Made by a program: the position numbers and the translations under genes | In this document: piece by piece, positions 1 through 64,000 of the stretch | How the letters are laid out: the number at the start of each line of letters is the position of its first letter | How positions within the stretch are numbered: position 1 is the first letter of the stretch | The notes under the pieces: model-generated | What the model was told of the DNA's origin: nothing | What the model saw: only the letters and a program-made list of their open reading frames with translations | The model's database searches: none | DNA from: Defluviimonas salinarum | GTDB lineage: Bacteria > Pseudomonadota > Alphaproteobacteria > Rhodobacterales > Rhodobacteraceae | Direction of reading: 5' to 3' | NCBI RefSeq assembly: GCF_026013545.1 | Contig: NZ_JAPDOG010000014.1 | Coordinates: forward strand, 62,001-126,000 | Length of the DNA stretch: 64,000 nucleotides

Positions 1-762
1 CAGATCGCCGGAAAGCGTGGCGACCGGCAGTCCTCGGCGGGCCAGCAGGAGATCACCGCGGTGCTGATGGAGAGCTTCGCGGGGGCCAATACCGTGGTGC
101 GCGGCAACTGCACCTTCGGCATGTTCTCGAACTATCCCGAGAATGTCGACGACGCGCTGCGCCAGCGGGCCGGCGCGCGCTTCCTCGTCGACGGGCCGAA
201 GAGCCGTGAGGATTACATCGACATCCTGTCGCTCCTTCTCGGCAAGAACCATGACATCCCGCTCGGCGAGCACGACCTCTTTGCCGCCCAGGAGATCCAG
301 AAGGCGGTCTCGGCTTCCTACGAGGCGCATTCGCGGCCCCAGGAGCCCGGCCTCCGGAAGGTCTGGGCAGAGATCGAGGCCCGCATGGGGCCGCTCGACA
401 CGATTGCCAAGCTCGGATCCTACCTGAAGGCGATCCAGGAGGCGGACGAGCGCTTCACCGGCCGGGCGATCAAGAACATCACCGACGCGGTGAAGGTCCG
501 GGCGATGGATTTCGAATTGCCGGACGAATGGATGGAGACCCCCGATCTCTTCCTGGTGAAGGACTACGCCACCAAGCTCGCGATGATCACCGAGCTTCGC
601 AAGCCGGTGACCGTCGAGATGGTGGTGCAAGAGATCAACCGCTACGCGGATTCGGAGTTCCGCTACGCCGACAAGTCGGACGAGGCGGCGATCGATGCGG
701 CGGTGCGCGACATGACCCGCGCGACCGAGGCGCGGCGCCGCTTCGCGGGGACGGCGGCATGA
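1..762 (+). CDS. AAA+ ATPase, C-terminal part (5'-truncated by window edge)
   Basis: The frame is open from base 1, so the true start and the Walker motifs lie outside the window. The visible 253 residues begin just before a second-region-of-homology segment (FSNYPENVDDALRQR) that is typical of classic AAA ATPases, followed by a helical lid-like region and a charged tail. The ATG-stop overlap with the next gene (ATGA at 759-762) shows translational coupling to the DUF6638-like protein. Substrate and exact subfamily cannot be judged from this fragment. The AAA assignment is firm from the segment around residues 40-80. Confidence 0.72.
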   Translation, partial: QIAGKRGDRQSSAGQQEITAVLMESFAGANTVVRGNCTFGMFSNYPENVDDALRQRAGARFLVDGPKSREDYIDILSLLLGKNHDIPLGEHDLFAAQEIQKAVSASYEAHSRPQEPGLRKVWAEIEARMGPLDTIAKLGSYLKAIQEADERFTGRAIKNITDAVKVRAMDFELPDEWMETPDLFLVKDYATKLAMITELRKPVTVEMVVQEINRYADSEFRYADKSDEAAIDAAVRDMTRATEARRRFAGTAA

Positions 763-2060
763 AGCGGCTCATCGAGAAGGGGCTGATGTTCGGCAATCTC
801 TTCGCGGTCGACAGCCCGACCCTGGTCGCCCGCTACAACCGGGCACTGAAGGAGCTGACCGGGCGCGAGACCGCGCTCGAGGACTTCCATGTCGACATCT
901 CGGGCTACAGCCCCGAGATCGGCCATGAGTTCGGCGACGAGCTCTATCTCAACCACCTCGGCTGCAACCGGCAGTTCATCCTGCTCTCGACCGCGCAGAA
1001 GACGGCGCCGCTGCTCAACGCCGAGTTCTCGGTCTCGCGCGAGATCCTGCGCCGCTTCATCGAGGCGAACGAGGCGCAGCTCGCGAGCCTCACCGCCCGT
1101 GACGCGGTGGCGGGAGAGCTCGAGAACTCCGTCTACAGGCTCGACATGCCGGACCGGCTTCTCGACCTTCGGCGCATCGAGATCGTCGCGGACACGACCT
1201 CGAACCATGTCGCCGAGGCGGCGGAGCTATCGCGCCTCATCGGGCGGTTCGAGACCGAGCCCGGGAGCTGGCGTGACGACGTGCTGATCGCCGAGATGGT
1301 GCGCATCGCGCGCAAGACCGGCGACATCACCCGCCATCCGGTGGCCTTCACGGCGACGAATTTCCCGACGCCGGACTTCTGGACCTCGCATTTCGGCGGC
1401 GCCTATGTCTTCGCCAGCGCATCCGTGCCGACGGTCATCGCGAGCCGGCCGGGCGCGCTCGCCGGCCTGGCCGCCGCCGCGGTGACCGATCTCACGCGAC
1501 GCAACGAGGTGGCCGGGTTCCTCACCGCGAACAGCCTTGTCGAGAACCTGTTCTCGGTCCGCCGCGACAAGGCTATCAGGATCCTGCGCCAGAAGATGGA
1601 CTTCATCCTGATCGGCGCCGCCGCCGAGGCCGGCGTCTTCGCGGGCGGCATCTCGCGGCGTGAAATCGGCGCCTTGCCGCGCCTCCTCGGATCCGCGATC
1701 CCGGATGCCTGGCACGGGCTTGCCGAGGTCATGGCCTGGGCCGAGGCTGACGGCCGCTGGCCGGCGATCGACTCCACGCATCCGGCCTGGTTCTACCTGA
1801 TGCGCGCCGCGCCGGGACCGAACCGCGACCTCGTCAACATGCTCCTGAGCGAGCTTTGCCCACGCGACGTCCAGAAGATGTTCATCTTCCACAAGGCGAT
1901 GTTCTACCGGACCTATGCGGGCTGGAGCGAAGAGAAGAAGGAGTTCGTCTCCGCCTTTCTCGAGCGCTCCTACCAGATGAACAAGGCCGGCGTCCGGGCC
2001 GATCTCTTCGGTGACGGGGCAGAGCCTTCCACGACACCAGGACTGGAGACCATGTCATGA
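759..2060 (+). CDS. DUF6638-like conserved protein
   Basis: The 433-residue product starts MKRLIEKGLMFGNLF. I chose the ATG at 759 because it overlaps the upstream stop (ATGA); the longer open frame to 528 is antisense-like sequence inside the ATPase gene. It is a soluble, mixed alpha/beta protein with no signal peptide or membrane segment. The N-terminal pattern (GLMFGNLFxVDSPxLVxRYNxAL) matches my recollection of the rhodobacterial DUF6638 family, whose function is unknown. The tight order AAA ATPase, DUF6638, small membrane protein, DUF1523 suggests a membrane-associated complex powered by the ATPase. That last step is inference. Confidence 0.6.
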   Translation: MKRLIEKGLMFGNLFAVDSPTLVARYNRALKELTGRETALEDFHVDISGYSPEIGHEFGDELYLNHLGCNRQFILLSTAQKTAPLLNAEFSVSREILRRFIEANEAQLASLTARDAVAGELENSVYRLDMPDRLLDLRRIEIVADTTSNHVAEAAELSRLIGRFETEPGSWRDDVLIAEMVRIARKTGDITRHPVAFTATNFPTPDFWTSHFGGAYVFASASVPTVIASRPGALAGLAAAAVTDLTRRNEVAGFLTANSLVENLFSVRRDKAIRILRQKMDFILIGAAAEAGVFAGGISRREIGALPRLLGSAIPDAWHGLAEVMAWAEADGRWPAIDSTHPAWFYLMRAAPGPNRDLVNMLLSELCPRDVQKMFIFHKAMFYRTYAGWSEEKKEFVSAFLERSYQMNKAGVRADLFGDGAEPSTTPGLETMS

Positions 2061-2332
2061 TGCAGATCATCCGCTTTGCCGTCCTGATCGTCGCGATCAT
2101 GTCGCTGCTCTACCCGGTCATCGCGATCTTCTCGCGCTCGCTGGCGCTCGAGGCGCTGGAGCGCAAGTGGGAGGCGTCCCATCCGGGCGTCGTCGGGGTC
2201 GAGCGCGACAATTTCCTCGCCGAGGGCATGGCCGCCTACCGCAAGAGCCTGCGCCGCCGGATCGTTCCCTTCGCGGCCCTTCTCCCGGCCGTTGCGGTCG
2301 CGGCCATCGCCTATCTCGTCAATCACACCTGA
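2057..2332 (+). CDS. small two-pass membrane protein
   Basis: A 91-residue protein with hydrophobic stretches at about residues 6-26 (FAVLIVAIMSLLYPVIAIF) and 71-88 (IVPFAALLPAVAVAAIAYLV). They are separated by a charged, amphipathic stretch, so a two-pass topology with a roughly 45-residue loop is likely. Its ATG overlaps the stop of the DUF6638-like gene (ATGA), placing it third in the operon. No family was recognised. Position suggests it anchors or partners the neighbouring DUF1523 membrane protein. Confidence 0.7.
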   Translation: MMQIIRFAVLIVAIMSLLYPVIAIFSRSLALEALERKWEASHPGVVGVERDNFLAEGMAAYRKSLRRRIVPFAALLPAVAVAAIAYLVNHT

Positions 2333-2344
2333 GGATCATTTTCC

Positions 2345-3034
2345 ATGACAATCCTGAAGTTCCTGAAGCTCCTGAAATGGTCCTTGCGGATCGTGGCCTT
2401 CCTGTCCGTCGCCGTGGTGCTCCAGTACACCCTGCCGAGCCGCGACATCGTGCTGGTCACGGACACCTACAACCGGATGACGACGATCGGCGACAATGCG
2501 ATGTTCTACGCCACGCCCGATGTCGGCTCAAACGACCACGAGACCCGCGACATCCGCTTCGTCGAGGCGGCCTATCCGGACGGCAGCGTGATCGTCTACC
2601 GCAACGAGGACACCGGCTGGGTCTGGCCGCCCTACTTCAAGTACGACAGCTCGAACCTGCAGGCCGAGGCCTCTCAGCTGCGTTCGACACCGAAGGATCC
2701 GACCTGGGTCGCGATCACCCATTACGGCTGGCGGATCCCGTTCTTCTCGATCTACCCGAACGCGGTCGCGGTGACCGCGATCTCCGGGCCCGACGTGAAG
2801 CTCTTCCCGTGGGTCAATATCGTCGTCATCGTCATGATCGCGCTCGCGGCCCTCTTCCTGCGCGCCCTGTGGCGGCAGTTCCTCGAGCGCACGATCCTGC
2901 CGGTCTTCGGCCAGGCGCGGGCGCAGGTCGAGGCGATCGAGGCGCAGGGCGATGCGGTGGCCGGCGTCGCGCGCCGGCGTTGGTCGCTCTTCTCGGGCTG
3001 GCTCGGCACCTGGCGCGGCAAGCCGCGCATGTGA
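2345..3034 (+). CDS. DUF1523 family membrane protein
   Basis: This 229-residue protein has an N-terminal transmembrane segment (about 12-29), a periplasmic domain rich in aromatic residues with the family signature YRNEDTGWVWPPYFKYD and the run HYGWRIPFFSIYPNAV, then a second membrane segment (about 159-178) and a basic cytoplasmic tail. This architecture is DUF1523, widespread in Rhodobacterales and of unknown function. It lies 12 nt after the small membrane gene and is the last gene of the operon. It is followed by a terminator hairpin inside the direct repeat at 3045-3115. Confidence 0.85.
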   Translation: MTILKFLKLLKWSLRIVAFLSVAVVLQYTLPSRDIVLVTDTYNRMTTIGDNAMFYATPDVGSNDHETRDIRFVEAAYPDGSVIVYRNEDTGWVWPPYFKYDSSNLQAEASQLRSTPKDPTWVAITHYGWRIPFFSIYPNAVAVTAISGPDVKLFPWVNIVVIVMIALAALFLRALWRQFLERTILPVFGQARAQVEAIEAQGDAVAGVARRRWSLFSGWLGTWRGKPRM

Positions 3035-3044
3035 CCGGCGCCGC

Positions 3045-3115
3045 AGCACTTGCACCTTCAACGCCCGGCTGAAGCCGGGCGTTGCCGTTTCAGAGATCAG
3101 GGCGCGAAGCGCCGC
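3045..3115. repeat. left copy of ~71-bp direct repeat flanking a cassette
   Basis: Aligned by eye with 4406-4476: about 65 of 71 positions agree and the offset is a constant 1361 bp. Three mismatches fall in the hairpin loop, one lies in the tail (tttcag versus tttctg) and two in the first ten bases. Each copy contains the inverted repeat of a terminator followed by gatcagggcgcgaagcgccgc. The right copy abuts the stop codon of the minus-strand gene, so the ancestral arrangement was probably one bidirectional terminator between two convergent genes. Confidence 0.9.
3060..3090 (+). terminator. rho-independent terminator of the DUF1523 operon
   Basis: Stem AACGCCCGGC (3060-3069), 4-base loop, GCCGGGCGTT (3074-3083), then gccgttt. 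It lies 25 nt after the DUF1523 stop codon. Confidence 0.75.
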
Positions 3116-3219
3116 AGGATCCACCTTGAATCCGGCGGGTGCCCAGCGTGGACCGATTTTCCGGTTGATTGAAGCGTGGACCTGGCGTTCAATCGATAGA
3201 GGTTTCCCAGAGGTATCCG

Positions 3220-3762
3220 GTGCCAGACTTTGACCCCCAGGTTTTGGTCGAGCTCGCCGTTCAGATACTGGATGCCAAGATGGCCAGAATAGAGATACAC
3301 GACGACCTGCTGGCACAGTATGGCAATGAGCTTGAAGCCGCGACGAAAAACGGGCAGCGACGGCTACAGCTTGAGCGTTTTCTGTTCGCTCCGGGACAAC
3401 CGCACAGCAACCGGTTGACCGACATCCTCGATCTGATCGATGCGGACCTTGCCACCGCGATCAGCACATCCCTGGAGACCGAAGAAGGTGCATCCCAATC
3501 GTCAGACCGCATGGGGCGTCTCCTGAGCGGCACGATAGCCTCGACCGTTGGGTCTGGTGCCGGAGCCGTCACGGTATATGTTATCGGAGCGTCATCTGCT
3601 ACGTTGTTCGGGCCGGTTCTCCTGGTCACGGCGGTAGTGGGGGCGGTGCTCTGCGGCACGTCCTGGTACTGCCACAGATCCGCCGGGCAGACGAAACGGC
3701 AGCACTCGAAGTATGCGCGTGACGCCACCGAGCTGCGTACGATGCTTCGCGCGAGGCGTTAG
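3220..3762 (+). CDS. cassette gene A: hypothetical membrane protein
   Basis: A GTG start at 3220 is preceded by AGAGG at a good distance, giving 180 residues; a longer frame from TTG 3169 lacks such support. The N-terminal ~100 residues are soluble and helical (ELAVQILDAKMARIEIHDDL). They are followed by a hydrophobic hairpin at roughly 108-150 with Gly/Ala-rich and Leu/Val-rich segments, then a basic tail. No family was recognised. Base composition is visibly more AT-rich than the surroundings, and the gene sits inside a direct-repeat-bounded insert, so it looks horizontally acquired. An inverted repeat gattgaa/ttcaatc lies just upstream (3165-3195). Confidence 0.7.
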   Translation: MPDFDPQVLVELAVQILDAKMARIEIHDDLLAQYGNELEAATKNGQRRLQLERFLFAPGQPHSNRLTDILDLIDADLATAISTSLETEEGASQSSDRMGRLLSGTIASTVGSGAGAVTVYVIGASSATLFGPVLLVTAVVGAVLCGTSWYCHRSAGQTKRQHSKYARDATELRTMLRARR

Positions 3763-3804
3763 CGCGACAATATTTGACATGCCGGGCAGAAGAGAGGAGC
3801 GATC

Positions 3805-4404
3805 ATGATACACGAACCAACAATCGGGGTTATCGCGATCACGGCTTTTATCGCCATGGCTTTCGCCGTGATCCTGATGGCGGTTCGGCGCGAGATGTCG
3901 TGGTTGCGGGAGAGCAATCGCGTCTCACCATTTGTCCTTGCAGCCTTCACCCATCGCGACAGCAAGGTGTTTTGGGCGCCGCCTGTACGTGAGGGCACTT
4001 CGATGCCTGAGACTGCTGAAGATGATCGGGATCGGATTAAGAAGGTGATTATGAAAGAACTGACTCGTCGGAGTCTGGTTAAAGTGCCTTTCGGTGACGA
4101 GAGGGAGGTTACTTTAAAGAACCCGCCGGTTCGATTGTCACCTATGGGCGATAAAGCCGATGACCTGACATTGATCAAGGGTATTGGTCCGAAACTCAGT
4201 TCCATGCTGAATGGTATGGGGTTTTACCACTTCGAGCAGATCGCCGCATGGACCGAGGCAGAAGTCGCTTGGGTCGACCATAATCTGGATGGATTCACGG
4301 GTCGCGCATCGCGAGGTAAATGGGTGGCCCAGGCTAAGAAACTCCTCGAGAAGTCGGCGGCGCGACGGAATGACCGAACCGACGCAGCCCAGGAAGGTCG
4401 CTGA
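3805..4404 (+). CDS. cassette gene B: membrane-anchored helix-hairpin-helix protein
   Basis: Start ATG at 3805 with GAGGAG upstream. The 199-residue product has one N-terminal transmembrane helix (about 8-27), a charged linker, and a C-terminal domain beginning DDLTLIKGIGPKLSSML and ending in a conserved WVAQAKKL-type helix. That domain closely resembles the HhH-like extension found at the end of alphaproteobacterial NuoE and some L21 proteins (established family knowledge; the match is by eye). It stands 42 nt after cassette gene A and ends two bases before the right direct repeat. Composition is AT-richer than its neighbours. A role in binding nucleic acid or a partner at the membrane is inference. 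Confidence 0.78.
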   Translation: MIHEPTIGVIAITAFIAMAFAVILMAVRREMSWLRESNRVSPFVLAAFTHRDSKVFWAPPVREGTSMPETAEDDRDRIKKVIMKELTRRSLVKVPFGDEREVTLKNPPVRLSPMGDKADDLTLIKGIGPKLSSMLNGMGFYHFEQIAAWTEAEVAWVDHNLDGFTGRASRGKWVAQAKKLLEKSAARRNDRTDAAQEGR

Positions 4405-4405
4405 T

Positions 4406-4476
4406 AGCGCTTCCACCTTCAACGCCCGGCTTCGGCCGGGCGTTGCCGTTTCTGAGATCAGGGCGCGAAGCGCCGC
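4406..4476. repeat. right copy of ~71-bp direct repeat flanking a cassette
   Basis: Partner of 3045-3115. It ends exactly at the base before the stop codon (tca, 4477-4479) of the minus-strand gene, so the repeat is purely intergenic on this side. Confidence 0.9.
4421..4450. terminator. bidirectional terminator hairpin
   Basis: AACGCCCGGC, TTCG loop, GCCGGGCGTT (4421-4444). It serves cassette gene B on the plus strand and the convergent gene 4477-5277 on the minus strand. The TTCG loop differs from the TGAA loop of the left copy. Confidence 0.75.
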
Positions 4477-5277
4477 TCAGAGAGATGGGACCGCATCAGC
4501 CATGGTCTCGGGCACCCAGCGATGCAGGATCTCCCCCTCGAAATCCTGGACCGAGATGGCAAGCGTCTTCTCCCGGATCTCGTCGATCGACCTGAACCCG
4601 AACTGGTGCGGCAAGCGGCCGAGATCCTCATCGCCGACCTCCTCGCCCGCGATGCGGCACCGGCAGATCTCCGCGAGGCGCAGCGCCTCTTCCCGGTCGT
4701 CGCGATAGCATGCGACCTCATCGTGATGTTCACCCTCGAAGATCACGTAAACACCGGCAAGGGCTGGAGGATCGGGCGTCGGCCGGTACTCGTAGCTGCC
4801 AGGATCGAGGCGGTTGAAGGCGATGGCCATCGGGTTCAGCGCGTCGCGGAACCGCGTGAGAAGATCCGTCGCCGCGCGGGCGCCGTCCGCCAGGCCGGCC
4901 ATGCGCGACCGGGCGAACCATCCGTTGGCGAGAATGGATTTCACCATCTCGCCGAGACGCGCGGTGTCCGCATCCGGCGCGAAGGTGATCCGGTCGCTGC
5001 GCTCATCGGGCTGCGCGATCTCCTCGGGCTCAAGCCGGGTCTCCGGATCGAGCCTGCGGGCAAGCTCCGGGATCACCCGGAAGAGCGCCCACTCGTCGTA
5101 GCTATACCGCGGATCGGTGCTGTACGCGCCGCTCGCCCGCATGTCGCGCGCGATCCCGACGATCCGGGCCGCGAGATCCCGGTCGCTCATTGCCACCATC
5201 TCCTCGGCCCGGGACAGCGCGGCGCTGTAGTCCTTTCGCGAACGCGGCGAGACAAGTTTCCTGAAATCCAACGACAT
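4477..5277 (-). CDS. hypothetical protein (266 aa)
   Basis: Start chosen at MSLDFRKL (5277) because CAGGAGAAGCGCAGG precedes it; the frame stays open upstream to 5346 without a second ribosome site. It is a soluble, helical protein with a C-terminal ferredoxin-like-looking half: AGVYVIFEGEHHDEVACYRDD followed by EALRLAEICRCRI, resembling the short alpha/beta domains common in plasmid hypotheticals. No catalytic motif is visible. It converges on the cassette and shares the terminator in the direct repeat. Function unknown. Confidence 0.75.
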   Translation of the reverse strand: MSLDFRKLVSPRSRKDYSAALSRAEEMVAMSDRDLAARIVGIARDMRASGAYSTDPRYSYDEWALFRVIPELARRLDPETRLEPEEIAQPDERSDRITFAPDADTARLGEMVKSILANGWFARSRMAGLADGARAATDLLTRFRDALNPMAIAFNRLDPGSYEYRPTPDPPALAGVYVIFEGEHHDEVACYRDDREEALRLAEICRCRIAGEEVGDEDLGRLPHQFGFRSIDEIREKTLAISVQDFEGEILHRWVPETMADAVPSL

Positions 5278-5370
5278 CCTGCGCTTCTCCTGCCATGAAA
5301 TATCCCTTCGCAAGTTAAGCGGTCCGACCGAAAACCGGTGCATCAAGTAGCGTCCGGCCCAGCCGGCGCC

Positions 5371-5667
5371 TCAATGAGCGCGGCGGGCGGCGAAGCGGTT
5401 CGCCCGGGCCAGGCGCCGGATCCGGTAGGGATCGGCATCGCCCATGTCGCGGCGCCCTTGCGCCCAGGTGACGGCGAGCTGGGCCGCAATCAGGGCGAGG
5501 CCGAGCTTGACGAAGATCCAGGCCTCCGGCCGTCCGGCGCGGACGAGGGTGATGATCGCTGCAAGGATGATCATCCAGACATAGATCCGCACCAGGTTGC
5601 CGGCGATGTCGATCAGGGGGCGCAGTGTATCACAACTGCAGGTAATGTTTTTCGCGTATCTCTTCAC
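5371..5667 (-). CDS. small two-pass membrane protein
   Basis: GTG start at 5667 overlaps the TGA of the upstream HD relic (GTGA), giving 98 residues. Two hydrophobic segments are clear, at about 29-43 (YVWMIILAAIITLV) and 50-67 (AWIFVKLGLALIAAQLAV), followed by a basic tail (RIRRLARANRFAARRAH). The longer open frame to 5781 would run through the coding sequence of the HD relic in another phase, so I reject it. The translational coupling suggests co-expression with the relic. Function unknown. Confidence 0.65.
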   Translation of the reverse strand: MKRYAKNITCSCDTLRPLIDIAGNLVRIYVWMIILAAIITLVRAGRPEAWIFVKLGLALIAAQLAVTWAQGRRDMGDADPYRIRRLARANRFAARRAH

Positions 5668-6059
5668 GGCCGCGGCTCCGGCAGGATCGACGGAGTGCCG
5701 TGCTCCCGAAGCGCGCGCCGGAGCCTGTCGATCTCGCGGCGGAACTCCAGGTGGAGCTCCTGATACCTTTCGGTCCAGCAAGCGCTGACGACGCGCTCGG
5801 CGCCGGCGGCGTAGTTTGCCACGGCATCCGCATCCCAGGCATCAAGGGTCGATGCCATGTCCCGGATATTGGAGATCTGGTCGGCAAGCTTGATCAGCCG
5901 GGCGCTCGGCGAGGCATCCTTCATGCGTGCCGCCTGGGCGGCCTTATAGGGCCGGTTCGATCCGCGGCGGACCTGACCCTTGTGGCCGCGGGAGGCGAAC
6001 TCCAGGGCAGAGAGGAACCATGGCGCGGTTTCGAGATCTTCCAACGGATTCTTCGGCAA
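5664..6059 (-). pseudogene. RelA/SpoT-type HD hydrolase with internal deletion
   Basis: TTG start at 6059 with GGAG seven bases upstream. The 131-residue product opens like a MESH1/SpoT hydrolase (ALEFASRGHKGQVRRGSNRPY). It then jumps directly to the segment that normally lies some 60-80 residues later (SARLIKLADQISNIRDM) and ends with the usual helical tail. The intervening part, which in the family carries the metal-binding HD pair and the substrate site, is missing although the frame is intact. Hydrolase activity is therefore unlikely; a pseudogene, or a scaffold relic still translated ahead of the membrane gene, are both possible. An intact HD protein is encoded at 51503-52180. Confidence 0.65.
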
Positions 6060-6157
6060 TCTCTACTCCATTTTTCGCAATTCTATGCATGGAGCGGGAA
6101 AGCCGCAACGGGCCGGGCGCGATGCGCCCGGCCCGTCCACAGGTTCGGTCCCGAAGG

Positions 6158-8635
6158 TTAGCGCAGCCGGTAGCCGTTACCGGTGTCCGCAAGCCCGATC
6201 CGGATGCCGTCCCGGCAGGGCCCGGAGAACAGGGCGCCGGCCGCCAGGTCGCGGGCGACGCCGGCGATCTCGCGGCGGATCGCCTCGGGCTGGCCGAGCC
6301 GCGCGGCGTGCTCGATCGCCGCCTGGTCGAAGACCAGCGAGACACCCATCTCGCGGAAGCTCGCGGCCAGCGCCTCGATCTCGCGCAGCACGACCTTGAC
6401 CGCGCCGTCCCGGCCTGGCTTGCCGAGGCCGATCACGCAGCCGATCGCCGCAAGGAGATCCTTGCGGAACGCCTTCTCGAGCATCTCGCGCATCCGCGCC
6501 TCGAGATCGCCGTCGCGGCCGAATCCGATCCGAGACTGTGCCAACTCCTGGCCGGTCGAGAAGGTCACGAAGACCCAGGCGCCGCGCAACGACAGGAGCC
6601 GCCCGTCCGCGCCGCGGAAGGTCCCGGTGGCGATGGCCTGGCTCAGGAGTTCCTGCACCGAGGGATCGGAGCGGTCGAGATCCTCGAGGAAGAGCACCAT
6701 GTCGCGATGCGCGTCCGCCGCCTCGACGAGGCTGCCGCCACGTTCGCTGCCCGGGCCGCCCTGCAGGCCGACGAGGTGCGAGAGCGCGCCGCGGTCGCCG
6801 AGTTGCGTCATGTCGATCCGGACGAGCGGAAGCCGCATCGCCTCGGCGAAGGCGGAGACGATGCGGGCCTTGCCCGCGCCATGCGGCCCGGCCAGCAGGA
6901 TCGAGGCGCGGGTGCCGGACGAGGCGAGGTTGAGCGCCGCGGCCCGCGTCTCTGCGGCGAGTCTGCCGAGCGCCTCGTGATGGTCGCCGATCATGGACCT
7001 CAGCGCCGCCTCGAGTCCGGCGAGACGCGCCATTTCCTGCGGATCCGGCATCTTCGGGCGCCGGAGGCCGAGGCGGTCGGCCGCGGCATGGACATGCGGA
7101 ACCGTGAGGGTCATGCCGCCGACCCGGTGTCCGGCGCGTTCCTCGACCGCCACCACGCAGGCGGTGTCGAGCAGGTCGAAGGCCTTGTCCGGGAACCGCC
7201 GGTCGGGCTGGTAGAGATCGGTGACCCGGCAGATCTCGCCGATCACCTCCGGCGCGGCCGAGAGACCGTGGTGGTCGAGATAGGTCCAGCCGGCGCCGTT
7301 GAGGATCGCCGCGGTCTCGGCACGGTCCGGTTCGCGGATCCTGAGCGTATCGAAGCGCCGCATCAGGGCGGCGTCCTGGCGGATCTGGCGCATCTCCGCG
7401 GAGGTCGTCGCCCCGATCACGGTGATGTCGCCGCGCGCCAGCGCCGGCTTGAACATGTTGGCCCCGTCCATGCCGCGGCCATAGGTCGACCCGGAGCCGA
7501 CAAGCATGTGGATCTCGTCGATGAAGAGGATCGCTCTTTCCGCCCGCATCCGCTCCAGGAGGTGCTTCATCCGTGCCTCGAAGTCGCCGCGGAACTTGGT
7601 CCCGGCCACGAGATCGGGCATCGAAAGCTCGTAGAAGGGCCGGTCGGCGAGCTGACGCTCGATGAGCGCGTCGCGCAGCCGCAGCGCGACACCTTCGGCG
7701 ATCGCGGTCTTTCCGACACCGGCATCACCGTAAAGGATGATGCTGCTCTTGCGGCGCCGGCGCAGTACCGAGATGACCGTGTCGATCTCGGCGTCGCGGC
7801 CGAGCACAGGATCGATCTCGCCGCGCGCGGCCATGCCGCCAAGGTCGCGCAGCGTCGCCGCGACGGCCTCCTCGATCTCGGCGTCGGATTTGCTCTGCTT
7901 GGCGGTCTTCTGCTCGCGGCCGACCGTCTGGCGCCCCGCATCACCGCCCTGCTGCTCGGCCCGCGCGGCGGTGTGCCTGGCGATCATGTCCGAAAGCTTG
8001 CCGCTGCCTTCGGGCGGGCCGAAGATGTCGGGATCGCTGAAGCTGTCTGGCGGCGGCAGGAAGGCTTCGTCCGGATCTTCCGCCGCGGCTGTCCGGCCCG
8101 GGGTCTCGATACCGTAGAACTCATCCTCTCCGAAGGTGATATCCTCGATGAACGAGGTATCCTCCACCCCCATGAGCAGCGAGGCCGCGCCGCATTCCGC
8201 GATCGCGGTCTCGGCCAGCATGCTGCCGTCGACCGCCTCGATGGCGCTGACGAAGAGATCCGCCAAGGCGTCGCTCGCCCCGCAGTCCGGATGGCTGCTG
8301 CGGAACTCCCGCATGCGCCCGATGACCTTCATGACCCCCTCGCAGAGGTCGGGCGGGGCCGGGTGGGCGGAAGAGAACTCGGCATGCTCGCGAAAGGCGC
8401 GGGCAAGGGCGCCGCGGCAGGCGTCAGGATCGCCGCCGCCGGATCGGATCATGGACCGGAAGCCGGGCTCGGCCAAAAGCTCATGGATCAGGTGCTCGAC
8501 CCCCATGACGCGGAAGCGGAAGCGCGCGGCCAGCTGGTGGGCGCGTGCGAAAAAGCGTATATGCTCCGGATATTCGGCCAGGTCTGGAAACCGAGGATCG
8601 AGCCCGTCGAAGGCGCAGGACGACGACATGTCCAT
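6158..8635 (-). CDS. ClpA-like AAA+ unfoldase with degenerate second ATPase domain
   Basis: Start MDMSSSCAF at 8635 follows GGGAGA; 825 residues. It has a Clp-N-like region (about 20-140), a low-complexity linker, then NBD1 with GDAGVGKT (about 301-308), ILFIDEIHM and IGATTSAEMRQ, all intact. NBD2 (about 575-770) is recognisable but altered: Walker A reads GPHGAGKA, Walker B LFLEDLDRSDP (ED instead of DE), the sensor-1 Asn is replaced (TFSTG), and the usual R-finger segment reads FRKDLLAAIG. Normal ClpA hydrolyses ATP in both rings and feeds ClpP. Here only NBD1 should be active. No clpP or clpS lies nearby. Confidence 0.85.
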   Translation of the reverse strand: MDMSSSCAFDGLDPRFPDLAEYPEHIRFFARAHQLAARFRFRVMGVEHLIHELLAEPGFRSMIRSGGGDPDACRGALARAFREHAEFSSAHPAPPDLCEGVMKVIGRMREFRSSHPDCGASDALADLFVSAIEAVDGSMLAETAIAECGAASLLMGVEDTSFIEDITFGEDEFYGIETPGRTAAAEDPDEAFLPPPDSFSDPDIFGPPEGSGKLSDMIARHTAARAEQQGGDAGRQTVGREQKTAKQSKSDAEIEEAVAATLRDLGGMAARGEIDPVLGRDAEIDTVISVLRRRRKSSIILYGDAGVGKTAIAEGVALRLRDALIERQLADRPFYELSMPDLVAGTKFRGDFEARMKHLLERMRAERAILFIDEIHMLVGSGSTYGRGMDGANMFKPALARGDITVIGATTSAEMRQIRQDAALMRRFDTLRIREPDRAETAAILNGAGWTYLDHHGLSAAPEVIGEICRVTDLYQPDRRFPDKAFDLLDTACVVAVEERAGHRVGGMTLTVPHVHAAADRLGLRRPKMPDPQEMARLAGLEAALRSMIGDHHEALGRLAAETRAAALNLASSGTRASILLAGPHGAGKARIVSAFAEAMRLPLVRIDMTQLGDRGALSHLVGLQGGPGSERGGSLVEAADAHRDMVLFLEDLDRSDPSVQELLSQAIATGTFRGADGRLLSLRGAWVFVTFSTGQELAQSRIGFGRDGDLEARMREMLEKAFRKDLLAAIGCVIGLGKPGRDGAVKVVLREIEALAASFREMGVSLVFDQAAIEHAARLGQPEAIRREIAGVARDLAAGALFSGPCRDGIRIGLADTGNGYRLR

Positions 8636-8769
8636 GACTTCTCCCTTCCTGTCGCATTTCCATATGCATAGCCCAGGCAAGGGAGAAATAGAAGATCGAT
8701 TTTCCGGAATATTCACTCTATGCGGCGAGAATGTGGCACCGCCATCCCCCGGTGGCGCCGGCGATTACC

Positions 8770-9222
8770 TCAACGCCGGTAGGCGGGCGCATCCCGGGCC
8801 GGATCGAGCGCGTCGGCATAGCCCGCGGCGGCCGCCACGACCTCCGGTCCCGCGCCGAGCGCGTCCAGCGCCCGCAGGAGTTCCGGCATCCGGTCCGTCT
8901 CGAACGCGTCCGGATCGATATCGTCGGGCGCTGCAAGCCAGGCCGCCTCCGGATCGCCGCGATGGACCAGGGCATCCGCGATCGCCATCTCGGGCCGCAG
9001 CATGCGCCGGCCATCCGCTTCGATGCTCCAGTCGCGCAACACCGCGAAGTGCCGGTCGTCGCGGCGCAGGATCCTCACCTGTCCCAGTCCGGCGGTCTCC
9101 GCGATCTCCCCCTCCGGCAGGATGATCTCCGTCAACCGGTGGATCTGCGTCGTCCAGCCCTGAAGCCAGAGCGCGGATCCTCCCGCGAGGAGCCCGTCTT
9201 CGGTCAGGCTCAAAGGCCGCAT
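8770..9222 (-). CDS. AbiEi-like antitoxin candidate (C-terminal domain only)
   Basis: The 150-residue product overlaps the 3' end of the AbiEii-like toxin gene by 13 nt. The segment GGSALWLQGWTTQIHRLTEI resembles the start of AbiEi C-terminal domains (SALxLHGLTDQ type), and RPEMAIADAL resembles their conserved PERAIxDxL motif. The N-terminal winged helix normally found in AbiEi autorepressors is absent. In known type IV systems the antitoxin gene precedes the toxin; here it follows. The identification rests on motif resemblance plus partner gene. Autoregulation is doubtful without the winged helix. Confidence 0.55.
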   Translation of the reverse strand: MRPLSLTEDGLLAGGSALWLQGWTTQIHRLTEIILPEGEIAETAGLGQVRILRRDDRHFAVLRDWSIEADGRRMLRPEMAIADALVHRGDPEAAWLAAPDDIDPDAFETDRMPELLRALDALGAGPEVVAAAAGYADALDPARDAPAYRR

Positions 9223-10109
9223 TCGGCATCCCTCGACATGTCCGAGACGAGATCCCGTCCAAGCTCGAAAGCGGGCCGGAACGCGCCGAAGAGCGCATCG
9301 AGGTGGCCGTCAGCCCGCATCCGCGCATGATCCTCCGTCGAGAACCAGCGCGCCATATCCGCATCGAAGGCGGCGCGGTCGGTCCCCGCATCGTGTACGA
9401 AGTCCCGCTCGAGGCCGTCTCGGATCTCGTCGGGGCGCCGCCCATAGATCCCCATGCTGGCCGCGAGCGCCGCGGCGCGGTCCGCATCGGCCGGGACCAT
9501 GGGCGCGATGAAACCGAGATCGTGGATGTCGCGCTGCTTCAGGACCGGCCGCTGCGCCAGCGCGACGATCTTGTCGGCCCAGATCGAGACCGGCGCGGCG
9601 CCGGCGATCGGCGACCGGGAGGTGAACCCGCGGACCGCCGGAACCCGGGGCGCCGCGAGATAGGCCGCCAGCCGCTCCTCCGGGCAGGTGTAGAACTCGA
9701 CCTTGATGCGGATCGCCCCGAGCTTTTCGGGGTGTTCCCAGCGGACGTTGAGGCGCTCGACCGTCCCGGTCCGGTCCGGATCCCCGCTACCCTTCACGCT
9801 CAGCCCCACCGTCGCGCCCGGCGTGGTCAGCGAGGACTGCATCTGCAGGGCCGCGCCGATTTCCCGGGCCCGGCCGAAGAGCCGTGACACCGCCTCCGGG
9901 GTCGCCATGAAATCGAGATCCTCCGACCAGCGCGGAGAGCCGTGCAGGAGCGAGATCGCGGTCCCGCCATGAAAGACGAGGCCCGGGGCCTCGCCCTGGA
10001 GCCGGCCGATCTGCTCGAGGACGCGGAGCTGCAGGCTTTCCGCGATAGCGATGCGCTCGTCATTGGTCAGATCGCTGCGCCTGATCCTGCTGGTCTTGTC
10101 CGCCACCAT
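9210..10109 (-). CDS. AbiEii/AbiGii-type nucleotidyltransferase toxin
   Basis: A 299-residue protein with the DUF1814 hallmark FHGGTAISLLHG-SPRWSEDLDF (about 46-68: GG, S, and the D-x-D metal pair), a downstream IKVEFYT strand giving the third acidic site, and a WADKIVALAQRPVLKQRDIHDL helix that in the family carries the conserved K and R/D. Family members are type IV toxins that transfer nucleotides to RNA or protein and arrest growth or abort phage infection. The coupled downstream gene is the likely antitoxin. The start at 10109 has only a weak ribosome site. Plasmid stabilisation or phage defence is the probable role. Confidence 0.82.
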   Translation of the reverse strand: MVADKTSRIRRSDLTNDERIAIAESLQLRVLEQIGRLQGEAPGLVFHGGTAISLLHGSPRWSEDLDFMATPEAVSRLFGRAREIGAALQMQSSLTTPGATVGLSVKGSGDPDRTGTVERLNVRWEHPEKLGAIRIKVEFYTCPEERLAAYLAAPRVPAVRGFTSRSPIAGAAPVSIWADKIVALAQRPVLKQRDIHDLGFIAPMVPADADRAAALAASMGIYGRRPDEIRDGLERDFVHDAGTDRAAFDADMARWFSTEDHARMRADGHLDALFGAFRPAFELGRDLVSDMSRDAECGL

Positions 10110-10137
10110 TCATCCATCTTTCATCGTGTTTGGCCGG

Positions 10138-10161
10138 GATGCCGGGATCGCTCCCGGCATC
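10138..10161. terminator. perfect 10-bp hairpin between minus-strand genes
   Basis: GATGCCGGGA, tcgc, TCCCGGCATC. It lies between the stop side of gene 10215-10922 and the start of the AbiEii gene. There is no T-run, so it could be a terminator or an attenuator or operator for the toxin operon. Confidence 0.45.
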
Positions 10162-10214
10162 ATCCATGTCCCTGAGGCATATCACAAGATCGCCGCCGCT
10201 CCGCCACGGCCGCC

Positions 10215-10922
10215 TCAGGGCTCCACCCCGAGGGTCCCCGCGATGCGCTCGTGGATCGCGGGGCGGTTTGCGGCCAGCCAGGTCATGATCGGGACCTCAT
10301 CGGTTTCGACCGAGAAGCCCACAGGCTCCCGCATGAAGCCCATCGTCGGATTGAGCGAGAGATAGGCGAAGAGCCGCGACGCGGTCGGATCGCCGAAATG
10401 CTTGAGCCCGCGGGCGACCCACTCCGAGGCTTCGCTGAAGGACCAACCCTCGGCTTCGAGCCCCTCGATGTCGTGGGTCTCGGCATTGGCGAGCCAGGGG
10501 CGGATGTCGACATTGGCGGAGATGGCGCGGTCTTCGGAGTTGAGCCGGCCCAGGACCGGCGGGCTCAGCGCATCCTCGGCGCGCACCCAGACCGCGTCCT
10601 GCGGCAGCCTCATGTTCGCGGCGTGGCTGGTCTCGACCAGGTCCTCGGTGCGGATCCGCCCATCTTCGGGAATTTCCGCCCAGCCGCCATCGGCCTGGCG
10701 GACGGTGCGGGGCGCGTCGATCTTCACCATGCACCAAAGGTCGATCTCGCGGCTCTCCAGCGGCAGCGAGATCGCCGCCTTCAGGAGCTCGGGATCCCTC
10801 TCGAATTCCGCGACCCTCGCGCGCAGGATCTCGAGGAGGTGCGCGCCGGTGACATCGCCCCCCTCCTTGTCGACAGACACCCCGACCTTCAGGGGAAGTG
10901 TGAAGACATGCGTGTAGCCCAT
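10215..10922 (-). CDS. hypothetical protein (235 aa)
   Basis: Starts MGYTHVFTLPLKVGVSVDKEGG after GGGAAACAAA. The N-terminal 60 residues read like a ferredoxin-like strand-helix-strand unit ending LWCMVKIDA, and the C-terminal part is helical (GWSFSEASEWVARGLKHFGD). No membrane segment and no catalytic motif. It follows gene 10952-11539 by about 30 nt and is probably co-transcribed with it. Function unknown. Confidence 0.75.
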   Translation of the reverse strand: MGYTHVFTLPLKVGVSVDKEGGDVTGAHLLEILRARVAEFERDPELLKAAISLPLESREIDLWCMVKIDAPRTVRQADGGWAEIPEDGRIRTEDLVETSHAANMRLPQDAVWVRAEDALSPPVLGRLNSEDRAISANVDIRPWLANAETHDIEGLEAEGWSFSEASEWVARGLKHFGDPTASRLFAYLSLNPTMGFMREPVGFSVETDEVPIMTWLAANRPAIHERIAGTLGVEP

Positions 10923-10951
10923 TTTGTTTCCCGTCTTGTTTCCGGTTTAGC

Positions 10952-11539
10952 TCAGGCCGAGGGTTCGTCGCTCTCGGCCTGGGCCGCGAGCCACTCCTCG
11001 TGATTGGCCTCCATCTCGGCATGGAAGGGCGGCAGGTAGCCGAGGTCCCAGCTCACGGCCTCCATCTCGCGGATGAAGGTGGCGATGTCGCGCGGATCGG
11101 TCGGTACCTCCTCGGTGAGCCCGATGTCGTCGATGAGGTGAACCGGGTGATCCTTGTCCGGATCCCATCTCGGCCTGGTGGCGGCCATCCCGGCGCGCAG
11201 ATCCGCATAGCGCTGACGCTCTGCCGTATCGATGCGGTTCACCACCGGGGCCGCCTCATCCGAGGCGAGAATGGCGTCGATGACCTCGATCTCCCGGACG
11301 TAGAAGCTCTTCTGGAGGTCTGGAAGGCCGACCTGGCCCGGAATGAACTCGAGGCGATCGTCGGCATCCCCTCCGATCGCCGCCATGGCGATCCGGTCAT
11401 GACCCTCAAGTGTGATCGCGCCCGCAAAGACGACGCGCCGGCGGACCTTGTAGTTGTCGCCGTCGCAGTAGAGGTACTCGATCCCCGTATTGTGCGGATC
11501 GTGAGGATCCATCGTCTTTCCGGAAACTTCGTTCGCCAT
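10952..11539 (-). CDS. hypothetical protein (195 aa)
   Basis: Begins MANEVSGKTMDPHDPH; a second ATG at 11512 has GGAAAG in front and is an alternative start. The middle is strand-rich (YKVRRRVVFAGAITLEGHDRI), and the C-terminal third contains an acidic, helical segment with FHAEMEANHEEWLA. No family was recognised. A TGCGAAAA octamer lies 46 nt upstream of the start (11585-11592), one of the recurring motifs of this window. Confidence 0.7.
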   Translation of the reverse strand: MANEVSGKTMDPHDPHNTGIEYLYCDGDNYKVRRRVVFAGAITLEGHDRIAMAAIGGDADDRLEFIPGQVGLPDLQKSFYVREIEVIDAILASDEAAPVVNRIDTAERQRYADLRAGMAATRPRWDPDKDHPVHLIDDIGLTEEVPTDPRDIATFIREMEAVSWDLGYLPPFHAEMEANHEEWLAAQAESDEPSA

Positions 11540-11584
11540 GGTCGCTGCCCATCGATCTGCCGTTCCGTCCAGGATAGTCGCCTG

Positions 11585-11592
11585 TGCGAAAA
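11585..11592. promoter_or_regulatory. TTTTCGCA/TGCGAAAA motif, representative site
   Basis: TGCGAAAA on the plus strand, between the divergent genes 10952-11539 (-) and 11726-11857 (+). It is one of about 19 exact copies found in gene-start regions across the window; see the finding on this motif for all positions. Confidence 0.5.
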
Positions 11593-11725
11593 TTCGAAAG
11601 CCGTAACGATATCATGGATATTCTTTCTTCTTTCGGCCGGCCCGGCGATTTGTCGCCGGATCCACACTCCCCCGACCCGGGCGGCGGCGCTACATCCGGA
11701 GAGCCAACCAGCCAAAGGAGTTAAC

Positions 11726-11857
11726 ATGGCGAAATACAGCGGCAAGGCCCACAGCAAGCACGAGAACGACACCCATTCCCGCCAGCTCGACCGCACGCAG
11801 CCCGACTACTGGCAAAGCCGGGGTTACGCGGGATTTCCGGACAAGGGCCGGCGCTGA
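11726..11857 (+). CDS. small hydrophilic protein (43 aa)
   Basis: ATG at 11726 preceded by a near-perfect AAAGGAG five bases away, the strongest ribosome site in the region. The product, MAKYSGKAHSKHENDTHSRQ and 23 more residues, is strongly hydrophilic and rich in His, Lys, Arg, Ser and aromatic residues (TQPDYWQSRGYAGFP). It is the only plus-strand gene between 4.4 and 32.8 kb and converges on 11872-12894. It is too small for family assignment. The ribosome site is the main reason to accept it. Confidence 0.65.
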   Translation: MAKYSGKAHSKHENDTHSRQLDRTQPDYWQSRGYAGFPDKGRR

Positions 11858-11871
11858 CCGGGATCCCGGGA

Positions 11872-12894
11872 CTATGCAGGCGCCTGTTTCCAGACGGGCG
11901 CCAGTCTCGCCCGGAATTCCGGGCTGCGCAGGACCTCCCAGTCATCGAACGGCATCATCGGATCGAAGCCGGGGAGATCCGGCGCGGCCTCCGCGCAGAG
12001 GCGATGGAGCTTCTGCAGCGATCGCGCGAAGTACCCGAGGACCGTATAGTCCTCCTCAATCTCCGCACCGATCTTCTTCGACGCCACGAGATTGCGCGTC
12101 ATCGCCGCGCACCGCTCGAAGGATGGAATCGTCCTTGCGGCCCGGAAGGCCCTGCCCTCCGGGCGCCGCGTATCGGGGTCGGTGCCGAAATCGGCGAGTG
12201 CGGCATCGAAGAACCCGTCGAGGGTCTCGAAGCCGGCCTGGACCCTCATGTCGTCCATCCAGTACCGCACCGCCCGGATCTCGCCGCTCTCCTCGTCACG
12301 GGAACGGATGAATTCATCCATGAACAGGGAGAACCCCTCGTCGTCCTTGTCCACGACATGGGCCGAGAGGAGGGCGAGAAGGCTGAGGGCATGGAGCGGA
12401 AGGAGCCGGGATGGGGCCGGATCGTTCGTCCCGCGGCGGAGTTCGCCGAGAAACCAGCGCATGGTCTCCAGCTCGCCCCAGCCGAGCAATTCCAGGCTTT
12501 CGATGATCCTTTTGGTTTCTCCGGCCGCCTGCATGGTCCGGAGCGCCACGGAGGCGCGGTCCAGCCGGATCATCAGGGATGACAAGGCCGGGGACTCCCC
12601 GCTGCCATTCAATGCCCATGCGAGGCCGCCCCAGCCATCGTCATCCCGGAAGAACTCCGGAACCGGCTCGGACAGGACCCTGCCAAGGCCCGGAACGCTA
12701 CCCTCGATCCTGGGCAGGAGATCGCGAAACGCGCGGGCGCGCGACACCGGCCGCACATCGGTCAGTCCGCGCAGGAGAACCTGGTGCTGCGCGGCATTGC
12801 CGCCCGCGCCTGGCATGCGCTTGTCCAGGATCAGGCTCGGCAGATAGACATCGAGGCGGTTCAGGATCTCGTGCGGGTATTGCGGCAGGAGCAT
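11872..12894 (-). CDS. hypothetical protein (340 aa)
   Basis: Start MLLPQYPHEI at 12894 with GGAGG six bases upstream; the frame extends nine codons further without support. The product is largely helical and soluble, without signal peptide or transmembrane segment. It contains RASVALRTMQAAGETKRIIE, a Leu-rich helix (LLPLHALSLLALLSAHVVD) and a C-terminal MMPFDDWEVLRSPEFRARL. No domain was recognised. It stands alone between the small plus-strand gene and the coupled operon 12966-15412. Confidence 0.75.
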   Translation of the reverse strand: MLLPQYPHEILNRLDVYLPSLILDKRMPGAGGNAAQHQVLLRGLTDVRPVSRARAFRDLLPRIEGSVPGLGRVLSEPVPEFFRDDDGWGGLAWALNGSGESPALSSLMIRLDRASVALRTMQAAGETKRIIESLELLGWGELETMRWFLGELRRGTNDPAPSRLLPLHALSLLALLSAHVVDKDDEGFSLFMDEFIRSRDEESGEIRAVRYWMDDMRVQAGFETLDGFFDAALADFGTDPDTRRPEGRAFRAARTIPSFERCAAMTRNLVASKKIGAEIEEDYTVLGYFARSLQKLHRLCAEAAPDLPGFDPMMPFDDWEVLRSPEFRARLAPVWKQAPA

Positions 12895-12965
12895 GGGGAT
12901 CCTCCGGGGGCGAAACGCCATGCTGCATTATCCCGCCGGAAGATCAAGCGGCAGCGCGATGATCT

Positions 12966-13385
12966 TCAGCCGGGCTCGATGGGTGCGTCTCCGGTGTCGT
13001 AGTTCGGTTTTTCAGGCGCCGGTCCCGCGGCGGACTTGCGCAGATGGGCGCGCAGGACGCGCCGCGCCTCGCGGATCTCGGCGGCATCGAAGGCGCCGGA
13101 GATGGCGATCATGTCCGCGCGCGCGATCGGGACGCATCGCCCGCCCCTGGCGGCCGAGCCCTCCGCAACCCTGTCGATCGGCATCGTGCCACGGATGTCG
13201 TGGGCGAGACCCGCAGCCGGATCGGCGGCGAAGGCGTGGTGCAGGTCGCCGTTTTCGTCGCGCAAACCCCAGAGCTCGAGCCCGGTCGCCCGGACAAGTT
13301 CGTCCGCGAGCACCCAGCACCGGCCGCGCAGGTAGCGGCGCCGGACATGCTCCGGCGCGGTCGAGACGAAGCGGCGCGGCATCAT
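12966..13385 (-). CDS. putative C-H-D cysteine-protease-like small protein
   Basis: A 139-residue protein whose ATG shares a base with the upstream stop (TGATG at 13383-13387), so it is translationally coupled. The pattern GRCWVLADELVRATGLELWGL, then HHAFAADPAAGLAHDIRG, places Cys, His and Asp in the order and spacing of a family of small papain/transglutaminase-like folds in which a G-x-C helix precedes an H and a D-x-R-G strand. I infer a possible hydrolase or transferase from that pattern alone. A similar C-H-D arrangement appears in gene 53671-54123. Confidence 0.5.
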   Translation of the reverse strand: MMPRRFVSTAPEHVRRRYLRGRCWVLADELVRATGLELWGLRDENGDLHHAFAADPAAGLAHDIRGTMPIDRVAEGSAARGGRCVPIARADMIAISGAFDAAEIREARRVLRAHLRKSAAGPAPEKPNYDTGDAPIEPG

Positions 13386-13765
13386 CAGAGTCCAGGCGTG
13401 TCGTCACGGAAATCGACGATCCCGGCCATCACTTCAGTGATGGCGTCGTTCAGCGCGTCAGCGTCAACCTCTTCCGCGGTCAGGCCGAAACAGGCCAACG
13501 CCCGATGCGTCGCCTCGTCGGCAGCATCATCCACGCCTTTGGCGTCCTGCGGCGTCGCGGCCATGTCGAAACCTGGGGTCTTGGCTGGGAATACGTGATC
13601 CTCGTCAATCAGATCTCGCATCACCTCCTCGATGCCATCATTAAGCTGCTCCAGCGTGGCGGGATGGAACCGATTGATCTTGTCGGCTTCCATGCCGTAG
13701 GCCGAGAGGGCCGCATGGGTGGCGTTATCCAACGCGTCGTCGAAGTTCTTCCTGAAGTCGCTCAT
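13385..13765 (-). CDS. small acidic protein with two internal repeats
   Basis: Start MSDFRKNFDD at 13765, with GAGGAG upstream. The 126-residue product holds two related ~40-residue units: DDALDNATHAALSAYGMEADK ... LNDGIEEVM and DDAADEATHRALACFGLTAEE ... LNDAITEVM. Both are helical and acidic. An ancient tandem duplication is the simplest explanation. It is third in a four-gene coupled operon downstream of the DUF1281-like gene (10 nt gap) and overlaps the start of the C-H-D protein. Function unknown; an adaptor-like role is speculation. Confidence 0.75.
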   Translation of the reverse strand: MSDFRKNFDDALDNATHAALSAYGMEADKINRFHPATLEQLNDGIEEVMRDLIDEDHVFPAKTPGFDMAATPQDAKGVDDAADEATHRALACFGLTAEEVDADALNDAITEVMAGIVDFRDDTPGL

Positions 13766-13775
13766 GTCGCTCTCC

Positions 13776-14612
13776 TCATAGTTCGAATTCATCTCCCTCG
13801 TCCGGCTCATCCTCGTCCGGCTCGTTATCGTTCTCCGGCCGATGGCCGTAGACGATCTCGTGGGCCCGTTCGACCCCGTCGCGATCGTCTTCCTCGGCCA
13901 CGACGAGAAGGCCTGGCTCCTCGGTCGCGAAGAAGACCGAGGTCTCGGTGTCCTCGTCGAACCCCGCGCCGTCGAGCATCAACGCGGGAAACCGCGCGGC
14001 CAGGGCCTTCAGGAAGGGGATAGGCACATCGTTCACGGTGTCGAAGCGGACCGAGAGCGCGCCCTCCGCATCGAGCCTGAAGAGCCCCTCCTCCGCGTCA
14101 CAGCGCGTCCCCCAGTGCTTCTCGCGCCAGGGCAGCCAGTTGAAGTGGCCTGTCTCCTCGTAGGCCCGGATGGCGATGCGCCCCGCCTCGATGGCCTCGG
14201 GAAACCGCGCTTCGCCTTCGGCAAGAAGATCGGCATCCTGGAGGCCGTCGAGCCCGTGGCGCTTCAGGATCGCGGCGCGGGTCCTGGCCATCTCCGGCGG
14301 CATGAGGTCCTCGAAGGGATCCATGCCGGCCAGGAGCCGGATGTAGTCGCTATCCGGACCCGAAAGGATCGCGAGGCCAAGTTCTTGGCCTTCCGTCTCT
14401 CCCGTCGCCGCCAGGCTCTGGGGTTCCGGCGTGACACCGCCGAAAGCAAAGGGGAGCCAGGCGCCGTAGCCAGGCTCCCCTTCTTCTAGACGCCTGCGCG
14501 CCTCTCCCGGCTCGAGACCGGTGAGAAGAGCGAGGATCTCCTCGAGGCGTGCCTCCGCGAGGCCGCCGGAGCCCGAGGAGATCGTGACCCGGTTGGAGAC
14601 GAGGTTGCCCAT
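13776..14612 (-). CDS. DUF1281/YubB ferredoxin-like protein
   Basis: A 278-residue protein beginning MGNLVSNRVTISSGSGG, the usual opening of plasmid YubB-like proteins (NxVxVxG type). The hallmark HFNWLPWREKHWGTRCDAEE occurs about two thirds of the way in and matches the family core WRxxNWGTKWDA. The tail is strongly acidic (ENDNEPDEDEPDEGDEFEL). YubB-like proteins are common on plasmids and phages and have no known activity. Its start shares one base with the stop of the preceding gene (TGATG), so expression is coupled. Confidence 0.78.
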   Translation of the reverse strand: MGNLVSNRVTISSGSGGLAEARLEEILALLTGLEPGEARRRLEEGEPGYGAWLPFAFGGVTPEPQSLAATGETEGQELGLAILSGPDSDYIRLLAGMDPFEDLMPPEMARTRAAILKRHGLDGLQDADLLAEGEARFPEAIEAGRIAIRAYEETGHFNWLPWREKHWGTRCDAEEGLFRLDAEGALSVRFDTVNDVPIPFLKALAARFPALMLDGAGFDEDTETSVFFATEEPGLLVVAEEDDRDGVERAHEIVYGHRPENDNEPDEDEPDEGDEFEL

Positions 14613-15412
14613 CAGGGTTCCATTCCGTCGTCATCTTCGGGCTCGCCGTCCTCCGCGAGGGTGGGGAAATCCGCCACGAGGCGGTCCCAGACAGCATCCA
14701 TTGCGACCCCGAAGGCCTCCTCGGGATCGAATTTCTGCGATTCCGCGTAGATCGCGGACTGGATGCCGGCATCCGGCACATCCTCCAGCCCGGGCTCGGT
14801 CTGGCCAAAGGTGTCGCGGACATCCGCCACCGAGATGCTCAGGAAACCGACATAGGCGCCCGTCGCCTGTTCGAGGACGATCTGGGCGTGCTGGATGACA
14901 TGCGGGTTCGGGATTTCGGCGACCTTGGCCGCGACCGCCCGCGCATGTGCGATCCGGTGCTCGTCATGCGGCGCCGAAAGCAGCGCCTCGCAGTCCGCAA
15001 GCGGCAGCTCCCAGGAGCCGAAGACCTCGGGGCGTCCGGGGCCTTCGGTCCGCCAGTCACTGACCTTGAAGCCGTTGTTGGTGATCGCATCATCCGTGTT
15101 GATGGCCATCAGGACACCCTCGCCATCCGGCAGGATCGCGATCTCGCTGTCATCGGCATGACCGCGCGCGCGCCCGGATTCGATCCTGCGCATCAGCTCC
15201 GCGGCGCGGGCCTCGGCGACGAGGTCGAAGACATGGAAGCGCGGAACGCCGAGCTCGCCCAGGTCATCGAGGAGCTCGTCGAAGTTGTCCGCAGTGATCA
15301 GTTCGGCCATCTCGCCCTCCTGGACCGACATGGCCAGGTTGGCCGGCCCCTCCCCGTCCAGGTCCGAGCGGCGAAGGAAAAGCGGAATCAGGATATGCTT
15401 TTCAGATGACAT
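14612..15412 (-). CDS. hypothetical protein, first gene of DUF1281 operon (266 aa)
   Basis: Start at 15412 with GAGAGG six bases upstream and TGCGAAAA a further ten bases away (minus strand; 15432-15439). The N-terminus is strand-like (HILIPLFLRRSDLDGEGPA), the rest acidic and helical, ending EDGEPEDDDGMEP. No catalytic pattern. Four coupled genes (this one, DUF1281-like, the repeat protein, the C-H-D protein) form one transcription unit reading to 12966. Confidence 0.75.
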   Translation of the reverse strand: MSSEKHILIPLFLRRSDLDGEGPANLAMSVQEGEMAELITADNFDELLDDLGELGVPRFHVFDLVAEARAAELMRRIESGRARGHADDSEIAILPDGEGVLMAINTDDAITNNGFKVSDWRTEGPGRPEVFGSWELPLADCEALLSAPHDEHRIAHARAVAAKVAEIPNPHVIQHAQIVLEQATGAYVGFLSISVADVRDTFGQTEPGLEDVPDAGIQSAIYAESQKFDPEEAFGVAMDAVWDRLVADFPTLAEDGEPEDDDGMEP

Positions 15413-15476
15413 AACGGACCTCTCATGGCGATTTTCGCAAGAGTAGGGCCTGGCACCGAAAATCCAAACGGGGGAG

Positions 15477-15500
15477 AGCGGCGGCGATCCCGCCGCCGCT
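15477..15500 (-). terminator. terminator of the secreted-protein gene
   Basis: AGCGGCGGCG, atcc, CGCCGCCGCT: a 10-bp perfect stem 14 nt after the stop of gene 15515-16120 (minus strand). No strong T-run. Confidence 0.55.
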
Positions 15501-15514
15501 ACCGCCTGCGCGAC

Positions 15515-16120
15515 CTACTTGACCGCCGAGCGGAGCCAGCCATCGACGAAGGGCCCGTTATGGGTCTCTAGCGTGACGGTCATGTCGTGCATGAGATTTC
15601 CGCTCAGCTCGGGCGTTACGCGCGCGTGGCCCTCGTAAGAGCGCAGACCCTGGAAGAGCTCCACGATCTGGGCGAAGGGCGCCTCCTCGGTCTCCTGTCC
15701 CCAGAGGAACCGGCAGCCGACCGCGCGCAGATCGCCATTCGCGATCTCGAAGACGCCCTCCTCGCCATCCGCCAGGATGAGCCGGTCGAACTCGTCGGCC
15801 GCGACGCGGCCGATCGCCATCAGCGAGACGGCGCCGGCCAGCCCGCTCGTATCGGAGGGGAATTCGACGACATCGAGCCAGAGGTCGCGGTCCCGAAGCT
15901 CGCTGCGGAACTTCATGCCGTTCGCCATCGGCGAGGCGTTCATGAAGGCGTCGAGGCCGGCTGCGGGCACCGCAAAGGCGGTCAGGTCGCCATCCGCCGG
16001 AACATGGCCCGCGACGCCCGAGCAGTCCGCATCCGCCAGGACGGAGGACGCGAGCGGAACGGACATGACCGCAGCGGCGGCCAGGATGGCGGACAGGCGG
16101 ACGAAGACGGGATACGGCAT
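15515..16120 (-). CDS. secreted/periplasmic hypothetical protein
   Basis: Start MPYPVFVRL at 16120 after AAAGGAG. An N-terminal signal peptide is clear: hydrophobic core LSAILAAAAVMSVPLASSVLA, with likely cleavage after ALA-type residues near 27-29. The mature part, about 170 residues, has one Cys pair (C near the N-terminus of the mature chain, and one in AVGCRFLW) and a strand-rich, acidic composition. It is monocistronic: own TGCGAAAA motif 27 nt upstream (16147-16154) and own terminator. Function unknown. Confidence 0.75.
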   Translation of the reverse strand: MPYPVFVRLSAILAAAAVMSVPLASSVLADADCSGVAGHVPADGDLTAFAVPAAGLDAFMNASPMANGMKFRSELRDRDLWLDVVEFPSDTSGLAGAVSLMAIGRVAADEFDRLILADGEEGVFEIANGDLRAVGCRFLWGQETEEAPFAQIVELFQGLRSYEGHARVTPELSGNLMHDMTVTLETHNGPFVDGWLRSAVK

Positions 16121-16199
16121 GCGAAAACTCCTTTTGATGACAAACTTTTTCGCAACGCATTTCGGTGACGTCAAGCGAAAAATCGCGGCGGAGGCCGGA

Positions 16200-16228
16200 A
16201 ACGAAAACGCCGCCCCGAAGGGCGGCGT
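16200..16228 (-). terminator. rho-independent terminator
   Basis: On the minus strand ACGCCGCCC, ttcg, GGGCGGCGT followed by TTTCGTTT, immediately after the stop of gene 16250-16846. The TTCG tetraloop and T-rich tail make it one of the best terminators in the window. Confidence 0.8.
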
Positions 16229-16249
16229 ATCATGCGATTCCCGAGGGAA

Positions 16250-16846
16250 TTACATGCCCGGGCCGGCCGGCTCCTCTTCCTTCGCCTTCTCGGCGGCGCG
16301 CTCGGCCATTTCCGCGCCCATCTGGCCGAAATAGGCATAGGCGAACGACTTGCCGTCCTTGTCGAAGGTCGCGCCGATGAAGTTCACCTCGTGGGACGCG
16401 CCATCCTTCTCGACCTTGCCGCCCAGGTCGACGCTGCCGGCCTCGACGAGGACGCGGGAGGCGTCGCGATCGGCGGCGCGGGCACGGCCGGCCTCAGCGC
16501 GGCCGGCCTTGGCGGCCTCGAGCTCTTCGGGGGATTTCTTGGCCGTGGGCTCGCCCTGCTCGCGGACGGTCGCGACCATGACATGGGCCACGTTGCCCTG
16601 GGTGAAGTACGCCGGGCCACGGAAGACATGCGGCTTGTCGGAGCCGGCGACCTCCTTCAGCTTCGTCTGGGCGGCCTCGCTGAACGCCTCGACGATGCTT
16701 TCCTTGCCTTCCGCGTTGACCACGAGGGCGCGCAGAGCGTCCTTGTCGTCCTTGGTCTTGAAGGTCTCGAGCGAGCCCGCCTTGATCACACCGACGCGGG
16801 TGCTCCAGTCGCGGTCGTCCTTCTTGCCTTCGGGTTTCTCAGCCAT
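16250..16846 (-). CDS. hypothetical protein (198 aa), Ala/Lys/Glu-rich
   Basis: Starts MAEKPEGKKDDRDWSTRVGV with GGAGGACATC in front. The N-terminal two thirds look like a small mixed alpha/beta domain (VGVIKAGSLETFKTK, HVMVATVREQGE), followed by a charged coiled-coil-like stretch and a short alpha/beta end. The composition is unlike the Arg-rich neighbours: it uses Lys heavily, as does gene 24535-25926. Monocistronic between a TTTTCGCA motif (16920-16927) and a strong terminator. This is the profile of an abundantly expressed small protein, but function is unknown. Confidence 0.75.
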   Translation of the reverse strand: MAEKPEGKKDDRDWSTRVGVIKAGSLETFKTKDDKDALRALVVNAEGKESIVEAFSEAAQTKLKEVAGSDKPHVFRGPAYFTQGNVAHVMVATVREQGEPTAKKSPEELEAAKAGRAEAGRARAADRDASRVLVEAGSVDLGGKVEKDGASHEVNFIGATFDKDGKSFAYAYFGQMGAEMAERAAEKAKEEEPAGPGM

Positions 16847-16930
16847 GATGTCCTCCGTGGATGGGCTGTTGATGTTCCAGTTCGAAATCTAGGGCAGATC
16901 GAAGAAAATTGAGAAACACTTTTCGCATAT

Positions 16931-19099
16931 TCATGGCGCCGGAGCCGCCGGTTCCGGCTCGGCCGCCTCTTCAAGGGCCGGACGGGGCTGCCGTGCGCGC
17001 TCCATCAGGATCGCCGCGGCCTTCGGGCTCATCGCCGCGACGAGGTCACGCGCGCCCTTGTCGCGGAAAAGTACCTCCACGGAGGGAGATTTCCCGAAAG
17101 AGCCGCCGATGATGTAGCGCCATTCCTCCCAGGCGGCCTGGCGGCGCTCGGGCTCTCTCCATTCCATCCCGATCACGCCTTTCCAGGTCACGACATGGGC
17201 ATGGTTCTTTTCCTTGCCGAGGCCCTGGGCGCGGACATGCTCGCGCCAGGCGGTCAGTTCCTCGAAGTTGATCCAGGCAGCACCATTCCTGATGGTGCCG
17301 AGCCATTCGGCACAGGCTGCCGCGGCATCAGCCGAGGGATCTCCGTTGCCTTTGGAGCGGTGCTGAACGACCGTGAAGTTCTGCCGCGCCTCGGTCTCGG
17401 TCTCGCCGCGGATGGCGGAAAGCTCGATCGTGGAATAGCTCTCCTTGCCATCGGGTGACTGCACCGAGAAGATGTGGCAATTCGCCTGGAAGGCCTTGGA
17501 GAGATAGAGCCGGCCAACGCAGTGGTTGAGCCGCTCGGATTCGAGCCGCATCAGCCCGAAATTCATCAGCGGCCTCACGACGCAGCCGTTCGAGGCATGG
17601 AAGTTGTCGGCGAGCCGCGGGAAGGACTCAACGCCATACCTTTCGAAGCGTCCGGTCAGCGCCGCGCCGTCGTCGACCGCATATCCGGTGGCCGCGTTGA
17701 GCGCCGGGATCCGCGAGGCGTAGCGGCGCGCAAGCTCCATCACGCCGGCCGCGACATTCTTCGCCTCGCCAAGAAACACCCGTGACGCGACGCCCGTGGC
17801 GGCCGCGAAGAACTCGTTCGAGACCTCCGGGATCTCCTCCGCGGTGCTTTCGATCGAGCTCAGCGCGAGCGGGATGACCGCGGTGCGCGAGAAATCCTCC
17901 ACCGCCTCCATCGCGTCGATCGTCGTCAGCGCGATGGCCCGGCGGTCGTAGGCCGCCGGCTCGAAGTCGGCGGCCTTTGCGAGCGCGGCATGAAAGGCCA
18001 CCCAGTCGCCCTTGCAGGCCGAGAGCGTCTTGGCCACCGGCACACCGAGGCCGTTCTCGAGCGGGATCGCGCAGCCCGCGAGGATGTCGTGGAAGATCCG
18101 CCAGGAGCGGTCGTCCTGTGGCACCCGGTCGGGCGGCAGGTCGGAAAGGTGCTTCAGCGCGAGATCGAGCGAGACCTCGCCCGAGACGGTGAAGCGGCGA
18201 AGCCGGTTCACGCCGAGCGCGTCCTCGCCGCGCGCCTCCTCGCCCTCATTGAACAGCCGCCCGACCGGCAGGCCGACCTTGAGCTGGGAAAGCCGCTTCA
18301 GCGCGCCCTTGCCGAGCCCGGTGCGTTCGATGATGAGCGGCTGCAGCGGCTCGCGGCTGTCGACGGCGCGCGCGAGGATCGGGTTGTCGGCGATCATTCC
18401 GGCGAGGACCGGGAAAGAGGCCGCCGCCTGCATCCGGTCGCGGGCCGCCTCTCCCGTTGCCGAGGCATACCAGTGGACGGCGCGCGCGCTCGGACGCTCG
18501 ACCGCGGCGAGCGCCGTACGGGCCGCCTCGATATCTCCAGGCGCCGTTTTCGGAATCGCCTTGAAGACGGAGGAAACCGCGGCGCGAATCCGGGCCGACT
18601 CGAAGCCCGAGACCGGCATGCCTACGCGCAGGGCCGGATTGCGGATTGGTGTCAGGTCCCCGCCGCGATCCTTCACCAGGCGATTGGCGATCATCCAGCC
18701 CGCCTGGTCCCTGCCGAGAAGGATCACCTCGGGATCGTCATCGGCCCGGCCCGCACTGGCATCTCCCGGACCGCCGGAGAGAAAGGCCTCCCACGCGTTG
18801 ACCTGGCTCGAGAGCCCGGCCCGGACCTTTGCCCCCTCGATCGCGGCGCGCAGGTTGGAGGCGGCAAGAAACGACCAGAGACCGACCGACCCCACGGTGT
18901 CGGGCCGGACCAGGGCACCTCCCATGATCACCGGCCGCACCGTCGGCAGGCCGTCGCCGGACGGTCCGCCGAGATAGCCCGACAGGCGCTGATCCGCCTC
19001 GCTCCAGCGCAGCATCATCCATGACGGGTCCTTGCCGTCGCCGGCGAGGAAGATGTCCGCCCCCCCGTCCCGGGGCCTGAATTCGTTCAGAACCCTCAT
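16931..19099 (-). CDS. PcfJ-domain protein
   Basis: A 722-residue protein. The C-terminal third carries the PcfJ signature: LNHCVGRLYLSKAF, then HIFSVQSPDGKESYSTIEL, then a QHRSKGNGDPS motif, in family order. PcfJ-like proteins occur on conjugative plasmids, ICEs and phages and remain uncharacterised biochemically. The N-terminal ~450 residues are unique. The gene starts four bases after the stop of the giant strawberry-notch gene, and its ribosome site (GGAGG) lies within the last codons of that gene, so the two are made together. Joint action on nucleic acid is inferred. Confidence 0.8.
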   Translation of the reverse strand: MRVLNEFRPRDGGADIFLAGDGKDPSWMMLRWSEADQRLSGYLGGPSGDGLPTVRPVIMGGALVRPDTVGSVGLWSFLAASNLRAAIEGAKVRAGLSSQVNAWEAFLSGGPGDASAGRADDDPEVILLGRDQAGWMIANRLVKDRGGDLTPIRNPALRVGMPVSGFESARIRAAVSSVFKAIPKTAPGDIEAARTALAAVERPSARAVHWYASATGEAARDRMQAAASFPVLAGMIADNPILARAVDSREPLQPLIIERTGLGKGALKRLSQLKVGLPVGRLFNEGEEARGEDALGVNRLRRFTVSGEVSLDLALKHLSDLPPDRVPQDDRSWRIFHDILAGCAIPLENGLGVPVAKTLSACKGDWVAFHAALAKAADFEPAAYDRRAIALTTIDAMEAVEDFSRTAVIPLALSSIESTAEEIPEVSNEFFAAATGVASRVFLGEAKNVAAGVMELARRYASRIPALNAATGYAVDDGAALTGRFERYGVESFPRLADNFHASNGCVVRPLMNFGLMRLESERLNHCVGRLYLSKAFQANCHIFSVQSPDGKESYSTIELSAIRGETETEARQNFTVVQHRSKGNGDPSADAAAACAEWLGTIRNGAAWINFEELTAWREHVRAQGLGKEKNHAHVVTWKGVIGMEWREPERRQAAWEEWRYIIGGSFGKSPSVEVLFRDKGARDLVAAMSPKAAAILMERARQPRPALEEAAEPEPAAPAP

Positions 19100-19102
19100 G
19101 TC

Positions 19103-22100
19103 CTACCTCCACTCGATGTTTTCATAGTCCGGTTCCGCGTCCGCCTCGGCTTCGGCGGGATCTGCCGTCAGGACCGGCGCATCAGCACCAGGCGCCTCCG
19201 TCTCGGCGTTCTCGGGATCGGCAATGACTTCGGGTTCCGCCTCCTCCGGCTCCTCGCCGCTAAACTGGCGCACGGGATGGCCGCTTGCCGCGTCGAGGTC
19301 GATCACAGCCTGGTTGACGAGGCCGCGATACTTGCCGTCGGTCAGCATCATCGACTCGCCGAGACGCTCCAGGATCGCGATCGCACGCTCCTTGCCCTGG
19401 CGGCCGTCAAGCCGGAACTCGACGAGATGCACGCTCTTGGCGCCCTGGCGGCGATAGGCCCGGTCTGGCGTATCCTCGAAACTCGGCAGCGGCCGCCCGT
19501 ACATCAGATCATAAAGACCGGGCCTGGCGGCGAAGAAATGCCGGGTGCTCTTGCGCAGCGGCATCATGTCGAGCTTGAATGTCCGCTGCGTGATCGAGAT
19601 GACCATGTCCGCGTACAGGCGTTCCCCCGGGACGCGGTCGTTCATCACGCCGCCCCAGATCTTCATCATGCGAGGCTCGTCGGAGGTCTCGGGCGCCTCC
19701 ATGTGGCGGTAGGCGATCTCGGCTGCGATCCGGCCGCCGCTGACCGGCACCGGCAGCTTCTCCAGGTCGACCTTGGCGCGGGCAACGACGATGCCGCGAT
19801 GGACATGGTTTTCCATGTCGCGGTAGAGCGAGACGGTGCCGAGATCGTGGCGCGTCGCCTCGTTGATCGCCTGGAGGATATTGCCCGAGAGCACCTGGAC
19901 CGGCAGCCTGCGGGTCAAGAGGCCCTCGCGGTCGAACTCCTCGAGATAGGATTCCTCGAAGCTCTCCGAGAGACCCGGGCGGAAGAAGATCCGCTCATGG
20001 TCCATCGAGGAGATACGCGAGATCGAGGTGGTCTCGGGGTTCGCCATGCCAGGCGAGATCGTCTTGATCTTGTAGGCCGACGGGATGTCGTAGAACGCGG
20101 GGTTCGTCGGCGGCACAAGGCCCACGATCGTGCGGGTGATGAGCGCGTTCGGGTCGAACTCGGACGGGTAGCGGATCGAAACGCCGGGTTTCATGTTCTC
20201 GAGGAGCCAGGCAAGGTCGGTGAAGCGTTCATGGCGCACCTTGAAGCGCGACCCCATCGCCTGCGGGTTTTCGAGCGCGGCCTCCATGGAGATCCCCTCC
20301 GGAAGGTAGGGACGCATCAGCAGCGGCAGGTTCTGGTGGATCCGTTCGGCCCAGGGGGCAAAGCCGTCCGCGCCATAGAGCCGGCGGCAAGCCTCGACAG
20401 CGGTGACAAGCTTGTCGCCGTTCCAGGCCTCCTCGTTGAAGTGATGGATGCCGGTCGAGATGTAGAGCGGAGAGAGGAAGGCCGAGGTGTCGAGATCGTT
20501 CTCTTCGCTTTCCATGCCCGAATAGAGCGTCGTCGCCCTGATCTCGACCTGGCCGTCGAGCTGTTTCGGGCGCAAGGGGTTCGCGTTGCGGCTCTCGAGC
20601 TCTTCGATGATCGCGTCGAACTCCATGCGGATCCGGCTCACGAGGTCGTCCTGCTCGAGCGCGGTGAGCACGATCGAGCGGGCGAGGACCTTGTTCGAGA
20701 GCGAGTCGATGCCGGAGGTCGCGGTGCCCGATCCGGTGTCGACCGCGTCGTTGCCCTGGCCCTGGTTCTGGTTGCTCGGGTCCTCGGCGAACTCGGGGAA
20801 GCCGAGCCGGCGCGCCAGCGACGGCATCGCGAGAAGCACGTTGCGCGTCGCCTCGTCGCCGACCCGATTGAGGAGATCCGGCACATCGTCGAGCAGGAGG
20901 GGATGCGCGCGGTTGCCGTCGACCGAGGCGCCGAGAGAGCGGAGCTTTCGGTTGCGCTGCTGCAGGATCCGCATTTCCGGCGTGAGGCCGGTCATCACCG
21001 ATACCACGCGCGGGTTCGCGACCTGACCGTAGCGGTTGCCGCGGCCCTGGCTCTGGACATACTTGATCACGTCGATCGGGGCCTCGAGCTCGATCATGGT
21101 GCGCGGCCGCTGGTCGGCGAACTTGGGCGAGGCGTGGTAGGAGCCGCCCGTGGCGCCGGCCGAGTTGTAGATCAGGACATCGAGGCCGCCCGCGTTGAAC
21201 GCGTCGATCGTGTCGCGGCGGTTCCGGCCCTGCCGGCGCTGGATCTGGTTGTCGCGGTAGCACAGCGTCCGGCCCGAGATCTCGCCCACCGTCACCCCGT
21301 TCTGCTCGAGGCGCTCGACGAGCGCGTCGACCGGGGAGACCGGCAGGTTGTCCGGGATCTCGCCGATCTGGCGGTCGATCATCTCGAAGGTCCGCGCGAC
21401 ATCCGGATAGACCTCACGCGCATCCCTGGTCTCGCCGTCCACCTTGATGCGGTACATGCCCTCGTGAATCCGGCGGATCTGGTCCTTCAGCGTGAGGCCT
21501 TGCGCATTGCGCATCGCTTCTTCGGAGACCTTGCCGTCGGCGCCGCGAGACATCTCCTGCAGGAGGCCGACATTCGTCGAGTGGAAGGTGATCAGCGGCT
21601 TGCGGCCCTCCTGGATTTCCTGCAGCGCCACGTCGACCACCTGGTCGATCTTGATCGCGTTCATGGTGATCCGCGCGAGGTTCGCGAGCGGCGAGCCGAG
21701 CGCGATCGAATACTGGTTCATCTCGTTGGTGCGCGCCCGCGCCGCCTGGGCGGAGAGGCCGCGGGCGATGAGGGCGTTGTATTGCGCGGTCTGGCGGCGG
21801 CCGAGATGCTCGCCGATCTGCGAGGAGCACTCGATCATCAGCTCGACCGCAGGTGAGAAGCGGTTCATGATCTCCTGGTAGCGCAGCATGCGCTCGTCAT
21901 CGGGAAGCGAGACCCGGAACTCGATGTTCGACAGGTCGTGGTCGCGGCGCAGCAGTACGCCGTCTTCGGCGAGCATCGTCGCGAAGGCCTCCTGGGCGAC
22001 CTCGCCTCCCGAGGCCATGTTGTCGAGGAGCTCGTCGAGGCGGCCGTCCCCGGCCTGCGGCAGGAGCGGCTTGTAGAGGTTCATGCCAGACGGATCGCGC

Positions 22101-24283
22101 GACGGGGTCGCGGTGCCGTAGATCACGTTTTCCGGCCCCACCTGGGCAATCGCGGCACGGATGTTGCGGCCCTGCTGCGAGTTCGGGTTCAGCGCGTTAT
22201 GCGCCTCGTCGAGGACGAGGAGCGTGCGCGCGTCGAGCGCGTTCGCCAGCCAGATCGAGGAGGGGTCATCCTCCTTCGAGCGGAACTGGGAATAGGTGGT
22301 GATGACGACGTTGTAATCCTCGGGCCAGGCTTCGCCGTTGAAGATCGCCTTGCGAACCGAGGCTGGCGGCGAGACGATCTCGCGGGAGATCTCGAGGCCT
22401 GTGACCGGATCGATCGTGACATCGGTCATGTGGCTGCCGGAGGTGAGGAAGAGTACCCGGATCTCTGGCCAGGCTCCCACGTCCTTGAGGTCGCGGCAGA
22501 CGTCGGGAATGTTGATCTGCGCGGATTCCGTGAAGTAGAGCACCCGGTTCCCGGCATCGGCGCGGATATGCTCGCGCGTCATGGCCGCGAGGCTTCGGCC
22601 CTTGCCGACGCCGGTCTGGTCGCCGAGCAGAAAGCCGCGGCCGCGATCGCGCGCGTTCAGCCGCATCGCCACGGTATCGACCTGCTCGGCGGTCAGGATA
22701 TCGCCGAGGCCGTCGAGGCTCTGGCCGAGTGCCGAGGCCACGACGGCATCGACGCCGCCGCGGTCATCCATGTCGCGACGCACCCGGTCGAGCGCCTTTG
22801 TGGTCGCGCCCTCGAGCGCCACCGGGATCATCGTGAAGGGTTCCTTGACCTGCGACAGCGGCTGGTACGGCTTCTGGCGGATATTCTCTTCCCGCCCATC
22901 CTCCGCCTCCGGCCCGGCTTCCTCGACCCCGTCATGGAAGTCGCGGATCCGCGAGCGCGAGCGCGCGATCTCGCGCTCGAGGTTCATCAGGTCGTCGGTG
23001 GTCACGACCTTGAAGGTCCGCAGCGCCGCCTGCGGCAGCGCGTCGAGCGGCTCGGGGCGGCGCTCGCCGATGAAGACGAACAGGCTGGGATCGCCGTCCT
23101 GCACCCCGTCGGCAACCGCCGAGCCGATCTCGGCCACCGCCTCGAGCGCGTAGTTCCGCCCGATATCGGAGCGCAGGCGCTCGAAGGTGTCGGCGGTGAC
23201 AGAGCCAGGAACGCGCAGGATCGTCCGCCCGTCGGCGGCGCGGCGCGCGAGCACGTTTGCGGCGTAGGCGCCGATCCCGTCCGCGGCGATGCCGCCGAGA
23301 TCATGAACCTGCAGCGCCGCGCCTTCGCGGAAGATCCGCGGCATGGCGATCTTCATATCGTCGGAGCCGCGGAAATCGACGGCGTTCTGGCCGCGGGTCG
23401 CGCGGCGCATGAAGGCGACCATCGCCGGAGACGGCGAGAGCGCCTCGCCGTCGCCGGAACGGCGCGACAGCACGAAGCCGGTCGCCGAGGCAACGCGCAT
23501 GGCGGCGATGAACTTGTCGCGCGAGGCATCGTTCTCGACGGCGATCGCGGAGATCTCGCGCAGCATGTGCTCGCGGATCAGGCCCATCGCCGTCTCGCGG
23601 TCGATGTCGAGCCGACCGTGCGGCCCCTCCTCGAGCGCCGCGTCGGCCACCCGCTCGAAATCGGCCGTGTGGAGCGTGCCGCGGCCCGCCATCACGACGA
23701 GGCTCGAGGCGATCGCCTCGAGATCCTCGCGGCGCCCGGCGCGCAGGAAGAGCGTTGGCTTCTCGCCTTCCTGCTCATGGACGAAGTCCGCGCGCCCGTC
23801 GTCGTGATTGACCTTTCGGAAGAAGCGGCCGGAATTGTCCCGCACCACCTCCTCGCCGCGCAGGTTGAGGCCGATCGTGCGGATGCTCTCCGGATCTGGC
23901 TGGATGCGCTGCGGCTTGGCGGCAGCCACCGCGGCCGGGGCGCGGTCGGAAAGGTTGATGGTCCACTTGTCGGACAGAAGATCGTCGCGTTTCAGCGCAA
24001 TCATGGAGCCGCCGAGGCCCTCGGACAGGACCCGCGCGGAGAAGGGGATGTTGCCGTCAGGAAACAGCATGCGCAGCGTGCCGCGGGTCTTGAGCTCCGT
24101 GAAACCGAACCCGAGCGCCTTTTCCCGGACCGTTTCTCCAGCCTCGCCCGGCCCGGTCCGAAGCAGGAGCCCCTTGGCGCCGCCCGGCACCAGGACCCGC
24201 CGCAGGATGGCCGAGTTCTCGGCAAACCCGACCCAGGCGACCATGTCCTGGGGTTTCGTGCCGCGGTCATTCTCAGTGGCCAT
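19103..24283 (-). CDS. strawberry notch-type helicase (giant SF2-like ATPase)
   Basis: Start MATENDRGTKPQDM at 24283 (GAAGGA upstream); 1726 residues. The first ~540 residues contain weakly conserved segments. Walker A FLLGDQTGVGKGRS lies near 548-561, the DEAH box LLVLDEAHNAL near 686-696, TATPSRD motif near 720. The strawberry-notch C-terminal helicase region follows near 1030-1110 (RTMIELEAPIDVIKYVQSQG, RGNRYGQ). Bacterial SNO proteins are typical of large plasmids, ICEs and phages; many carry methyltransferase parts, and I see no intact SAM motif here. It heads an operon with the PcfJ gene. A role in remodelling DNA or nucleoprotein is probable. Confidence 0.88.
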   Translation of the reverse strand: MATENDRGTKPQDMVAWVGFAENSAILRRVLVPGGAKGLLLRTGPGEAGETVREKALGFGFTELKTRGTLRMLFPDGNIPFSARVLSEGLGGSMIALKRDDLLSDKWTINLSDRAPAAVAAAKPQRIQPDPESIRTIGLNLRGEEVVRDNSGRFFRKVNHDDGRADFVHEQEGEKPTLFLRAGRREDLEAIASSLVVMAGRGTLHTADFERVADAALEEGPHGRLDIDRETAMGLIREHMLREISAIAVENDASRDKFIAAMRVASATGFVLSRRSGDGEALSPSPAMVAFMRRATRGQNAVDFRGSDDMKIAMPRIFREGAALQVHDLGGIAADGIGAYAANVLARRAADGRTILRVPGSVTADTFERLRSDIGRNYALEAVAEIGSAVADGVQDGDPSLFVFIGERRPEPLDALPQAALRTFKVVTTDDLMNLEREIARSRSRIRDFHDGVEEAGPEAEDGREENIRQKPYQPLSQVKEPFTMIPVALEGATTKALDRVRRDMDDRGGVDAVVASALGQSLDGLGDILTAEQVDTVAMRLNARDRGRGFLLGDQTGVGKGRSLAAMTREHIRADAGNRVLYFTESAQINIPDVCRDLKDVGAWPEIRVLFLTSGSHMTDVTIDPVTGLEISREIVSPPASVRKAIFNGEAWPEDYNVVITTYSQFRSKEDDPSSIWLANALDARTLLVLDEAHNALNPNSQQGRNIRAAIAQVGPENVIYGTATPSRDPSGMNLYKPLLPQAGDGRLDELLDNMASGGEVAQEAFATMLAEDGVLLRRDHDLSNIEFRVSLPDDERMLRYQEIMNRFSPAVELMIECSSQIGEHLGRRQTAQYNALIARGLSAQAARARTNEMNQYSIALGSPLANLARITMNAIKIDQVVDVALQEIQEGRKPLITFHSTNVGLLQEMSRGADGKVSEEAMRNAQGLTLKDQIRRIHEGMYRIKVDGETRDAREVYPDVARTFEMIDRQIGEIPDNLPVSPVDALVERLEQNGVTVGEISGRTLCYRDNQIQRRQGRNRRDTIDAFNAGGLDVLIYNSAGATGGSYHASPKFADQRPRTMIELEAPIDVIKYVQSQGRGNRYGQVANPRVVSVMTGLTPEMRILQQRNRKLRSLGASVDGNRAHPLLLDDVPDLLNRVGDEATRNVLLAMPSLARRLGFPEFAEDPSNQNQGQGNDAVDTGSGTATSGIDSLSNKVLARSIVLTALEQDDLVSRIRMEFDAIIEELESRNANPLRPKQLDGQVEIRATTLYSGMESEENDLDTSAFLSPLYISTGIHHFNEEAWNGDKLVTAVEACRRLYGADGFAPWAERIHQNLPLLMRPYLPEGISMEAALENPQAMGSRFKVRHERFTDLAWLLENMKPGVSIRYPSEFDPNALITRTIVGLVPPTNPAFYDIPSAYKIKTISPGMANPETTSISRISSMDHERIFFRPGLSESFEESYLEEFDREGLLTRRLPVQVLSGNILQAINEATRHDLGTVSLYRDMENHVHRGIVVARAKVDLEKLPVPVSGGRIAAEIAYRHMEAPETSDEPRMMKIWGGVMNDRVPGERLYADMVISITQRTFKLDMMPLRKSTRHFFAARPGLYDLMYGRPLPSFEDTPDRAYRRQGAKSVHLVEFRLDGRQGKERAIAILERLGESMMLTDGKYRGLVNQAVIDLDAASGHPVRQFSGEEPEEAEPEVIADPENAETEAPGADAPVLTADPAEAEADAEPDYENIEWR

Positions 24284-24480
24284 GACGTGATCCTTCGTTG
24301 GACTGTTCAATTGTTCTACTCGTCATTTTTTCGCACTCCGACATGAAAACGACAAGCAAGACCCGACGAGATGAAAGCGGTCCGGATCCGATTTTGCGAA
24401 TAATTAATACATCACGATACGATCATGAGCCGGCGCCCGATCCGCAGGGGGCGGGCGGCCCAGGGTTGGCGATCCTCTGA
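24284..24480. promoter_or_regulatory. upstream control region of the SNO-PcfJ operon
   Basis: An AT-rich stretch of about 200 bases without a gene. It contains TTTTCGCA (24328-24335), a TTTTGCGAATAATTAATAC stretch (24392-24410) and A/T-rich runs suitable for a promoter reading leftward. No -35/-10 pair can be fixed by eye. Confidence 0.5.
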
Positions 24481-24511
24481 AAAGCGAAAAGGCCGCCCGA
24501 AGGCGGCCTTT
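24481..24511 (-). terminator. rho-independent terminator
   Basis: AAAGGCCGCC, ttcg, GGCGGCCTTT followed by TCGCTTTT on the minus strand, 24 nt after the stop of gene 24535-25926. The U-tract-like tail is on the minus strand. Confidence 0.82.
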
Positions 24512-24534
24512 CCGGTTTCAGGTTTTCGCGCGGA

Positions 24535-25926
24535 TCAGTTGAGCGGCTCGTCGGCGATGCCAGCGAGCAGATCGTCGATCCCGGCCTCATCCTCCGCCGA
24601 CATGGCGGCGGCAGCCGGGGTCTCCGCGGCGGCGTCAGCGGCCTTTTCCTCGGCCTTCGGTGCGGCGGCGGCGGTTTCCTTCGCCTCGTTCGCGACCGCG
24701 GGCGAGCCGACGACGGCGCGGACCGCCTCGGTCAGCTCGACGTTGTAGGCCTGGCGAACCTCCTTGCAGCACTCGAGCGCCGGATAGGGCGAACCGAAGC
24801 GGTAGGCCTCATGCGTCTTGGCCGCGAAGAAGCTGTCGCCGCCCTCGTAGCGCTGCATGTGAACGGCGGCCAGGTTCCAGGTCTTGGTCTCGTGCGTCTT
24901 CAGATCGACGCCGTTCGCCTTGAAGAAGTCCTTCAGGTCGATGTCGGAGACGGCGCGCCAGCCATCCTTGTGATAGGCGGCCTTGGCATCCTCGGCGGCG
25001 GTCGCGAGGAAGGCGTCCTTCAGCCGCTCGGCATATTCCTTCGGGATGTCGAGATTGCCATCGCGGTCCTTGCGGGCCAGGGCGCCGGCCAGCCGCACGC
25101 CGATCGAGGGGGCCTCGTAGGCGTAGGGGTTGACCGTCATGATCCGGGCCTGCTTGCCCTTGCCGTCGGCATTCGCCTTCTCGACCAGCTTCTTGGTCTC
25201 GTCGGCCGAGGTTGCGCCGAGATAGACACTCCGCAGCGGCACGATGGTCATGCCCTTGTCGGCCAGGAGCGTGGAGAAGAGTGCCTTGGTCTCATCGTTC
25301 ATTTCGTCGATGAGCTTCTGGGCGAACTCGGCCGGATCCTGGCTGACATAGCCCGCTTCGGTCTTCGTGCGCGGCATGAAGTATTCCTTCGAGAAGAAGC
25401 CCTCGGAGGTTTCGATGACCAGCGCCGCGCCGGTGGAGCCAAAGGCCTCGGCCAAGGTGTCGCGCATCTCGTCGAGGCTCGCGACCTTCTTCTCGGCATG
25501 GATGTCGATCACGTGCAGGCTGATGATCGGCTTGCCGTCCTTGTTGGTCTGTCCTTTGTCGATGTAGGAGACCATCTGGTCGATCAGCACATGGTGATCG
25601 TCACCCGGGTGCTTGATCCAGGCATTGGTCCACTTCGCCTTGTAGCTGCCGTCCCTTTCGGCGGAAACGCCGTCGAAGCGCAGGATGCCGCCCACCGGGG
25701 TGTAGGAGCTGGTCTGGGCCTTGGCCGGCTTCGAGAAGTCCTCGACCTTCTTGTTGCCGGGGTTGATGTCACCTTCCTGCCCTGCGATCGGACCGTTCAG
25801 GAATTTCACCTTGATGGTCTTGTCACCATAGGAGATCACCTCGCCCACCAGGTTCGCCGTGCCGAACAGCGTGCGCGGCGTGTTCTTCTGCATCGACTGG
25901 GTCAGGGCCTTGAGCAGTTTCGACAT
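24535..25926 (-). CDS. conserved-looking element protein (463 aa), Lys-rich
   Basis: Starts MSKLLKALTQSMQKNTPRTL. An N-terminal beta-rich portion (VGEVISYGDKTIKVKFLNG) could be an OB- or SH3-like barrel. The middle is mixed alpha/beta (HVIDIHAEKKVASLDEM), and after residue ~400 there is an Ala/Glu-rich linker ending in an acidic tail (EDEAGIDDLLAGIADEPLN). An acidic C-terminal tip following a flexible linker is reminiscent of single-stranded-DNA-binding proteins; this is an analogy, not a homology claim. Own promoter region (TTTTCGCA on its strand, 26020-26027) and strong terminator. Heavy Lys codon use suggests high expression. Confidence 0.72.
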   Translation of the reverse strand: MSKLLKALTQSMQKNTPRTLFGTANLVGEVISYGDKTIKVKFLNGPIAGQEGDINPGNKKVEDFSKPAKAQTSSYTPVGGILRFDGVSAERDGSYKAKWTNAWIKHPGDDHHVLIDQMVSYIDKGQTNKDGKPIISLHVIDIHAEKKVASLDEMRDTLAEAFGSTGAALVIETSEGFFSKEYFMPRTKTEAGYVSQDPAEFAQKLIDEMNDETKALFSTLLADKGMTIVPLRSVYLGATSADETKKLVEKANADGKGKQARIMTVNPYAYEAPSIGVRLAGALARKDRDGNLDIPKEYAERLKDAFLATAAEDAKAAYHKDGWRAVSDIDLKDFFKANGVDLKTHETKTWNLAAVHMQRYEGGDSFFAAKTHEAYRFGSPYPALECCKEVRQAYNVELTEAVRAVVGSPAVANEAKETAAAAPKAEEKAADAAAETPAAAAMSAEDEAGIDDLLAGIADEPLN

Positions 25927-26047
25927 GTGTTTTCCTTTTCACATCAGTAGATGTCCTGACCGGAAAATCATTCCCCGGTCGACGCACCCATATTTCGGGC
26001 GCTGTCCAGAAAATCGCAATGCGAAAAATAGTACTTCGTTATATTTT

Positions 26048-28441
26048 TCACGCCGTTGCCTTCCTCCGCGCCCCACCCTTCGCCATCATGGAATCGATGA
26101 AGGCCGAACACTGCCGGCCATCCGTCTCCGCGGCCACCGGCAGCCTGGCACCGTTTTCCTCGGCAAGCTTGCGCGCGAAGGCGAGCTGCTTCTCGGACGG
26201 CGGGCGTGGACCGGATGAGGGTTTCACGCCGTCGATCCAGGCCGAGAGAGCGCGGCCCGAGGCGCGCGCCTCGGCGGGGATCTCCTTCCCGGTCTCCCGG
26301 GCGATGCGCTCGGCGAAGGCGATCTGCTTTTCGGAAGGCGGACAGGTGCCGCCCTGCCCCTGCGGCGCGTTCGGGTCGCGCTTCGGCAGATGCTCCTCGA
26401 GGAAGGACCGGCAGACCGAGGCGTCCGTGAGGCATTTCGGCGGCAGCTTGATCCCCTTGCGCTCGCAGATCGTCTTCGCGGCCGCGGCCATCTTCTCGGT
26501 CGGCTTCGGGCTCTTGCCGATCGCGATCGACACCGCGCCGGCATTGGCCTTGATCCGGTCGATCTCCTTCTGGGTCTCGCCAAGGATCTTCAGGACCGCC
26601 TGCTCGGCCGAGAGCTTGCCCTTCTCGACCATGTCGAAGATCGTCTCCCACATCGCGGTCCGGGCCGGGTCGACGACGTTCGGACAGACCGCGACAAGCG
26701 TCTGGTAGAGCTTCATGCCGCCTTCCGAGGGCATCAGCGACTTGCCCTTCATGACGATCTGGCCCTGGGTGAGGAGGCCCTTGACGACATCGCCGCGCGT
26801 CGCCGGCGTGCCGATGCCCTTGGCCTCCTTGAGCCGCGTCCGCATCGCCGGATCCTCGACCAGGCGCCAGGCCTCCTGCATGACCTTGATGAGCGAGCCT
26901 TCGGTGTAACGGGCGGGCGGCTTGGTGGTCACGGTCCGGAGCGCGGCCGAGACCACCTTGCCGGTCTCGCCGTTCTTCACCTCGGGAAGGTCCGGCTCCT
27001 CGTCGGCATCCTTCAGTCCGAGCCCCCCGAGGATCGCCTTCCAGCCCGGCACCAGGGGCACCCGGCCCGAGGCGCGGAAATCCCAGTCATGCCCCTTCCA
27101 GGGGAAGGTCATGTCGATCGTGGTCTGGCGGTATTCGTAGTCCGGGGCGAGCGCCGCGAGATACTGGCGCGCGATCATGTCGAAGAGCTTCGCCTCGTCA
27201 TCGGAGAGCGAGGGGACCGCGCGGGCGAATTCGGACGCCGTGTTGACGTTCGGGATGATCGCGTAGTGCGACATGCCCTCGAGCGCCTTGTCGGAGAAAT
27301 GCCCGGACTTGCCGCGCCGGGCCTCGGGCTTGGCGAGAAGGCCGGCATGCTGGCCATAGCCGCCGAGCCGGAGAAGGGCGGGCACGAGCGTCGGGATGTC
27401 GGCGATGTTGTTCTCCGGCAGATACTTGGCCTCGCCGCGGGGATAGGTGATCAGCGTGCGCTCCGAATAGAGCTTCTGGGCGACCGAGAGCGTCTTCTCG
27501 CCGCCCCAGCCGAAGCGCGCGGAGGCGGCCGACTGCAGCGCGGTGAGATCGAAGAGCTTCGGCGGGCCCTGACGCTTCTTCTCGGCCTTAGAGCGCAAGA
27601 GGCCCGAATATCCCTCGACCGCGGAGCGGAGCCCATCGGCGATCTCGCGCTTCAGGATCCGGCCGACCATGGATTCGGCCTCCTGGAGCGCTGCCTCGTC
27701 GGCCATGAGTTCCTCGGCCTCCTCCTCGGCCGTCTGTTCCTCCTTCACCAGCGATTTCGGCAGCCGCCCGCAGGTCAGTGTCAACTGGCCAGCCGCGACG
27801 CGCGTCAGCGCGTCGATCTCGTACATGTCCTGGGGCTTGAAGGTCTCGATCTCCAGTTCGCGCTTGCAGACAATGCCGAGAACCGGGGTCTTGACGCGTC
27901 CGATGCCGATCGCGCCCTTTGTGCCGGGCTGTTTCAGCGTCACCGTCGCGGTGCGGGTCAGCGACAGGTTCGAGGTCTGGTCGGCCTGCTCGCGGGCCTG
28001 GCCCGACATGTAGAGGCCGCGAAACTCGGAATTCGGCCTGAGCTTCGCGAAGGCGTCCTGCAGCGACTTCGGATCCTCGGCATTGAAGATGCAGCGCTGG
28101 ACCTGGCCGCGGAAGCCGATGAACTCGACGATCTCGTCGCCGATCAGCTGGCCCTCGCGGTCGCAGTCCGTGGCGATGATGATCCGCTCGGCGCCGCGGG
28201 CGGCTGCGCGGATCGCATCGAGATACTTCTTCGTGTTCGTGACCGGCTTCTTTTCGTAGAACTTCCCCGGCCAGAGAAGTTCGGCCGACCATTCCTTCCA
28301 GTCCTCGCGGACATCGTCGGGCTCCTTGAGGGTGAGGATGTGACCCACGGCGGGCAGCACCTCGCCGTAGCGCGACCCGATCGCCGCGCGGATCGCCTTC
28401 GCCTGGGATGGCTTTTCGCAGATGACGAGAGATGAACCCAT
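26048..28441 (-). CDS. topB: DNA topoisomerase III (type IA) with unusual C-terminus
   Basis: Start at 28441 after GGAGGAACC; 797 residues. Toprim motif ATDCDREGQLIGDE (90-103), GIGRVKTPVLG (179-189; most relatives read GRVQTPTL), and active-site Tyr at 333 in LITYPRGEAKYL, where TD normally follows PR. Instead of zinc fingers, residues ~646-797 hold three units of the pattern P-S/T-E-K-x3-A, IxxxxGxxLP, C/SxxF/WI (PTEKM, PPSEKQIAFAERIA, PPSEKQLAFARKLA). Type IA enzymes relax negatively supercoiled DNA and decatenate intermediates; plasmid copies assist replication or transfer. The promoter octamer lies 50 nt upstream within the preceding gene. Confidence 0.93.
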   Translation of the reverse strand: MGSSLVICEKPSQAKAIRAAIGSRYGEVLPAVGHILTLKEPDDVREDWKEWSAELLWPGKFYEKKPVTNTKKYLDAIRAAARGAERIIIATDCDREGQLIGDEIVEFIGFRGQVQRCIFNAEDPKSLQDAFAKLRPNSEFRGLYMSGQAREQADQTSNLSLTRTATVTLKQPGTKGAIGIGRVKTPVLGIVCKRELEIETFKPQDMYEIDALTRVAAGQLTLTCGRLPKSLVKEEQTAEEEAEELMADEAALQEAESMVGRILKREIADGLRSAVEGYSGLLRSKAEKKRQGPPKLFDLTALQSAASARFGWGGEKTLSVAQKLYSERTLITYPRGEAKYLPENNIADIPTLVPALLRLGGYGQHAGLLAKPEARRGKSGHFSDKALEGMSHYAIIPNVNTASEFARAVPSLSDDEAKLFDMIARQYLAALAPDYEYRQTTIDMTFPWKGHDWDFRASGRVPLVPGWKAILGGLGLKDADEEPDLPEVKNGETGKVVSAALRTVTTKPPARYTEGSLIKVMQEAWRLVEDPAMRTRLKEAKGIGTPATRGDVVKGLLTQGQIVMKGKSLMPSEGGMKLYQTLVAVCPNVVDPARTAMWETIFDMVEKGKLSAEQAVLKILGETQKEIDRIKANAGAVSIAIGKSPKPTEKMAAAAKTICERKGIKLPPKCLTDASVCRSFLEEHLPKRDPNAPQGQGGTCPPSEKQIAFAERIARETGKEIPAEARASGRALSAWIDGVKPSSGPRPPSEKQLAFARKLAEENGARLPVAAETDGRQCSAFIDSMMAKGGARRKATA

Positions 28442-28467
28442 GGTTCCTCCGATTGCCCCCCCCCGGA

Positions 28468-29694
28468 TCAGAAGGAGGGTTCCATTTCTGTTTTCGCATT
28501 TTTATACGAGGAAACCGGCCGGGTGCAATCGTCGATGAACCCGGCATCGAAACCGGCGGATATCTCCGCTGTGGACTCCGCGTCCTGGCCGCGGATCGCC
28601 TGGGCGTAGCGCAGATCCATGAGCCCCTCGATCAGCGCGTCCCGCATGTCGGTTCCAAGGAGGAGATGCAGGGTGGCGGCGCGGCGGAAGGCGAGGCCTG
28701 GGCTCATCGCGCCATCGGGATGGATCGAACCGAGCAGGTTCTGCCGGCGGCCGGGAAGGCTGCCTCCGAACTCGTCGAGAAAGGCCGCCTCGGCGGCCCA
28801 GGCCATGCGCAGATGCGCGAGAAGATCGCGCCCGGTCCGGACCGTCGCGCCGCAGGCGGCGAGCCGCTCCGCCCGCTCAGGCCATATCTCGCGGATCGTT
28901 GCGGCAACGGCGTCGCGAAAGGCCCGGACGAGATCGAGATCGGAGATGCCGGGCGCCGGGAACCGCCCCGCCAGTTCCGGCAGCCGGCTCGCGCCGGCGC
29001 CGGGTGGCTGCGCGACGGGCCCGGCTCCGGCCCGCTCGAGGACGGTTTTCGGCGAGGCCAGGAGCTCGGCCTCGAGATCGACGAGATGCTCCAAGCCGCG
29101 CTCGGAGAGATCGCCGACACCGATCGCGAAGGCGCCGGGCGAAAGCGGGGTCCCGGAGAGCCAGGAACCGAGGCTGCGCTCGTCGCCCTCCGGCCCCGGC
29201 CCGGGAACGAGGAGACCGAGGTAGTCCGACGGGAGGTCGGCCATGACGACCGCGTCATCGCGCGGGTAGAGCGTGAGGTCGGGCGCGGCCGCCGCGGGGG
29301 GCGCGGCGCGGGTGGTTTCCGGCGCGGATCGCGCCTCCGTATTTGCGCTTTTCGCGCTTCCCGGTGCGATCATCGGATCTGCCGGGGTCGCGGCGGGTGC
29401 CGCGTTCCTGGACGAGGCCATAACCGCATCGGTCAGGAGGCCGGTGATGAAGTCCCTCTTGTCGCGGTAGTCGGGAAGCATGTCGAGGCGCAAGCGGCAG
29501 CCGGTCAGCAGGTTGCGCAGTGCCGCGTCATCGGTGCCGGGCGCATCCTTCAATCCGAATTTCGCAGCCGCGGCCGCGTGCAGCCTGGCGCGAACCGCGG
29601 TATCCGTGATCGCAGCGATCATGTCTTCGAAGCGCATCGCATTGAAGGACGCGGCGACCCGCTCGGCCACGTCTTCGCGGGTTTCCGCGCTCAT
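28468..29694 (-). CDS. hypothetical protein (408 aa)
   Basis: Its ATG overlaps the upstream stop by four bases (ATGA at 29691-29694). The N-terminal ~100 residues are helical (AERVAASFNAMRFEDMIAAI). An Ala/Pro-rich linker follows, then a C-terminal domain with WPERAERLAACGATVRTGRD and a helix-rich end. The final codons contain TGCGAAAA on the minus strand, apparently the topB promoter element embedded in coding sequence (28491-28498). No recognised domain; it lies between the SNF2 gene and topB. Confidence 0.72.
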   Translation of the reverse strand: MSAETREDVAERVAASFNAMRFEDMIAAITDTAVRARLHAAAAAKFGLKDAPGTDDAALRNLLTGCRLRLDMLPDYRDKRDFITGLLTDAVMASSRNAAPAATPADPMIAPGSAKSANTEARSAPETTRAAPPAAAAPDLTLYPRDDAVVMADLPSDYLGLLVPGPGPEGDERSLGSWLSGTPLSPGAFAIGVGDLSERGLEHLVDLEAELLASPKTVLERAGAGPVAQPPGAGASRLPELAGRFPAPGISDLDLVRAFRDAVAATIREIWPERAERLAACGATVRTGRDLLAHLRMAWAAEAAFLDEFGGSLPGRRQNLLGSIHPDGAMSPGLAFRRAATLHLLLGTDMRDALIEGLMDLRYAQAIRGQDAESTAEISAGFDAGFIDDCTRPVSSYKNAKTEMEPSF

Positions 29695-30158
29695 GGCTCA
29701 AACTCGAAACGGCCGGCGCGGGGAGGCTCGGCGGCGGAGCGCCGGAGGGCCCCCGCGCCGATCAGCTTGCGGATGGGGGTGACCGTGACCATATCGCCCC
29801 CGTGGCAGATGACGGTGCGGCACAGCAGCTTCTCGTCGTCACCGGTCATATGCCAACCTTCGATGAGAATATCCTGGCCTGGCGCAATCAGCCGGCGCGC
29901 GAAGTCCTCCAGATCCGATCTGGAGGCCTCGAGGCCATCCCTGTCGACGAGATAGCCAAGAACGCCCGGCCCCTGCGCGGTGATCACGAAGCCGTCGCGC
30001 GTGCCGCGCGCGGAATACGCGGCCCCCTCGTCCCGGGCCACATGGAGGTTGTACTTGAGCATGCGCCGGAGGAAGTCCGTACCGTTGATTCCCTTGACGG
30101 GACCGATGGTGATGAGTCCATCCATCATCTGAGCGGAGGCTTCAGGATTGCTTTCCAT
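29691..30158 (-). CDS. hypothetical protein (155 aa)
   Basis: Start MESNPEASAQMMDG at 30158 with TTGAGGATCACG in front; a longer frame to 30206 would overlap the helicase gene. Strand-rich and compact (LITIGPVKGINGTDFLRRML, GFVITAQGPGVLGYLVDRDG), with a late CRTVICHGGDMVTVTP segment. No catalytic pattern. It sits eight bases after the SNF2 stop, so it probably depends on the helicase transcript. Function unknown. Confidence 0.72.
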   Translation of the reverse strand: MESNPEASAQMMDGLITIGPVKGINGTDFLRRMLKYNLHVARDEGAAYSARGTRDGFVITAQGPGVLGYLVDRDGLEASRSDLEDFARRLIAPGQDILIEGWHMTGDDEKLLCRTVICHGGDMVTVTPIRKLIGAGALRRSAAEPPRAGRFEFEP

Positions 30159-30166
30159 CGTGATCC

Positions 30167-32425
30167 TCAAAATGGCAATTCTGGCTGGGTCACCGGTGTC
30201 CTGCAACCGACTTGCGGATTTACCTGAGCCACTAGTGCAGATTCTGGCTTCGCGCCAGCCTGTTTTTCGCGTTCCTGCGGTTTTGTCACCTTCATGCCGC
30301 GAAAGCCGATCGTGTTGATTGCACGCTCGTCGGTCTCCATCTTCTGGATGAGCGAAAGCCCCATCTTCACGTCAAGCGAGTTCGGCACGAAGAGATAGCC
30401 GATATCGCAGGCCTGCTCCTGGCCGATGCGCCAGATCCGGTCCTCGATCTGGACCATGTTGGACGGCGACCAGTCGGGCTCGACCACCCGCATGCGCGCG
30501 GAGGCGGTCAGCGTGATGCCTGTCGCGCCCGCGAGCGACATGATGAAGAGCCGGGCATTCGGATCCTCCTGGAACTCGTCGATGCGGCTCTGGCGCTTGC
30601 TGTTGGAGACCGAGCCATCGTAGACCCGCACCGCGCCGGGAAGCTCCTGCCCGGCGAGTGCCGCGATCGTCGCGATGACCTCCTTGTGATGGGCGAAGAC
30701 CACGGTCTTGCGGCGCTGATCCTCCGAAAGTTCGCGATCCTCGAGAAGCTCGTCGACGATGAACCGTGCGGCATGCGGCGCCTTCAGCACGCCGAGGTTG
30801 CGGCGCACGCGGGCAATTTCGGAGAAATGCGGGCTGTCGAACGACAGGCCCGCGATCACATCGATGATCTCGCGCGCCTCGCGGCTTTCCCCGCGGCGTA
30901 TCGTTCCGCCGCTGATCCGGGTGTGGATCTCCTCGAGATCGGCCTCCGCCTGCTTGAGGATCTCGAGATCCTCCTTCGAGAGCCGGAACGGCATCTCGAT
31001 CGGGGTGCGGAACTTCGGCGGCAGATCGGTGTCACGCTTCAGCCGGCGGATGAAGGAGCCCGAGCCGCGCAGCCGGAGCTGAAGTTCGAGCTCGCGCTGC
31101 GGCTTGCCGGGCATCGGGATGATGATCTCGCGCTCGCCGCGCCCGTATTTCGACGGCATCTTCTTCTTGATCAGGACCGGCGGCTCGTAGCGGTTGAGAA
31201 AGGCCTGGCGCGCCTCGGGGCCCCTGCCCCAGATGTCTGGACGGCTCGAGGTCAGGAGCGGCCAGAGCTCGGAGACCCGGTTCGGCTTCGGCGTGCCGGT
31301 GAGATGGACGATCTGGCCGCCCTTCGTCATCGGGACCGGGCCGAGCCCCTCGATGCTGTCGAGATCGCCAAGGATGGCCTGGGTGCGCTGCGCCTCGAGG
31401 TTCTTCAGGTTGTGGGCCTCGTCGGTGACCACCAGGTCCCAGGCGATGCCGCGGATCGTCTCGATATGGCGCTTGGCGATGTCATAGTTGATCACCACGA
31501 CATCGGTATCCGGGAACGTGCTGCCCTCGGCATGCCCCACGCTCAGGGATGTGTCGATCTTCCATTTCTCGATTTCACGGACCCATTTCAGCCGCATGTT
31601 GGCCTGGCAGAAGAAGATCGCCCGCCTCACATCCGGCCGCCCGTTGAGGATGCCGATACCCTGTATGGTTTTTCCCAACCCCATATCATCGGCGATGATC
31701 GCCGATTGACCCGTGTCGATGACCTGCTGGATGCCGCTCTTCTGGAAGTCGAGATAGTCGAGTCCTTCGGGTGCCGGAATCGAGAATCCGGACGGCGCTT
31801 CCTGCGTTTTGCTTTTCGCGATGTTCTTCTGGGCCGCGCCGAGATGCTCGCGCATCTTCACCTTGACCGGCGGGGGCATGAACGTCTCGAGGTTGGCGGC
31901 GATGAAGGGGTCTCGGGTCCGGTAGGGGCGGCTGCCGAACCTGGCTTCGAGCGCCGGGCTCACCTTGTCGATCGCCAGCCAGCCCGCGCCCTCGAGGAGC
32001 TGGCGGCGGTCATAGTCATCCTCGCTGCAATTGGCGATGAAATCCTTCGAGCCGGCGCTGATCGCGAGTGCCAGGTCACCGGCCGGGCGGGTCTTCGGGG
32101 CGCCGAGGAAATGCTCGAGCCCGTCCTCTGCGACACGTTCGGATCTCGCAGCCTTCAGCATCTTCTCGAGGTCGGTCTTGAGGGCGCAGCCGTATTTCTC
32201 GCGCAGAACGGCCGCGAGATAGAGCGGCGGCGCGCCGATGGCGGGGCGCGACGACCAGACCGAGAAGTCGCCCTCCTCGTTCATCGCATTGAGCCCCTGC
32301 AGGAACAGGAACTTCTCGAGTGCGGGGTTGAAAAGCTCGACCGGTCCGCTGACCACGATGTTCCAGCTCGGAAGATCCCCTTCGAATTTCTTGTCTTTCT
32401 TCTTCAGGTTGACGGTGATGGGCAT
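30167..32425 (-). CDS. SNF2-family DEAD/DEAH helicase
   Basis: Start MPITVNLKKKDKKFEG at 32425 after CGGAGAAG; 752 residues. Helicase motifs appear in order: IIADDMGLGKTIQGIG near 240-255 (motif I), VTDEAHNLKNLEAQRT near 333-348 (motif II, DEAH), LTGTPKPNR (III), then the C-terminal lobe with SLAGATGITLTASARM and IEDRIWRIGQ (V and VI). The layout resembles compact SMARCAL1-like or phage-type SNF2 enzymes, ATP-driven translocases on double-stranded DNA. It is the first gene of a leftward operon that may continue through topB. Confidence 0.92.
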   Translation of the reverse strand: MPITVNLKKKDKKFEGDLPSWNIVVSGPVELFNPALEKFLFLQGLNAMNEEGDFSVWSSRPAIGAPPLYLAAVLREKYGCALKTDLEKMLKAARSERVAEDGLEHFLGAPKTRPAGDLALAISAGSKDFIANCSEDDYDRRQLLEGAGWLAIDKVSPALEARFGSRPYRTRDPFIAANLETFMPPPVKVKMREHLGAAQKNIAKSKTQEAPSGFSIPAPEGLDYLDFQKSGIQQVIDTGQSAIIADDMGLGKTIQGIGILNGRPDVRRAIFFCQANMRLKWVREIEKWKIDTSLSVGHAEGSTFPDTDVVVINYDIAKRHIETIRGIAWDLVVTDEAHNLKNLEAQRTQAILGDLDSIEGLGPVPMTKGGQIVHLTGTPKPNRVSELWPLLTSSRPDIWGRGPEARQAFLNRYEPPVLIKKKMPSKYGRGEREIIIPMPGKPQRELELQLRLRGSGSFIRRLKRDTDLPPKFRTPIEMPFRLSKEDLEILKQAEADLEEIHTRISGGTIRRGESREAREIIDVIAGLSFDSPHFSEIARVRRNLGVLKAPHAARFIVDELLEDRELSEDQRRKTVVFAHHKEVIATIAALAGQELPGAVRVYDGSVSNSKRQSRIDEFQEDPNARLFIMSLAGATGITLTASARMRVVEPDWSPSNMVQIEDRIWRIGQEQACDIGYLFVPNSLDVKMGLSLIQKMETDERAINTIGFRGMKVTKPQEREKQAGAKPESALVAQVNPQVGCRTPVTQPELPF

Positions 32426-32825
32426 CGGCTTCTCCGAGGTATTTTCCCATTTTATATGCGCGGACCTTGAAAACGCCAAGACACGCCAGGATGCGAATGC
32501 CGAAACCCCCGATTGCCATGTTGCCCGTCATCCCTTGCCGGCCGGGACACATCACGCCACCTGTCCGAAAGCGCACCGCACCCTGTCCGAAAGGACAAAT
32601 TGACACGACCGGGGGGCTGTATTGAACACGAAAAAGGCACAAATCGCATCAGGCGGATGGGCGAGATCTCACCGGGAATCGCCGCAAAAGTCGAATTTTC
32701 CGGATAATTATGGCCATGAAGCGAAAATACTGTGGACAATCTTCGCAATCCGTGGTGAACAGGAATTGCGAGCGGGAAGTCAATCCGGCCGCCAACCCGC
32801 ACCAAGCGGGAGATCAGGAGATTGC
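32426..32825. promoter_or_regulatory. 400-bp divergent control region, possible operator/origin-like site
   Basis: There is no gene between the leftward SNF2 operon and the rightward duplicated-domain gene. Two copies of CTGTCCGAAA start at 32561 and 32583, exactly 22 bp apart, and the second forms the palindrome GTCCGAAAGGAC. TTGACA occurs at 32600-32605, a TTTTCCGG at 32696-32703, and TGTGGACAA (32731-32739) differs by one base from a DnaA box. It is AT-richer than average. The two 10-mers on one helix face suggest a regulator site; the origin idea is weak. Confidence 0.5.
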
Positions 32826-34766
32826 ATGGGCATTACCGGCCGAACTGTCGGCGCGGAACCCATGAACAGCTTGACGGTCCGCCAACAGGGCGCGGACAGG
32901 ATGCAGGAAAGGAACAGAGGAATGTCCTCTCAAGGTGACATCGCCCAGAAGGGCCGCACGAAAAGCAAGCGGTCCGGAACTGGAAAATCCATAAGCGAGA
33001 CCTCGGCGGAGGTTACGTTCGCGGTGGAAGATATCACTCCCGAACGTGCTTCCGAGTTGCTCGAGAGGGCGCGCAACGCGGTCGCGGACAAGAAGGCGGT
33101 CGAGACCTACGCCCAGGCGATGAAAAACGGCGCCTGGATTCTCAATGGTCAGCCGATCATCCTCGATCAGGACGGCCGGGTGATCGACGGCGTCCAGCGG
33201 CTCAACGCCTGCATCAAGGCGGACACGCCCTTCCAGACCATCATCGCGCGCAATGTCCGCTCCGACACGCTCCACACGATCGACCAGCACCGGCGCCGGT
33301 CCTACCAGGGCGTCCTCGAAAGCCGCGGCATCAAGGTAGCCGGCGCGATCGTCCGCACCATGTCCAAGCTCATCCGCATCGAGAACGGAACGCTCGGCCG
33401 CGAGAACCTGCCGATCAGCTGGTCGCGCTACGACCGCGTGCTCGCTGCCAACCCCGAACTGCTCGACGCGATCGAAATCGCAGATGAGAGCCGCGGAAGC
33501 GCGCTGCACTCCACCGCGCGGCCGGTCCTGGCCTTCATGGCGATCCGTGCCGGCAAGCGTGACGAGCTGATGGCATTCCTGCGCGAGCTTTCGATCGAGC
33601 ATACGCTCGGCCTTGACAGCCCGCCGCGCGTTCTGGCGCAGCAGCTGATCCTTGGCCGTCAGCAGGACAACCCTTACGGGGTCGACGGTGCCCTGGCGGT
33701 CTCGATCCTGGCCTTCAACGACTTCGCCGCGGGCAAGAAGGCCACGAGCTTCTATTACTGGAAGCCCGATCTCGGCGACACCCCGCTCAACGACGACGGC
33801 AGCCCGCTGAGCCGCAAGGCGATCCGCGAGCATGCGCCGGCGAACCTCGGCCTGCCGGTGATGAACGGCTTTCCCGGCCTGCGCGAGGGTCGTTTCGACA
33901 TCTCCGCGCCCGTCGACGAGTTCGGCGGCCGGACCAGCGAAGAGATCGCCGAGGCCGCACGCACCGATGCCGGCAAGGAGCAGGTGCGCATGGTCGTCCT
34001 CACGCCCGAGAGGGCGCGGGAATGGCTGCAGTTCAACACCGGCAACCGAAAGATCCAGCCCACCCATGTCGAGACGATCGCGCGCGACATCGAGAAGGGC
34101 CACTGGATGGTCAACGCCCAGCCGATCTGTTTCACCGCCGATCCGGAAAATCCCTCGGGCGAGGAGCCGGTCCGGCTGCTGAACGGCCAGCACCGGCTGC
34201 GCGCCTGCATCATGTCCGGGATCCCGATCGAGGTTCCGATCGCGATCAACATCCCCGAGGAGGCCTTCGCCACCTTCGACACCCATGCCAAGCGCACCAT
34301 GCGCCGTATGGGCGACCGGGTCGACGACCGGGTCCTGGCCGCGGCCGCGAAATTCCAGTGGAAGCAGGACAACGGTCTGCCGCTCACGGGGCGCGGAAGC
34401 CCCTCGGCGACCGAGATCCTGCAGACTCTCGACGAGCATCCCGGGCTCGCCTCCGGGTTCTCCCGCTCCCGCCGCAAGGAGATGACCAAGCTCGGATCGG
34501 CCGGCGTGATGACCTATTTCATCTACCGGGTCATGAGCGAACAGGCCGAGTGGGCGGAAGAGTTCCTCGACGGCATCGAGACCGGCGCGGATGTTCCGAG
34601 GGGCAGCCCGATCTTGTCCCTGCGCAACATGGCGATCAACCGGCGCGGCGAACTGAGCCGCAAGGACACGCTCGACATGCTCATCGACCACTGGAACGCC
34701 TTCAAGGTCTGGAAGAGGAAACAGATCGCAATGGCTGAGGAAGACGATCAGCCATCCATGCTCTGA
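32826..34766 (+). CDS. protein with two ParB/DGQHR-like domains
   Basis: Start MGITGRTVGAEP at 32826 (AGGAG five bases upstream); a second candidate, MSSQGDIAQKG at 32922, also has a purine-rich leader. The 646-residue chain holds two copies of one domain. Copy 1 starts ITPERASELLERARN and has IDGVQRLNACIKADTPF then IDQHRRRSYQGVL. Copy 2 starts LTPERAREWLQFN and has LNGQHRLRACIMSGIPI then FDTHAKRTMRRMG. The G-x-Q-R-L / D-x-H-x(3)-R patterns are those of ParB/DGQHR-type proteins. The first copy has lost the His of QHRL (VQRL). It is divergent from the helicase operon. Binding DNA or a nucleotide is likely; a partition role is not shown. Confidence 0.75.
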   Translation: MGITGRTVGAEPMNSLTVRQQGADRMQERNRGMSSQGDIAQKGRTKSKRSGTGKSISETSAEVTFAVEDITPERASELLERARNAVADKKAVETYAQAMKNGAWILNGQPIILDQDGRVIDGVQRLNACIKADTPFQTIIARNVRSDTLHTIDQHRRRSYQGVLESRGIKVAGAIVRTMSKLIRIENGTLGRENLPISWSRYDRVLAANPELLDAIEIADESRGSALHSTARPVLAFMAIRAGKRDELMAFLRELSIEHTLGLDSPPRVLAQQLILGRQQDNPYGVDGALAVSILAFNDFAAGKKATSFYYWKPDLGDTPLNDDGSPLSRKAIREHAPANLGLPVMNGFPGLREGRFDISAPVDEFGGRTSEEIAEAARTDAGKEQVRMVVLTPERAREWLQFNTGNRKIQPTHVETIARDIEKGHWMVNAQPICFTADPENPSGEEPVRLLNGQHRLRACIMSGIPIEVPIAINIPEEAFATFDTHAKRTMRRMGDRVDDRVLAAAAKFQWKQDNGLPLTGRGSPSATEILQTLDEHPGLASGFSRSRRKEMTKLGSAGVMTYFIYRVMSEQAEWAEEFLDGIETGADVPRGSPILSLRNMAINRRGELSRKDTLDMLIDHWNAFKVWKRKQIAMAEEDDQPSML

Positions 34767-34881
34767 CGGCCTCATTGTAAGAGGTGGCCGTTGTGACGAG
34801 CGCGGGGCGGGGAGGAAACTCCCCGCCCCTTTTGTTCTGGCCGGACCGGCTGACCGGGTGGCTTACAATGGCGGCAAGATT

Positions 34882-34926
34882 TGCGAAAAAAATTGCGTTG
34901 TCTCGCCTTGCTCATGTTTGCGAAAA
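34882..34926 (+). promoter_or_regulatory. paired TGCGAAAA sites upstream of the HicA-like fusion
   Basis: Two exact TGCGAAAA octamers at 34882-34889 and 34919-34926, 37 bp apart, in a strongly A/T-rich spacer 50-90 nt ahead of the ATG at 34970. Confidence 0.5.
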
Positions 34927-34969
34927 TCGGTATCTTTCAATTCATGACAATCATTTTCCGGACACACTC

Positions 34970-36115
34970 ATGAAGCACGAACGATCGATCCTGAAATGCG
35001 TCACCCCGAAAGATTACCGTGAGGTGATCGAGGGGTTGATGGAGAATGAGGGATGGTCCGCCGAAAAAACCGGTGGCAACCATATCCGGCTAACACATCC
35101 GGAAGCTGCGCGCCCCATCTTCGCCTCCGGCACCACCTCCGACGTCCGATCCGGCCGAAACCTGCAATCCGAGTGCCGTCGCGCGCTGCGTGACGGAAGG
35201 AATACGGCGGCACAGATCGTGACACCAGCCCTCGTCCCCATGCCGGAACCGGCGACATTCCAGGTGGTGCGCAAGAAGCCGCGCTGGGATCCCGTGAAGC
35301 GCGGCCTGCGCACCGCGGCGCCGGCAGGCACCGGCATCGTGACCGGCCGGGACATCCTGCGAGGTGCAACGACGCCGATCACGACATCCGAAAAACCGAA
35401 CAGCATCACGAACGCACCCAAGGAGATTGCCATGTCGCTCGTCGAGACCCCCTGCCGCAACGAAGCGGCCGCCCCTGTGTCCGCCCCTGTGTCCGCCCCT
35501 GTGGCCGCCGCGGCGCCGGTCGCCGCGAAACCCGCCAAGGCCGACCCGATCGAGGCGCCGGTCGCCGTGACGCCGGCCGAAACGCCGCGCAAGGCTGCCA
35601 GGCCGGCCCCGGCCCTGGCGCCGATTGAGACGACCGGCGGCCTGACGCAGATCCCCGCCGACATCCTCGGCATCGCGCTGCGCCTCGTGCGCGGCGAGCT
35701 CCGCGCCGTGACCGTCACCCCTGACATGGTCGGCCGCACGCTCGTGCTCGACGGCGCGGCCTTCATCCTCGACGGCGCGTTGCCCGATCTCCGGGCCGTA
35801 CCCGCGCCGGCGCCCGTCGTCGCATCTGGCGCCGAGCCTGCCGCCGCAGCGGCCGGGGATACCGGCAGCGAGAAGCGTCGTGCCAAGCCGGAAATGGTCG
35901 GCAAGATTCTTGCGACGATGAAGGAGTTCCCCGGCGAGTGGATGGGCGTATCCACGATCACCGGCCTTGCCGGTCATGACGTCAAGACCGATGGCCGCGG
36001 CATCGAGAAGACCATCCGGATCACGCTTGACGAACTCGTCGCGGACGGGCAGCTCGAGATGGCGGAAGAGCCCTGGGGGCAGCGCCGGAAGATCACTTTC
36101 CGCTTCAAGGCCTGA
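34970..36115 (+). CDS. HicA-like domain fused to Ala/Pro linker and winged-helix-like end
   Basis: ATG at 34970 gives 381 residues. An earlier in-frame start at 34784 would cover the AT-rich promoter zone. Residues ~10-65 resemble HicA mRNA interferases: VIEGLMENEGWSAEKTGGNH then IRLTHPEA, with G-N-H where HicA has its catalytic G-S/N-H. A long Ala/Pro/Val linker follows, including the 12-bp tandem repeat at 35471. The last ~80 residues (KPEMVGKILATMKEF ... RKITFRF) look like a winged helix. There is no HicB next door. A DNA- or RNA-binding regulator built from a HicA fold is the simplest reading; toxicity is not implied. Confidence 0.65.
   Translation: MKHERSILKCVTPKDYREVIEGLMENEGWSAEKTGGNHIRLTHPEAARPIFASGTTSDVRSGRNLQSECRRALRDGRNTAAQIVTPALVPMPEPATFQVVRKKPRWDPVKRGLRTAAPAGTGIVTGRDILRGATTPITTSEKPNSITNAPKEIAMSLVETPCRNEAAAPVSAPVSAPVAAAAPVAAKPAKADPIEAPVAVTPAETPRKAARPAPALAPIETTGGLTQIPADILGIALRLVRGELRAVTVTPDMVGRTLVLDGAAFILDGALPDLRAVPAPAPVVASGAEPAAAAAGDTGSEKRRAKPEMVGKILATMKEFPGEWMGVSTITGLAGHDVKTDGRGIEKTIRITLDELVADGQLEMAEEPWGQRRKITFRFKA
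35471..35506. repeat. three tandem 12-bp units in coding sequence
   Basis: gcccctgtgtcc twice, then gcccctgtggcc. Encodes the repeated SAPV unit in the linker of the HicA-like fusion. In-frame slippage would change linker length without breaking the gene. Confidence 0.85.
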
Positions 36116-36127
36116 TCCGATGGATCC

Positions 36128-36158
36128 AGGGGCGCCTTCGGGCGCCCTTTTCCTTTTC
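36128..36158 (+). terminator. rho-independent terminator
   Basis: AGGGGCGCC, ttcg, GGCGCCCTT followed by TTCCTTTTC, 13 nt after the stop of the HicA-like fusion. Confidence 0.82.
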
Positions 36159-36193
36159 AGGTTTTCGGATTATCGCACGATACTCGCGTGAAG

Positions 36194-36216
36194 GACGCCC
36201 GCCCCCGGCGGGCGTC
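36194..36216. other. second GC-rich hairpin after the terminator
   Basis: GACGCCCGCC, ccc, GGCGGGCGTC: perfect 10-bp stem about 38 bases before the start of gene 36254. It has no T-run, so it may be a leader structure in the next transcript rather than a terminator. Confidence 0.4.
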
Positions 36217-36253
36217 TCGCCATATCATGACCCGGATGCGAAAGAGCACAGCC

Positions 36254-36796
36254 ATGCCGCGCCAACCCCTGACGCCCAAGCAGATCGTCGAACAGGAATT
36301 CGAGAGCCTGAAGGCGCTCGTCAGGAATCTCCTCGTCGAGAACCGGAATCTCAAGCCCCGAGAGGACGCGCGCGGCTGGCCGGCCGAGGCCTACTATTTC
36401 GCGGCCTACCCCAAGACCGCCGACTATGTCTCAGGCCCGCTCAAGCGGCAGGCGGAGTGCATTCTCGAGCGGCTCGAGAACGCCTCCCGGCTCTGCGCGG
36501 AGATGGCGGCCGATCTGCAATCCTTGCGCCTCACCCTCGCCGACCGGCGCCGCCAGGCCGCTGACCTCGCCTTCGAGGCCCATGACTTCGGCTGCGAGGT
36601 CGAGGGGTACGGTGGCTGGGTCGCGCTTGACGACAGCATGGTCAGGTCGGTCTTCCTGTCGTCCGGTCTCCACACCCGGCCAGCAGCCGACGTCACCTTC
36701 ATCGTGACCTTCCGCGAGAACACCTCCTTCATCGAGGCCTCACGCATTCCCGAAAGTGAACCCCAACCCGCAGAACCCGTGGGGATGGAGATCTGA
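36254..36796 (+). CDS. hypothetical protein (180 aa), coiled-coil-like N-terminus
   Basis: I favour MPRQPLTPKQIVEQEFESLK at 36254 (GAAAGAG upstream); ATGs at 36227 and 36188 are possible. Residues 8-90 are a long charged helix pattern (EFESLKALVRNLLVENRNLK, CILERLENASRLCAEMAADL). The rest is strand-rich (GCEVEGYGGWVALDDSMV, DVTFIVTFRE). It is one base from the next gene (stop 36796, ATG 36798), so the two are coupled. Function unknown. Confidence 0.7.
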   Translation: MPRQPLTPKQIVEQEFESLKALVRNLLVENRNLKPREDARGWPAEAYYFAAYPKTADYVSGPLKRQAECILERLENASRLCAEMAADLQSLRLTLADRRRQAADLAFEAHDFGCEVEGYGGWVALDDSMVRSVFLSSGLHTRPAADVTFIVTFRENTSFIEASRIPESEPQPAEPVGMEI

Positions 36797-36797
36797 A

Positions 36798-37814
36798 ATG
36801 GCCGCGCTCTACTACCGCCTGACGAACACCACCGACCCCGAGGAACGCCTCGAGGATGCCTGCCTGTGGAAGGCGATGCACGACCAGTACGGCGACGGGA
36901 TCACGCTCCTGCCCGACGGGGCGCGCGCGCCCAGGGAGGGCATGATGTTCGGCCGCACCCGGCATTTCGAGCCCTTCGCCGCGCTCGCGGCCGGGCCCAA
37001 CCTCGACTATTGGAGGGATCCCGGCTTCCTGGCCGGCATCTCCCGCGAGTTTCACCTTTGCGACCTCGAGGAAGCGGAGGAGCGGGTGCGTCTCTTGCAT
37101 GAGAGCGGCCGGGACGCCTTCGTGAAGGCCTGCGAGCAGAAGCTCATGACGCTGCGGATCCCGGTGGGCGAGAGTTTCGGCGCGGCGATCGGCGACATGG
37201 TCTGGTCCTTCATCGACAAGCCGGACTCGCTCCTGGTTCAGGAATACGTGGCGATGCGGAACGAGCGCCGCTTCGTCGTCATCGACCGCAAGATCGTCAC
37301 CCATTCCCCGGTCGCCTGGCATCTCACGCCCTTGTCGCGCGCCCATGCGATCGAGGGCGCAGGGCTGCCGATCGACGATCTGCATTACGACAGCCCGCGC
37401 GTGACGACCGCGCGGTTCGACCCGCATCTCACGAGGAGGATGATCGCGCATGTCGAGCGCGTCGCTGCCGGGATGAGCCGGCCGCATGCCATCGTCGACG
37501 TGGCCGAGCTTTGCGACAAGCGGATCGAGACGATCGAGTTCAACCCCTGCCAGCCCGGCATGTTCGGGCTCTACGCCTGCGATCCCCGGGCAATCGCCGA
37601 AGCGAGCCAGGCCCTCCTGCCGGACGATCTCCTCCGCGAGGTCGAGCGGCGGCGCGCGGAAGAGGATCCGTTCCCGGTGCCGGAAGAGGAAACCGCGGGC
37701 CGGCCGGCCATGGCCCGGTTTCCGCACCTTTTCGCCGATCCCGGCGCGGTCTCCAGCGAGGTCTCCAGGGCGATCGCCGACCTCGATTTCGAGGACGAGC
37801 CCACGGGCCCCTGA
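36798..37814 (+). CDS. ATP-grasp-like protein
   Basis: ATG at 36798 with GGAG seven bases upstream; 338 residues. The second half shows an ATP-grasp C-terminal core: LLVQEYVAMRNERRFVVIDR, a strand pair, then IVDVAELCDKRIETIEFNP, where the E-x-N Mg-binding pair is visible (EFN). This resembles the DUF4343-type ATP-grasp proteins found on plasmids and phages. Such enzymes join a carboxylate to an amine or thiol with ATP; the substrate is unknown. It is the last gene before a strong hairpin terminator. Confidence 0.68.
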   Translation: MAALYYRLTNTTDPEERLEDACLWKAMHDQYGDGITLLPDGARAPREGMMFGRTRHFEPFAALAAGPNLDYWRDPGFLAGISREFHLCDLEEAEERVRLLHESGRDAFVKACEQKLMTLRIPVGESFGAAIGDMVWSFIDKPDSLLVQEYVAMRNERRFVVIDRKIVTHSPVAWHLTPLSRAHAIEGAGLPIDDLHYDSPRVTTARFDPHLTRRMIAHVERVAAGMSRPHAIVDVAELCDKRIETIEFNPCQPGMFGLYACDPRAIAEASQALLPDDLLREVERRRAEEDPFPVPEEETAGRPAMARFPHLFADPGAVSSEVSRAIADLDFEDEPTGP

Positions 37815-37820
37815 TCAAGG

Positions 37821-37847
37821 CGAAAGGGGCCCTCGGGGCCCCTTTCG
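37821..37847 (+). terminator. hairpin terminator
   Basis: CGAAAGGGGCCC, tcg, GGGCCCCTTTCG: perfect 12-bp stem seven bases after the ATP-grasp stop. The U-rich part lies within the stem. Confidence 0.7.
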
Positions 37848-37885
37848 ATTATGACCGGAACGCCCGGGAAGGCCGGCTTTCGGGA

Positions 37886-38029
37886 TCAGGCCCGGAGCGC
37901 CATGCCGAGCGCCTTGGCGGCCCCGGGGGAGAGCGGCCCGGTGACGCAGGCCTCGCCGATCCCGGCGGAGGCGCAGAAGGCATTGAGGGCGGCGATCGTC
38001 TCTCCGGTCAGCCGGCCGCTCGCCGCGCC
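37886..38029 (-). pseudogene. detached half of a peptidoglycan-binding domain
   Basis: It reads on in frame directly after the TGA of gene 38030-39292 for 47 residues to the next stop. GAASGRLTGETIAALNAFCA and the following helix complete a PG_binding_1 domain whose first helix (LQGEMARLGHY) ends the upstream gene. A single TGG-to-TGA change (family members often have an aromatic or small residue here) would explain the split. Read-through is an alternative. Confidence 0.7.
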
Positions 38030-39292
38030 TCAGTAATGACCGAGCCTGGCCATCTCGCCCTGCAATACGCGGACATAGGCGTTCGGGTTGACGCGGCGCA
38101 GGTCCATCAGCGCATCCGCGAAGTCGCGGCCCTGAAGATCCGCCACATCGGCCGCGATCGCGTCCAGATCGGCGCGGCTCCGCGCGCTCGCGGCCTGGCC
38201 GAGAATCCCGTGCCGGGCGATCTGGGCGGGATCGAGCATGTCGCCATGACGCGAGACGACGGAGGCTGCCTCCTCCTGCGCACCGTCGCTGCGGCCCGAA
38301 AGCTCATGCCAGTAGCCGAAGAGCCGCCGGGCCGCGATGGTGTCCCCGACGGCGGCGGCCTTCTCGACAAGATCGACCGCGCCGGGCCGCAGCGAAGCGA
38401 GGTCGGGATTGGCCTCGTCGAGGCGGGCAGGAAGGCCGAGCACGGCGAGCGCCGCGCCGCCGGAGCCCGCCTCGATCCCGGCGCGCGCCAGCGCAACCCC
38501 CTCGGCGGGGCTCGAGAGTTCCCCGAAGGCGCCGGTCAGGTGGCCGCGCACGAGATCGGCCGCGGCCGCCTCGGCCTCGTCCTCACGCCCGGAGAGCGCG
38601 GCCTCGAAGTGGGATAGCGCGGCCGCGGCATCGGCCTCGACGATTGCGCCGTCGCGAAGAAGCCGCGCGAGGCGGATATTGGCCCAGGGCTTGCCGGAAG
38701 CAATCGCCATCCGGTAAGCCTCCACGGCGCCATCGCCATCGACCGCGCCGCCGATGCCAGCGGCACGCAGGTCGCCGAGCGCCATCCAGCCCGGGAAATT
38801 CTCCGCCACCGAAGCGTCTTCGAGAATCGTGCGCGCCCGGACAGGGTCATGGTTCGCCACCTCCTCGCGCAGCAGCGATTGCGCGATGCGGCTGCCAGCA
38901 AAGACGTCACCTGCCGCATAGGCCGCCTCGTCGAGGGCGAGGGCCACGGCCTCATCCCGGAACGGGCCGTCCTCGGCGCGGCGGATCCTGGACAGCGCCT
39001 GGATTGCGGGAAGGTGGCCAGCATCGGCGGCTGGCTGGAGGATCCCGATTGCGGCGGCAAGGTCGTCACGCTCGATATAGGCGTTGCCGAGGATGACCGC
39101 CGCCTTGACGTCACCGGCGTTCGCGATCGCGATGAGTTCGGCCTCGGCGGCATCGCGCGCATCGCCGCCGGCGGACATCACGGCGCCACGGAGCTTGCCG
39201 TAGTTGGCCGTGGCGATGTCCGCTGAAGCCATGGTCCCTGTCGCGGCCAGGAGGACAATCGAAGCAAGCAGGGTCGAGGGTACGCGGGGCAT
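38030..39292 (-). CDS. secreted Sel1/TPR-like repeat protein, C-terminally truncated
   Basis: Start MPRVPSTLLASIVLLAATG at 39292 after GAAGGA; a signal peptide of about 23 residues ends in ASA. The body (about 30-350) is built of ~36-residue Sel1-like helical repeats (AVILGNAYIERDDLAAAIGI, GWMALGDLRAAGIGGAVDGD). The chain stops at MARLGHY, in the middle of a C-terminal peptidoglycan-binding domain that continues in frame beyond the TGA. Rhodobacterial relatives combine Sel1 repeats with such a domain in the periplasm. It likely acted at the cell envelope; anchoring may be lost. Confidence 0.78.
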   Translation of the reverse strand: MPRVPSTLLASIVLLAATGTMASADIATANYGKLRGAVMSAGGDARDAAEAELIAIANAGDVKAAVILGNAYIERDDLAAAIGILQPAADAGHLPAIQALSRIRRAEDGPFRDEAVALALDEAAYAAGDVFAGSRIAQSLLREEVANHDPVRARTILEDASVAENFPGWMALGDLRAAGIGGAVDGDGAVEAYRMAIASGKPWANIRLARLLRDGAIVEADAAAALSHFEAALSGREDEAEAAAADLVRGHLTGAFGELSSPAEGVALARAGIEAGSGGAALAVLGLPARLDEANPDLASLRPGAVDLVEKAAAVGDTIAARRLFGYWHELSGRSDGAQEEAASVVSRHGDMLDPAQIARHGILGQAASARSRADLDAIAADVADLQGRDFADALMDLRRVNPNAYVRVLQGEMARLGHY

Positions 39293-39488
39293 ATGGGTTC
39301 CTTCATGAAGTTGCGCCGATCGGGCCATGGTCCGGGACAAACCGACTATGTGATTGATTTTCGCATTTTAGCCGCCGAACCGCCAGACACAAGACTCGAA
39401 GCGGAAAAACTGCCGCATCGGCTGTTCGACCTTCGTATTTTCGCGCGGCTCGCGGATGTTGCGTTGAACGAAAGCGAGGAGCTCTTCC

Positions 39489-40169
39489 ATGTACCTGAGG
39501 CTTGGCGAGGTCCTCCATGTCGGATCGCTCGATCCCGCGAGCCGCACGGCGCGCGCCTCGCTCGAGGGGCCCTGCCTTTCGGTCTCGGTCGATCCCGAGG
39601 ACTGGGGCCATATCGCGCGCGTCTCTGGCCCGACCTGGACGCTCGTCCGTCCGGGCGCGCTCTGGCTCGACGCCTGCGGCCTCGGCGACGCCGAAAAGGC
39701 GCGGATCCGCGACTGGGCGAAGACCGCGGGCCTTGCCGAGGAGACGACCGCCTGGCGGGCCTGGCAATACGACGACGAGGCCGATGACTGGCGCTACATG
39801 ACGCTGCCGACCCGCGAGGCGGCGGAGGCCGAATGCCAGGACATGGATCCCGACGGCGTGCCTTCGGATAACGGCGAGCTTGTCGAGCCGGTCGCGGCAC
39901 TCCGGCTGACGCAAGCCGCCATGGCAAGGCTAGAGCGGTGGCACGACCCGCTCGACGGCGAGGCCGGCGCCCTCATCCTCTACGCGATGGAGGTGCTCGA
40001 GCCGGACCACCCCGATCTCGTCGGGATCTGGTGGAACGAGATCCACGATCCGCTTTCGCTCTCCTGCCCGCGCGGCGGCGTCCTGCCGGCCCGGCTCGAC
40101 GAGTTCGATATCCGCGACGAATACGGAAATCTCCCGCCCTTCCGGCGCGAGGAGGATCCGCAGCCATGA
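39489..40169 (+). CDS. hypothetical protein (226 aa)
   Basis: GAGGAG seven bases before the ATG at 39489. The N-terminal half is strand-rich (YLRLGEVLHVGSLDPASRTA). The middle contains a Trp-rich segment (TAWRAWQYDDEADDWRYMTL), and the end is acidic. No known domain. Its stop overlaps the next ATG (ATGA at 40166-40169). The 200-bp spacer from the divergent Sel1 gene contains a TTTTCGCA motif (39358-39365). Confidence 0.75.
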   Translation: MYLRLGEVLHVGSLDPASRTARASLEGPCLSVSVDPEDWGHIARVSGPTWTLVRPGALWLDACGLGDAEKARIRDWAKTAGLAEETTAWRAWQYDDEADDWRYMTLPTREAAEAECQDMDPDGVPSDNGELVEPVAALRLTQAAMARLERWHDPLDGEAGALILYAMEVLEPDHPDLVGIWWNEIHDPLSLSCPRGGVLPARLDEFDIRDEYGNLPPFRREEDPQP

Positions 40170-40912
40170 CTCGCCGCAAGTTCTACTCGACCTGCGTCGA
40201 CTGGCCGAAGGAGCGGATGCTTGCCAAGGCGTTCCTCGACGAGAACGGTGAGGAGATCACCCGCGCGGCCTTTCTCGGACTCGTCGACCCGCGCCAGATG
40301 CGCGCGCTCGAGACGCACCTCGGCTACGACATCCACCTGAAGATGGAAGCGGACTACCATGTCCGCTATTTCCGCGAACCGGTGACCGGCATCCCGTTCT
40401 TCGTCCATTCGGCGATCGAGCATGTCTTCGCGCGAAAGGACGAGATCGATGCGCTCGAGGCGGCGGAGACGGACCGGCTCTGCGAGCCGAAGCCGCTGGC
40501 GATCCTGGCGCTCATCCACCCGGGCCGCCTCATCGGTCAGGACCCGCAGGATCCGGACTTCGAGGGGGACGCCTTCGACGAGGCGATCGGACGGATCATC
40601 GCGCATGATGGCGGAATCGTCATTCTCGACGACGAGAGCTTCCGCGGCATCCCGGCCGGCGATCGCCTGACGCTCCGGCGTGCCCTCACACACGCCGGGA
40701 TCGGGCATGGCGTGGCGCTGCATGTATGGGCTGCGGAGGACGGATCCGCCGCGCCGCAGGATTGGGAGGGCTTCGGCGACGCCGAGCCCGATCCCGGCCT
40801 CGAGTTCGGCGCGATGATCGCTGATCTCGTGGCCCAGACCGGCGAGCGCGGCGAGATCGAGATGATCGGCGCGGTGCCGGAACCCGCCCCGGAGCCCTGC
40901 CACCTCACTTGA
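40166..40912 (+). CDS. hypothetical protein (248 aa)
   Basis: Translationally coupled to the previous gene through ATGA. Begins MTRRKFYSTCVDWPKERMLA; contains FEGDAFDEAIGRIIAHDGGIVILDDESFRG and an acidic C-terminus. Cytosolic, no recognised motif. Followed by a 159-base spacer with TTTTCGCA at 41016-41023, 49 nt ahead of the next gene. Confidence 0.75.
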   Translation: MTRRKFYSTCVDWPKERMLAKAFLDENGEEITRAAFLGLVDPRQMRALETHLGYDIHLKMEADYHVRYFREPVTGIPFFVHSAIEHVFARKDEIDALEAAETDRLCEPKPLAILALIHPGRLIGQDPQDPDFEGDAFDEAIGRIIAHDGGIVILDDESFRGIPAGDRLTLRRALTHAGIGHGVALHVWAAEDGSAAPQDWEGFGDAEPDPGLEFGAMIADLVAQTGERGEIEMIGAVPEPAPEPCHLT

Positions 40913-41015
40913 TCGCGACGGCCTCCAGGCCGGCTCTCGGGCCAGGTCTCGCGAAGTGTCCCGATCGGATCGACGGCGATGCGGCGGCCCTCGGCTGTTC
41001 ATTATCCGCGAAGAA

Positions 41016-41023
41016 TTTTCGCA
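41016..41023 (+). promoter_or_regulatory. TTTTCGCA motif ahead of the phosphoesterase operon
   Basis: ATTTTCGCA followed after nine bases by TATGCT, 49 nt upstream of ATG 41072. If TATGCT is a -10, the octamer would occupy the -35 position; this is only a suggestion. Confidence 0.45.
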
Positions 41024-41071
41024 CCCCTGCCCTATGCTGCCCCGGGCAGCATACTGACAACGAGGCGGACG

Positions 41072-41920
41072 ATGACGAGAGCGGCAGGCGGACGGAAACC
41101 GGTCCACAAGATCACCCTGGTCGAAAAGCCGGGCCGGCACCTGATGGAGCGCACGCCGCGCTACGACGTGATGCTGAACGGCGCGCGCTGGGGCGAGCTC
41201 TACTTCAACATGACCGGCTATGTCGGCCACCTGCCGACCGTCCAGGGCGGCAGGATGGATATCGGCGAGCGGCCGATCTCGGCTTTCCGGAAAGAGGCCG
41301 CGACCCTCAACCGCGAGGCTGAGCGCACGATCGAGGTCGCCGACGCCGACAGCCGGCGCATCGCGATCACCCGACCCTCCTGCGACAACCGCATGATCTT
41401 CGCGATCAGCATGATCGACGGCGAGCATCCCCGGGCGCATCTCCTGAACCGCCGGGAATACGATCATGCGATGGCGCTCTTCGGCGGCGCCGATGTGGGC
41501 CTCGGCTTCTTCCAGGAACATCCCTTCCCGGATGGCGAGACCACCGCCCTCGTCGAGCCCGGCGACGGCTGGATTCTCGAGGAGTTCCCGGACCTGCCGA
41601 TCCGGAAGATGTCGGATTTCGAGGCGGGCCTCCATCGCCGCCGCATCGACCGGGTCTTCGATACCGTCGACGACGAGATCAAGCTCGTCGTCGCGACGCT
41701 GCCCGGCGGATCGGACGCGCTCCCTGGCTACGTGACGCGCCAGAGCCTCGATTTCGGCCGCCATGTCTTCGGAGACGGGCTGCGGGCGGGCGACCTCGCC
41801 TATGCCGGCGTCGCCGCGCTCGCGGATCCGGAGGACCGCGCCGCGCTCGCGGCGGCGTTTCCGGATCTCGACCTGCCCGAACCTGATCTTTCAGACGAAC
41901 AATCTGGCCTGGAGCCCTGA
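41072..41920 (+). CDS. hypothetical protein (282 aa), heads metallophosphoesterase operon
   Basis: MTRAAGGRKPVHKITLVEKP at 41072, GAGGCGGACG in front. The N-terminal part looks like a beta-rich binding domain (YDVMLNGARWGELYFNMTGYVGH). The C-terminal part is acidic (FPDLDLPEPDLSDEQSGLEP). Two bases separate it from the phosphoesterase gene. No family recognised; a partner or regulator of the phosphoesterase is a context-based guess. Confidence 0.72.
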   Translation: MTRAAGGRKPVHKITLVEKPGRHLMERTPRYDVMLNGARWGELYFNMTGYVGHLPTVQGGRMDIGERPISAFRKEAATLNREAERTIEVADADSRRIAITRPSCDNRMIFAISMIDGEHPRAHLLNRREYDHAMALFGGADVGLGFFQEHPFPDGETTALVEPGDGWILEEFPDLPIRKMSDFEAGLHRRRIDRVFDTVDDEIKLVVATLPGGSDALPGYVTRQSLDFGRHVFGDGLRAGDLAYAGVAALADPEDRAALAAAFPDLDLPEPDLSDEQSGLEP

Positions 41921-41922
41921 TC

Positions 41923-42834
41923 ATGACGCGTTTCCTTCACTGGTCCGACCTTCATCGCGAGATGTCGGAGGCGGCCTTCCCGACGCCCTCGGCCGACTGC
42001 CCGGCCGGATCCGTCGATGCGGTCCTGATCGCTGGCGATCTCAACGCCCGCGGCGCCCATCTCGACGACGCCATGCGCATCCAGGAGGCCTGGGAGGCGC
42101 CCGTGATCATGATCTGGGGCAACCATGAGACCTACCGGTCGGTCTACCAGGACCAGCGCGCGGCCGAGCTCGACCGTCTCGAGGCCCTCCGAGGCCAAGG
42201 GTACGACATCCGCGTCCTGCACCAGGGCGAGACCTTCATCGGCGACACGAGGATCCTTGGCGCGACGCTCTGGACCGACTTCGACATTCTCGGCCAGCAG
42301 GAAAAGATGATGTTTGGCGCCGAGTATATCATGAGGGACTACAGCCGCGTCGAGTGGCGCGAGCAGGATGGCGGGCTTCGCAACCTGCGCGCGTCCGACA
42401 CCGTCGCCATGCATGCGAGCGACCGGGCCTGGCTCCTCGGCGCCCTGGCCACCCCCCATGTTGGCCGGACCCTCGTCATGACCCACCACCTGCCGGCTCC
42501 GGAACTGCTCGCGCACGAGGCCAAGAAGGGCGGTTACGCACCTGGCTATGTCTCGGACATGCGCCGTGACTTCCTCGGCCTCAAGATCGACGCCTGGGTT
42601 ACCGGCCACACGCACTGGGCGCGCCGCGGCACGCTGCAGGGCGCCTTCGGTCCGATCGCCTTCACCGCCAACATGATGGGTTATGAGGGCCAGGGCACGA
42701 ATTTCGAGCCCTACCGGATCCTCGACATGGACCAGCCGGCACTCGGCCTCGAGCCGATCTGCATCGACGACCCCGTTCTTCGTCGGAATTGCGAGGACTT
42801 GCCTTCCGCCGACATGACCAACCCTCAGTTTTGA
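41923..42834 (+). CDS. calcineurin-like metallophosphoesterase
   Basis: A 303-residue protein with the complete metal-binding set: D-x-H in FLHWSDLHRE (D9, H11), GD in VLIAGDLNARG, GNHE in IMIWGNHETY, an H in LVMTHHLPAP and the final GHTH in AWVTGHTHWA. The family hydrolyses phosphomonoesters or diesters, including cyclic nucleotides and nucleic-acid ends. There is no signal peptide, so it is cytosolic. Its C-terminal end (PSADMTNPQF) is 14 nt before the next gene. Substrate cannot be predicted. Confidence 0.92.
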   Translation: MTRFLHWSDLHREMSEAAFPTPSADCPAGSVDAVLIAGDLNARGAHLDDAMRIQEAWEAPVIMIWGNHETYRSVYQDQRAAELDRLEALRGQGYDIRVLHQGETFIGDTRILGATLWTDFDILGQQEKMMFGAEYIMRDYSRVEWREQDGGLRNLRASDTVAMHASDRAWLLGALATPHVGRTLVMTHHLPAPELLAHEAKKGGYAPGYVSDMRRDFLGLKIDAWVTGHTHWARRGTLQGAFGPIAFTANMMGYEGQGTNFEPYRILDMDQPALGLEPICIDDPVLRRNCEDLPSADMTNPQF

Positions 42835-42848
42835 AGTGAGAACCTGAC

Positions 42849-43319
42849 ATGAAGATTCCTGAATACTCGAAAGGCCAGGAGCCGGTTCTGAAAGCCACGA
42901 TCCGGGTGACCGTGCTCGCCCAGGAAACCGATCCGGTCGCCTTCGGCGACGCGCTGTCTTCGATGAGCCTCGAGGATATCGGCCGGGAAATCGACGTGGG
43001 CCTCTGGATCGGCGAAAGCCAGGTCATCGCCCTTCAGGCGCTCCCCGAGGACCGCGTCGTCCCGGAGCTCGTGGCGATGCACAACGATGGCGAATTCTTC
43101 AACTGCGACGAGGATGCGCGCTTCGAGGCGCCGGACCGCAAGCCCGAGCCGGAGGGCCAGATCCTCAGGGCGCAGGTCGCCCAGGGCTGGTCCTCGGAGA
43201 CCATGGCCATGCTGCAGTCCCGCTTCCTCGATGAGGTCGGCCTGAAGCAGGAATTCGCGGACTGGCTCGATGACCGGGCCGCCGAGGAAAACGACGCAGC
43301 ACCCGGACCGGGCGCCTGA
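42849..43319 (+). CDS. hypothetical protein (156 aa)
   Basis: ATG at 42849, 14 nt after the phosphoesterase stop. The first ~75 residues read like a small alpha/beta domain (LKATIRVTVLAQETDPVAFG, IALQALPEDRVVPELVAMHN). The remainder is acidic, with EEND near the end. Third gene of the phosphoesterase operon; no motif recognised. Confidence 0.7.
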   Translation: MKIPEYSKGQEPVLKATIRVTVLAQETDPVAFGDALSSMSLEDIGREIDVGLWIGESQVIALQALPEDRVVPELVAMHNDGEFFNCDEDARFEAPDRKPEPEGQILRAQVAQGWSSETMAMLQSRFLDEVGLKQEFADWLDDRAAEENDAAPGPGA

Positions 43320-43349
43320 CCCTCCCGCCGGGAAACGGAAAAGGACTGG

Positions 43350-43742
43350 ATGATGACCGAGCAACCCGACACCGGCACCGGCGGGACGCAAGCGCCCTGC
43401 AAGGACGGAGGCGTCCCGATCAGCCTCGGCGAGATCGAAACCCTCCACTACTACGACTGCCCGCGCATTTTCGTGTTCGAGCACGACGGCGCCCCGCGCC
43501 TGGCCAACAGCAGCGACGAGACCGACGTCGAGGCGATCTACCAGGTCTCGTCGCCCGCGCCCGATCTCCTGGACCGCCTGCGCGCCAACGAGGCGGATCT
43601 GCGCGACGCCATGGCGGCGGGGCCCTTCTTCACCCTCAGCTGGGGCGCCGAGGTGCGCATCGCGCCCGCCGGTGAGCCCGACTGGCTCCCCGAGCCCGGC
43701 GTGAAGCTGAGATGCGAGCACGATGTCGGGGTCGAGCCCTGA
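43350..43742 (+). CDS. hypothetical acidic protein (130 aa)
   Basis: Double ATG at 43350 with AAAAGGACTGG upstream. The middle segment (PRIFVFEHDGAPRLANSSDE ... ADLRDAMAAGPFFTLSWGAE) suggests a compact alpha/beta fold. No catalytic pattern. 30 nt after the preceding gene and 69 nt before the next. Confidence 0.68.
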   Translation: MMTEQPDTGTGGTQAPCKDGGVPISLGEIETLHYYDCPRIFVFEHDGAPRLANSSDETDVEAIYQVSSPAPDLLDRLRANEADLRDAMAAGPFFTLSWGAEVRIAPAGEPDWLPEPGVKLRCEHDVGVEP

Positions 43743-43811
43743 CGCGGATTTCGCGGCGCCCGCCGGCCGGGGGCCGCGGGACACCGACAAATCTGAACGG
43801 CGGAGGATGAC

Positions 43812-44729
43812 ATGCCGCGAATGATCGACACGGCGAGAGCCTACTACCAGAACCTCGTGACCTCATTGAAGGAACCGCCAGCCTTCGCCAGCGATCCTCT
43901 CGCGGACCGCATCCGGCGGATCCGGCGGGACTCGGCGGACGTCGTCGAAGCGATCGGCATGGCGCAGAAGTTCCGTCTCGAGTTCGAGGCGGCCGAGATG
44001 CTCTCGAACCTCCTCCAGGAGATGGGTGACGGGATCTTCCCGATGTTCAAGGGTGCGCGGTTGCCGTTCCCCTTGCTCTGGATCGAGCGCGACATCCCCG
44101 GATCCACGCAGCAGCAGGCCGCCCTCATCCATCAGCGCGAGGATGGTATCACGGTCCGATTCATGAACCGGGACGACCGGCACTTCGCGCCCGCCCTTTC
44201 GGTCATGACCTTCGCGCCAGAGGGAGGCGGCTGGAAGCATGACACGCCGCATTTCGAGCAGGCGATCGCCGCCTGCGAGCCTGGCGCCCGCGCGGATTTT
44301 CATGCGGCGAAAGCCGAGCACGAAGAGATGAACATCCTCCACTTCGGCCTGGCGGTCGCGATGTCGGAGATGCTCTCCCACCGCGGCATGCTCGAGGTGG
44401 ACGAGGAGAGCGGCCAGAGCCGCGCCGAGCGCCGCCGGGCGATGCGCGAGGGCGAAGATCTCCCGGCCACCCGGATTTCGCGCATCTCGCTCGGGGAGTT
44501 CGGCCGCGGCCAGCACCTGGCGATGCGCGAGGCGGACGGCAAGGACCAGACGCGCCGGCGCGCGCATTGGGTGCGGGGCCATTTCATGCGCAACCGCGCG
44601 GGCGGCGTGAGCTGGCGGATGCCCCATATCCGCGGCGCGGGCCCCGTGATCGGCCAGGAGCGAAGGATCGCGGCGCCGGAGGCCGTGGCGCGGACCGATG
44701 CTCCTGGCGAGGACGGGCCCGGCTTCTGA
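43812..44729 (+). CDS. phage/plasmid-type hypothetical protein (305 aa)
   Basis: GGCGGAGGATGAC precedes ATG 43812. A helical N-terminus (VEAIGMAQKFRLEFEAAEML) is followed by a mixed middle part. A conserved-looking C-terminal segment, RRAHWVRGHFMRNRAGGVSW then RMPHIRG, resembles the H-W-V-x-G-H / P-H-x-R-G end of many phage and plasmid hypotheticals (recognised pattern, no known function). It ends the phosphoesterase operon. Confidence 0.75.
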   Translation: MPRMIDTARAYYQNLVTSLKEPPAFASDPLADRIRRIRRDSADVVEAIGMAQKFRLEFEAAEMLSNLLQEMGDGIFPMFKGARLPFPLLWIERDIPGSTQQQAALIHQREDGITVRFMNRDDRHFAPALSVMTFAPEGGGWKHDTPHFEQAIAACEPGARADFHAAKAEHEEMNILHFGLAVAMSEMLSHRGMLEVDEESGQSRAERRRAMREGEDLPATRISRISLGEFGRGQHLAMREADGKDQTRRRAHWVRGHFMRNRAGGVSWRMPHIRGAGPVIGQERRIAAPEAVARTDAPGEDGPGF

Positions 44730-44856
44730 AGACGTGGTCCGCCCATCCACAGTCTTCCGCACGCATTTGCGAATAACGGATTGTTGGATTGGCCCGGGCC
44801 GGTTATCTTGCTGCCAGGCCGGGATCCGGCCGGCAGACCCCGGAGGAAGCCCGAGA

Positions 44857-45153
44857 ATGAGAATCGAGACCATCCTGCTCCCGCTTCTGATGATCGCCGC
44901 CGGCGGCCTGCCCCTTCTCGCCGGCCGCCTCTCACCCGAAGCGATCGCGCCCTGGGTCACGGTCGCCGCGCTCGTGCCGATGGCTGTCTGCCTCAGGGTT
45001 CTGAAAGCCCGCGCATCGCCCAGCCGCGGCCGTCATGGCTCGGGGGTCTCAAGATCGGCCATCGCATCCTCGGCAAGCTCTTCGACGCTCTTGCAGGGCA
45101 GGCCGAGAACTTCCCGGCAGGAGACGATCCGGCGCTCGAGCTCATCGCTCTGA
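44857..45153 (+). CDS. possible small two-pass membrane protein
   Basis: GGAGG lies fifteen bases before ATG 44857, which is far. The first 55 residues contain two hydrophobic segments (ILLPLLMIAAGGLPLLAG; VTVAALVPMAVCLRVL). From about residue 60 the frame runs antisense through gene 45033-45467 and becomes Ser/Arg-rich, which looks like non-selected sequence. Either the gene truly overlaps its convergent neighbour by 121 bases or its original end was lost. Low confidence. Confidence 0.4.
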   Translation: MRIETILLPLLMIAAGGLPLLAGRLSPEAIAPWVTVAALVPMAVCLRVLKARASPSRGRHGSGVSRSAIASSASSSTLLQGRPRTSRQETIRRSSSSL

Positions 45154-45467
45154 TCGGTCAGGTAGTCGAGGTCGGTCTGCGCGGCATGGACCCCTTCGAC
45201 GATATCCTCGACCGAGTCCGGCTCCATCTCATCGGCGATCTCTCTAACGCAGCGCTCGTTCCAGGTCTCGAGCCCGGCGATCGCGCGGATCGGGTTCTCC
45301 CCGACATGGACGACCGCCGGTTGCCAGATCATCTCGTCCTCGGCGCCAAGCACGCCCTCGCGCAGGCGCGTATCGATCGCCGCTCCGAGGCTCGCCGCGA
45401 TCGCCTCGATCGGCGTCACATGCTCCTCGATCTCCACCTCGACGAACAGGGTGATCTTCTTGGACAT
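45033..45467 (-). CDS. hypothetical acidic protein (144 aa)
   Basis: Start MSKKITLFVEVEIEEHVTPI at 45467 with CAGGAGAGACCG in front. The N-terminal strand-turn-strand is followed by an acidic helical bundle (ADEMEPDSVEDIVEGVHAAQ, TDQSDELERRIVSCREVLGL). A soluble, probably regulatory or structural protein; no family recognised. It lies 42 nt after the CobT-like gene stop on the same strand; a TTTTCGTA near-motif lies upstream (45495). Confidence 0.72.
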   Translation of the reverse strand: MSKKITLFVEVEIEEHVTPIEAIAASLGAAIDTRLREGVLGAEDEMIWQPAVVHVGENPIRAIAGLETWNERCVREIADEMEPDSVEDIVEGVHAAQTDLDYLTDQSDELERRIVSCREVLGLPCKSVEELAEDAMADLETPEP

Positions 45468-45509
45468 CGGTCTCTCCTGGTGCTGTTTCTTGCGATTTTC
45501 GTAACGGGT

Positions 45510-46385
45510 TCAGGGTGCGGGCGCCTCGGCCAGCGCGGGCGCGGGAAGCGCGAGGGTGGCGATCCGTTCCGACAGCGCCAGCGCGAAGGCGGCCGGATCG
45601 TCATGGGCCACTGAGACCCCGCGCGGATAGTCGGCGTCCATCCGCTGCCGTTCAGCCTCCGCCGCGCTAAAGAAGAGATTGACCGCCCCGAGGGTCACGC
45701 CCTCCTCGCGCGTCACCTCGTCGACGATCTTGCGAAGATGCCGGCGCAGGCAGTCCGGCGCGTTCGCTTGCAGGGTCGAGTCATCGAGCGGGTACCCATC
45801 GGACACGACGAGGATCGCGCGCCTGGCATGGGGCTGCTGCAGGATCCGCTCGAGCGCCCATTCGAGCGCCTCGCCGTCGATATTCTCCTTTGGAAGATTG
45901 AATTCGGCGAGGATCATCGGCGCGTCGCGGTTCTCCGCCCAGGGCTCGTCCGCCCCCTTCAGGACGATATGGAGAAGGTCGTTCAGGCGCCCCGGCTCTT
46001 TCGGCCGGCCGGCCATGATCCAGTCCTCGCGCGAGCGTCCACCCTTCCAGTTCCGGGTTGTGAAGCCGAGGATCTCGAAGTCGATCCCGGCCGCGTCGAG
46101 CCGGTCGCCGACCTGGCGCAGGCTTTCGATGATGCCGGACCTGATGCCCTGCCCGTGCATCGAGCCGGACATGTCGACAAGGAGCGTGAGGAAGGTGTCG
46201 GCCCCCGACGCGTCCGCGAGCCGGGCGTCGAGCCCGTCGAAGGCGCGATCGAAATTCTCCGGCAGGCAGGTCTTGCCGATCGTCTCGACGGCCTCCTTCA
46301 TCTCGTGCCGCCTTTCGGGCGTCAACAGGTGCGTCCAGTGACAGGTGAGGTCATGTCTGGTAGTGAAGCGGCGGTAGTCGGACAT
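45510..46385 (-). CDS. CobT-like von Willebrand factor A (VWA) protein
   Basis: Start MSDYRRFTTRHDLTCHW at 46385 after GGGAAGAA; 291 residues. MIDAS site D71-x-S73-x-S75 in LLVDMSGSMHG, then the CobT-specific run EILGFTTRNWKGG, GRLNDLLHIVLKGAD, KENIDGEALEWALERI and LVVSDGYPLDDSTL. These match the C-terminal domain of cobaltochelatase subunit CobT; the long acidic N-terminal part of true CobT is missing. Short CobT-like genes occur in large phages and plasmids, and CobT normally works with the AAA+ CobS. No CobS-like gene is in view. Confidence 0.85.
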   Translation of the reverse strand: MSDYRRFTTRHDLTCHWTHLLTPERRHEMKEAVETIGKTCLPENFDRAFDGLDARLADASGADTFLTLLVDMSGSMHGQGIRSGIIESLRQVGDRLDAAGIDFEILGFTTRNWKGGRSREDWIMAGRPKEPGRLNDLLHIVLKGADEPWAENRDAPMILAEFNLPKENIDGEALEWALERILQQPHARRAILVVSDGYPLDDSTLQANAPDCLRRHLRKIVDEVTREEGVTLGAVNLFFSAAEAERQRMDADYPRGVSVAHDDPAAFALALSERIATLALPAPALAEAPAP

Positions 46386-46541
46386 CCGGATTCTTCCCGT
46401 TGAACGCATTATGGTCAGCATGGCGAATATGTGCGAAAATTGATACATGGGCAAAGGCAAATAATTTTCCCAACCCTGTTTGAAATCACTTTTTCGCATC
46501 TTCGAAATCCATTATCCTTGCCCGGAAACCGAGGACGCGCC
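46386..46541. promoter_or_regulatory. divergent promoter region with two octamers facing opposite genes
   Basis: Between the CobT-like (-) and thermonuclease (+) genes. TGCGAAAA at 46432-46439 (reads TTTTCGCA toward the CobT-like gene, 47 nt away) and TTTTCGCA at 46491-46498 (44 nt before the thermonuclease start). The two sites thus have the same orientation and nearly the same distance relative to their own genes. Confidence 0.6.
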
Positions 46542-47003
46542 ATGAAGATCCTGTTCAAGATCCTGTTCTTCCCCGTCCGGCTCCTGTGGCGAGCGACCGC
46601 GCCGCGGCGCTTCCCGCACGGCCGTCCTTTCGATATGCGCCATCCGCTCGTGATCGACGGAGATACGCTCCATCACGACGGCCGCAAGATCCGGATCTGG
46701 GGGATCGATGCCCCGGAAATGGGAGAGGCGGGCGGGGCCGCGGCCAAGGGCCGGCTCGAGAGCCTTCTGAGCCGGCGCCAGGTCCATGCGGTGCCGCGCG
46801 ATACCGACGTCTATGGCCGGATCGTGGCGCAGCTGTTCTGCGGCCGCGGCGACATCGGCCAGGCCATGGTGGCCTCGGGCTACGCGATCTCGCGCAACCG
46901 GGCCTATGATCGCGACGAGAAAAGGGCGCGCAAGGCGAAGGCGGGTCTCTGGAAGCGGGGCGGAATCGCCGATCCTGCCATCCATCGCCGCGCCGCGGCC
47001 TGA
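46542..47003 (+). CDS. thermonuclease (SNase-like), N-terminally anchored
   Basis: ATG 46542 with GAGGACGCGCC; 153 residues. A basic-hydrophobic N-terminus (MKILFKILFFPVRLLW) may be a membrane anchor or signal. The nuclease core has all expected residues: VIDGDTLHHDGRKIRIWGID then APEMG (Asp, Arg, Asp and Glu), and DVYGRIVAQL (second Arg). The family cuts DNA and RNA with Ca2+. Its stop lies 10 nt before the DUF4326 start, so these two act from one transcript. Export or membrane position would keep it away from own DNA. Confidence 0.88.
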   Translation: MKILFKILFFPVRLLWRATAPRRFPHGRPFDMRHPLVIDGDTLHHDGRKIRIWGIDAPEMGEAGGAAAKGRLESLLSRRQVHAVPRDTDVYGRIVAQLFCGRGDIGQAMVASGYAISRNRAYDRDEKRARKAKAGLWKRGGIADPAIHRRAAA

Positions 47004-47013
47004 AGGAGGTGCC

Positions 47014-47343
47014 GTGGGAAGCGATATCGACATCCCGCAAGTCCTGAACGCCCATGTCGTCGGAAAGTCCGCGCCGAACGCGGTCTATGTCGGCCGGCCT
47101 TCGCCCTTCGGTAACCCGTTCTCGATCGGCAAGGACGGCACCCGCGAGGAGGTGATCGCGAAATACGTGGCCTGGCTGCACCAGAACCCGGATTTCGTCG
47201 CCCGGGCCCGGCGCGAGCTGAAGGGCCGCGATCTCATCTGCTGGTGCGCGCCGCGCGCCTGCCATGGCCATATCCTGCGCGATCTCGCGCTCGGCCGCGA
47301 CCTGCCGCCGATCGAGGCGCCACGCCAGCGGCGTCTGCTCTGA
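47014..47343 (+). CDS. DUF4326 protein
   Basis: GTG at 47014 with a very strong AAGGAGG. The 109-residue product matches DUF4326 throughout: VYVGRPSPFGNPFSIGKDGT, REEVIAKYVAWL, LKGRDLICWCAPRACHGHIL. The C-W-C-x-P-x(3)-C-H cluster could bind a metal or be catalytic. The family is widespread in phages and mobile elements; its activity is unknown to me, although the fold has been likened to nucleotide-binding Rossmann-type (MolR/SLOG-like) proteins. It is coupled to the thermonuclease. Confidence 0.9.
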   Translation: MGSDIDIPQVLNAHVVGKSAPNAVYVGRPSPFGNPFSIGKDGTREEVIAKYVAWLHQNPDFVARARRELKGRDLICWCAPRACHGHILRDLALGRDLPPIEAPRQRRLL

Positions 47344-47401
47344 TCCTTGCGGCCGCCCGCGTGGCCGCGCTAAGGATGCGCCAGGTTTCCGGGAGGCCCA
47401 G

Positions 47402-48130
47402 ATGGACAGGAACGACGACCGGATCGAGAGCGAACTCTGCCTGCGCCAGGGCGAGGTGGTCCGCCTGATCCCCGAGGTCAGGCCAAATGTTGCCTTGCAG
47501 ACCTTCCGGGAGGTGATCCTCGATGTTCTCTGCGGGGAGCACCAGGACCCGATCCCGGTCTCGCTCGAGGAGGTGCGCGATGCTCACCGCGGCGACAATG
47601 CCGCCTTCGAGCCGGAGGTCATCACGCCGGCGGGCGCGCGGCTCCTGAAACGGCTCTTCGAGGCCGGGATGATCCCGCAGCGGCGCAAGGCCTCCCCGAA
47701 GGACCTCTCCGCGCTCGAGGCCTATATCGCGAGCGAGCCCGATCTCGTGGAGCGGAGCCGGGCGCTCCGCACCAGCCGGACCGCCGCGAAGGAGGCCCGC
47801 GACGCGGCCTGGCGCGCCATGGACGAGCGCGCGCAGGCGATTGCCGCCGATCCGGGCATCGCCCGCGCCGAGGAGATCTCGGCCGCGCTGATCGACCGGG
47901 TCTTCATCCATTTGCGGGGATACGGCGCCGGCGGAACGATCCGGCTCGCCGGCATGGAGTGCCACAAGATGCTCGACCGATACCTGTCGAACAGCGGCAA
48001 GACCCGGAGCACGACCGCCGTCTGCTGGTGGATCGACGAAGAGGGCCAACGCCACGGCGATCCCGCGCCTCTCTCCATCCCCAACCGCAGGAGCGACCCC
48101 ACCCGCAACTGGGGTCTCGGCCGGGACTAG
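47402..48130 (+). CDS. hypothetical protein (242 aa)
   Basis: ATG 47402 with GGGAGGCCCAG. Begins MDRNDDRIESELCLRQGEVV. Central long helices (SRALRTSRTAAKEARDAAWR) and a C-terminal RGYGAGGTIRLAGMECHKML followed by AVCWWIDEEGQRHGD. No family recognised. It follows the DUF4326 gene by 58 nt, possibly in one operon. Confidence 0.72.
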   Translation: MDRNDDRIESELCLRQGEVVRLIPEVRPNVALQTFREVILDVLCGEHQDPIPVSLEEVRDAHRGDNAAFEPEVITPAGARLLKRLFEAGMIPQRRKASPKDLSALEAYIASEPDLVERSRALRTSRTAAKEARDAAWRAMDERAQAIAADPGIARAEEISAALIDRVFIHLRGYGAGGTIRLAGMECHKMLDRYLSNSGKTRSTTAVCWWIDEEGQRHGDPAPLSIPNRRSDPTRNWGLGRD

Positions 48131-48204
48131 GCCGCCCCGCATTGCGGGTTTCTGATTTTCGCATCTTTCCGGGATGATCGCGGGAGCCAGACAAGGATCC
48201 CGCC

Positions 48205-49356
48205 ATGCCCGCAGCCGATTACCCGACCCTGACCGCCGCCCTTTCCGAGCGCGGGCGCGCGCGCTTCGCGAAGGCCGTCTCGGATCTTGAGGCCGGCGCC
48301 GCCGCCGGTTCGATCCCGAACCCCGTCTTCACCGAGGCGAAATCCCTGGTTGGCCGGGCCATCGAGGAGGGCTGGCGGCGCGCCGTGCAGGACCCCTACA
48401 CCTGGAGCCGCGACTATGCCGCGGCGGAAACGGAACGGGCTGCGCTCCAGGCCCTGAACGGATATCCGCAGGCTCACACCATGGCCACCTTTCAGCGCCG
48501 CGCCGAGGCGGTGCCGGACACGCCAGCGGGCCGGGCAATCCGTGCCTTCCTGGCGGAGATCGCACCGCTCGCCGGGCTCGTCACCCGCTGCAAGGATCTC
48601 GCCGTCAAACGCCAGCCGAAGGTGCCGGAGGCGACGCCAACCGAGCGGTACTCCGCCCCCGCGGCCTCCGGCACCGCGATGGCGCGGGTCCTCGGCGTGC
48701 TTGAGGAGATCACGCGGGCATCCCGCGACGCGCTGCGCGACCTGATCGCGGAGCGCCACACGCGCCGGCTCGACGCCTATCTCGCCGCGCAGGAGGAAAA
48801 CCGGACCGCGCCGCAGGGAAAGCGGCTGCGGGACTACTCGCCTTACGAACACACGCGCCGGATCGGAAACGGCCGGTCGGACCCGGTGCTGCGGGGAGCG
48901 CTCGAGGCGTTGACAGAGTCGCGCTTCGACCATGACAGCCGCCAGACGCTTCATCAGCGCAGGCCCGATTTCCGCGAGCGGATCGGCAGGCGCGCCGATG
49001 CCGACGCCGACGAGCTCTGCCGGAGCTACATCGACAAGAACCTCGCCAAGCTCGACAGCATCATCGAACGCAAGGGCGATTTCGAAGCGATCGAGGTGAT
49101 CGGGCGCAGGCTCGATCCCGCGGGCATGGAGGGGCGGCTTCGCGTCAGCTTCGCCGACGGCGCCTCCTTCGAGGCGCGAAGCTCGGTGGTCATGTCCTGG
49201 TCGGTCCACGGCAAGGCCTTCCTGCGTTTCCCGCTCACCTTCCACGATGTCGTCCTCGCGGGCGGCGCGCCGATGCCCGCACCCTCGGAGGAGCGGATGA
49301 ACGAGGTCTTCGCGGCGCCGGCGTCCGCGCCGGAGGAGGACGGGCCGGAGCCCTGA
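48205..49356 (+). CDS. hypothetical protein (383 aa)
   Basis: TTTTCGCA (48156-48163) 42 nt before ATG 48205; ribosome site AAGGATCCCGCC. A largely helical N-terminal two thirds (FAKAVSDLEAGAAAGSIPNP; EEITRASRDALRDLIAERHT) and a C-terminal beta-rich domain (GRLRVSFADGASFEARSSVV, AFLRFPLTFHDVVLAGG). No catalytic signature. Hydrophilic, cytosolic; function unknown. It lies immediately upstream of the RNA ligase gene. Confidence 0.75.
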   Translation: MPAADYPTLTAALSERGRARFAKAVSDLEAGAAAGSIPNPVFTEAKSLVGRAIEEGWRRAVQDPYTWSRDYAAAETERAALQALNGYPQAHTMATFQRRAEAVPDTPAGRAIRAFLAEIAPLAGLVTRCKDLAVKRQPKVPEATPTERYSAPAASGTAMARVLGVLEEITRASRDALRDLIAERHTRRLDAYLAAQEENRTAPQGKRLRDYSPYEHTRRIGNGRSDPVLRGALEALTESRFDHDSRQTLHQRRPDFRERIGRRADADADELCRSYIDKNLAKLDSIIERKGDFEAIEVIGRRLDPAGMEGRLRVSFADGASFEARSSVVMSWSVHGKAFLRFPLTFHDVVLAGGAPMPAPSEERMNEVFAAPASAPEEDGPEP

Positions 49357-49437
49357 TGCGGGATGCCGGCCTTTCCGCTGGAAGACGCTTTGCGAATATG
49401 CGACCAATCCCTCCGAAATCGCCCGCGAGACAAAACC

Positions 49438-50274
49438 ATGGATGAAGCGATCCTGAAATACCCCCGAACACCGCATCTCGAGGGGTCGAAGCTCCAGCCT
49501 GGCGACGACGCCGGCGACCAGGTGACGCTCGACGAGCTGCGCGGCCGCCATCCCGGCTGCCGCTTCATCTCCGAGGAGAAGCTCGACGGCGCCAACACCG
49601 GGATCTCCTTTGGCGCCGGGCTCGAGATGCGCCTGCAGTCGCGCGGGCATTACCTCGCGGGCGGCGCCCGCGAGGGACAGTTCAACCTCCTGAAGGAATG
49701 GGCCGTCTTCCACGAGGCCGAGATCATGGAGCGGCTCGAGGATCGCTACACCATGTACGGCGAGTGGTGCTTCGCGCGCCACACCCAGTTCTACGACGCC
49801 CTGCCCCACTACTTCCACGAGTTCGACATCTGGGACCGGCAGGAGGGCGTCTTTCTCTCGACCGACCGCCGGCACGCGCTCCTCGAGGGGTCGCCGGTCG
49901 TCTCGGTCCCCGTCGTCGGCGAGGACTGGCCGAAGGACCGCAAGGCGCTCCGGGACATGGTTGGCCCGTCGCTCTACCGCACGCCGGGCTGGCGCGACGC
50001 GCTTCGCGAGGCGGCGGCCCAGGCCGGCGTCGACCCCGAGCGGGCGATCGCGGAAAGCGGGGCCATGCGGCCCGACGCCGATCTCGCCGAGGGCCTCTAT
50101 ATCAAGGTCGAGAACGAGGGCCGGGTGGTCGGACGCTACAAGTGGGTCCGTCCCGGCTTCCTGCAGACGATCCTCGAGAGCGGCACCCACTGGGCGGCGC
50201 GGCCGATCGTCCGCAACCGGCTCGCCGACGGCGTCGATCTGTTTGCCGCACCCTCCGCCATGCCGGCGCCATAG
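49438..50274 (+). CDS. RNA ligase (RNA_ligase/Rnl2-like family)
   Basis: Start MDEAILKYPRTPHLEGSKLQ at 49438; 278 residues. Nucleotidyl-transferase motifs are in order: motif I EEKLDGAN (Lys48 is the expected AMP acceptor), motif III MYGEWCFARHT, motif IV AEGLYIKVENEG, motif V GRYKWVRPGF. The KYPRTPHLEGS opening is characteristic of a bacterial/phage subgroup. It would join RNA (or nicked RNA/DNA) ends with ATP, for example to repair tRNA cleaved by defence nucleases. No polynucleotide kinase is adjacent, but a metallophosphoesterase and a Nudix enzyme lie within the same plus-strand region. A TTTGCGAATA near-motif precedes it. Confidence 0.9.
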   Translation: MDEAILKYPRTPHLEGSKLQPGDDAGDQVTLDELRGRHPGCRFISEEKLDGANTGISFGAGLEMRLQSRGHYLAGGAREGQFNLLKEWAVFHEAEIMERLEDRYTMYGEWCFARHTQFYDALPHYFHEFDIWDRQEGVFLSTDRRHALLEGSPVVSVPVVGEDWPKDRKALRDMVGPSLYRTPGWRDALREAAAQAGVDPERAIAESGAMRPDADLAEGLYIKVENEGRVVGRYKWVRPGFLQTILESGTHWAARPIVRNRLADGVDLFAAPSAMPAP

Positions 50275-50275
50275 T

Positions 50276-50322
50276 TGCGAAAATTATTGACGCCATTCGG
50301 ATGCTGATCTATGTTTTTCGCA
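50276..50322 (+). promoter_or_regulatory. inverted pair of TGCGAAAA / TTTTCGCA octamers
   Basis: TGCGAAAA 50276-50283 and TTTTCGCA 50315-50322 face each other 31 bp apart, just before the gene at 50342. This is the clearest inverted arrangement of the motif. Confidence 0.5.
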
Positions 50323-50341
50323 AATGCGGAATGAGGGCCAG

Positions 50342-50800
50342 ATGACGGAAGAGACCAAGGCCGAGAAGTTCGTGCGGCTCCGCGACAGCCGGCTGCCGAA
50401 GATCCTCGAAGCGATCGGCATCCTCGGCAATCTCTCCTCGAAGAAGAACTACGACTATACCGAGGCGGAGGCGCGGGACGTGATCGCGGCGCTCCGGGAA
50501 AAGGTGGACGAGGTCGCCGCCGCCTTCGGCGTCGCTGCGGACGCGCCTGCGGCCCCGCAAGCCCCCTTCGCGGCCGCCGAGGCGCCGGCCGCGGACCTGC
50601 CCGCCCATCTCGTCGACCTCACGAAGCTGCGCAAGAGCATCCGCGAGGTGGACGGCCGCCTGCTGCGGGTCGACCCCGACTCCTGGACGGATCTCGATCT
50701 CATCCATGTCGGCCCGAAGCTCGGCCTGGCGCTCGAGGCCTCGATGGAGGGCGATTCCAAGGTCGCGGTGGCAATGCTGCTCGAGGTTCTCGCGACCTGA
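50342..50800 (+). CDS. small hypothetical protein (152 aa)
   Basis: I favour ATG 50342 (GAGGGCCAG in front); ATG 50324 overlaps the promoter motif. The N-terminus FVRLRDSRLPKILEAIGILG then NLSSKKNYDYTEAEARDVIA reads like a short domain often seen in element-encoded proteins: a helix pair with an N-Y-x-Y-T motif. An Ala/Pro linker and a second helical part follow. Function unknown. Confidence 0.7.
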   Translation: MTEETKAEKFVRLRDSRLPKILEAIGILGNLSSKKNYDYTEAEARDVIAALREKVDEVAAAFGVAADAPAAPQAPFAAAEAPAADLPAHLVDLTKLRKSIREVDGRLLRVDPDSWTDLDLIHVGPKLGLALEASMEGDSKVAVAMLLEVLAT

Positions 50801-50873
50801 CGCCCGAAGCGACAAGGGCATTCCGGTTTTCCCGGGATGCCGCGAGAATCGGCTGGCAAGAGGGCGAAGAGAA

Positions 50874-51491
50874 ATGAGCCATTTCCATGTGAACATCGAC
50901 TACGACGAGGGCAAGCCGGGATCTTATCGCGGCGTCGTCGTGACCCGCGGCGGGCGCGAGGAGGAACGCTGGTCGAGCGGCGATCCGCAGGCCGACTGGG
51001 CCGCCTATCTCGCCTGGGGCAAGGCGGGCGGGCAGCTGGTTCTCGAGGGCAGCAGCATCACGCATTTCGTCTACGACAACCCGCAATGGCGGTTCGTTGA
51101 GGATGCGGATGGCCATGAGGTCCTGGTCCCGGAGGACCGGCCGGGCTGGCGTGGCATCATCGGCAGGAAAGGGGCGCCCATGGGCGAGAAGATCACTCAC
51201 GAGATCGAGGACTGGCAGGACGACCATGACCGCGCGCCCGAGGCGCCGCGGAGCATCTCCCTTGAGATCGAGAGGGGCGCCGACCGCATCGACATCAGCA
51301 CCGCCGATGGCCGGAAGATCTGGATCGAACTCGAGAACGGCGCGGTCCGGCTCCATGTCTACGACGCACGCAAGGACGAACCGGTCAACATCACCTTGCC
51401 GGCGGACGGCGAGATCACCGTCGACACGTCGGATTACGACCTTGGCGAAAGCCACGCCCCGGAGGATGCGTCCTCCGGACCCGGCGCCTGA
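50874..51491 (+). CDS. hypothetical protein (205 aa), strand-rich
   Basis: ATG 50874 after GAAGAGAA. Begins MSHFHVNIDYDEGKPGSYRG. Two beta-rich halves: residues 1-100 and a C-terminal ISLEIERGADRIDISTADGR, RLHVYDARKDEPVNITLPAD that looks like a jelly-roll or OB-type sheet. The very acidic end resembles other small proteins here. The stop is 11 bases before the HD gene start. Unknown function. Confidence 0.7.
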   Translation: MSHFHVNIDYDEGKPGSYRGVVVTRGGREEERWSSGDPQADWAAYLAWGKAGGQLVLEGSSITHFVYDNPQWRFVEDADGHEVLVPEDRPGWRGIIGRKGAPMGEKITHEIEDWQDDHDRAPEAPRSISLEIERGADRIDISTADGRKIWIELENGAVRLHVYDARKDEPVNITLPADGEITVDTSDYDLGESHAPEDASSGPGA

Positions 51492-51502
51492 GGCGGAGCA
51501 CC

Positions 51503-52180
51503 ATGATGACCGACATGAGCGAATTCTCGAAGCGCGGGATCTCGATGCGCTACTGGCTGCAGGGCCGCGGCTTTCACCTGGCGCTCGAGGCGATGGATTT
51601 CGCCAAGGGCTTTCACACCGGCACCCGCAAGGACGGGGTGACGCCGGAGTTCGACCACCAGGTCTCGATCGCGCATTACCTGCGCACGCTCGAGGCCTCC
51701 CTCTCCTATCCGCAGGAGACCTTCGCCACCGTCTTCCTGCATGACGTGCGCGAGGATTTCGACGTGGCCGACGGCGAGATCCGGGTGCGCTTCGGCGACC
51801 GGACCGCCAATGCGGTCGCGGCGATGACGAAGACCTTCCGGGGTGAGAAGCGCCATCCCGGCGCGGTCTTCTCCGCGATCGCGAACGATCCGGTGGCCTC
51901 GGTGGCCAAGGGCGCGGACCGCGGCCATAACCACAGGAGCATGGTCGGCGTCTTCTCGATCGGGAAGCAGAAGGAATACCTCGCCGAGACCAAGGTCTAC
52001 TTCCTGCCGATGCTGAAGGAGGCGCGGCGGCGCTTCCCGGCCCAGGAGCCGGTCTACGAGAACATCAAGCATGCGCTGACGGGTGAGATCGCCCTGATCG
52101 AGGCGATCCATGCGGCGATGCGCCCCGAGCCGCAGCCGGCCGCGAAGGATGGCGGTGACGATCTCCGTCCCGGCAACTGA
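51503..52180 (+). CDS. HD-domain phosphohydrolase (RelA/SpoT-like)
   Basis: A 225-residue protein. RelA/SpoT-type HD pattern: GTRKDGVTPEFDHQVSIAHY (first His), FATVFLHDVREDFDV (catalytic H-D), EIRVRFGDRTANAVAAMTK and RGHNHRSM late in the core. This is a standalone hydrolase in the manner of MESH1, which removes pyrophosphate from (p)ppGpp or dephosphorylates NADPH; the exact substrate is not predictable. Double ATG with GGAGCACC in front. It is a full-length counterpart to the deleted relic at 5664-6059. Confidence 0.8.
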   Translation: MMTDMSEFSKRGISMRYWLQGRGFHLALEAMDFAKGFHTGTRKDGVTPEFDHQVSIAHYLRTLEASLSYPQETFATVFLHDVREDFDVADGEIRVRFGDRTANAVAAMTKTFRGEKRHPGAVFSAIANDPVASVAKGADRGHNHRSMVGVFSIGKQKEYLAETKVYFLPMLKEARRRFPAQEPVYENIKHALTGEIALIEAIHAAMRPEPQPAAKDGGDDLRPGN

Positions 52181-52205
52181 ACCCGCACCACGAAGGACAC
52201 CCCCG

Positions 52206-53006
52206 ATGACCGACCCCATTACTACCCCCGCCGGCGCGCTGACGCTTGCCTCCCTCATCGCCTCGCGCGATTTCGTGGGCCGCAAGGCCTGGGACGCGGG
52301 CTGGTTCATGGATGGCGACGAGATCGAGAGCGCCCTCTACGGCACGTATGGGTCGTGGAGCGGGAGCGAACATGCGAGCCTGTTCTTCGAGAACGAGAAG
52401 ATGACCTCCATCGACATCGACAAATGGATCTGCACCGACACGCGGGTCGGTCTGGAGCTTTTGCTGCTGAACGGCGAGCCCGTGGCCGTGACCTGGCAGT
52501 CCGCGCGCAAGGCCGACAAGGAGATGCGCTTCATCAGCGCCGAGGCCCGCGACCTCTTCGTCACCGCCTGGGAGAGGCATCGTCCCGCCCCGGACCTTGC
52601 GGCCTCGGTCCTTGACGAAGCGACCCTGAACATGCCGGTCGCCCCGGCGGGCCAGGAGCCATACGGAACCTGGGGTGACCTCGGCCGCCGGGAAGGCCTC
52701 CATCTCTCCGTTTCGGGCGTGGCCCGGTGGCTCGCGGCGGTCGCCGCCGAGGGCGGGCTCGGCACGGTTTCGAACGAGGCGACGCTGAAATGCGTCGAGG
52801 CGGGACTCCGCGCCGAGATCGGCAACGGCGAAGCGAGGCTCGAAGAATATGCCGGGCTTCCCGCCGAACGGCGGGAGGCGATGAAGGAGCCCCTCGCGAA
52901 GGTCGAGGCCGAGATCCTGGAATACAACGCCAGCATCAGGGCGAAACTGCTGGATCCGATCCAGGCGAGGCTTGCCGATCTCGCCCCGGATACACCGGCG
53001 GCCTGA
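52206..53006 (+). CDS. hypothetical protein (266 aa)
   Basis: ATG 52206 with AAGGACACCCCCG. Begins MTDPITTPAGALTLASLIAS; has a segment DKWICTDTRVGLELLLLNGE then PVAVTWQSARKADKEMRFIS and ends in a long helix (EYNASIRAKLLDPIQARLAD). Cytosolic; no family recognised. It lies 26 nt after the HD gene and 25 nt before the HNH-like gene. Confidence 0.72.
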   Translation: MTDPITTPAGALTLASLIASRDFVGRKAWDAGWFMDGDEIESALYGTYGSWSGSEHASLFFENEKMTSIDIDKWICTDTRVGLELLLLNGEPVAVTWQSARKADKEMRFISAEARDLFVTAWERHRPAPDLAASVLDEATLNMPVAPAGQEPYGTWGDLGRREGLHLSVSGVARWLAAVAAEGGLGTVSNEATLKCVEAGLRAEIGNGEARLEEYAGLPAERREAMKEPLAKVEAEILEYNASIRAKLLDPIQARLADLAPDTPAA

Positions 53007-53030
53007 CCGGGAGCACCAAGGAAACGCGCC

Positions 53031-53609
53031 ATGCCCGGTCCCCTTCCCGAGATCCTCGAGCAGCCGGTGATCCCGCCGCCGCTCCACGGCGTCAACCCGC
53101 GCACCATCATGGGCCGCGCGGACTGGGACCGGATGCGGCGCGCGGTCTGTGCCCGCCACGGCTACCGCTGCGCCGCCTGCGGTGTCGCCTCGCGCCAGGC
53201 GCTCTTCTTTCCGCGCCTCGAGGCCCATGAGCGTTTCTCGGTGGATTACCGGGCGCTCCAGATGCACCTCATCGGCATCGAGCCGCTCTGCCATGCCTGC
53301 CATTCCTTCGTCCATGGCGGGCTGATGGAGGTGCGGATCGCGACGCGGCAGATGAGCCGCGAGACCGCGATAACGATCCTCTCGCATGGGGTCTCGGTTC
53401 TCTCGGAGACCCGCGGCAAGGTGCCGGTCGTGGCCGACAAGCTTTGCCGCGCGCTCGGCATTCGCCACGGCCTCGCCGTAGCACCAATGCCGCCCCGCAC
53501 ACCCTGGAAGGGCTGGCGCATGCGCTGGGAGGGCCGGGACTACGCCTCGCCCTACCCGAGCGAGGCTGATTGGCGCCGCGCCATGCGGGCGCGATCGGTT
53601 TCAGGATAA
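53031..53609 (+). CDS. HNH-like zinc-finger protein
   Basis: A 192-residue protein with CARHGYRCAACG (C-x2-C), then LEAHERFSVDY, then IEPLCHACHSFVHGG (C-x2-C-H...H). The two Cys pairs and the E-A-H-E-R stretch between them are typical of HNH nucleases, where the middle His activates water. The C-terminal half (GKVPVVADKLCRALG ...) is unlike restriction HNH enzymes. Likely a DNA endonuclease or a DNA-binding Zn protein of the element. Confidence 0.75.
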   Translation: MPGPLPEILEQPVIPPPLHGVNPRTIMGRADWDRMRRAVCARHGYRCAACGVASRQALFFPRLEAHERFSVDYRALQMHLIGIEPLCHACHSFVHGGLMEVRIATRQMSRETAITILSHGVSVLSETRGKVPVVADKLCRALGIRHGLAVAPMPPRTPWKGWRMRWEGRDYASPYPSEADWRRAMRARSVSG

Positions 53610-53670
53610 GCATTTCCCATTTCTGTTTTTCGCTTATTCGAAAGAGGCTGGCCCGAACAGGGAGGCCTGC

Positions 53671-54123
53671 ATGCCCGATTGCCCGACCCGTGCCGACATC
53701 GACGCACTGCGCCCCGCGCTCGCGGTCGCCGCCCAGGCCTGCCTCGACGACTGGCAGCAGGACAAAGACGGCCTCGATGAGGTCCTGGGCGCGGGCGGCG
53801 CCTGCCAGGAGATCGCCTCGGCGATGGCCACGGTTCTCTGCGAGGCCGGCGTCGAGGACGTGGCGGAGGTCTATACCGAGTTCGACGGCGGCCATGTCTT
53901 CCTGATGGCGCGGCTCGCCGAGGGCGCCTTCCGGGTCGACATCCCACCCCAGGCCTACGAGACCGGCGCGGGCTATGTCTGGCGAAAGCGCGAAGGCGTG
54001 ACGCTCTCGGCTGACGATGTCGTCCTCCACCGTGTCGAGCCCGCGATGGACCGGGAGGAGTTCGGCCGGCGCTACTGCGAGGGATGGTCCGAGCCCGAAG
54101 CCGAGCCGGAGCTGGCCTGGTAG
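53671..54123 (+). CDS. putative C-H-D cysteine-protease/transglutaminase-like protein
   Basis: GGGAGG precedes ATG 53671. The 150-residue chain has Cys in GAGGACQEIASAMATVL, His in FDGGHVFLMARL, and Asp in GAFRVDIPPQAY, spaced as in compact transglutaminase-like folds. The last part is acidic. Activity is inferred only from this triad. A TTTTCGCT near-motif lies in the spacer (53625). Compare 12966-13385, which carries the same kind of triad. Confidence 0.5.
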   Translation: MPDCPTRADIDALRPALAVAAQACLDDWQQDKDGLDEVLGAGGACQEIASAMATVLCEAGVEDVAEVYTEFDGGHVFLMARLAEGAFRVDIPPQAYETGAGYVWRKREGVTLSADDVVLHRVEPAMDREEFGRRYCEGWSEPEAEPELAW

Positions 54124-54208
54124 GCCTGGGGCTGCGCGCAGGAAATCGCCAGTTGCCGCATGGGCGCTCGCCAGCCATGCTGGCCGGGCAATCATCGCGC
54201 GGGGCGGC

Positions 54209-55180
54209 ATGGGACGGCGGGAAAAGACCGGGATCAGGAGCGGAAACCGCATCTACGAACCCGAGATAGACGAGATCTTCCGGCAGGCCTTCCTGACCAA
54301 CCCGGCCTTCTGCGACCTCTTCCGCGCGCGGCTTCGCATCGAGGGCACCGGCCCCGCTCGGAGCGCCCTCACGCAGCAGCCGCACCACCCCGACACCGGA
54401 ACGATAGATCTCGATGTCGTCCTCGGCGAGACCCGGCTCCTGATCGAGAACAAGATCCAGGCACCGTGGTCGGAGACCTCGGAGGGTGTCGCCCAGCCCG
54501 AACGCTACGAGCGCTCTGCGCGCCGTTGTGGCGCCCGCTCGGTCCTCGTGGCGCCGTCCGCCTATATCGGCCAGGTCGAGGAGGCGATCGAGTTCGACCA
54601 TTGCCTCGATTACGAGGAGCTGGCCCCCGCCCTCGCGGGACAGGACAGGTATTTCGTCGAGGAGGCGGTGCGCCAGGCGTTGATCCCGACGATGAACCCC
54701 AACGAGATCGTCACCCGCTTCTTCAAGCGTTTCGAGGCGCTGGTCCCCGAAGTCGCGCCCGGCCTGCACATCCACAGGCACTACATCCGCAACGACGGCT
54801 CCTACACGGCGCATTTCATCGCCAGGAAATCGCTCGTCCTGCATCCCGGCCTTCCGACCCCCTCGATCTTCCTGCAGTTCCGGCAAGCAAACGTGAAGCT
54901 CCTGATCCAGGAATGGGGCCGCCAAGTCGACGCGCTCCGCGCGACAGGCCTCCATCACGGCACCGGCTACCGCCTCGAGCAGATCCGCGGCAGCGCCGGA
55001 ACTCTGGGGGTCGTCGCGGCGACACCGGGCATCGATCCTTCCGGCGATTTCGAGGTGCAGCGCCAAAATTGCGTCACAGCCATCCAGACCACCGAGGCGC
55101 TTTGCCGCTGGTGGGACGCTCACCCCGAGGTCATCTCGGCCTGGAGCCGGGTCGCGGAGACCGCCGGCCGGGCGCGTTGA
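54209..55180 (+). CDS. PD-(D/E)XK nuclease-like protein
   Basis: Start MGRREKTGIRSGNRIYEPEI at 54209 (weak GGGGCGGC site); 323 residues. The nuclease core is GTIDLDVVLGETRLLIENKI with D, then E-N-K (ExK), followed by QPERYERSARRCGARSVLVA, the helix-strand that closes the PD-(D/E)XK fold. A DUF-like C-terminal half follows (HIHRHYIRNDGSYTAHFIAR). This arrangement is common in uncharacterised defence-associated or repair nucleases. No methyltransferase is adjacent, which argues against a classical restriction enzyme. Confidence 0.75.
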   Translation: MGRREKTGIRSGNRIYEPEIDEIFRQAFLTNPAFCDLFRARLRIEGTGPARSALTQQPHHPDTGTIDLDVVLGETRLLIENKIQAPWSETSEGVAQPERYERSARRCGARSVLVAPSAYIGQVEEAIEFDHCLDYEELAPALAGQDRYFVEEAVRQALIPTMNPNEIVTRFFKRFEALVPEVAPGLHIHRHYIRNDGSYTAHFIARKSLVLHPGLPTPSIFLQFRQANVKLLIQEWGRQVDALRATGLHHGTGYRLEQIRGSAGTLGVVAATPGIDPSGDFEVQRQNCVTAIQTTEALCRWWDAHPEVISAWSRVAETAGRAR

Positions 55181-55271
55181 ACGCCGCGCCGCCGACCATC
55201 CCTTTTAGATTTACTTCCATATTTCGCAATCCCGCCGCATAGTCCGGGAAACCTGACGAAGAGGACTTCCC

Positions 55272-55901
55272 GTGACCGACCAACCGATCGCCTGGACCAG
55301 GGAGGGCCGCCCCCTCTTCGACAACACACCGACCGTCGTCTGCGCCGCGGTCCCCGTCGAGGGTGGCATTCTTGCCGTCCGCCGCGCCCATGAACCAGGC
55401 GCCGGCAAGCTCGGCCTGCCGGGCGGTTATCACATGCGCGGCGAGAGCTGGCAGATGGGCGGCGCGCGCGAGGTGATGGAGGAGACCGGCTACGCGGTCG
55501 ATCCCGGCCAGCTCACGGTGCGCCACCTCGTCACCGACGAATACGGCAACAACGTCGTCTTCGCCTTCCACGAGGGAGAGGCGGAGCCCACCGCGGCGCC
55601 GCTCGACGGCGAGGCGCTCGAGATCGTCGTCGTCCGCGAGGGGGATCTCGATCCGGAGGACTGGGCCTTCCCGCTCCACCGCGCCTTCGCCGCCCGCGCG
55701 CTCTACGAGCTGAAGCTGCAGCAGGGCCTGCGGTCGCTTCTGAATGCACGGACCGACGACGGGCTCGGTGTCGACAGCCGCCAGCTGGCGCTCGGGCTCC
55801 TGGCCGGCTTCGAGGGCACCACCCAGGACTGGCGCCGGATCGCGCGCTCCTGCCACTACGAGCATCCCGAAACCGAACCCGCCCTCTCGCCGGAGCCCTG
55901 A
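55272..55901 (+). CDS. Nudix hydrolase
   Basis: A 209-residue protein; Nudix box GGYHMRGESWQMGGAREVME then ETGY fits Gx5Ex7REUxEExGU exactly (about residues 55-78). The N-terminal strand VVCAAVPVEGGILAVRRAHE precedes it as usual. The C-terminal ~70 residues are an added helical part. Nudix enzymes cleave nucleoside diphosphates linked to X (damaged NTPs, NAD, capped RNA ends). GAAGAGGACTTCCC serves as ribosome site. Paired with gene 55905 (3 nt gap). Confidence 0.92.
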   Translation: MTDQPIAWTREGRPLFDNTPTVVCAAVPVEGGILAVRRAHEPGAGKLGLPGGYHMRGESWQMGGAREVMEETGYAVDPGQLTVRHLVTDEYGNNVVFAFHEGEAEPTAAPLDGEALEIVVVREGDLDPEDWAFPLHRAFAARALYELKLQQGLRSLLNARTDDGLGVDSRQLALGLLAGFEGTTQDWRRIARSCHYEHPETEPALSPEP

Positions 55902-55904
55902 TCC

Positions 55905-56831
55905 ATGCCGCCCTCCCTGTCCGCCAAGAGATTCATCCGCTCACTTCGCAAGACCCTCTTCGACCGAGGCAATCGCGACGCGCATCTCCTTTTCGATGCG
56001 ATGGTTTTGCGTGCCAAGGCGGATGGCGGCTACGGCGCGGAATTTGTCTGCTTCGCCGAGGTTCCGTCGACGGTGGCGCTCCGCGAGATCTCCCGCCCCT
56101 TCGGCGACTACTGGAAGGATCTCGAGTTCGCCAACCGCATCGACGAGATCGACGCGGCGATGCTGCCCGCCAAAGCGCGCCTCGCCGCGACGCCGCGCAG
56201 CCTCGACGGCCGCATCTTTCCTGCGATCGAGATCGGGGGCGGATGGTCGCTCTCGCTTCAGGGTGACAGCGCGGGATATGCCTGCCGCCCGCGGGAGCGC
56301 CTCGCGACGCTCGAGGAATACGACCTGCTCGAGGGCGTGATCTACGGGCCGGGAGGGGAGACGGTCGATCCGGCGCGCCTCGGCCTTCCCTTCGCGGTCA
56401 GGACCAAGTTCACGGACGCCCGCGACGACGGACCCTCCATCGGGACCCATCTCGACTGGAGCGACATCCACGAGATCCGCATCTCGCTCGAGCAGGCGCG
56501 GCGGGTCGGTCTCGCCCCGGCCGGGGAAGCGCCCGCGCCGGACGGGCGTTACACCTGGATCCTTGCTGGGAACAACCGCTGCGGCGAGTTCATGTCGGCC
56601 CACGCGAGCCGCGCGGCGGCACTCGACGAGATCAGCGAGATCCTCGGCTTCGAGGATGAGGATATCGCGGAGGACAGCCCGGAATACTGGACCTGGGCCG
56701 AGGCGCGCCTGGCCGCCACATCCGTAAGCCTGAATTTCGGGAAGCTCGACAAGAAGACGAACGAGATCGTGGACGAATGGCGGCAGAGTGCCGTCGAACC
56801 GGAGCCGGCCGGGCAGGATCCGGCACCCTGA
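55905..56831 (+). CDS. hypothetical protein (308 aa)
   Basis: Starts three bases after the Nudix stop, so it is co-translated. Begins MPPSLSAKRFIRSLRKTLFD, with a middle strand-rich portion (IFPAIEIGGGWSLSLQGDSA) and a helical C-terminus (SRAAALDEISEILGFEDEDI). No catalytic signature. A partner of the Nudix enzyme is plausible by context only. Confidence 0.74.
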   Translation: MPPSLSAKRFIRSLRKTLFDRGNRDAHLLFDAMVLRAKADGGYGAEFVCFAEVPSTVALREISRPFGDYWKDLEFANRIDEIDAAMLPAKARLAATPRSLDGRIFPAIEIGGGWSLSLQGDSAGYACRPRERLATLEEYDLLEGVIYGPGGETVDPARLGLPFAVRTKFTDARDDGPSIGTHLDWSDIHEIRISLEQARRVGLAPAGEAPAPDGRYTWILAGNNRCGEFMSAHASRAAALDEISEILGFEDEDIAEDSPEYWTWAEARLAATSVSLNFGKLDKKTNEIVDEWRQSAVEPEPAGQDPAP

Positions 56832-56902
56832 AGCCGGAAAGGGACCGGCGGATCCGCTTGCCGCCGCCCTTCAGAACGCGTAATGTGAGATTGTCTTTTC
56901 TT

Positions 56903-56910
56903 TTTTCGCA
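56903..56910 (+). promoter_or_regulatory. TTTTCGCA motif before gene 56932
   Basis: In a T-rich run (56895-56910) 22 nt upstream of ATG 56932. Confidence 0.45.
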
Positions 56911-56931
56911 TACCTCAAGGCGTAGACGCAC

Positions 56932-57225
56932 ATGCACTGGTTCCTGACCATCTTCGTGATCCTGGCAAAACCCGTGACGGATGGGGGTTCCGAAAAGCCG
57001 GGAGACCTCCTGAAATACCTGCCGATGGGCGCGACCCAAACGGAGGCCCAGTGCGAGGAGATCGCGGCAGATTTCACCGGAGCGCTGCGCGCGACCGGCC
57101 AGGATTCCGTGATCGTGCTGCACAACTGCACGCCGATCCCGGTCGCGACCTCCGATGCGATCGGAGATGCCCAGGGTTGGACGCCGCCGGACGAGGGCGG
57201 CTGGCCGGCGAAGGAAACCGACTGA
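56932..57225 (+). CDS. small possibly secreted protein (97 aa)
   Basis: MHWFLTIFVILAKPV: a short hydrophobic N-terminus that could be a signal or anchor, then a hydrophilic, acidic chain with two Cys (QCEEIAAD; LHNCTPIP) that might pair outside the cytoplasm. Ends 14 nt before the exonuclease start. No family recognised; the signal is short, so location is uncertain. Confidence 0.62.
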   Translation: MHWFLTIFVILAKPVTDGGSEKPGDLLKYLPMGATQTEAQCEEIAADFTGALRATGQDSVIVLHNCTPIPVATSDAIGDAQGWTPPDEGGWPAKETD

Positions 57226-57239
57226 TCCCGGAGATCCGC

Positions 57240-57742
57240 ATGGACAAGCTGCCGCTCGGGCAGATCGCCTTTATCGACTTCGAGGCCTCCGGGCTCTCGG
57301 CTGGAAGCTGGCCGATCGAGGTCGGCCTCTCCCGGTTCGGAGATGGCACCGGGATCACGACCTGGTCGAGCCTGGTCCGTCCCGAACCGGACTGGTCCCT
57401 CGACGACTGGTCGAAGGCCGCCGAAGGCGTCCACGGGCTGTCGCTCGGCAGCCTCGCGGATGCGCCGCGCGCGACTTCCTTCAGCGCCTCGGTGGCCGCG
57501 TTCCGCTCTCCGACGCGCCGGAATTCGACCAACGCTGGCTCGACCGGCTCGTCGCGCCCATCGGCAGGGAGGGCGCGGTGCGGATCCGGGATTTCGACGC
57601 GATGTCCTTCAGCCTCTTTTCCGGAGGCGCGCTCGATCGGCTCTACGAGCGGCTCGAACGGTTGCGGGTGCCGCATCGCGCCGGCCCGGATTCCGCGCGC
57701 ATGGCAAAGGCCTGGGTGGCGGCGCTCGATGCGTCGAAATAG
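57240..57742 (+). pseudogene. DnaQ-like 3'-5' exonuclease broken by a frameshift in a CG repeat
   Basis: The first half, from ATG 57240, reads MDKLPLGQIAFIDFEASGLS (Exo I, D-x-E) up to LADAPR. The rest of the domain is in the -1 frame: FDQRWLDRL (Exo II) and VPHRAGPDSARMAKAW (Exo III, H-x4-D) to the TAG at 57742. The shift falls in CCGCGCGCGAC at about 57465. Removing one CG restores a single frame of about 166 residues, so a CG gain by slippage is likely. Without correction the product lacks catalytic residues. Phase variation or programmed shift are alternatives. Confidence 0.8.
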
Positions 57743-57779
57743 CCCGCAAGGCAATCCCGGCCCGCATGACTGATCGGGC

Positions 57780-58205
57780 TCAGTGACTCGTTGCGCTCGC
57801 CTCCGTACCCCTCATGGCCTCGTCGAGCCAGGCGGCGGGCACCGTCCCGCCATTGGCCGCGATGATCGCGTTGATGAAGTCCGCGCCCCAGTTGCCCGAT
57901 CCCTTGTGCGGATTGCGCATGGCGCGGTACCGCATGAACCGGGGCTCGAAGCTCTCCGCCATGGAGTTCGGCGCGCCTTCGACCGGGTCGATGCGCCGCG
58001 CGACCTGGACGTAGTCGAAGCCGACAGGATCCTCGCCCTGCTCCATGGAGAGCCCGACATAGAGGCCGCCGGTCATGGTGAAGCCGACCGCGCGGAGTTC
58101 CGCCAGGAATTCCGGGCTCAGGGCGGCATCGTCGTGTTCGAGGGAGAGATCCAGCGCGATTACATACACCCGCGGCATCTCTATCTTCGTTTCCGGCCGG
58201 CCCAT
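57780..58205 (-). CDS. hypothetical protein (141 aa)
   Basis: Start MGRPETKIEMPRVYVIALDL at 58205 with GGGAGAACGGG in front. The N-terminal strand, then LSPEFLAELRAVGFTMTGGL YVGLSM, and an end NWGADFINAIIAANGGTVPA AW. A compact alpha/beta protein without known motif. It converges on the exonuclease pseudogene. The frame stays open upstream to 58505, and an N-terminal extension cannot be excluded. Confidence 0.65.
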   Translation of the reverse strand: MGRPETKIEMPRVYVIALDLSLEHDDAALSPEFLAELRAVGFTMTGGLYVGLSMEQGEDPVGFDYVQVARRIDPVEGAPNSMAESFEPRFMRYRAMRNPHKGSGNWGADFINAIIAANGGTVPAAWLDEAMRGTEASATSH

Positions 58206-58555
58206 CCCGTTCTCCCTTCCCGGTGTCGTCTTGAACGCGTCCGGGAGATCCCAGTGCGGGAAGGGAAATGCAAGTCCAAACGGCATTGGCTCAGGATGGC
58301 CCGCCGGAAAGCCCGCCATCGCGTTCGTCGAGATAGACCTGAATTCCAGCCTCCCGAGATCCTGACCCGCCTCGAAGTAACCCGCGCCGAGATCGCGGAC
58401 AAATAGCCGCTCCACTGACCGGATCCGCACACGACCGCCCATTTGCGCTTGCGGCGACGTCGATCGGTTGGCACTGTCCATGCCTGAGGCCGAATGGAAC
58501 GCCAAAACTGCCTTTCAGTCGCTCCAGGCCGGCATCAGGGAACAAATGAGGAATC
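58206..58555. other. 350-bp gap without a confident gene
   Basis: The minus-strand frame of the previous gene continues open to 58505 but lacks a ribosome site. A second minus-strand frame ends near 58291 with a protein-like run (EAGIQVYLDERDGGLS), possibly the tail of a lost gene. Composition shifts toward AT from about 58480 into the membrane-protein gene. No promoter is certain. Confidence 0.4.
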
Positions 58556-58978
58556 ATGACTGGCAAGGGAATAGTCGAGTCTGCTGCCTTCGTGATCGCC
58601 GCCCTTGGCGGGGGGGTCCTGGTGTTTGCAGTATCGCACTTCATCAATCTCCATCTGTATTCGGTGAAAATCAAGCCAACCGAATTTGATCTCGTTTTCG
58701 GTTCAACCTTGGTGCTGATTTCCATAGCAGCTGTTGCGTTCGTTCTGAGGCGCCGCAGCAGCGCCACGAAAGCGATGGCCCGAACTGCATGGTTTTTCGC
58801 AGTCTCCGCATCCGCAGTGCTTGCCTGGTGGCTGCTCGGCGTATGGGCAAATACCCGCGTGAAACAATACGACGGTGAGAACTTCCTGCAAGATACATGG
58901 GGCATCGCACTTGCGCTCCTGTTTTGGCTGGCACTCGCCACCTCTGTCATAAGGTCGAGGCGCGAAAAGGGTCCGTGA
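58556..58978 (+). CDS. hypothetical membrane protein (140 aa), likely foreign
   Basis: GAGGAATC precedes ATG 58556. Four hydrophobic segments: about 9-29, 47-64, 78-96 and 113-130, with short charged loops. No family recognised. Codon choice is clearly more AT-rich than the surrounding Arg/Ala-rich genes, and the gene sits between a gene-less gap and a TnpB remnant, with its own strong terminator. This suggests recent acquisition together with the IS material. A TTTTCGCA octamer occurs inside the gene (58794), one of only two coding copies seen. Confidence 0.72.
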   Translation: MTGKGIVESAAFVIAALGGGVLVFAVSHFINLHLYSVKIKPTEFDLVFGSTLVLISIAAVAFVLRRRSSATKAMARTAWFFAVSASAVLAWWLLGVWANTRVKQYDGENFLQDTWGIALALLFWLALATSVIRSRREKGP

Positions 58979-59026
58979 TGCTACCCGGAACACACTCCTG
59001 AGAAGCGCAGCAGGATCGACGTCCAT

Positions 59027-59082
59027 CCGCCCGAAAAAAACAGACAGACAGGGTTCGCCCTGTCTGTCTTTCTTTCGGGCGG
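59027..59082 (+). terminator. long nested hairpin terminator
   Basis: Inner stem AGACAGACAGGG, ttcg, CCCTGTCTGTCT (59042-59069) and outer stem CCGCCCGAAA (59027-59036) / TTTCGGGCGG (59073-59082). It starts 48 nt after the membrane-protein stop. The right arm is followed directly by the TnpB remnant. Confidence 0.82.
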
Positions 59083-59095
59083 ACATACCTTCCTT

Positions 59096-59375
59096 GTGGA
59101 CAGAAGGAGTCGCGAGAGCCAAGCGATCTTCCGCTGCACCGCCTGCGGCGTCGTCGAACACGCCGACATCAATGCGGCGAAGGTGATCCTGAAGCGGGCG
59201 CTCGAGGGCGCCGTGGCGGCAGGACGGCGGGGGAACACCCCGTTGCTGGACGTGGAGGATTGGGCTCAAGCCCCCTGCGAAGCGTCAACTCGACTCGCTC
59301 CGGAGCGGCTCGATGCCGCCGCGGAGCGACCGGAAATCCCCGTCTCTTCAGGGCGGGGAAGATGTTAATCAGATA
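59096..59375 (+). pseudogene. TnpB (IS200/IS605-type) C-terminal remnant with right end
   Basis: Only the last ~90 residues remain: SRESQAIFRCTACG and HADINAAKVIL are the second half of the TnpB zinc ribbon and its D-containing end. The first C-x2-C pair and the RuvC body are gone. The tail ends in RPEIPVSSGRGRC, and the DNA CCCCG tctcttcaggg CGGGG (59338-59358) is the hairpin typical of IS605-type right ends, where the guide-like omega RNA of TnpB ends. No tnpA or left end is visible within the window. A dead insertion, possibly still making a short RNA. Confidence 0.8.
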
Positions 59376-59487
59376 TCAAGCAGCGCGTGATATTTCAATG
59401 CCGCCGTGAATGAATGCCTATGGCAAACCCCTTATAACGCAGGGCCTTTCAGTCGCCGGGCGGAGCCTGAATGAAAACTGAATAAAA

Positions 59488-60051
59488 TCAGAACGCCGGC
59501 TCCATGCCGGCGCCGGCGGGTTCGCGATGCCGCGCCAGGGTCTCCGCGAGGATCGCGCCGAGGCGCGCCACCGCCCGCCGCCCGCCCTCGGAGCGCGGAT
59601 CGGCGACAGCCGTGGCCTCGCCGACCGGATCCGCGTCCCAGCGCCGCGCCACGAGCGTCGCGAGCGCGGCCGCGAGAAGGGTCGCATACCCCCTGCCCCG
59701 TTCGCGCGCGTCGGTGAAGACCGCATCGACGAAGATCTCCATCTCCCGCTCCTGGCGCCCGAAGACGTTGATCTCGACGGTCATCATCGTGTGAAGCCGG
59801 CCGGGATCGCCGGCCGGTCCGATGCCGATCGTGATGTTGCGCTCATCCGCCTCATCGAGCGCAAGGGCGGCGGGCGAGATCGGATCTCCCTTCGCGACCC
59901 GCATCCGGCCGGGCGCGGCGATCGAGAGCGCGTCGAGGCGGGGATCGAGGATGCGGATCGCGAGATGCGGGGGCAGGGTCACGCCGGTCGCGGCGAGCAT
60001 GTCCTCCGCCGTGACCGGCAAAAGGTCGTCATGAACCGAGGGTGTCATCAT
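59488..60051 (-). CDS. hypothetical protein, possible GNAT-like fold
   Basis: Double ATG at 60051/60048 with GGAGCC; 187 residues. IFVDAVFTDARERGRGYATL then LAAALATLVA resembles the acetyl-CoA-binding R-x2-G-x-G/A turn of GNAT acetyltransferases, but the remaining motifs are not obvious. TGCGAAAA lies 43 nt upstream on this strand (60094-60101). Treat as a weak suggestion. Confidence 0.55.
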   Translation of the reverse strand: MMTPSVHDDLLPVTAEDMLAATGVTLPPHLAIRILDPRLDALSIAAPGRMRVAKGDPISPAALALDEADERNITIGIGPAGDPGRLHTMMTVEINVFGRQEREMEIFVDAVFTDARERGRGYATLLAAALATLVARRWDADPVGEATAVADPRSEGGRRAVARLGAILAETLARHREPAGAGMEPAF

Positions 60052-60150
60052 GGCTCCAGCCCCGGTGCAGGAACGATTGGAGTGCCAGTCCTCTTTTCGC
60101 ATTGCCAGGTGCCGCGCGAACGGGTCGGCATGGCCGGGTATGCACCCGCA

Positions 60151-60963
60151 TCAGGGGGTCGGCCCGTCGTCGGCCAGGCGCCGGCGATCCTCGATCGCCT
60201 CCTCGACAAGCGCGTCGGAGAGCCAGAGGTGACCAATGTCGATCCGGTCCCCTTTGCGCTCGGCGATCTCGAGGGCGTTGTCGAATGACGCCGGCACCGC
60301 GCCATCCGGTTTGCTTCTCGTCCGGATGAAATGCGCCCAGACAAGATCCTCGATCCCAGGCGTATCCTCGGCCAGGAAGAAGGTCGCGCCCCCGTCCTTC
60401 CTGCGGATCGCCGCGGCATGGGAGCAGCCGGCCGGCGCCGAGGCCACGCCCCGGGTCACCGAGAGATCCGCCTGGTTGGCGAGGGCGGTATGGAGGCTCT
60501 TCTCCTCGGGATGGAGCTTGCGGACCGCGTCGGCCACCTTCCGCTCGACCTCGCCCTCCGACGCGCCGGTGAAGAACACCGTGAGCTCGGCCGTGTCGAG
60601 CATCGCCACGAACCAGGGCCGCTCTCCGGTCTCCTCGAGCTGGCGCGCCCAGAACATCTCGCGCAGCTCCTCGCGGTGGAGCGGCGGATGCAGGAGCTCG
60701 CCCTCGAAGCACTCCACCCGGTAGTCCGCGGTCACCGAGACCGGCTCGAGACCGATGACGGTTCCCCGTTCGAGCGCGAGGACACCGTCATAGAGCTTCG
60801 TCGCGCCGAAGGAGGAAAAGGCGGTCGCCTGGACCCCCTCGTGGAGGATGAGCCCCGCGAGCGAGGCGTAGACCGGGACCTTCGCCGCGATCATCTTCTC
60901 GACCTCCGCCAGGCTGCCCTGGTAGTTCTCGGCCAGGCCGAATTCGTCCTTGATCCACACCAT
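60151..60963 (-). CDS. hypothetical protein (270 aa)
   Basis: Start MVWIKDEFGLAENYQGSLAE at 60963, just after the stop of the upstream gene (TGA G ATG), with GGAGGCCTGAG. Mixed alpha/beta throughout (AAKVPVYASLAGLILHEGVQ, VIGLEPVSVTADYRVECFEG). No motif recognised. Coupled to 60965-62506; function unknown. Confidence 0.74.
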   Translation of the reverse strand: MVWIKDEFGLAENYQGSLAEVEKMIAAKVPVYASLAGLILHEGVQATAFSSFGATKLYDGVLALERGTVIGLEPVSVTADYRVECFEGELLHPPLHREELREMFWARQLEETGERPWFVAMLDTAELTVFFTGASEGEVERKVADAVRKLHPEEKSLHTALANQADLSVTRGVASAPAGCSHAAAIRRKDGGATFFLAEDTPGIEDLVWAHFIRTRSKPDGAVPASFDNALEIAERKGDRIDIGHLWLSDALVEEAIEDRRRLADDGPTP

Positions 60964-60964
60964 C

Positions 60965-62506
60965 TCAGGCCTCCAGTTCCGGTCCGTTTTCGGCCGGCGC
61001 GGCATAGCGCTCCGGCCAGGCCCAGCCCGGCTCGTCGACGAGATAGGGGTCGACCTCGAGGGGCCGCGTCGAGATCAGGAACAAGTCCTCGATCCAGGCC
61101 TTCTTCGGCAGATCCGGGCTCTCGAAGCGTTCCGCGAAGAGCTCCACCTTTCCGCCCGTGGCCATGTAGACGTGGAGCGTCGTGCCAGGCGCGAATTCGA
61201 GCCGGACAATGTCGTTTTCCCGGGCATAGTCCTCGAGGAGCCGCTGCGCCTCTTGCCGCGTCGCGGGCGCGCCCTTCACCTCGCGGCCCCGGTCGCCGAT
61301 CCCGCCGTTGGCCTCGATCGCGGCCGCGCCCGCCATCAGGATATCCTTCAGGATCTCCTGGTCGGCGAAGGTGACGTCCCAGAGATCGCAGCATACCCGG
61401 CCGACCATGTCGGGTTCGGGGATGTCGGTCCGCACAACGTCTCCCGGCTCTTCGGGGTTCTCCTGCCAGAGGTCGTCGTGCTCCTCGTTGAAGTGGCCGA
61501 CACGCAGGATGTCGCCCTCGCGCATCACCGCCGGGTAGCAGTTCGTGGTGTGGATCCGCATCAGGCCGAGGCGCTCGACGTGATCGCGGGTGCGGAGATC
61601 GACGCCGAGGTCGGAATTGATGCTGGCCTCGTCCGGGTCGTCCTTCCCGACGCCTTCGTTGAAGCCCGGGATACGGAACCAGTCCGCCATGTAGAGGATG
61701 CCGGACGGCAGCGTGATCTCGACGTGGCGGCAGGGCATGGGCGCATCGAATGCGCCGATCAGCTCGAAGCGGACATCCCGCATCTTTCCGCCTTCTGGGT
61801 AGATGTAGGAGCCGAGCATCGGATCGAGGAGGTGCTCATCGGACCAGCGCAGGCGTTGGTCGGTTTTCGGACAGGTCGGACCCTCGCTCGTCGAGAAGAA
61901 CTTCCATTGCCCGGAGCCATACATGGCGGCGGTCTCCGCCGCGGCCCGGGCGATCTCGCCGATGAGCGCCGCATCGACCGGCATGAGGGCTTTCGGACCC
62001 ACACGCTCCGCTTGGGATCGCCCCGCGAACGCGTCGAGGCCCGCGGCCTCGCGCGCCTCCATAATCGCGTCCAGGCCCGCCCGGAACAGCCCTTCGCCAA
62101 TTGCGCGGGGGAGCGGCAGCGAGAAGATCCATTGCCATCCCCATTTCGGCTCCGCCTCGGCGCCATCGGCGACGAAGGCGTTCCATTCCTCCGCCTCGTG
62201 GATGCCGCGATCCACGCCGTGCGGCACGGGCTTGAGCAGCCCGAGGCCGCGCAGCTCGACCAGGATGTCGAGGATCTTCGCCTGAAGGCCAAGGTCCTTC
62301 ACCGGGTGCGGGATCGCGACACGCAGCGCCGCATCCGTTCCCATCTCCTCCGGGGAGGGGAGCGGCCGATGGAAGTGCTTCTTCTCGCCGCGCGCGAACC
62401 CCTCCAGGGTCGCCGCGATCTGGCCGGCGATCCAGTCCGGCGTGATGCGCCGGCGGATGATGTCCGGGTCGAACAAGGGGTCGCGGTTAATGATGGGGGC
62501 TTTCAT
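60965..62506 (-). CDS. large hypothetical protein (513 aa)
   Basis: Start MKAPIINRDPLFDPDIIRRR at 62506 after GGAAGGACGCCCAGC. Helical N-terminus (PDWIAGQIAATLEGFARGEK), Trp-rich centre (AEPKWGWQWIFSLPLPRAIG; YGSGQWKFFSTSEGP) and a beta-rich C-terminal half with DIPEPDMVGRVCCDLWDVTF. Soluble. The CC pair and the isolated Cys residues do not form a clear metal site. Middle gene of a leftward run; unknown function. Confidence 0.76.
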   Translation of the reverse strand: MKAPIINRDPLFDPDIIRRRITPDWIAGQIAATLEGFARGEKKHFHRPLPSPEEMGTDAALRVAIPHPVKDLGLQAKILDILVELRGLGLLKPVPHGVDRGIHEAEEWNAFVADGAEAEPKWGWQWIFSLPLPRAIGEGLFRAGLDAIMEAREAAGLDAFAGRSQAERVGPKALMPVDAALIGEIARAAAETAAMYGSGQWKFFSTSEGPTCPKTDQRLRWSDEHLLDPMLGSYIYPEGGKMRDVRFELIGAFDAPMPCRHVEITLPSGILYMADWFRIPGFNEGVGKDDPDEASINSDLGVDLRTRDHVERLGLMRIHTTNCYPAVMREGDILRVGHFNEEHDDLWQENPEEPGDVVRTDIPEPDMVGRVCCDLWDVTFADQEILKDILMAGAAAIEANGGIGDRGREVKGAPATRQEAQRLLEDYARENDIVRLEFAPGTTLHVYMATGGKVELFAERFESPDLPKKAWIEDLFLISTRPLEVDPYLVDEPGWAWPERYAAPAENGPELEA

Positions 62507-62524
62507 GCTGGGCGTCCTTCCTGG

Positions 62525-62782
62525 TCAAACGCTTGCGGCGGGCGCGTCGTTGCGCAAATCGACGAGGCGCATCGCCGCATCGTAGAGATCCTCGGTTCCG
62601 GGGATGCTCTGACCGTCGCCGACGAAACTGTCGTCGCGTCCGGTCCGGTCGAGCCAGTCCACGTAGTCCATCCACTCGTCCGGGATGAGGCCGGGTTCGG
62701 CAGCAACGGCGCGATCGGCCGCCTCCCGCAGCCGCTCCCGGTGCATTTCATCGAGGGCGTTCTCTTCGCGCGTGCGGGTCAT
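62525..62782 (-). CDS. small acidic protein (85 aa)
   Basis: ATG 62782 one base after the TGA of the upstream gene (TGACATG), with GGAGCC in front. MTRTREENALDEMHRERLRE is helical; then IPDEWMDYVDWLDRTGRDDS. Probably expressed together with 62784-63125 and 63127-64000. No family recognised. Confidence 0.65.
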   Translation of the reverse strand: MTRTREENALDEMHRERLREAADRAVAAEPGLIPDEWMDYVDWLDRTGRDDSFVGDGQSIPGTEDLYDAAMRLVDLRNDAPAASV

Positions 62783-62783
62783 G

Positions 62784-63125
62784 TCAGGGCTCCAGGTCCT
62801 CGTCGTCACACTCGAGATCGATCCCGAATGCCTGCACAACCGCGTCGTTCTGGGCCTCGCCCAACTCATCCGCATACATGAGTGCGGACTGCGCGGCCTC
62901 GCAGAGAAGGCGCTGTTTTTCTTCCGGGCCCAAGTTTCCCGGCGCATCGAAAATCAGCCAGTTCATGCTGTCGAGCGTCGCGGGCAGGAAGGCGACAGGA
63001 GCGTGCGGAATCTTCTGGAACTCCGCATGCACGGCCTGCAGGAACTCCCCGGGGTCTTCGAAGCTCCTTGCCGCCAGGGCGATCTCGGCGGCAAATTTCA
63101 AGGCAAGTTCGGCTGGCGCCGTCAT
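62784..63125 (-). CDS. small hypothetical protein (113 aa)
   Basis: ATG 63125 lies one base past the stop of the upstream gene. Helical (LALKFAAEIALAARSFEDPG; LCEAAQSALMYADELGEAQN) with an acidic end IDLECDDEDLEP. One of several short acidic products in this leftward operon; function unknown. Confidence 0.68.
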   Translation of the reverse strand: MTAPAELALKFAAEIALAARSFEDPGEFLQAVHAEFQKIPHAPVAFLPATLDSMNWLIFDAPGNLGPEEKQRLLCEAAQSALMYADELGEAQNDAVVQAFGIDLECDDEDLEP

Positions 63126-63126
63126 T

Positions 63127-64000
63127 TCAGATCTCCATTTCGGGAGTTTCAGGGGATGCCGCCAGGACCCGGCGGATCTCCTCGCGGCTCATGACCGTGA
63201 GTTCGACATCGTCGTGCGCGAAAGCGGCATCGATGATGTCACCGAGATCGGCATTGGCGGCGACCTCCGGCATGAGGTCTCCAAGGAGCTCGGACAGCGG
63301 GTTCTCCAGGCTGTCCCGGGACGAGGCGGCCGTGACGCGGATCTGCGGGGTTGCGTCGCCTTCGAATGTGATCCTGGCAACCGCGAAATGCGCGGGCCGG
63401 GTGCCGTAGCCGAGGTGTGCCGCACCCTCGCCCTCCCAGATGAAGAACCCATCCGCCTCCTGCCAGATCCGGTCGATGATGGCCTGGTCCTTCATCCCGG
63501 CAAACTCGCCCGCCGTCCGGCCCGTGAGCGTCAGCGCTGCCCGGGCGATATGGCCGGTCAGGCTCTCGCGATCGCGGGCATGAACGATGACCTGGCGGTC
63601 GCCATGCTCGACGAGCGCGATGGCGATCGGCTCGGGCGCGCGCAGGAGAGCCTTGACCGGGGTTTCACCGAGGATCTCAGCCGCCGCGCGGTTCACGCCG
63701 ACCGGATGGACGTAGCGGCGATCCGGCGTCTCGATCTGCTCGAAGGAGGTGGTCCAGCCCGCGCGCGCGCCATGGTCGATGACCGCGGCGATGAAGGCCG
63801 CCGGATCGAGATCCTTACCAGGGATGAAGTTGAACCGGCACTTGAGGCCGTCTGCGAGCGCTTCGAGGCTCGATCCGACATGGATCTCGGAGCGGAAAGA
63901 GGTCCTCGCCATGAAGATGGCGGCAGGCGGCTCGCCATCGTCCATGCCATGGCGCACCGGCGTTACATGGGTCAGGACGACAGAGGCCTTCAGCCTGTCG
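63127..64000 (-). CDS. hypothetical protein, 5' end beyond the window
   Basis: The frame is open to the right edge (LKASVVLTHVTPVRHGMDDG leads in), so the GTG at 63957 is probably internal. At least 291 residues. Regions: RSEIHVGSSLEALADGLKCR, VNRAAAEILGETPVKALLRA, FAVARITFEGDATPQIRVTA, then an acidic helical end. No known motif. It is the first visible gene of the leftward coupled run that continues to 62525. Confidence 0.7.
   Translation of the reverse strand, partial: DRLKASVVLTHVTPVRHGMDDGEPPAAIFMARTSFRSEIHVGSSLEALADGLKCRFNFIPGKDLDPAAFIAAVIDHGARAGWTTSFEQIETPDRRYVHPVGVNRAAAEILGETPVKALLRAPEPIAIALVEHGDRQVIVHARDRESLTGHIARAALTLTGRTAGEFAGMKDQAIIDRIWQEADGFFIWEGEGAAHLGYGTRPAHFAVARITFEGDATPQIRVTAASSRDSLENPLSELLGDLMPEVAANADLGDIIDAAFAHDDVELTVMSREEIRRVLAASPETPEMEI

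Follow-up and report, generated by a model that had tools for sequence, protein, structure and literature searches.

The window analyzed here is a stretch of 64,000 nt of the Defluviimonas salinarum genome (C6:62001-126000) in which the octamer TTTTCGCA occurs 23 times. With gene boundaries taken from our own gene caller, 20 of the 23 copies lie in spacers and three (8546, 28413, and 28491) in coding sequence. Among the spacer copies, 19 (all except 58794) lie −1 to 102 nt from the closest start. The individual copies, with gene strands in parentheses, are as follows.

6072..6079, plus strand: 12 nt before the start at 6059 (minus)
8546..8553, minus strand: 82 nt inside coding sequence 6158-8635 (minus)
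11585..11592, minus strand: 72 nt before the start at 11512 (minus)
15432..15439, plus strand: 19 nt before the start at 15412 (minus)
16120..16127, minus strand: one-base overlap with the start codon at 16120 (minus); counted as spacer
16147..16154, plus strand: 26 nt before the start at 16120 (minus)
16920..16927, plus strand: 73 nt before the start at 16846 (minus)
24328..24335, plus strand: 44 nt before the start at 24283 (minus) of a strawberry-notch-like gene
26020..26027, minus strand: 93 nt before the start at 25926 (minus)
28413..28420, plus strand: 21 nt into the 5' end of topoisomerase-like coding sequence 26048-28441 (minus)
28491..28498, plus strand: 49 nt before the start at 28441 (minus) and 23 nt from the 3' end of coding sequence 28468-29694 (minus)
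34882..34889, minus strand: 80 nt before the start at 34970 (plus)
34919..34926, minus strand: 43 nt before the start at 34970 (plus)
39358..39365, plus strand: divergent spacer, 65 nt before 39292 (minus) and 123 nt before 39489 (plus)
41016..41023, plus strand: 48 nt before the start at 41072 (plus), with TATGCT at the preferred −10 spacing
46432..46439, minus strand: divergent spacer 46302-46541, with CATGCT at the preferred −10 spacing towards 46301 (minus)
46491..46498, plus strand: 43 nt before the start at 46542 (plus)
48156..48163, plus strand: 41 nt before the start at 48205 (plus), with GATGAT at the preferred −10 spacing
50276..50283, minus strand: 58 nt before the start at 50342 (plus), followed by TTGACG-17-TATGTT
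50315..50322, plus strand: 19 nt before the start at 50342 (plus)
56903..56910, plus strand: 21 nt before the start at 56932 (plus)
58794..58801, plus strand: no gene called there and no start within 300 nt
60094..60101, plus strand: 45 nt before the start at 60048 (minus)

All 21 exact copies listed in a preliminary description (19 at gene starts and two called coding) were recovered at their coordinates, and two copies that it had overlooked, at 16120 and 28413, bring the number to 23. Its distance of 13 to 95 nt before start codons comes near the range measured here. Of the only two copies that it placed in coding sequence, 8546 is indeed coding and 58794 lies where we call no gene; 28413 and 28491 are coding as well. 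For the six further starts to which it assigned near-variants, we found single-mismatch octamers in spacers within 160 nt of every one, but only those at 44768 and 49391 are the variant TATTCGCA.

Abundance and sequence of the site

The window belongs to a megaplasmid-like element of ~0.5 Mb, to which we assign contigs C6, C3, C14, C20, C32, C38, and C50, and perhaps also C36 and C28 (20 kb of each examined). All contigs other than C6 and C3 were added to the element after octamer matches had been seen and were checked by tetranucleotide distance, by which two of four C14 stretches are nearer to C1 than to C3; the main results hold on C3 and C6 alone too. A ParA/ParB-like pair is encoded at C38:14523-16747.

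The 23 copies in the window compare with 1.2 expected, and 100 dinucleotide-preserving shuffles gave a mean of 1.21 and a maximum of 5. There are 117 copies on C3 and C6 together (116 without a 2-kb gap) and 189 on the ~515 kb assigned to the element, 159 of them in spacers versus 30 elsewhere. The control, 33 stretches totaling 660 kb, holds nine copies, six of which come from four stretches fetched because of an octamer match; it takes in eight 20-kb stretches of other contigs (160 kb) with no copy. Outside this control, 20 more non-element stretches (288 kb, 7 of the 20 fetched for a match) hold 16 octamers and 7 copies of the reversed word. The reversed word occurs only five times on the element. 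Shuffles, control stretches, and reversed word together reject chance or base composition as the source of the octamer, as the preliminary description had argued. The refuting outcome named there, an octamer just as dense in coding sequence or on the host chromosome, was not found. A genome-wide host motif is likewise rejected, since 189 of the 271 copies in the whole genome fall on the ~10% of it that is the element, and the remaining 82 compare with 55 of the reversed word. The octamer hardly varies and marks many of the element's promoter regions, while its frequency in the remaining genome is close to chance. Searching Rfam at gathering scores returned no match in the window.

Of its single-letter variants, 24 in all, TATTCGCA alone shows a clear excess in spacers (24 copies there and 6 others on the element, versus 2 and 5 in the control), and TTTTCGCG is weakly raised. 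Therefore, the site reads TTWTTCGCA, a 9-mer resembling a DnaA box. By its third position, spacer copies divide into TTTTTCGCA (89), TTATTCGCA (11), TTCTTCGCA (3), and TTGTTCGCA (fewer than 3). No inverted half appears in the letters flanking 157 spacer copies, and hence no palindrome of the KorB/ParB type; GANTC is absent from the octamer and is not built by its flanking letters.

Placement relative to promoters

Counting only spacers of 60 bp or more, divergent ones carry the octamer in 43 of 57 cases, tandem ones in 73 of 194, and convergent ones in 1 of 29. Within tandem spacers it has the orientation of the gene in 40 cases and the opposite one in 52; a fixed gene-ward orientation is not found, in line with the preliminary description. 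The octamer marks promoter regions and is free in orientation.

Two promoter placements are preferred. In gene-facing placements, TAnnnT lies 17 nt past the octamer start in 12 of 78 cases, against a mean of 0.86 per offset over 120 offsets. At the same offset, AnnnT is found at 15 of 52 facing-only, 8 of 26 both-ways, and 4 of 64 reversed-only sites, so that this enrichment of a −10 is restricted to gene-facing copies, a minority. In the reversed class, 13 of 90 placements have TAnnnT 34 to 38 nt past the octamer start, with ~3.4 expected from the per-offset mean. A −35 in this class exceeds shuffled controls (31 of 2,000 reach its score), and some reversed copies are located upstream of a −35/−10 pair. 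For the facing class, no −35 is visible (725 of 2,000 shuffles reach the score) in a test that scanned three hexamer positions rather than five and is weaker for that class. Strict −10 geometry holds for 23 of 78 facing and 13 of 90 reversed placements, and the majority of sites have neither. A further TAnnnT signal at −5 (10 of 90 reversed placements) was set aside because it overlaps the A/T flank of the site itself.

A probable shared operator and its possible readers

The preliminary description had suggested that a single master regulator of the whole element might use the octamer as its operator, and this fits a site that is near-exact, element-specific, confined to promoter regions, and free in orientation, with two preferred promoter placements. 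Most likely, the octamer is the operator of one element-encoded regulator. Specifically, we consider it fairly probable that it forms the core of TTWTTCGCA as the binding site of a single regulator encoded by the ~0.5-Mb element, so that much of the element is probably under the control of one DNA-reading protein. The asymmetric site would be read by this protein as a single unit, and the same protein would act at many of the element's promoters, setting their transcription jointly. Activation is slightly favored as the predicted sign of regulation, because gene-facing copies sit 5' of a −10 without a recognizable −35. Candidate readers are a stand-alone DnaA domain IV protein, a GcrA-like protein, an RpoH-like sigma factor, and a weakly ribbon-helix-helix-like protein (C3:124067-124513). 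An IS607-like resolvase gene (C3:32535) has octamers around its start; as a reader its product was dropped, since IS607-type enzymes act on their own ends.

The DnaA domain IV protein (C3:117466-118326) is our leading, if tentative, candidate, because the site corresponds to a DnaA box in which position 7 is G rather than A and position 3 may be A or T. Its PF08299 match (E 1.1e-15) is one of two in the genome, no ATPase domain was seen in it, and its gene has one octamer 120 nt upstream and another 115 nt inside. A passage of PMC5742627 gives the DnaA box as TTATnCACA, with Arg399 contacting TTA and helix 434-451 contacting TnCACA, and describes ~300 dispersed boxes in E. coli, some of them regulatory. 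The element's site shares with it the asymmetric 9-mer form, the letters TT.T.C.CA, and the choice of A or T at the third position, which DnaA reads through the minor groove. It does not match the 9-mer TTWTnCACA: position 7 is G instead of A, position 5 is nearly always T, and the copies are concentrated on one replicon. For E. coli DnaA residue numbers, we take chain 1j1v to start at 374. The RDHTT stretch of E. coli DnaA is kept in the candidate, which may, with this stretch, read canonical CACA boxes instead. Such boxes, too, are enriched on the element, with 29 copies (21 of them in spacers) versus 7 and 3 in controls. TTWTCCACA boxes also lie near octamers more often than AT-matched draws predict (within 100 bp in 10 of 14 cases; 5 of 2,000 draws), a proximity that was dropped as support after an unrelated AT-rich word proved likewise near octamers (6 of 10; 23 of 2,000). 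It is a speculative and rather doubtful extension that a freed DnaA domain IV would be the element's master transcription regulator, binding as a monomer to the shifted box TTWTTCGCA at well over 100 promoters and thus providing a private address code apart from the host DnaA regulon, and that related megaplasmids would use other private words.

The same operator may instead be read by a repressor or silencer within a replicon-wide network of the KorA/KorB type. This possibility differs from our favored explanation mainly in sign, and the odds of the two overlap. Many copies overlap −10 or −35 regions or start codons, as repression would have it, but a facing class without a −35 is unexpected if the promoter merely needs repressing. 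KorA and KorB sites, like KorB/ParB-type operators in general, are palindromic, whereas the octamer site is asymmetric. Repression networks of this type are known from IncP-1 plasmids (PMC4889941 and PMC11790492): in RK2, the plasmid-encoded regulators KorA, KorB, TrbA, and KorC have operators at several promoters of one plasmid (PMC4889941), and KorB has 12 sites according to a reference title in PMC11790492. The element resembles IncP-1 in having plasmid-specific operators at many promoters. It differs in carrying 189 copies on ~0.5 Mb, in the asymmetric 8- to 9-mer, and in that no KorA/KorB-type protein has been tied to the site.

Next after the DnaA domain IV protein, though somewhat unlikely as reader, comes the GcrA-like protein (C3:137740-138132). 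It would serve as a sigma cofactor that contacts sigma while bound to the octamer in promoter regions, and would activate from several positions and in either orientation. It matches PF07750 (E 2.6e-8) and the PDB structure of GcrA 7ye1 (E 3.8e-4), and its gene has three octamers in the 245 bp before it, one inside, and one just after. This cluster, however, may belong to an adjoining primase-like gene or an origin-like spacer, and the match covers only the N-terminal part of GcrA (NCBIfam score 27.5 versus a cut-off of 280). In Caulobacter, the sigma70 cofactor GcrA has promoter-proximal GANTC sites, with little effect of orientation and ~200 direct targets (a passage of PMC7987155). The octamer is similarly promoter-proximal and free in orientation, but it is asymmetric, whereas known GcrA works at the essentially palindromic GANTC methylation site.

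It is improbable that the octamer is the promoter recognition element of the element's RpoH-like sigma factor (C3:27927-28862; Sigma70_r2 E 5.5e-16, Sigma70_r4 E 7.3e-16), whose best NCBIfam model is sigma-32 (232 bits, under the cut-off of 315) and which is 31% identical to a sigma factor of the Bosea megaplasmid pBSY19_1. Such a promoter element for an element-encoded factor was the other proposal of the preliminary description; the encoded sigma factor and the preferred 17-nt distance from gene-facing copies to TAnnnT agree with it, but the mixed orientation in tandem spacers does not. Moreover, an ordinary −35 usually begins 23 nt before the −10, and the 17 nt that separate the octamer from the −10, start to start, fall short of this. 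In addition, pBSY19_1 encodes the homologous sigma factor, yet no spacer octamer was found in the 150 of its 709 kb examined.

A function outside transcription (in replication, partition, or DNA processing), suggested by a near-exactness like that of Chi- or uptake-type words and by several copies in the origin-like spacer near C3:137 kb, is very improbable given the octamer's presence in 1 of 29 convergent versus 43 of 57 divergent spacers.

Relatives and related systems

Across 394 family genomes, no other came near the element's own genome (TTTTTCGCAW: 92 versus 5 reversed). Follow-up of raised ratios covered G294, G155, and G086, leaving out G153, G164, G220, and G317; the copies were scattered over many contigs, and the excess in G294 was gone with TTTTTCGCA (46 versus 46). 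Plasmid, phage, viral-contig, and genome-contig searches returned no close relative of the element. At E <= 1e-60, homologues of the 1,726-aa strawberry-notch-like protein occur in 5 of the 394 family genomes, one of which is its own, and otherwise in 1 of 22 genomes of the genus and 1 of 390 of the order (E <= 1e-100), both its own. Octamers number 9 in 209 kb of G034 C83. In the parts examined of the three strongest carriers of similar DnaA domain IV genes, G103 has 8 octamers in 440 kb (reversed word 8; for C2, 8 in 420 kb), G253 has 4 in 44.5 kb (reversed word 0; for C87, 4 in 40 kb), and G146 has none in 18 kb. The word tables of G034, G103, and G253 contain nothing like the octamer, and the G146 stretch is too small for one. 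By eye, the G253 stretch looks chromosomal. Words from pND6-2 (100 of 117 kb examined) fall mostly in one origin-like spacer and were not counted as dispersed, and CCCCACGAA of AM1 is confined to one spacer.

Our literature searches for the octamer and such plasmids found nothing on point, and in the papers searched plasmid-wide regulators have about a dozen sites, compared with 43 of 57 divergent spacers of a ~0.5-Mb element here. If one protein reads the octamer, switching it would test how a large mobile element separates its expression from that of its host.

The Bosea megaplasmids pANAM02 and pBSY19_1 are relatives of the element by gene content. The octamer is missing from their spacers examined; they have a dispersed promoter word of their own, AAGGATTG, which is found in divergent and tandem spacers but in 0 of 15 and 0 of 11 convergent ones. 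In pANAM02, the 200 kb examined hold 25 spacer copies of it. Unlike the octamer, this word has another sequence and a longer, partly palindromic form, TCAAGGATTGA, and is weaker. The differing Bosea word suggests that other elements of this sort may carry private promoter codes too, and that sequence alone can reveal them.

Abundance and sequence of the octamer

The AT-rich octamer that marks gene starts, TTTTCGCA/TGCGAAAA in its two strand readings, occurs 23 times in the window, against a mean of 1.21 and a maximum of 5 in 100 dinucleotide shuffles. The observation holds and goes further than the preliminary description claimed. All 21 coordinates listed there were right, and two more copies, at 16120 and 28413, had been overlooked. 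By our own gene calls, spacers hold 20 of the 23 copies. Across the whole genome (G000; 5.02 Mb in 88 contigs), the octamer occurs 271 times and the reversed word 60 times.

We found 66 copies on contig C3 (148 kb) and 51 on C6 (137 kb), which carries the window, and none in eight 20-kb stretches from other contigs. The octamer is also found on C14, C20, C32, C38 and C50, and perhaps on C36 and C28; the tetranucleotides of these additional contigs are mostly C3-like, the exception being two of the four C14 stretches. This set, referred to here as the element (515 kb), holds 189 octamers, compared with 9 in 33 control stretches (660 kb). Twenty further non-element stretches (288 kb), kept out of the control, hold 16, and 7 of these 20 had been chosen for holding an octamer match. 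We infer that the octamer-bearing contigs are a single replicon whose assembly is fragmented. Because of this fragmentation and a reported contamination of 3.57%, the membership of these contigs in G000 rests on the assembly.

Of the element's octamers, 159 fall entirely in spacers and the remaining 30 do not. Among the 24 single-mismatch variants, TATTCGCA is clearly raised (24 spacer and 6 other copies; control, 2 and 5) and TTTTCGCG weakly so (24 and 24; control, 11 and 23), and each of the remaining 22 was counted between 1 and 9 times in spacers. Therefore, the site is TTWTTCGCA. In 157 spacer copies, the upstream flank prefers A/T at five letters (87%) and T at one (57%), and the first two downstream letters are A/T in 78% and 77%. 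No inverted second half of the octamer was found in these flanks.

Position relative to genes and promoters

When only spacers 60 bp or longer are considered, those with an octamer make up 43 of 57 in the divergent class, 73 of 194 in the tandem class and 1 of 29 in the convergent class. Fourteen of the 29 octamers wholly within called genes lie at most 120 nt from the start of their own gene or at most 150 nt before another. In tandem spacers, 40 octamers share the orientation of the gene and 52 have the opposite one. Counting an octamer once for every gene start within 150 nt yields 78 facing and 90 reversed placements, with 26 sites entering both.

The distance from the octamer start to the TAnnnT start is 17 nt in 12 of the 78 facing placements, against a mean of 0.86 across 120 offsets. 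AnnnT is found at the same position in 15 of the 52 sites that enter only as facing, 8 of the 26 that enter both ways and 4 of the 64 that enter only as reversed. With the -10 element at its usual place, this spacing would put the facing octamer at about -29 to -22. No -35 element was detected in the 23 facing placements with AnnnT: the TTGACA match just upstream equals that of shuffles (725 of 2000 reach it), with TTG in 1 and TTC in 9 of the 23. Of the 90 reversed placements, 13 have TAnnnT at 34-38 nt past the octamer start (about 3.4 expected from the per-offset mean), and in these 13 the -35 match beats shuffles (31 of 2000 reach it), the scan having covered fewer positions for the facing class than for the reversed. 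Such a promoter would place the reversed octamer at about -48 to -41. Most placements belong to neither of these classes.

A proposed element-wide regulator

Most likely, one element-encoded protein binds TTWTTCGCA in a large share of the promoters of the element and would thereby determine their activity jointly. Activation by this protein is slightly favored, since the facing promoters have no visible -35, and it may instead act by repression. The proposed system is similar in working to the KorB-type plasmid-wide network of IncP-1, on a larger scale, but the octamer differs from the KorB-type operator in symmetry and is therefore not KorB-type.

Judged by its letters, the octamer site corresponds to a DnaA box that has been altered once. 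The box, TTATnCACA, is bound by DnaA domain IV; among the contacts described, Arg399 reads TTA through the minor groove, and TnCACA is read by helix 434-451 (PMC5742627). Among the element's products is a 286-aa protein whose sole Pfam match is a Bac_DnaA_C domain, and the one other Bac_DnaA_C match in G000, on C8, is taken to be the host DnaA. Aligned with E. coli domain IV (1j1v; E 1.7e-6), the element protein keeps RDHTT and departs from E. coli over the remaining recognition helix. Arg399 (E. coli numbering) is presumably kept as well. The divergent helix of this candidate would fit a shifted box, and the conserved RDHTT speaks for the canonical box instead; canonical boxes are likewise raised on the element (29 copies versus 7 in controls).

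Other candidates, proposed from sequence, are a GcrA-like protein (three octamers upstream of its gene, one inside and one just after), an RpoH-like sigma factor (G000:C3:27927-28862; 31% identity to one from Bosea pBSY19_1) and a weakly ribbon-helix-helix-like protein (match below cut-off, E 0.073; two octamers upstream).

Nature of the element and its relatives

The most likely identity of the element is a megaplasmid carrying a predicted Dot/Icm-like transfer apparatus. Its proteins match IcmO/TraM-recognition, DotA, DotI, DotH and DotG proteins from pND6-2 or Bosea plasmids, and some plasmid relatives of an ATPase it encodes bear the annotation type IV secretion protein IcmB. Also encoded are a ParA/ParB-like pair, a DNA primase-like protein and a strawberry-notch-like protein, which a PcfJ-like protein adjoins (weak Pfam match; also matches pANAM02). 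In gene content, the element is related to Bosea pANAM02 (692 kb) and pBSY19_1 (709 kb) and to the megaplasmid of Methylorubrum extorquens AM1. In PLSDB, AM1 and pND6-2 are typed MPF_I, yet pANAM02, pBSY19_1, AM1 and pND6-2 are all listed as non-mobilizable.

A scan of 24 element stretches revealed an array of 36 tRNA genes that together cover all 20 amino acids and lie within 13 kb (positions 934-13964 of stretch L010, G000:C6:20001-40000). Stretch L011 has one more tRNA, and L059 (C38) gave a tmRNA call; the window itself contains none. The array and the tmRNA would represent an autonomy out of the ordinary for a plasmid.

Within the parts read, the spacers of pANAM02, pBSY19_1, AM1 and pND6-2 lack the octamer. 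In pANAM02 (200 of 692 kb read), spacers contain 25 copies of AAGGATTG versus 1.4 expected, and coding sequence contains 6; the 27 divergent spacers have 13 sites, the 66 tandem ones 11 and the 15 convergent ones 0. The same word has 12 copies versus 0.9 expected in pBSY19_1 (150 of 709 kb read). In AM1 (200 of 1261 kb read), AAGGAATG has 19 versus 1.0 expected, with 10 coding; it resembles the Bosea word, though ribosome-binding sequence may add to its count. Therefore, private promoter words may recur in, and be a habit of, such megaplasmids.

The Bosea megaplasmids (NZ_AP022849 190001-390000; NZ_CP016463 270001-420000) carry gyrase, ribonucleotide reductase, thymidylate synthase, RecJ and RtcB genes. 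On the element, an AT-rich spacer at C3 ~137,000-137,740, with several octamers, many GTAACG-like words (by eye) and an adjoining primase-like gene, looks like a putative replication origin. An IS607-like resolvase gene (C3:32194-32535; family by eye) has octamers around its start, one adjoining the start codon, and one inverted octamer pair 27 nt apart. The protein at C14:39639-40229 is built from three tandem helix-turn-helix repeats that resemble one another and span ~63 residues each. Finally, by eye, many window genes (e.g., 41072-43742) encode proteins ending in GLEP or similar, and these end codons provide the following gene with a ribosome-binding site and an ATGA overlap.
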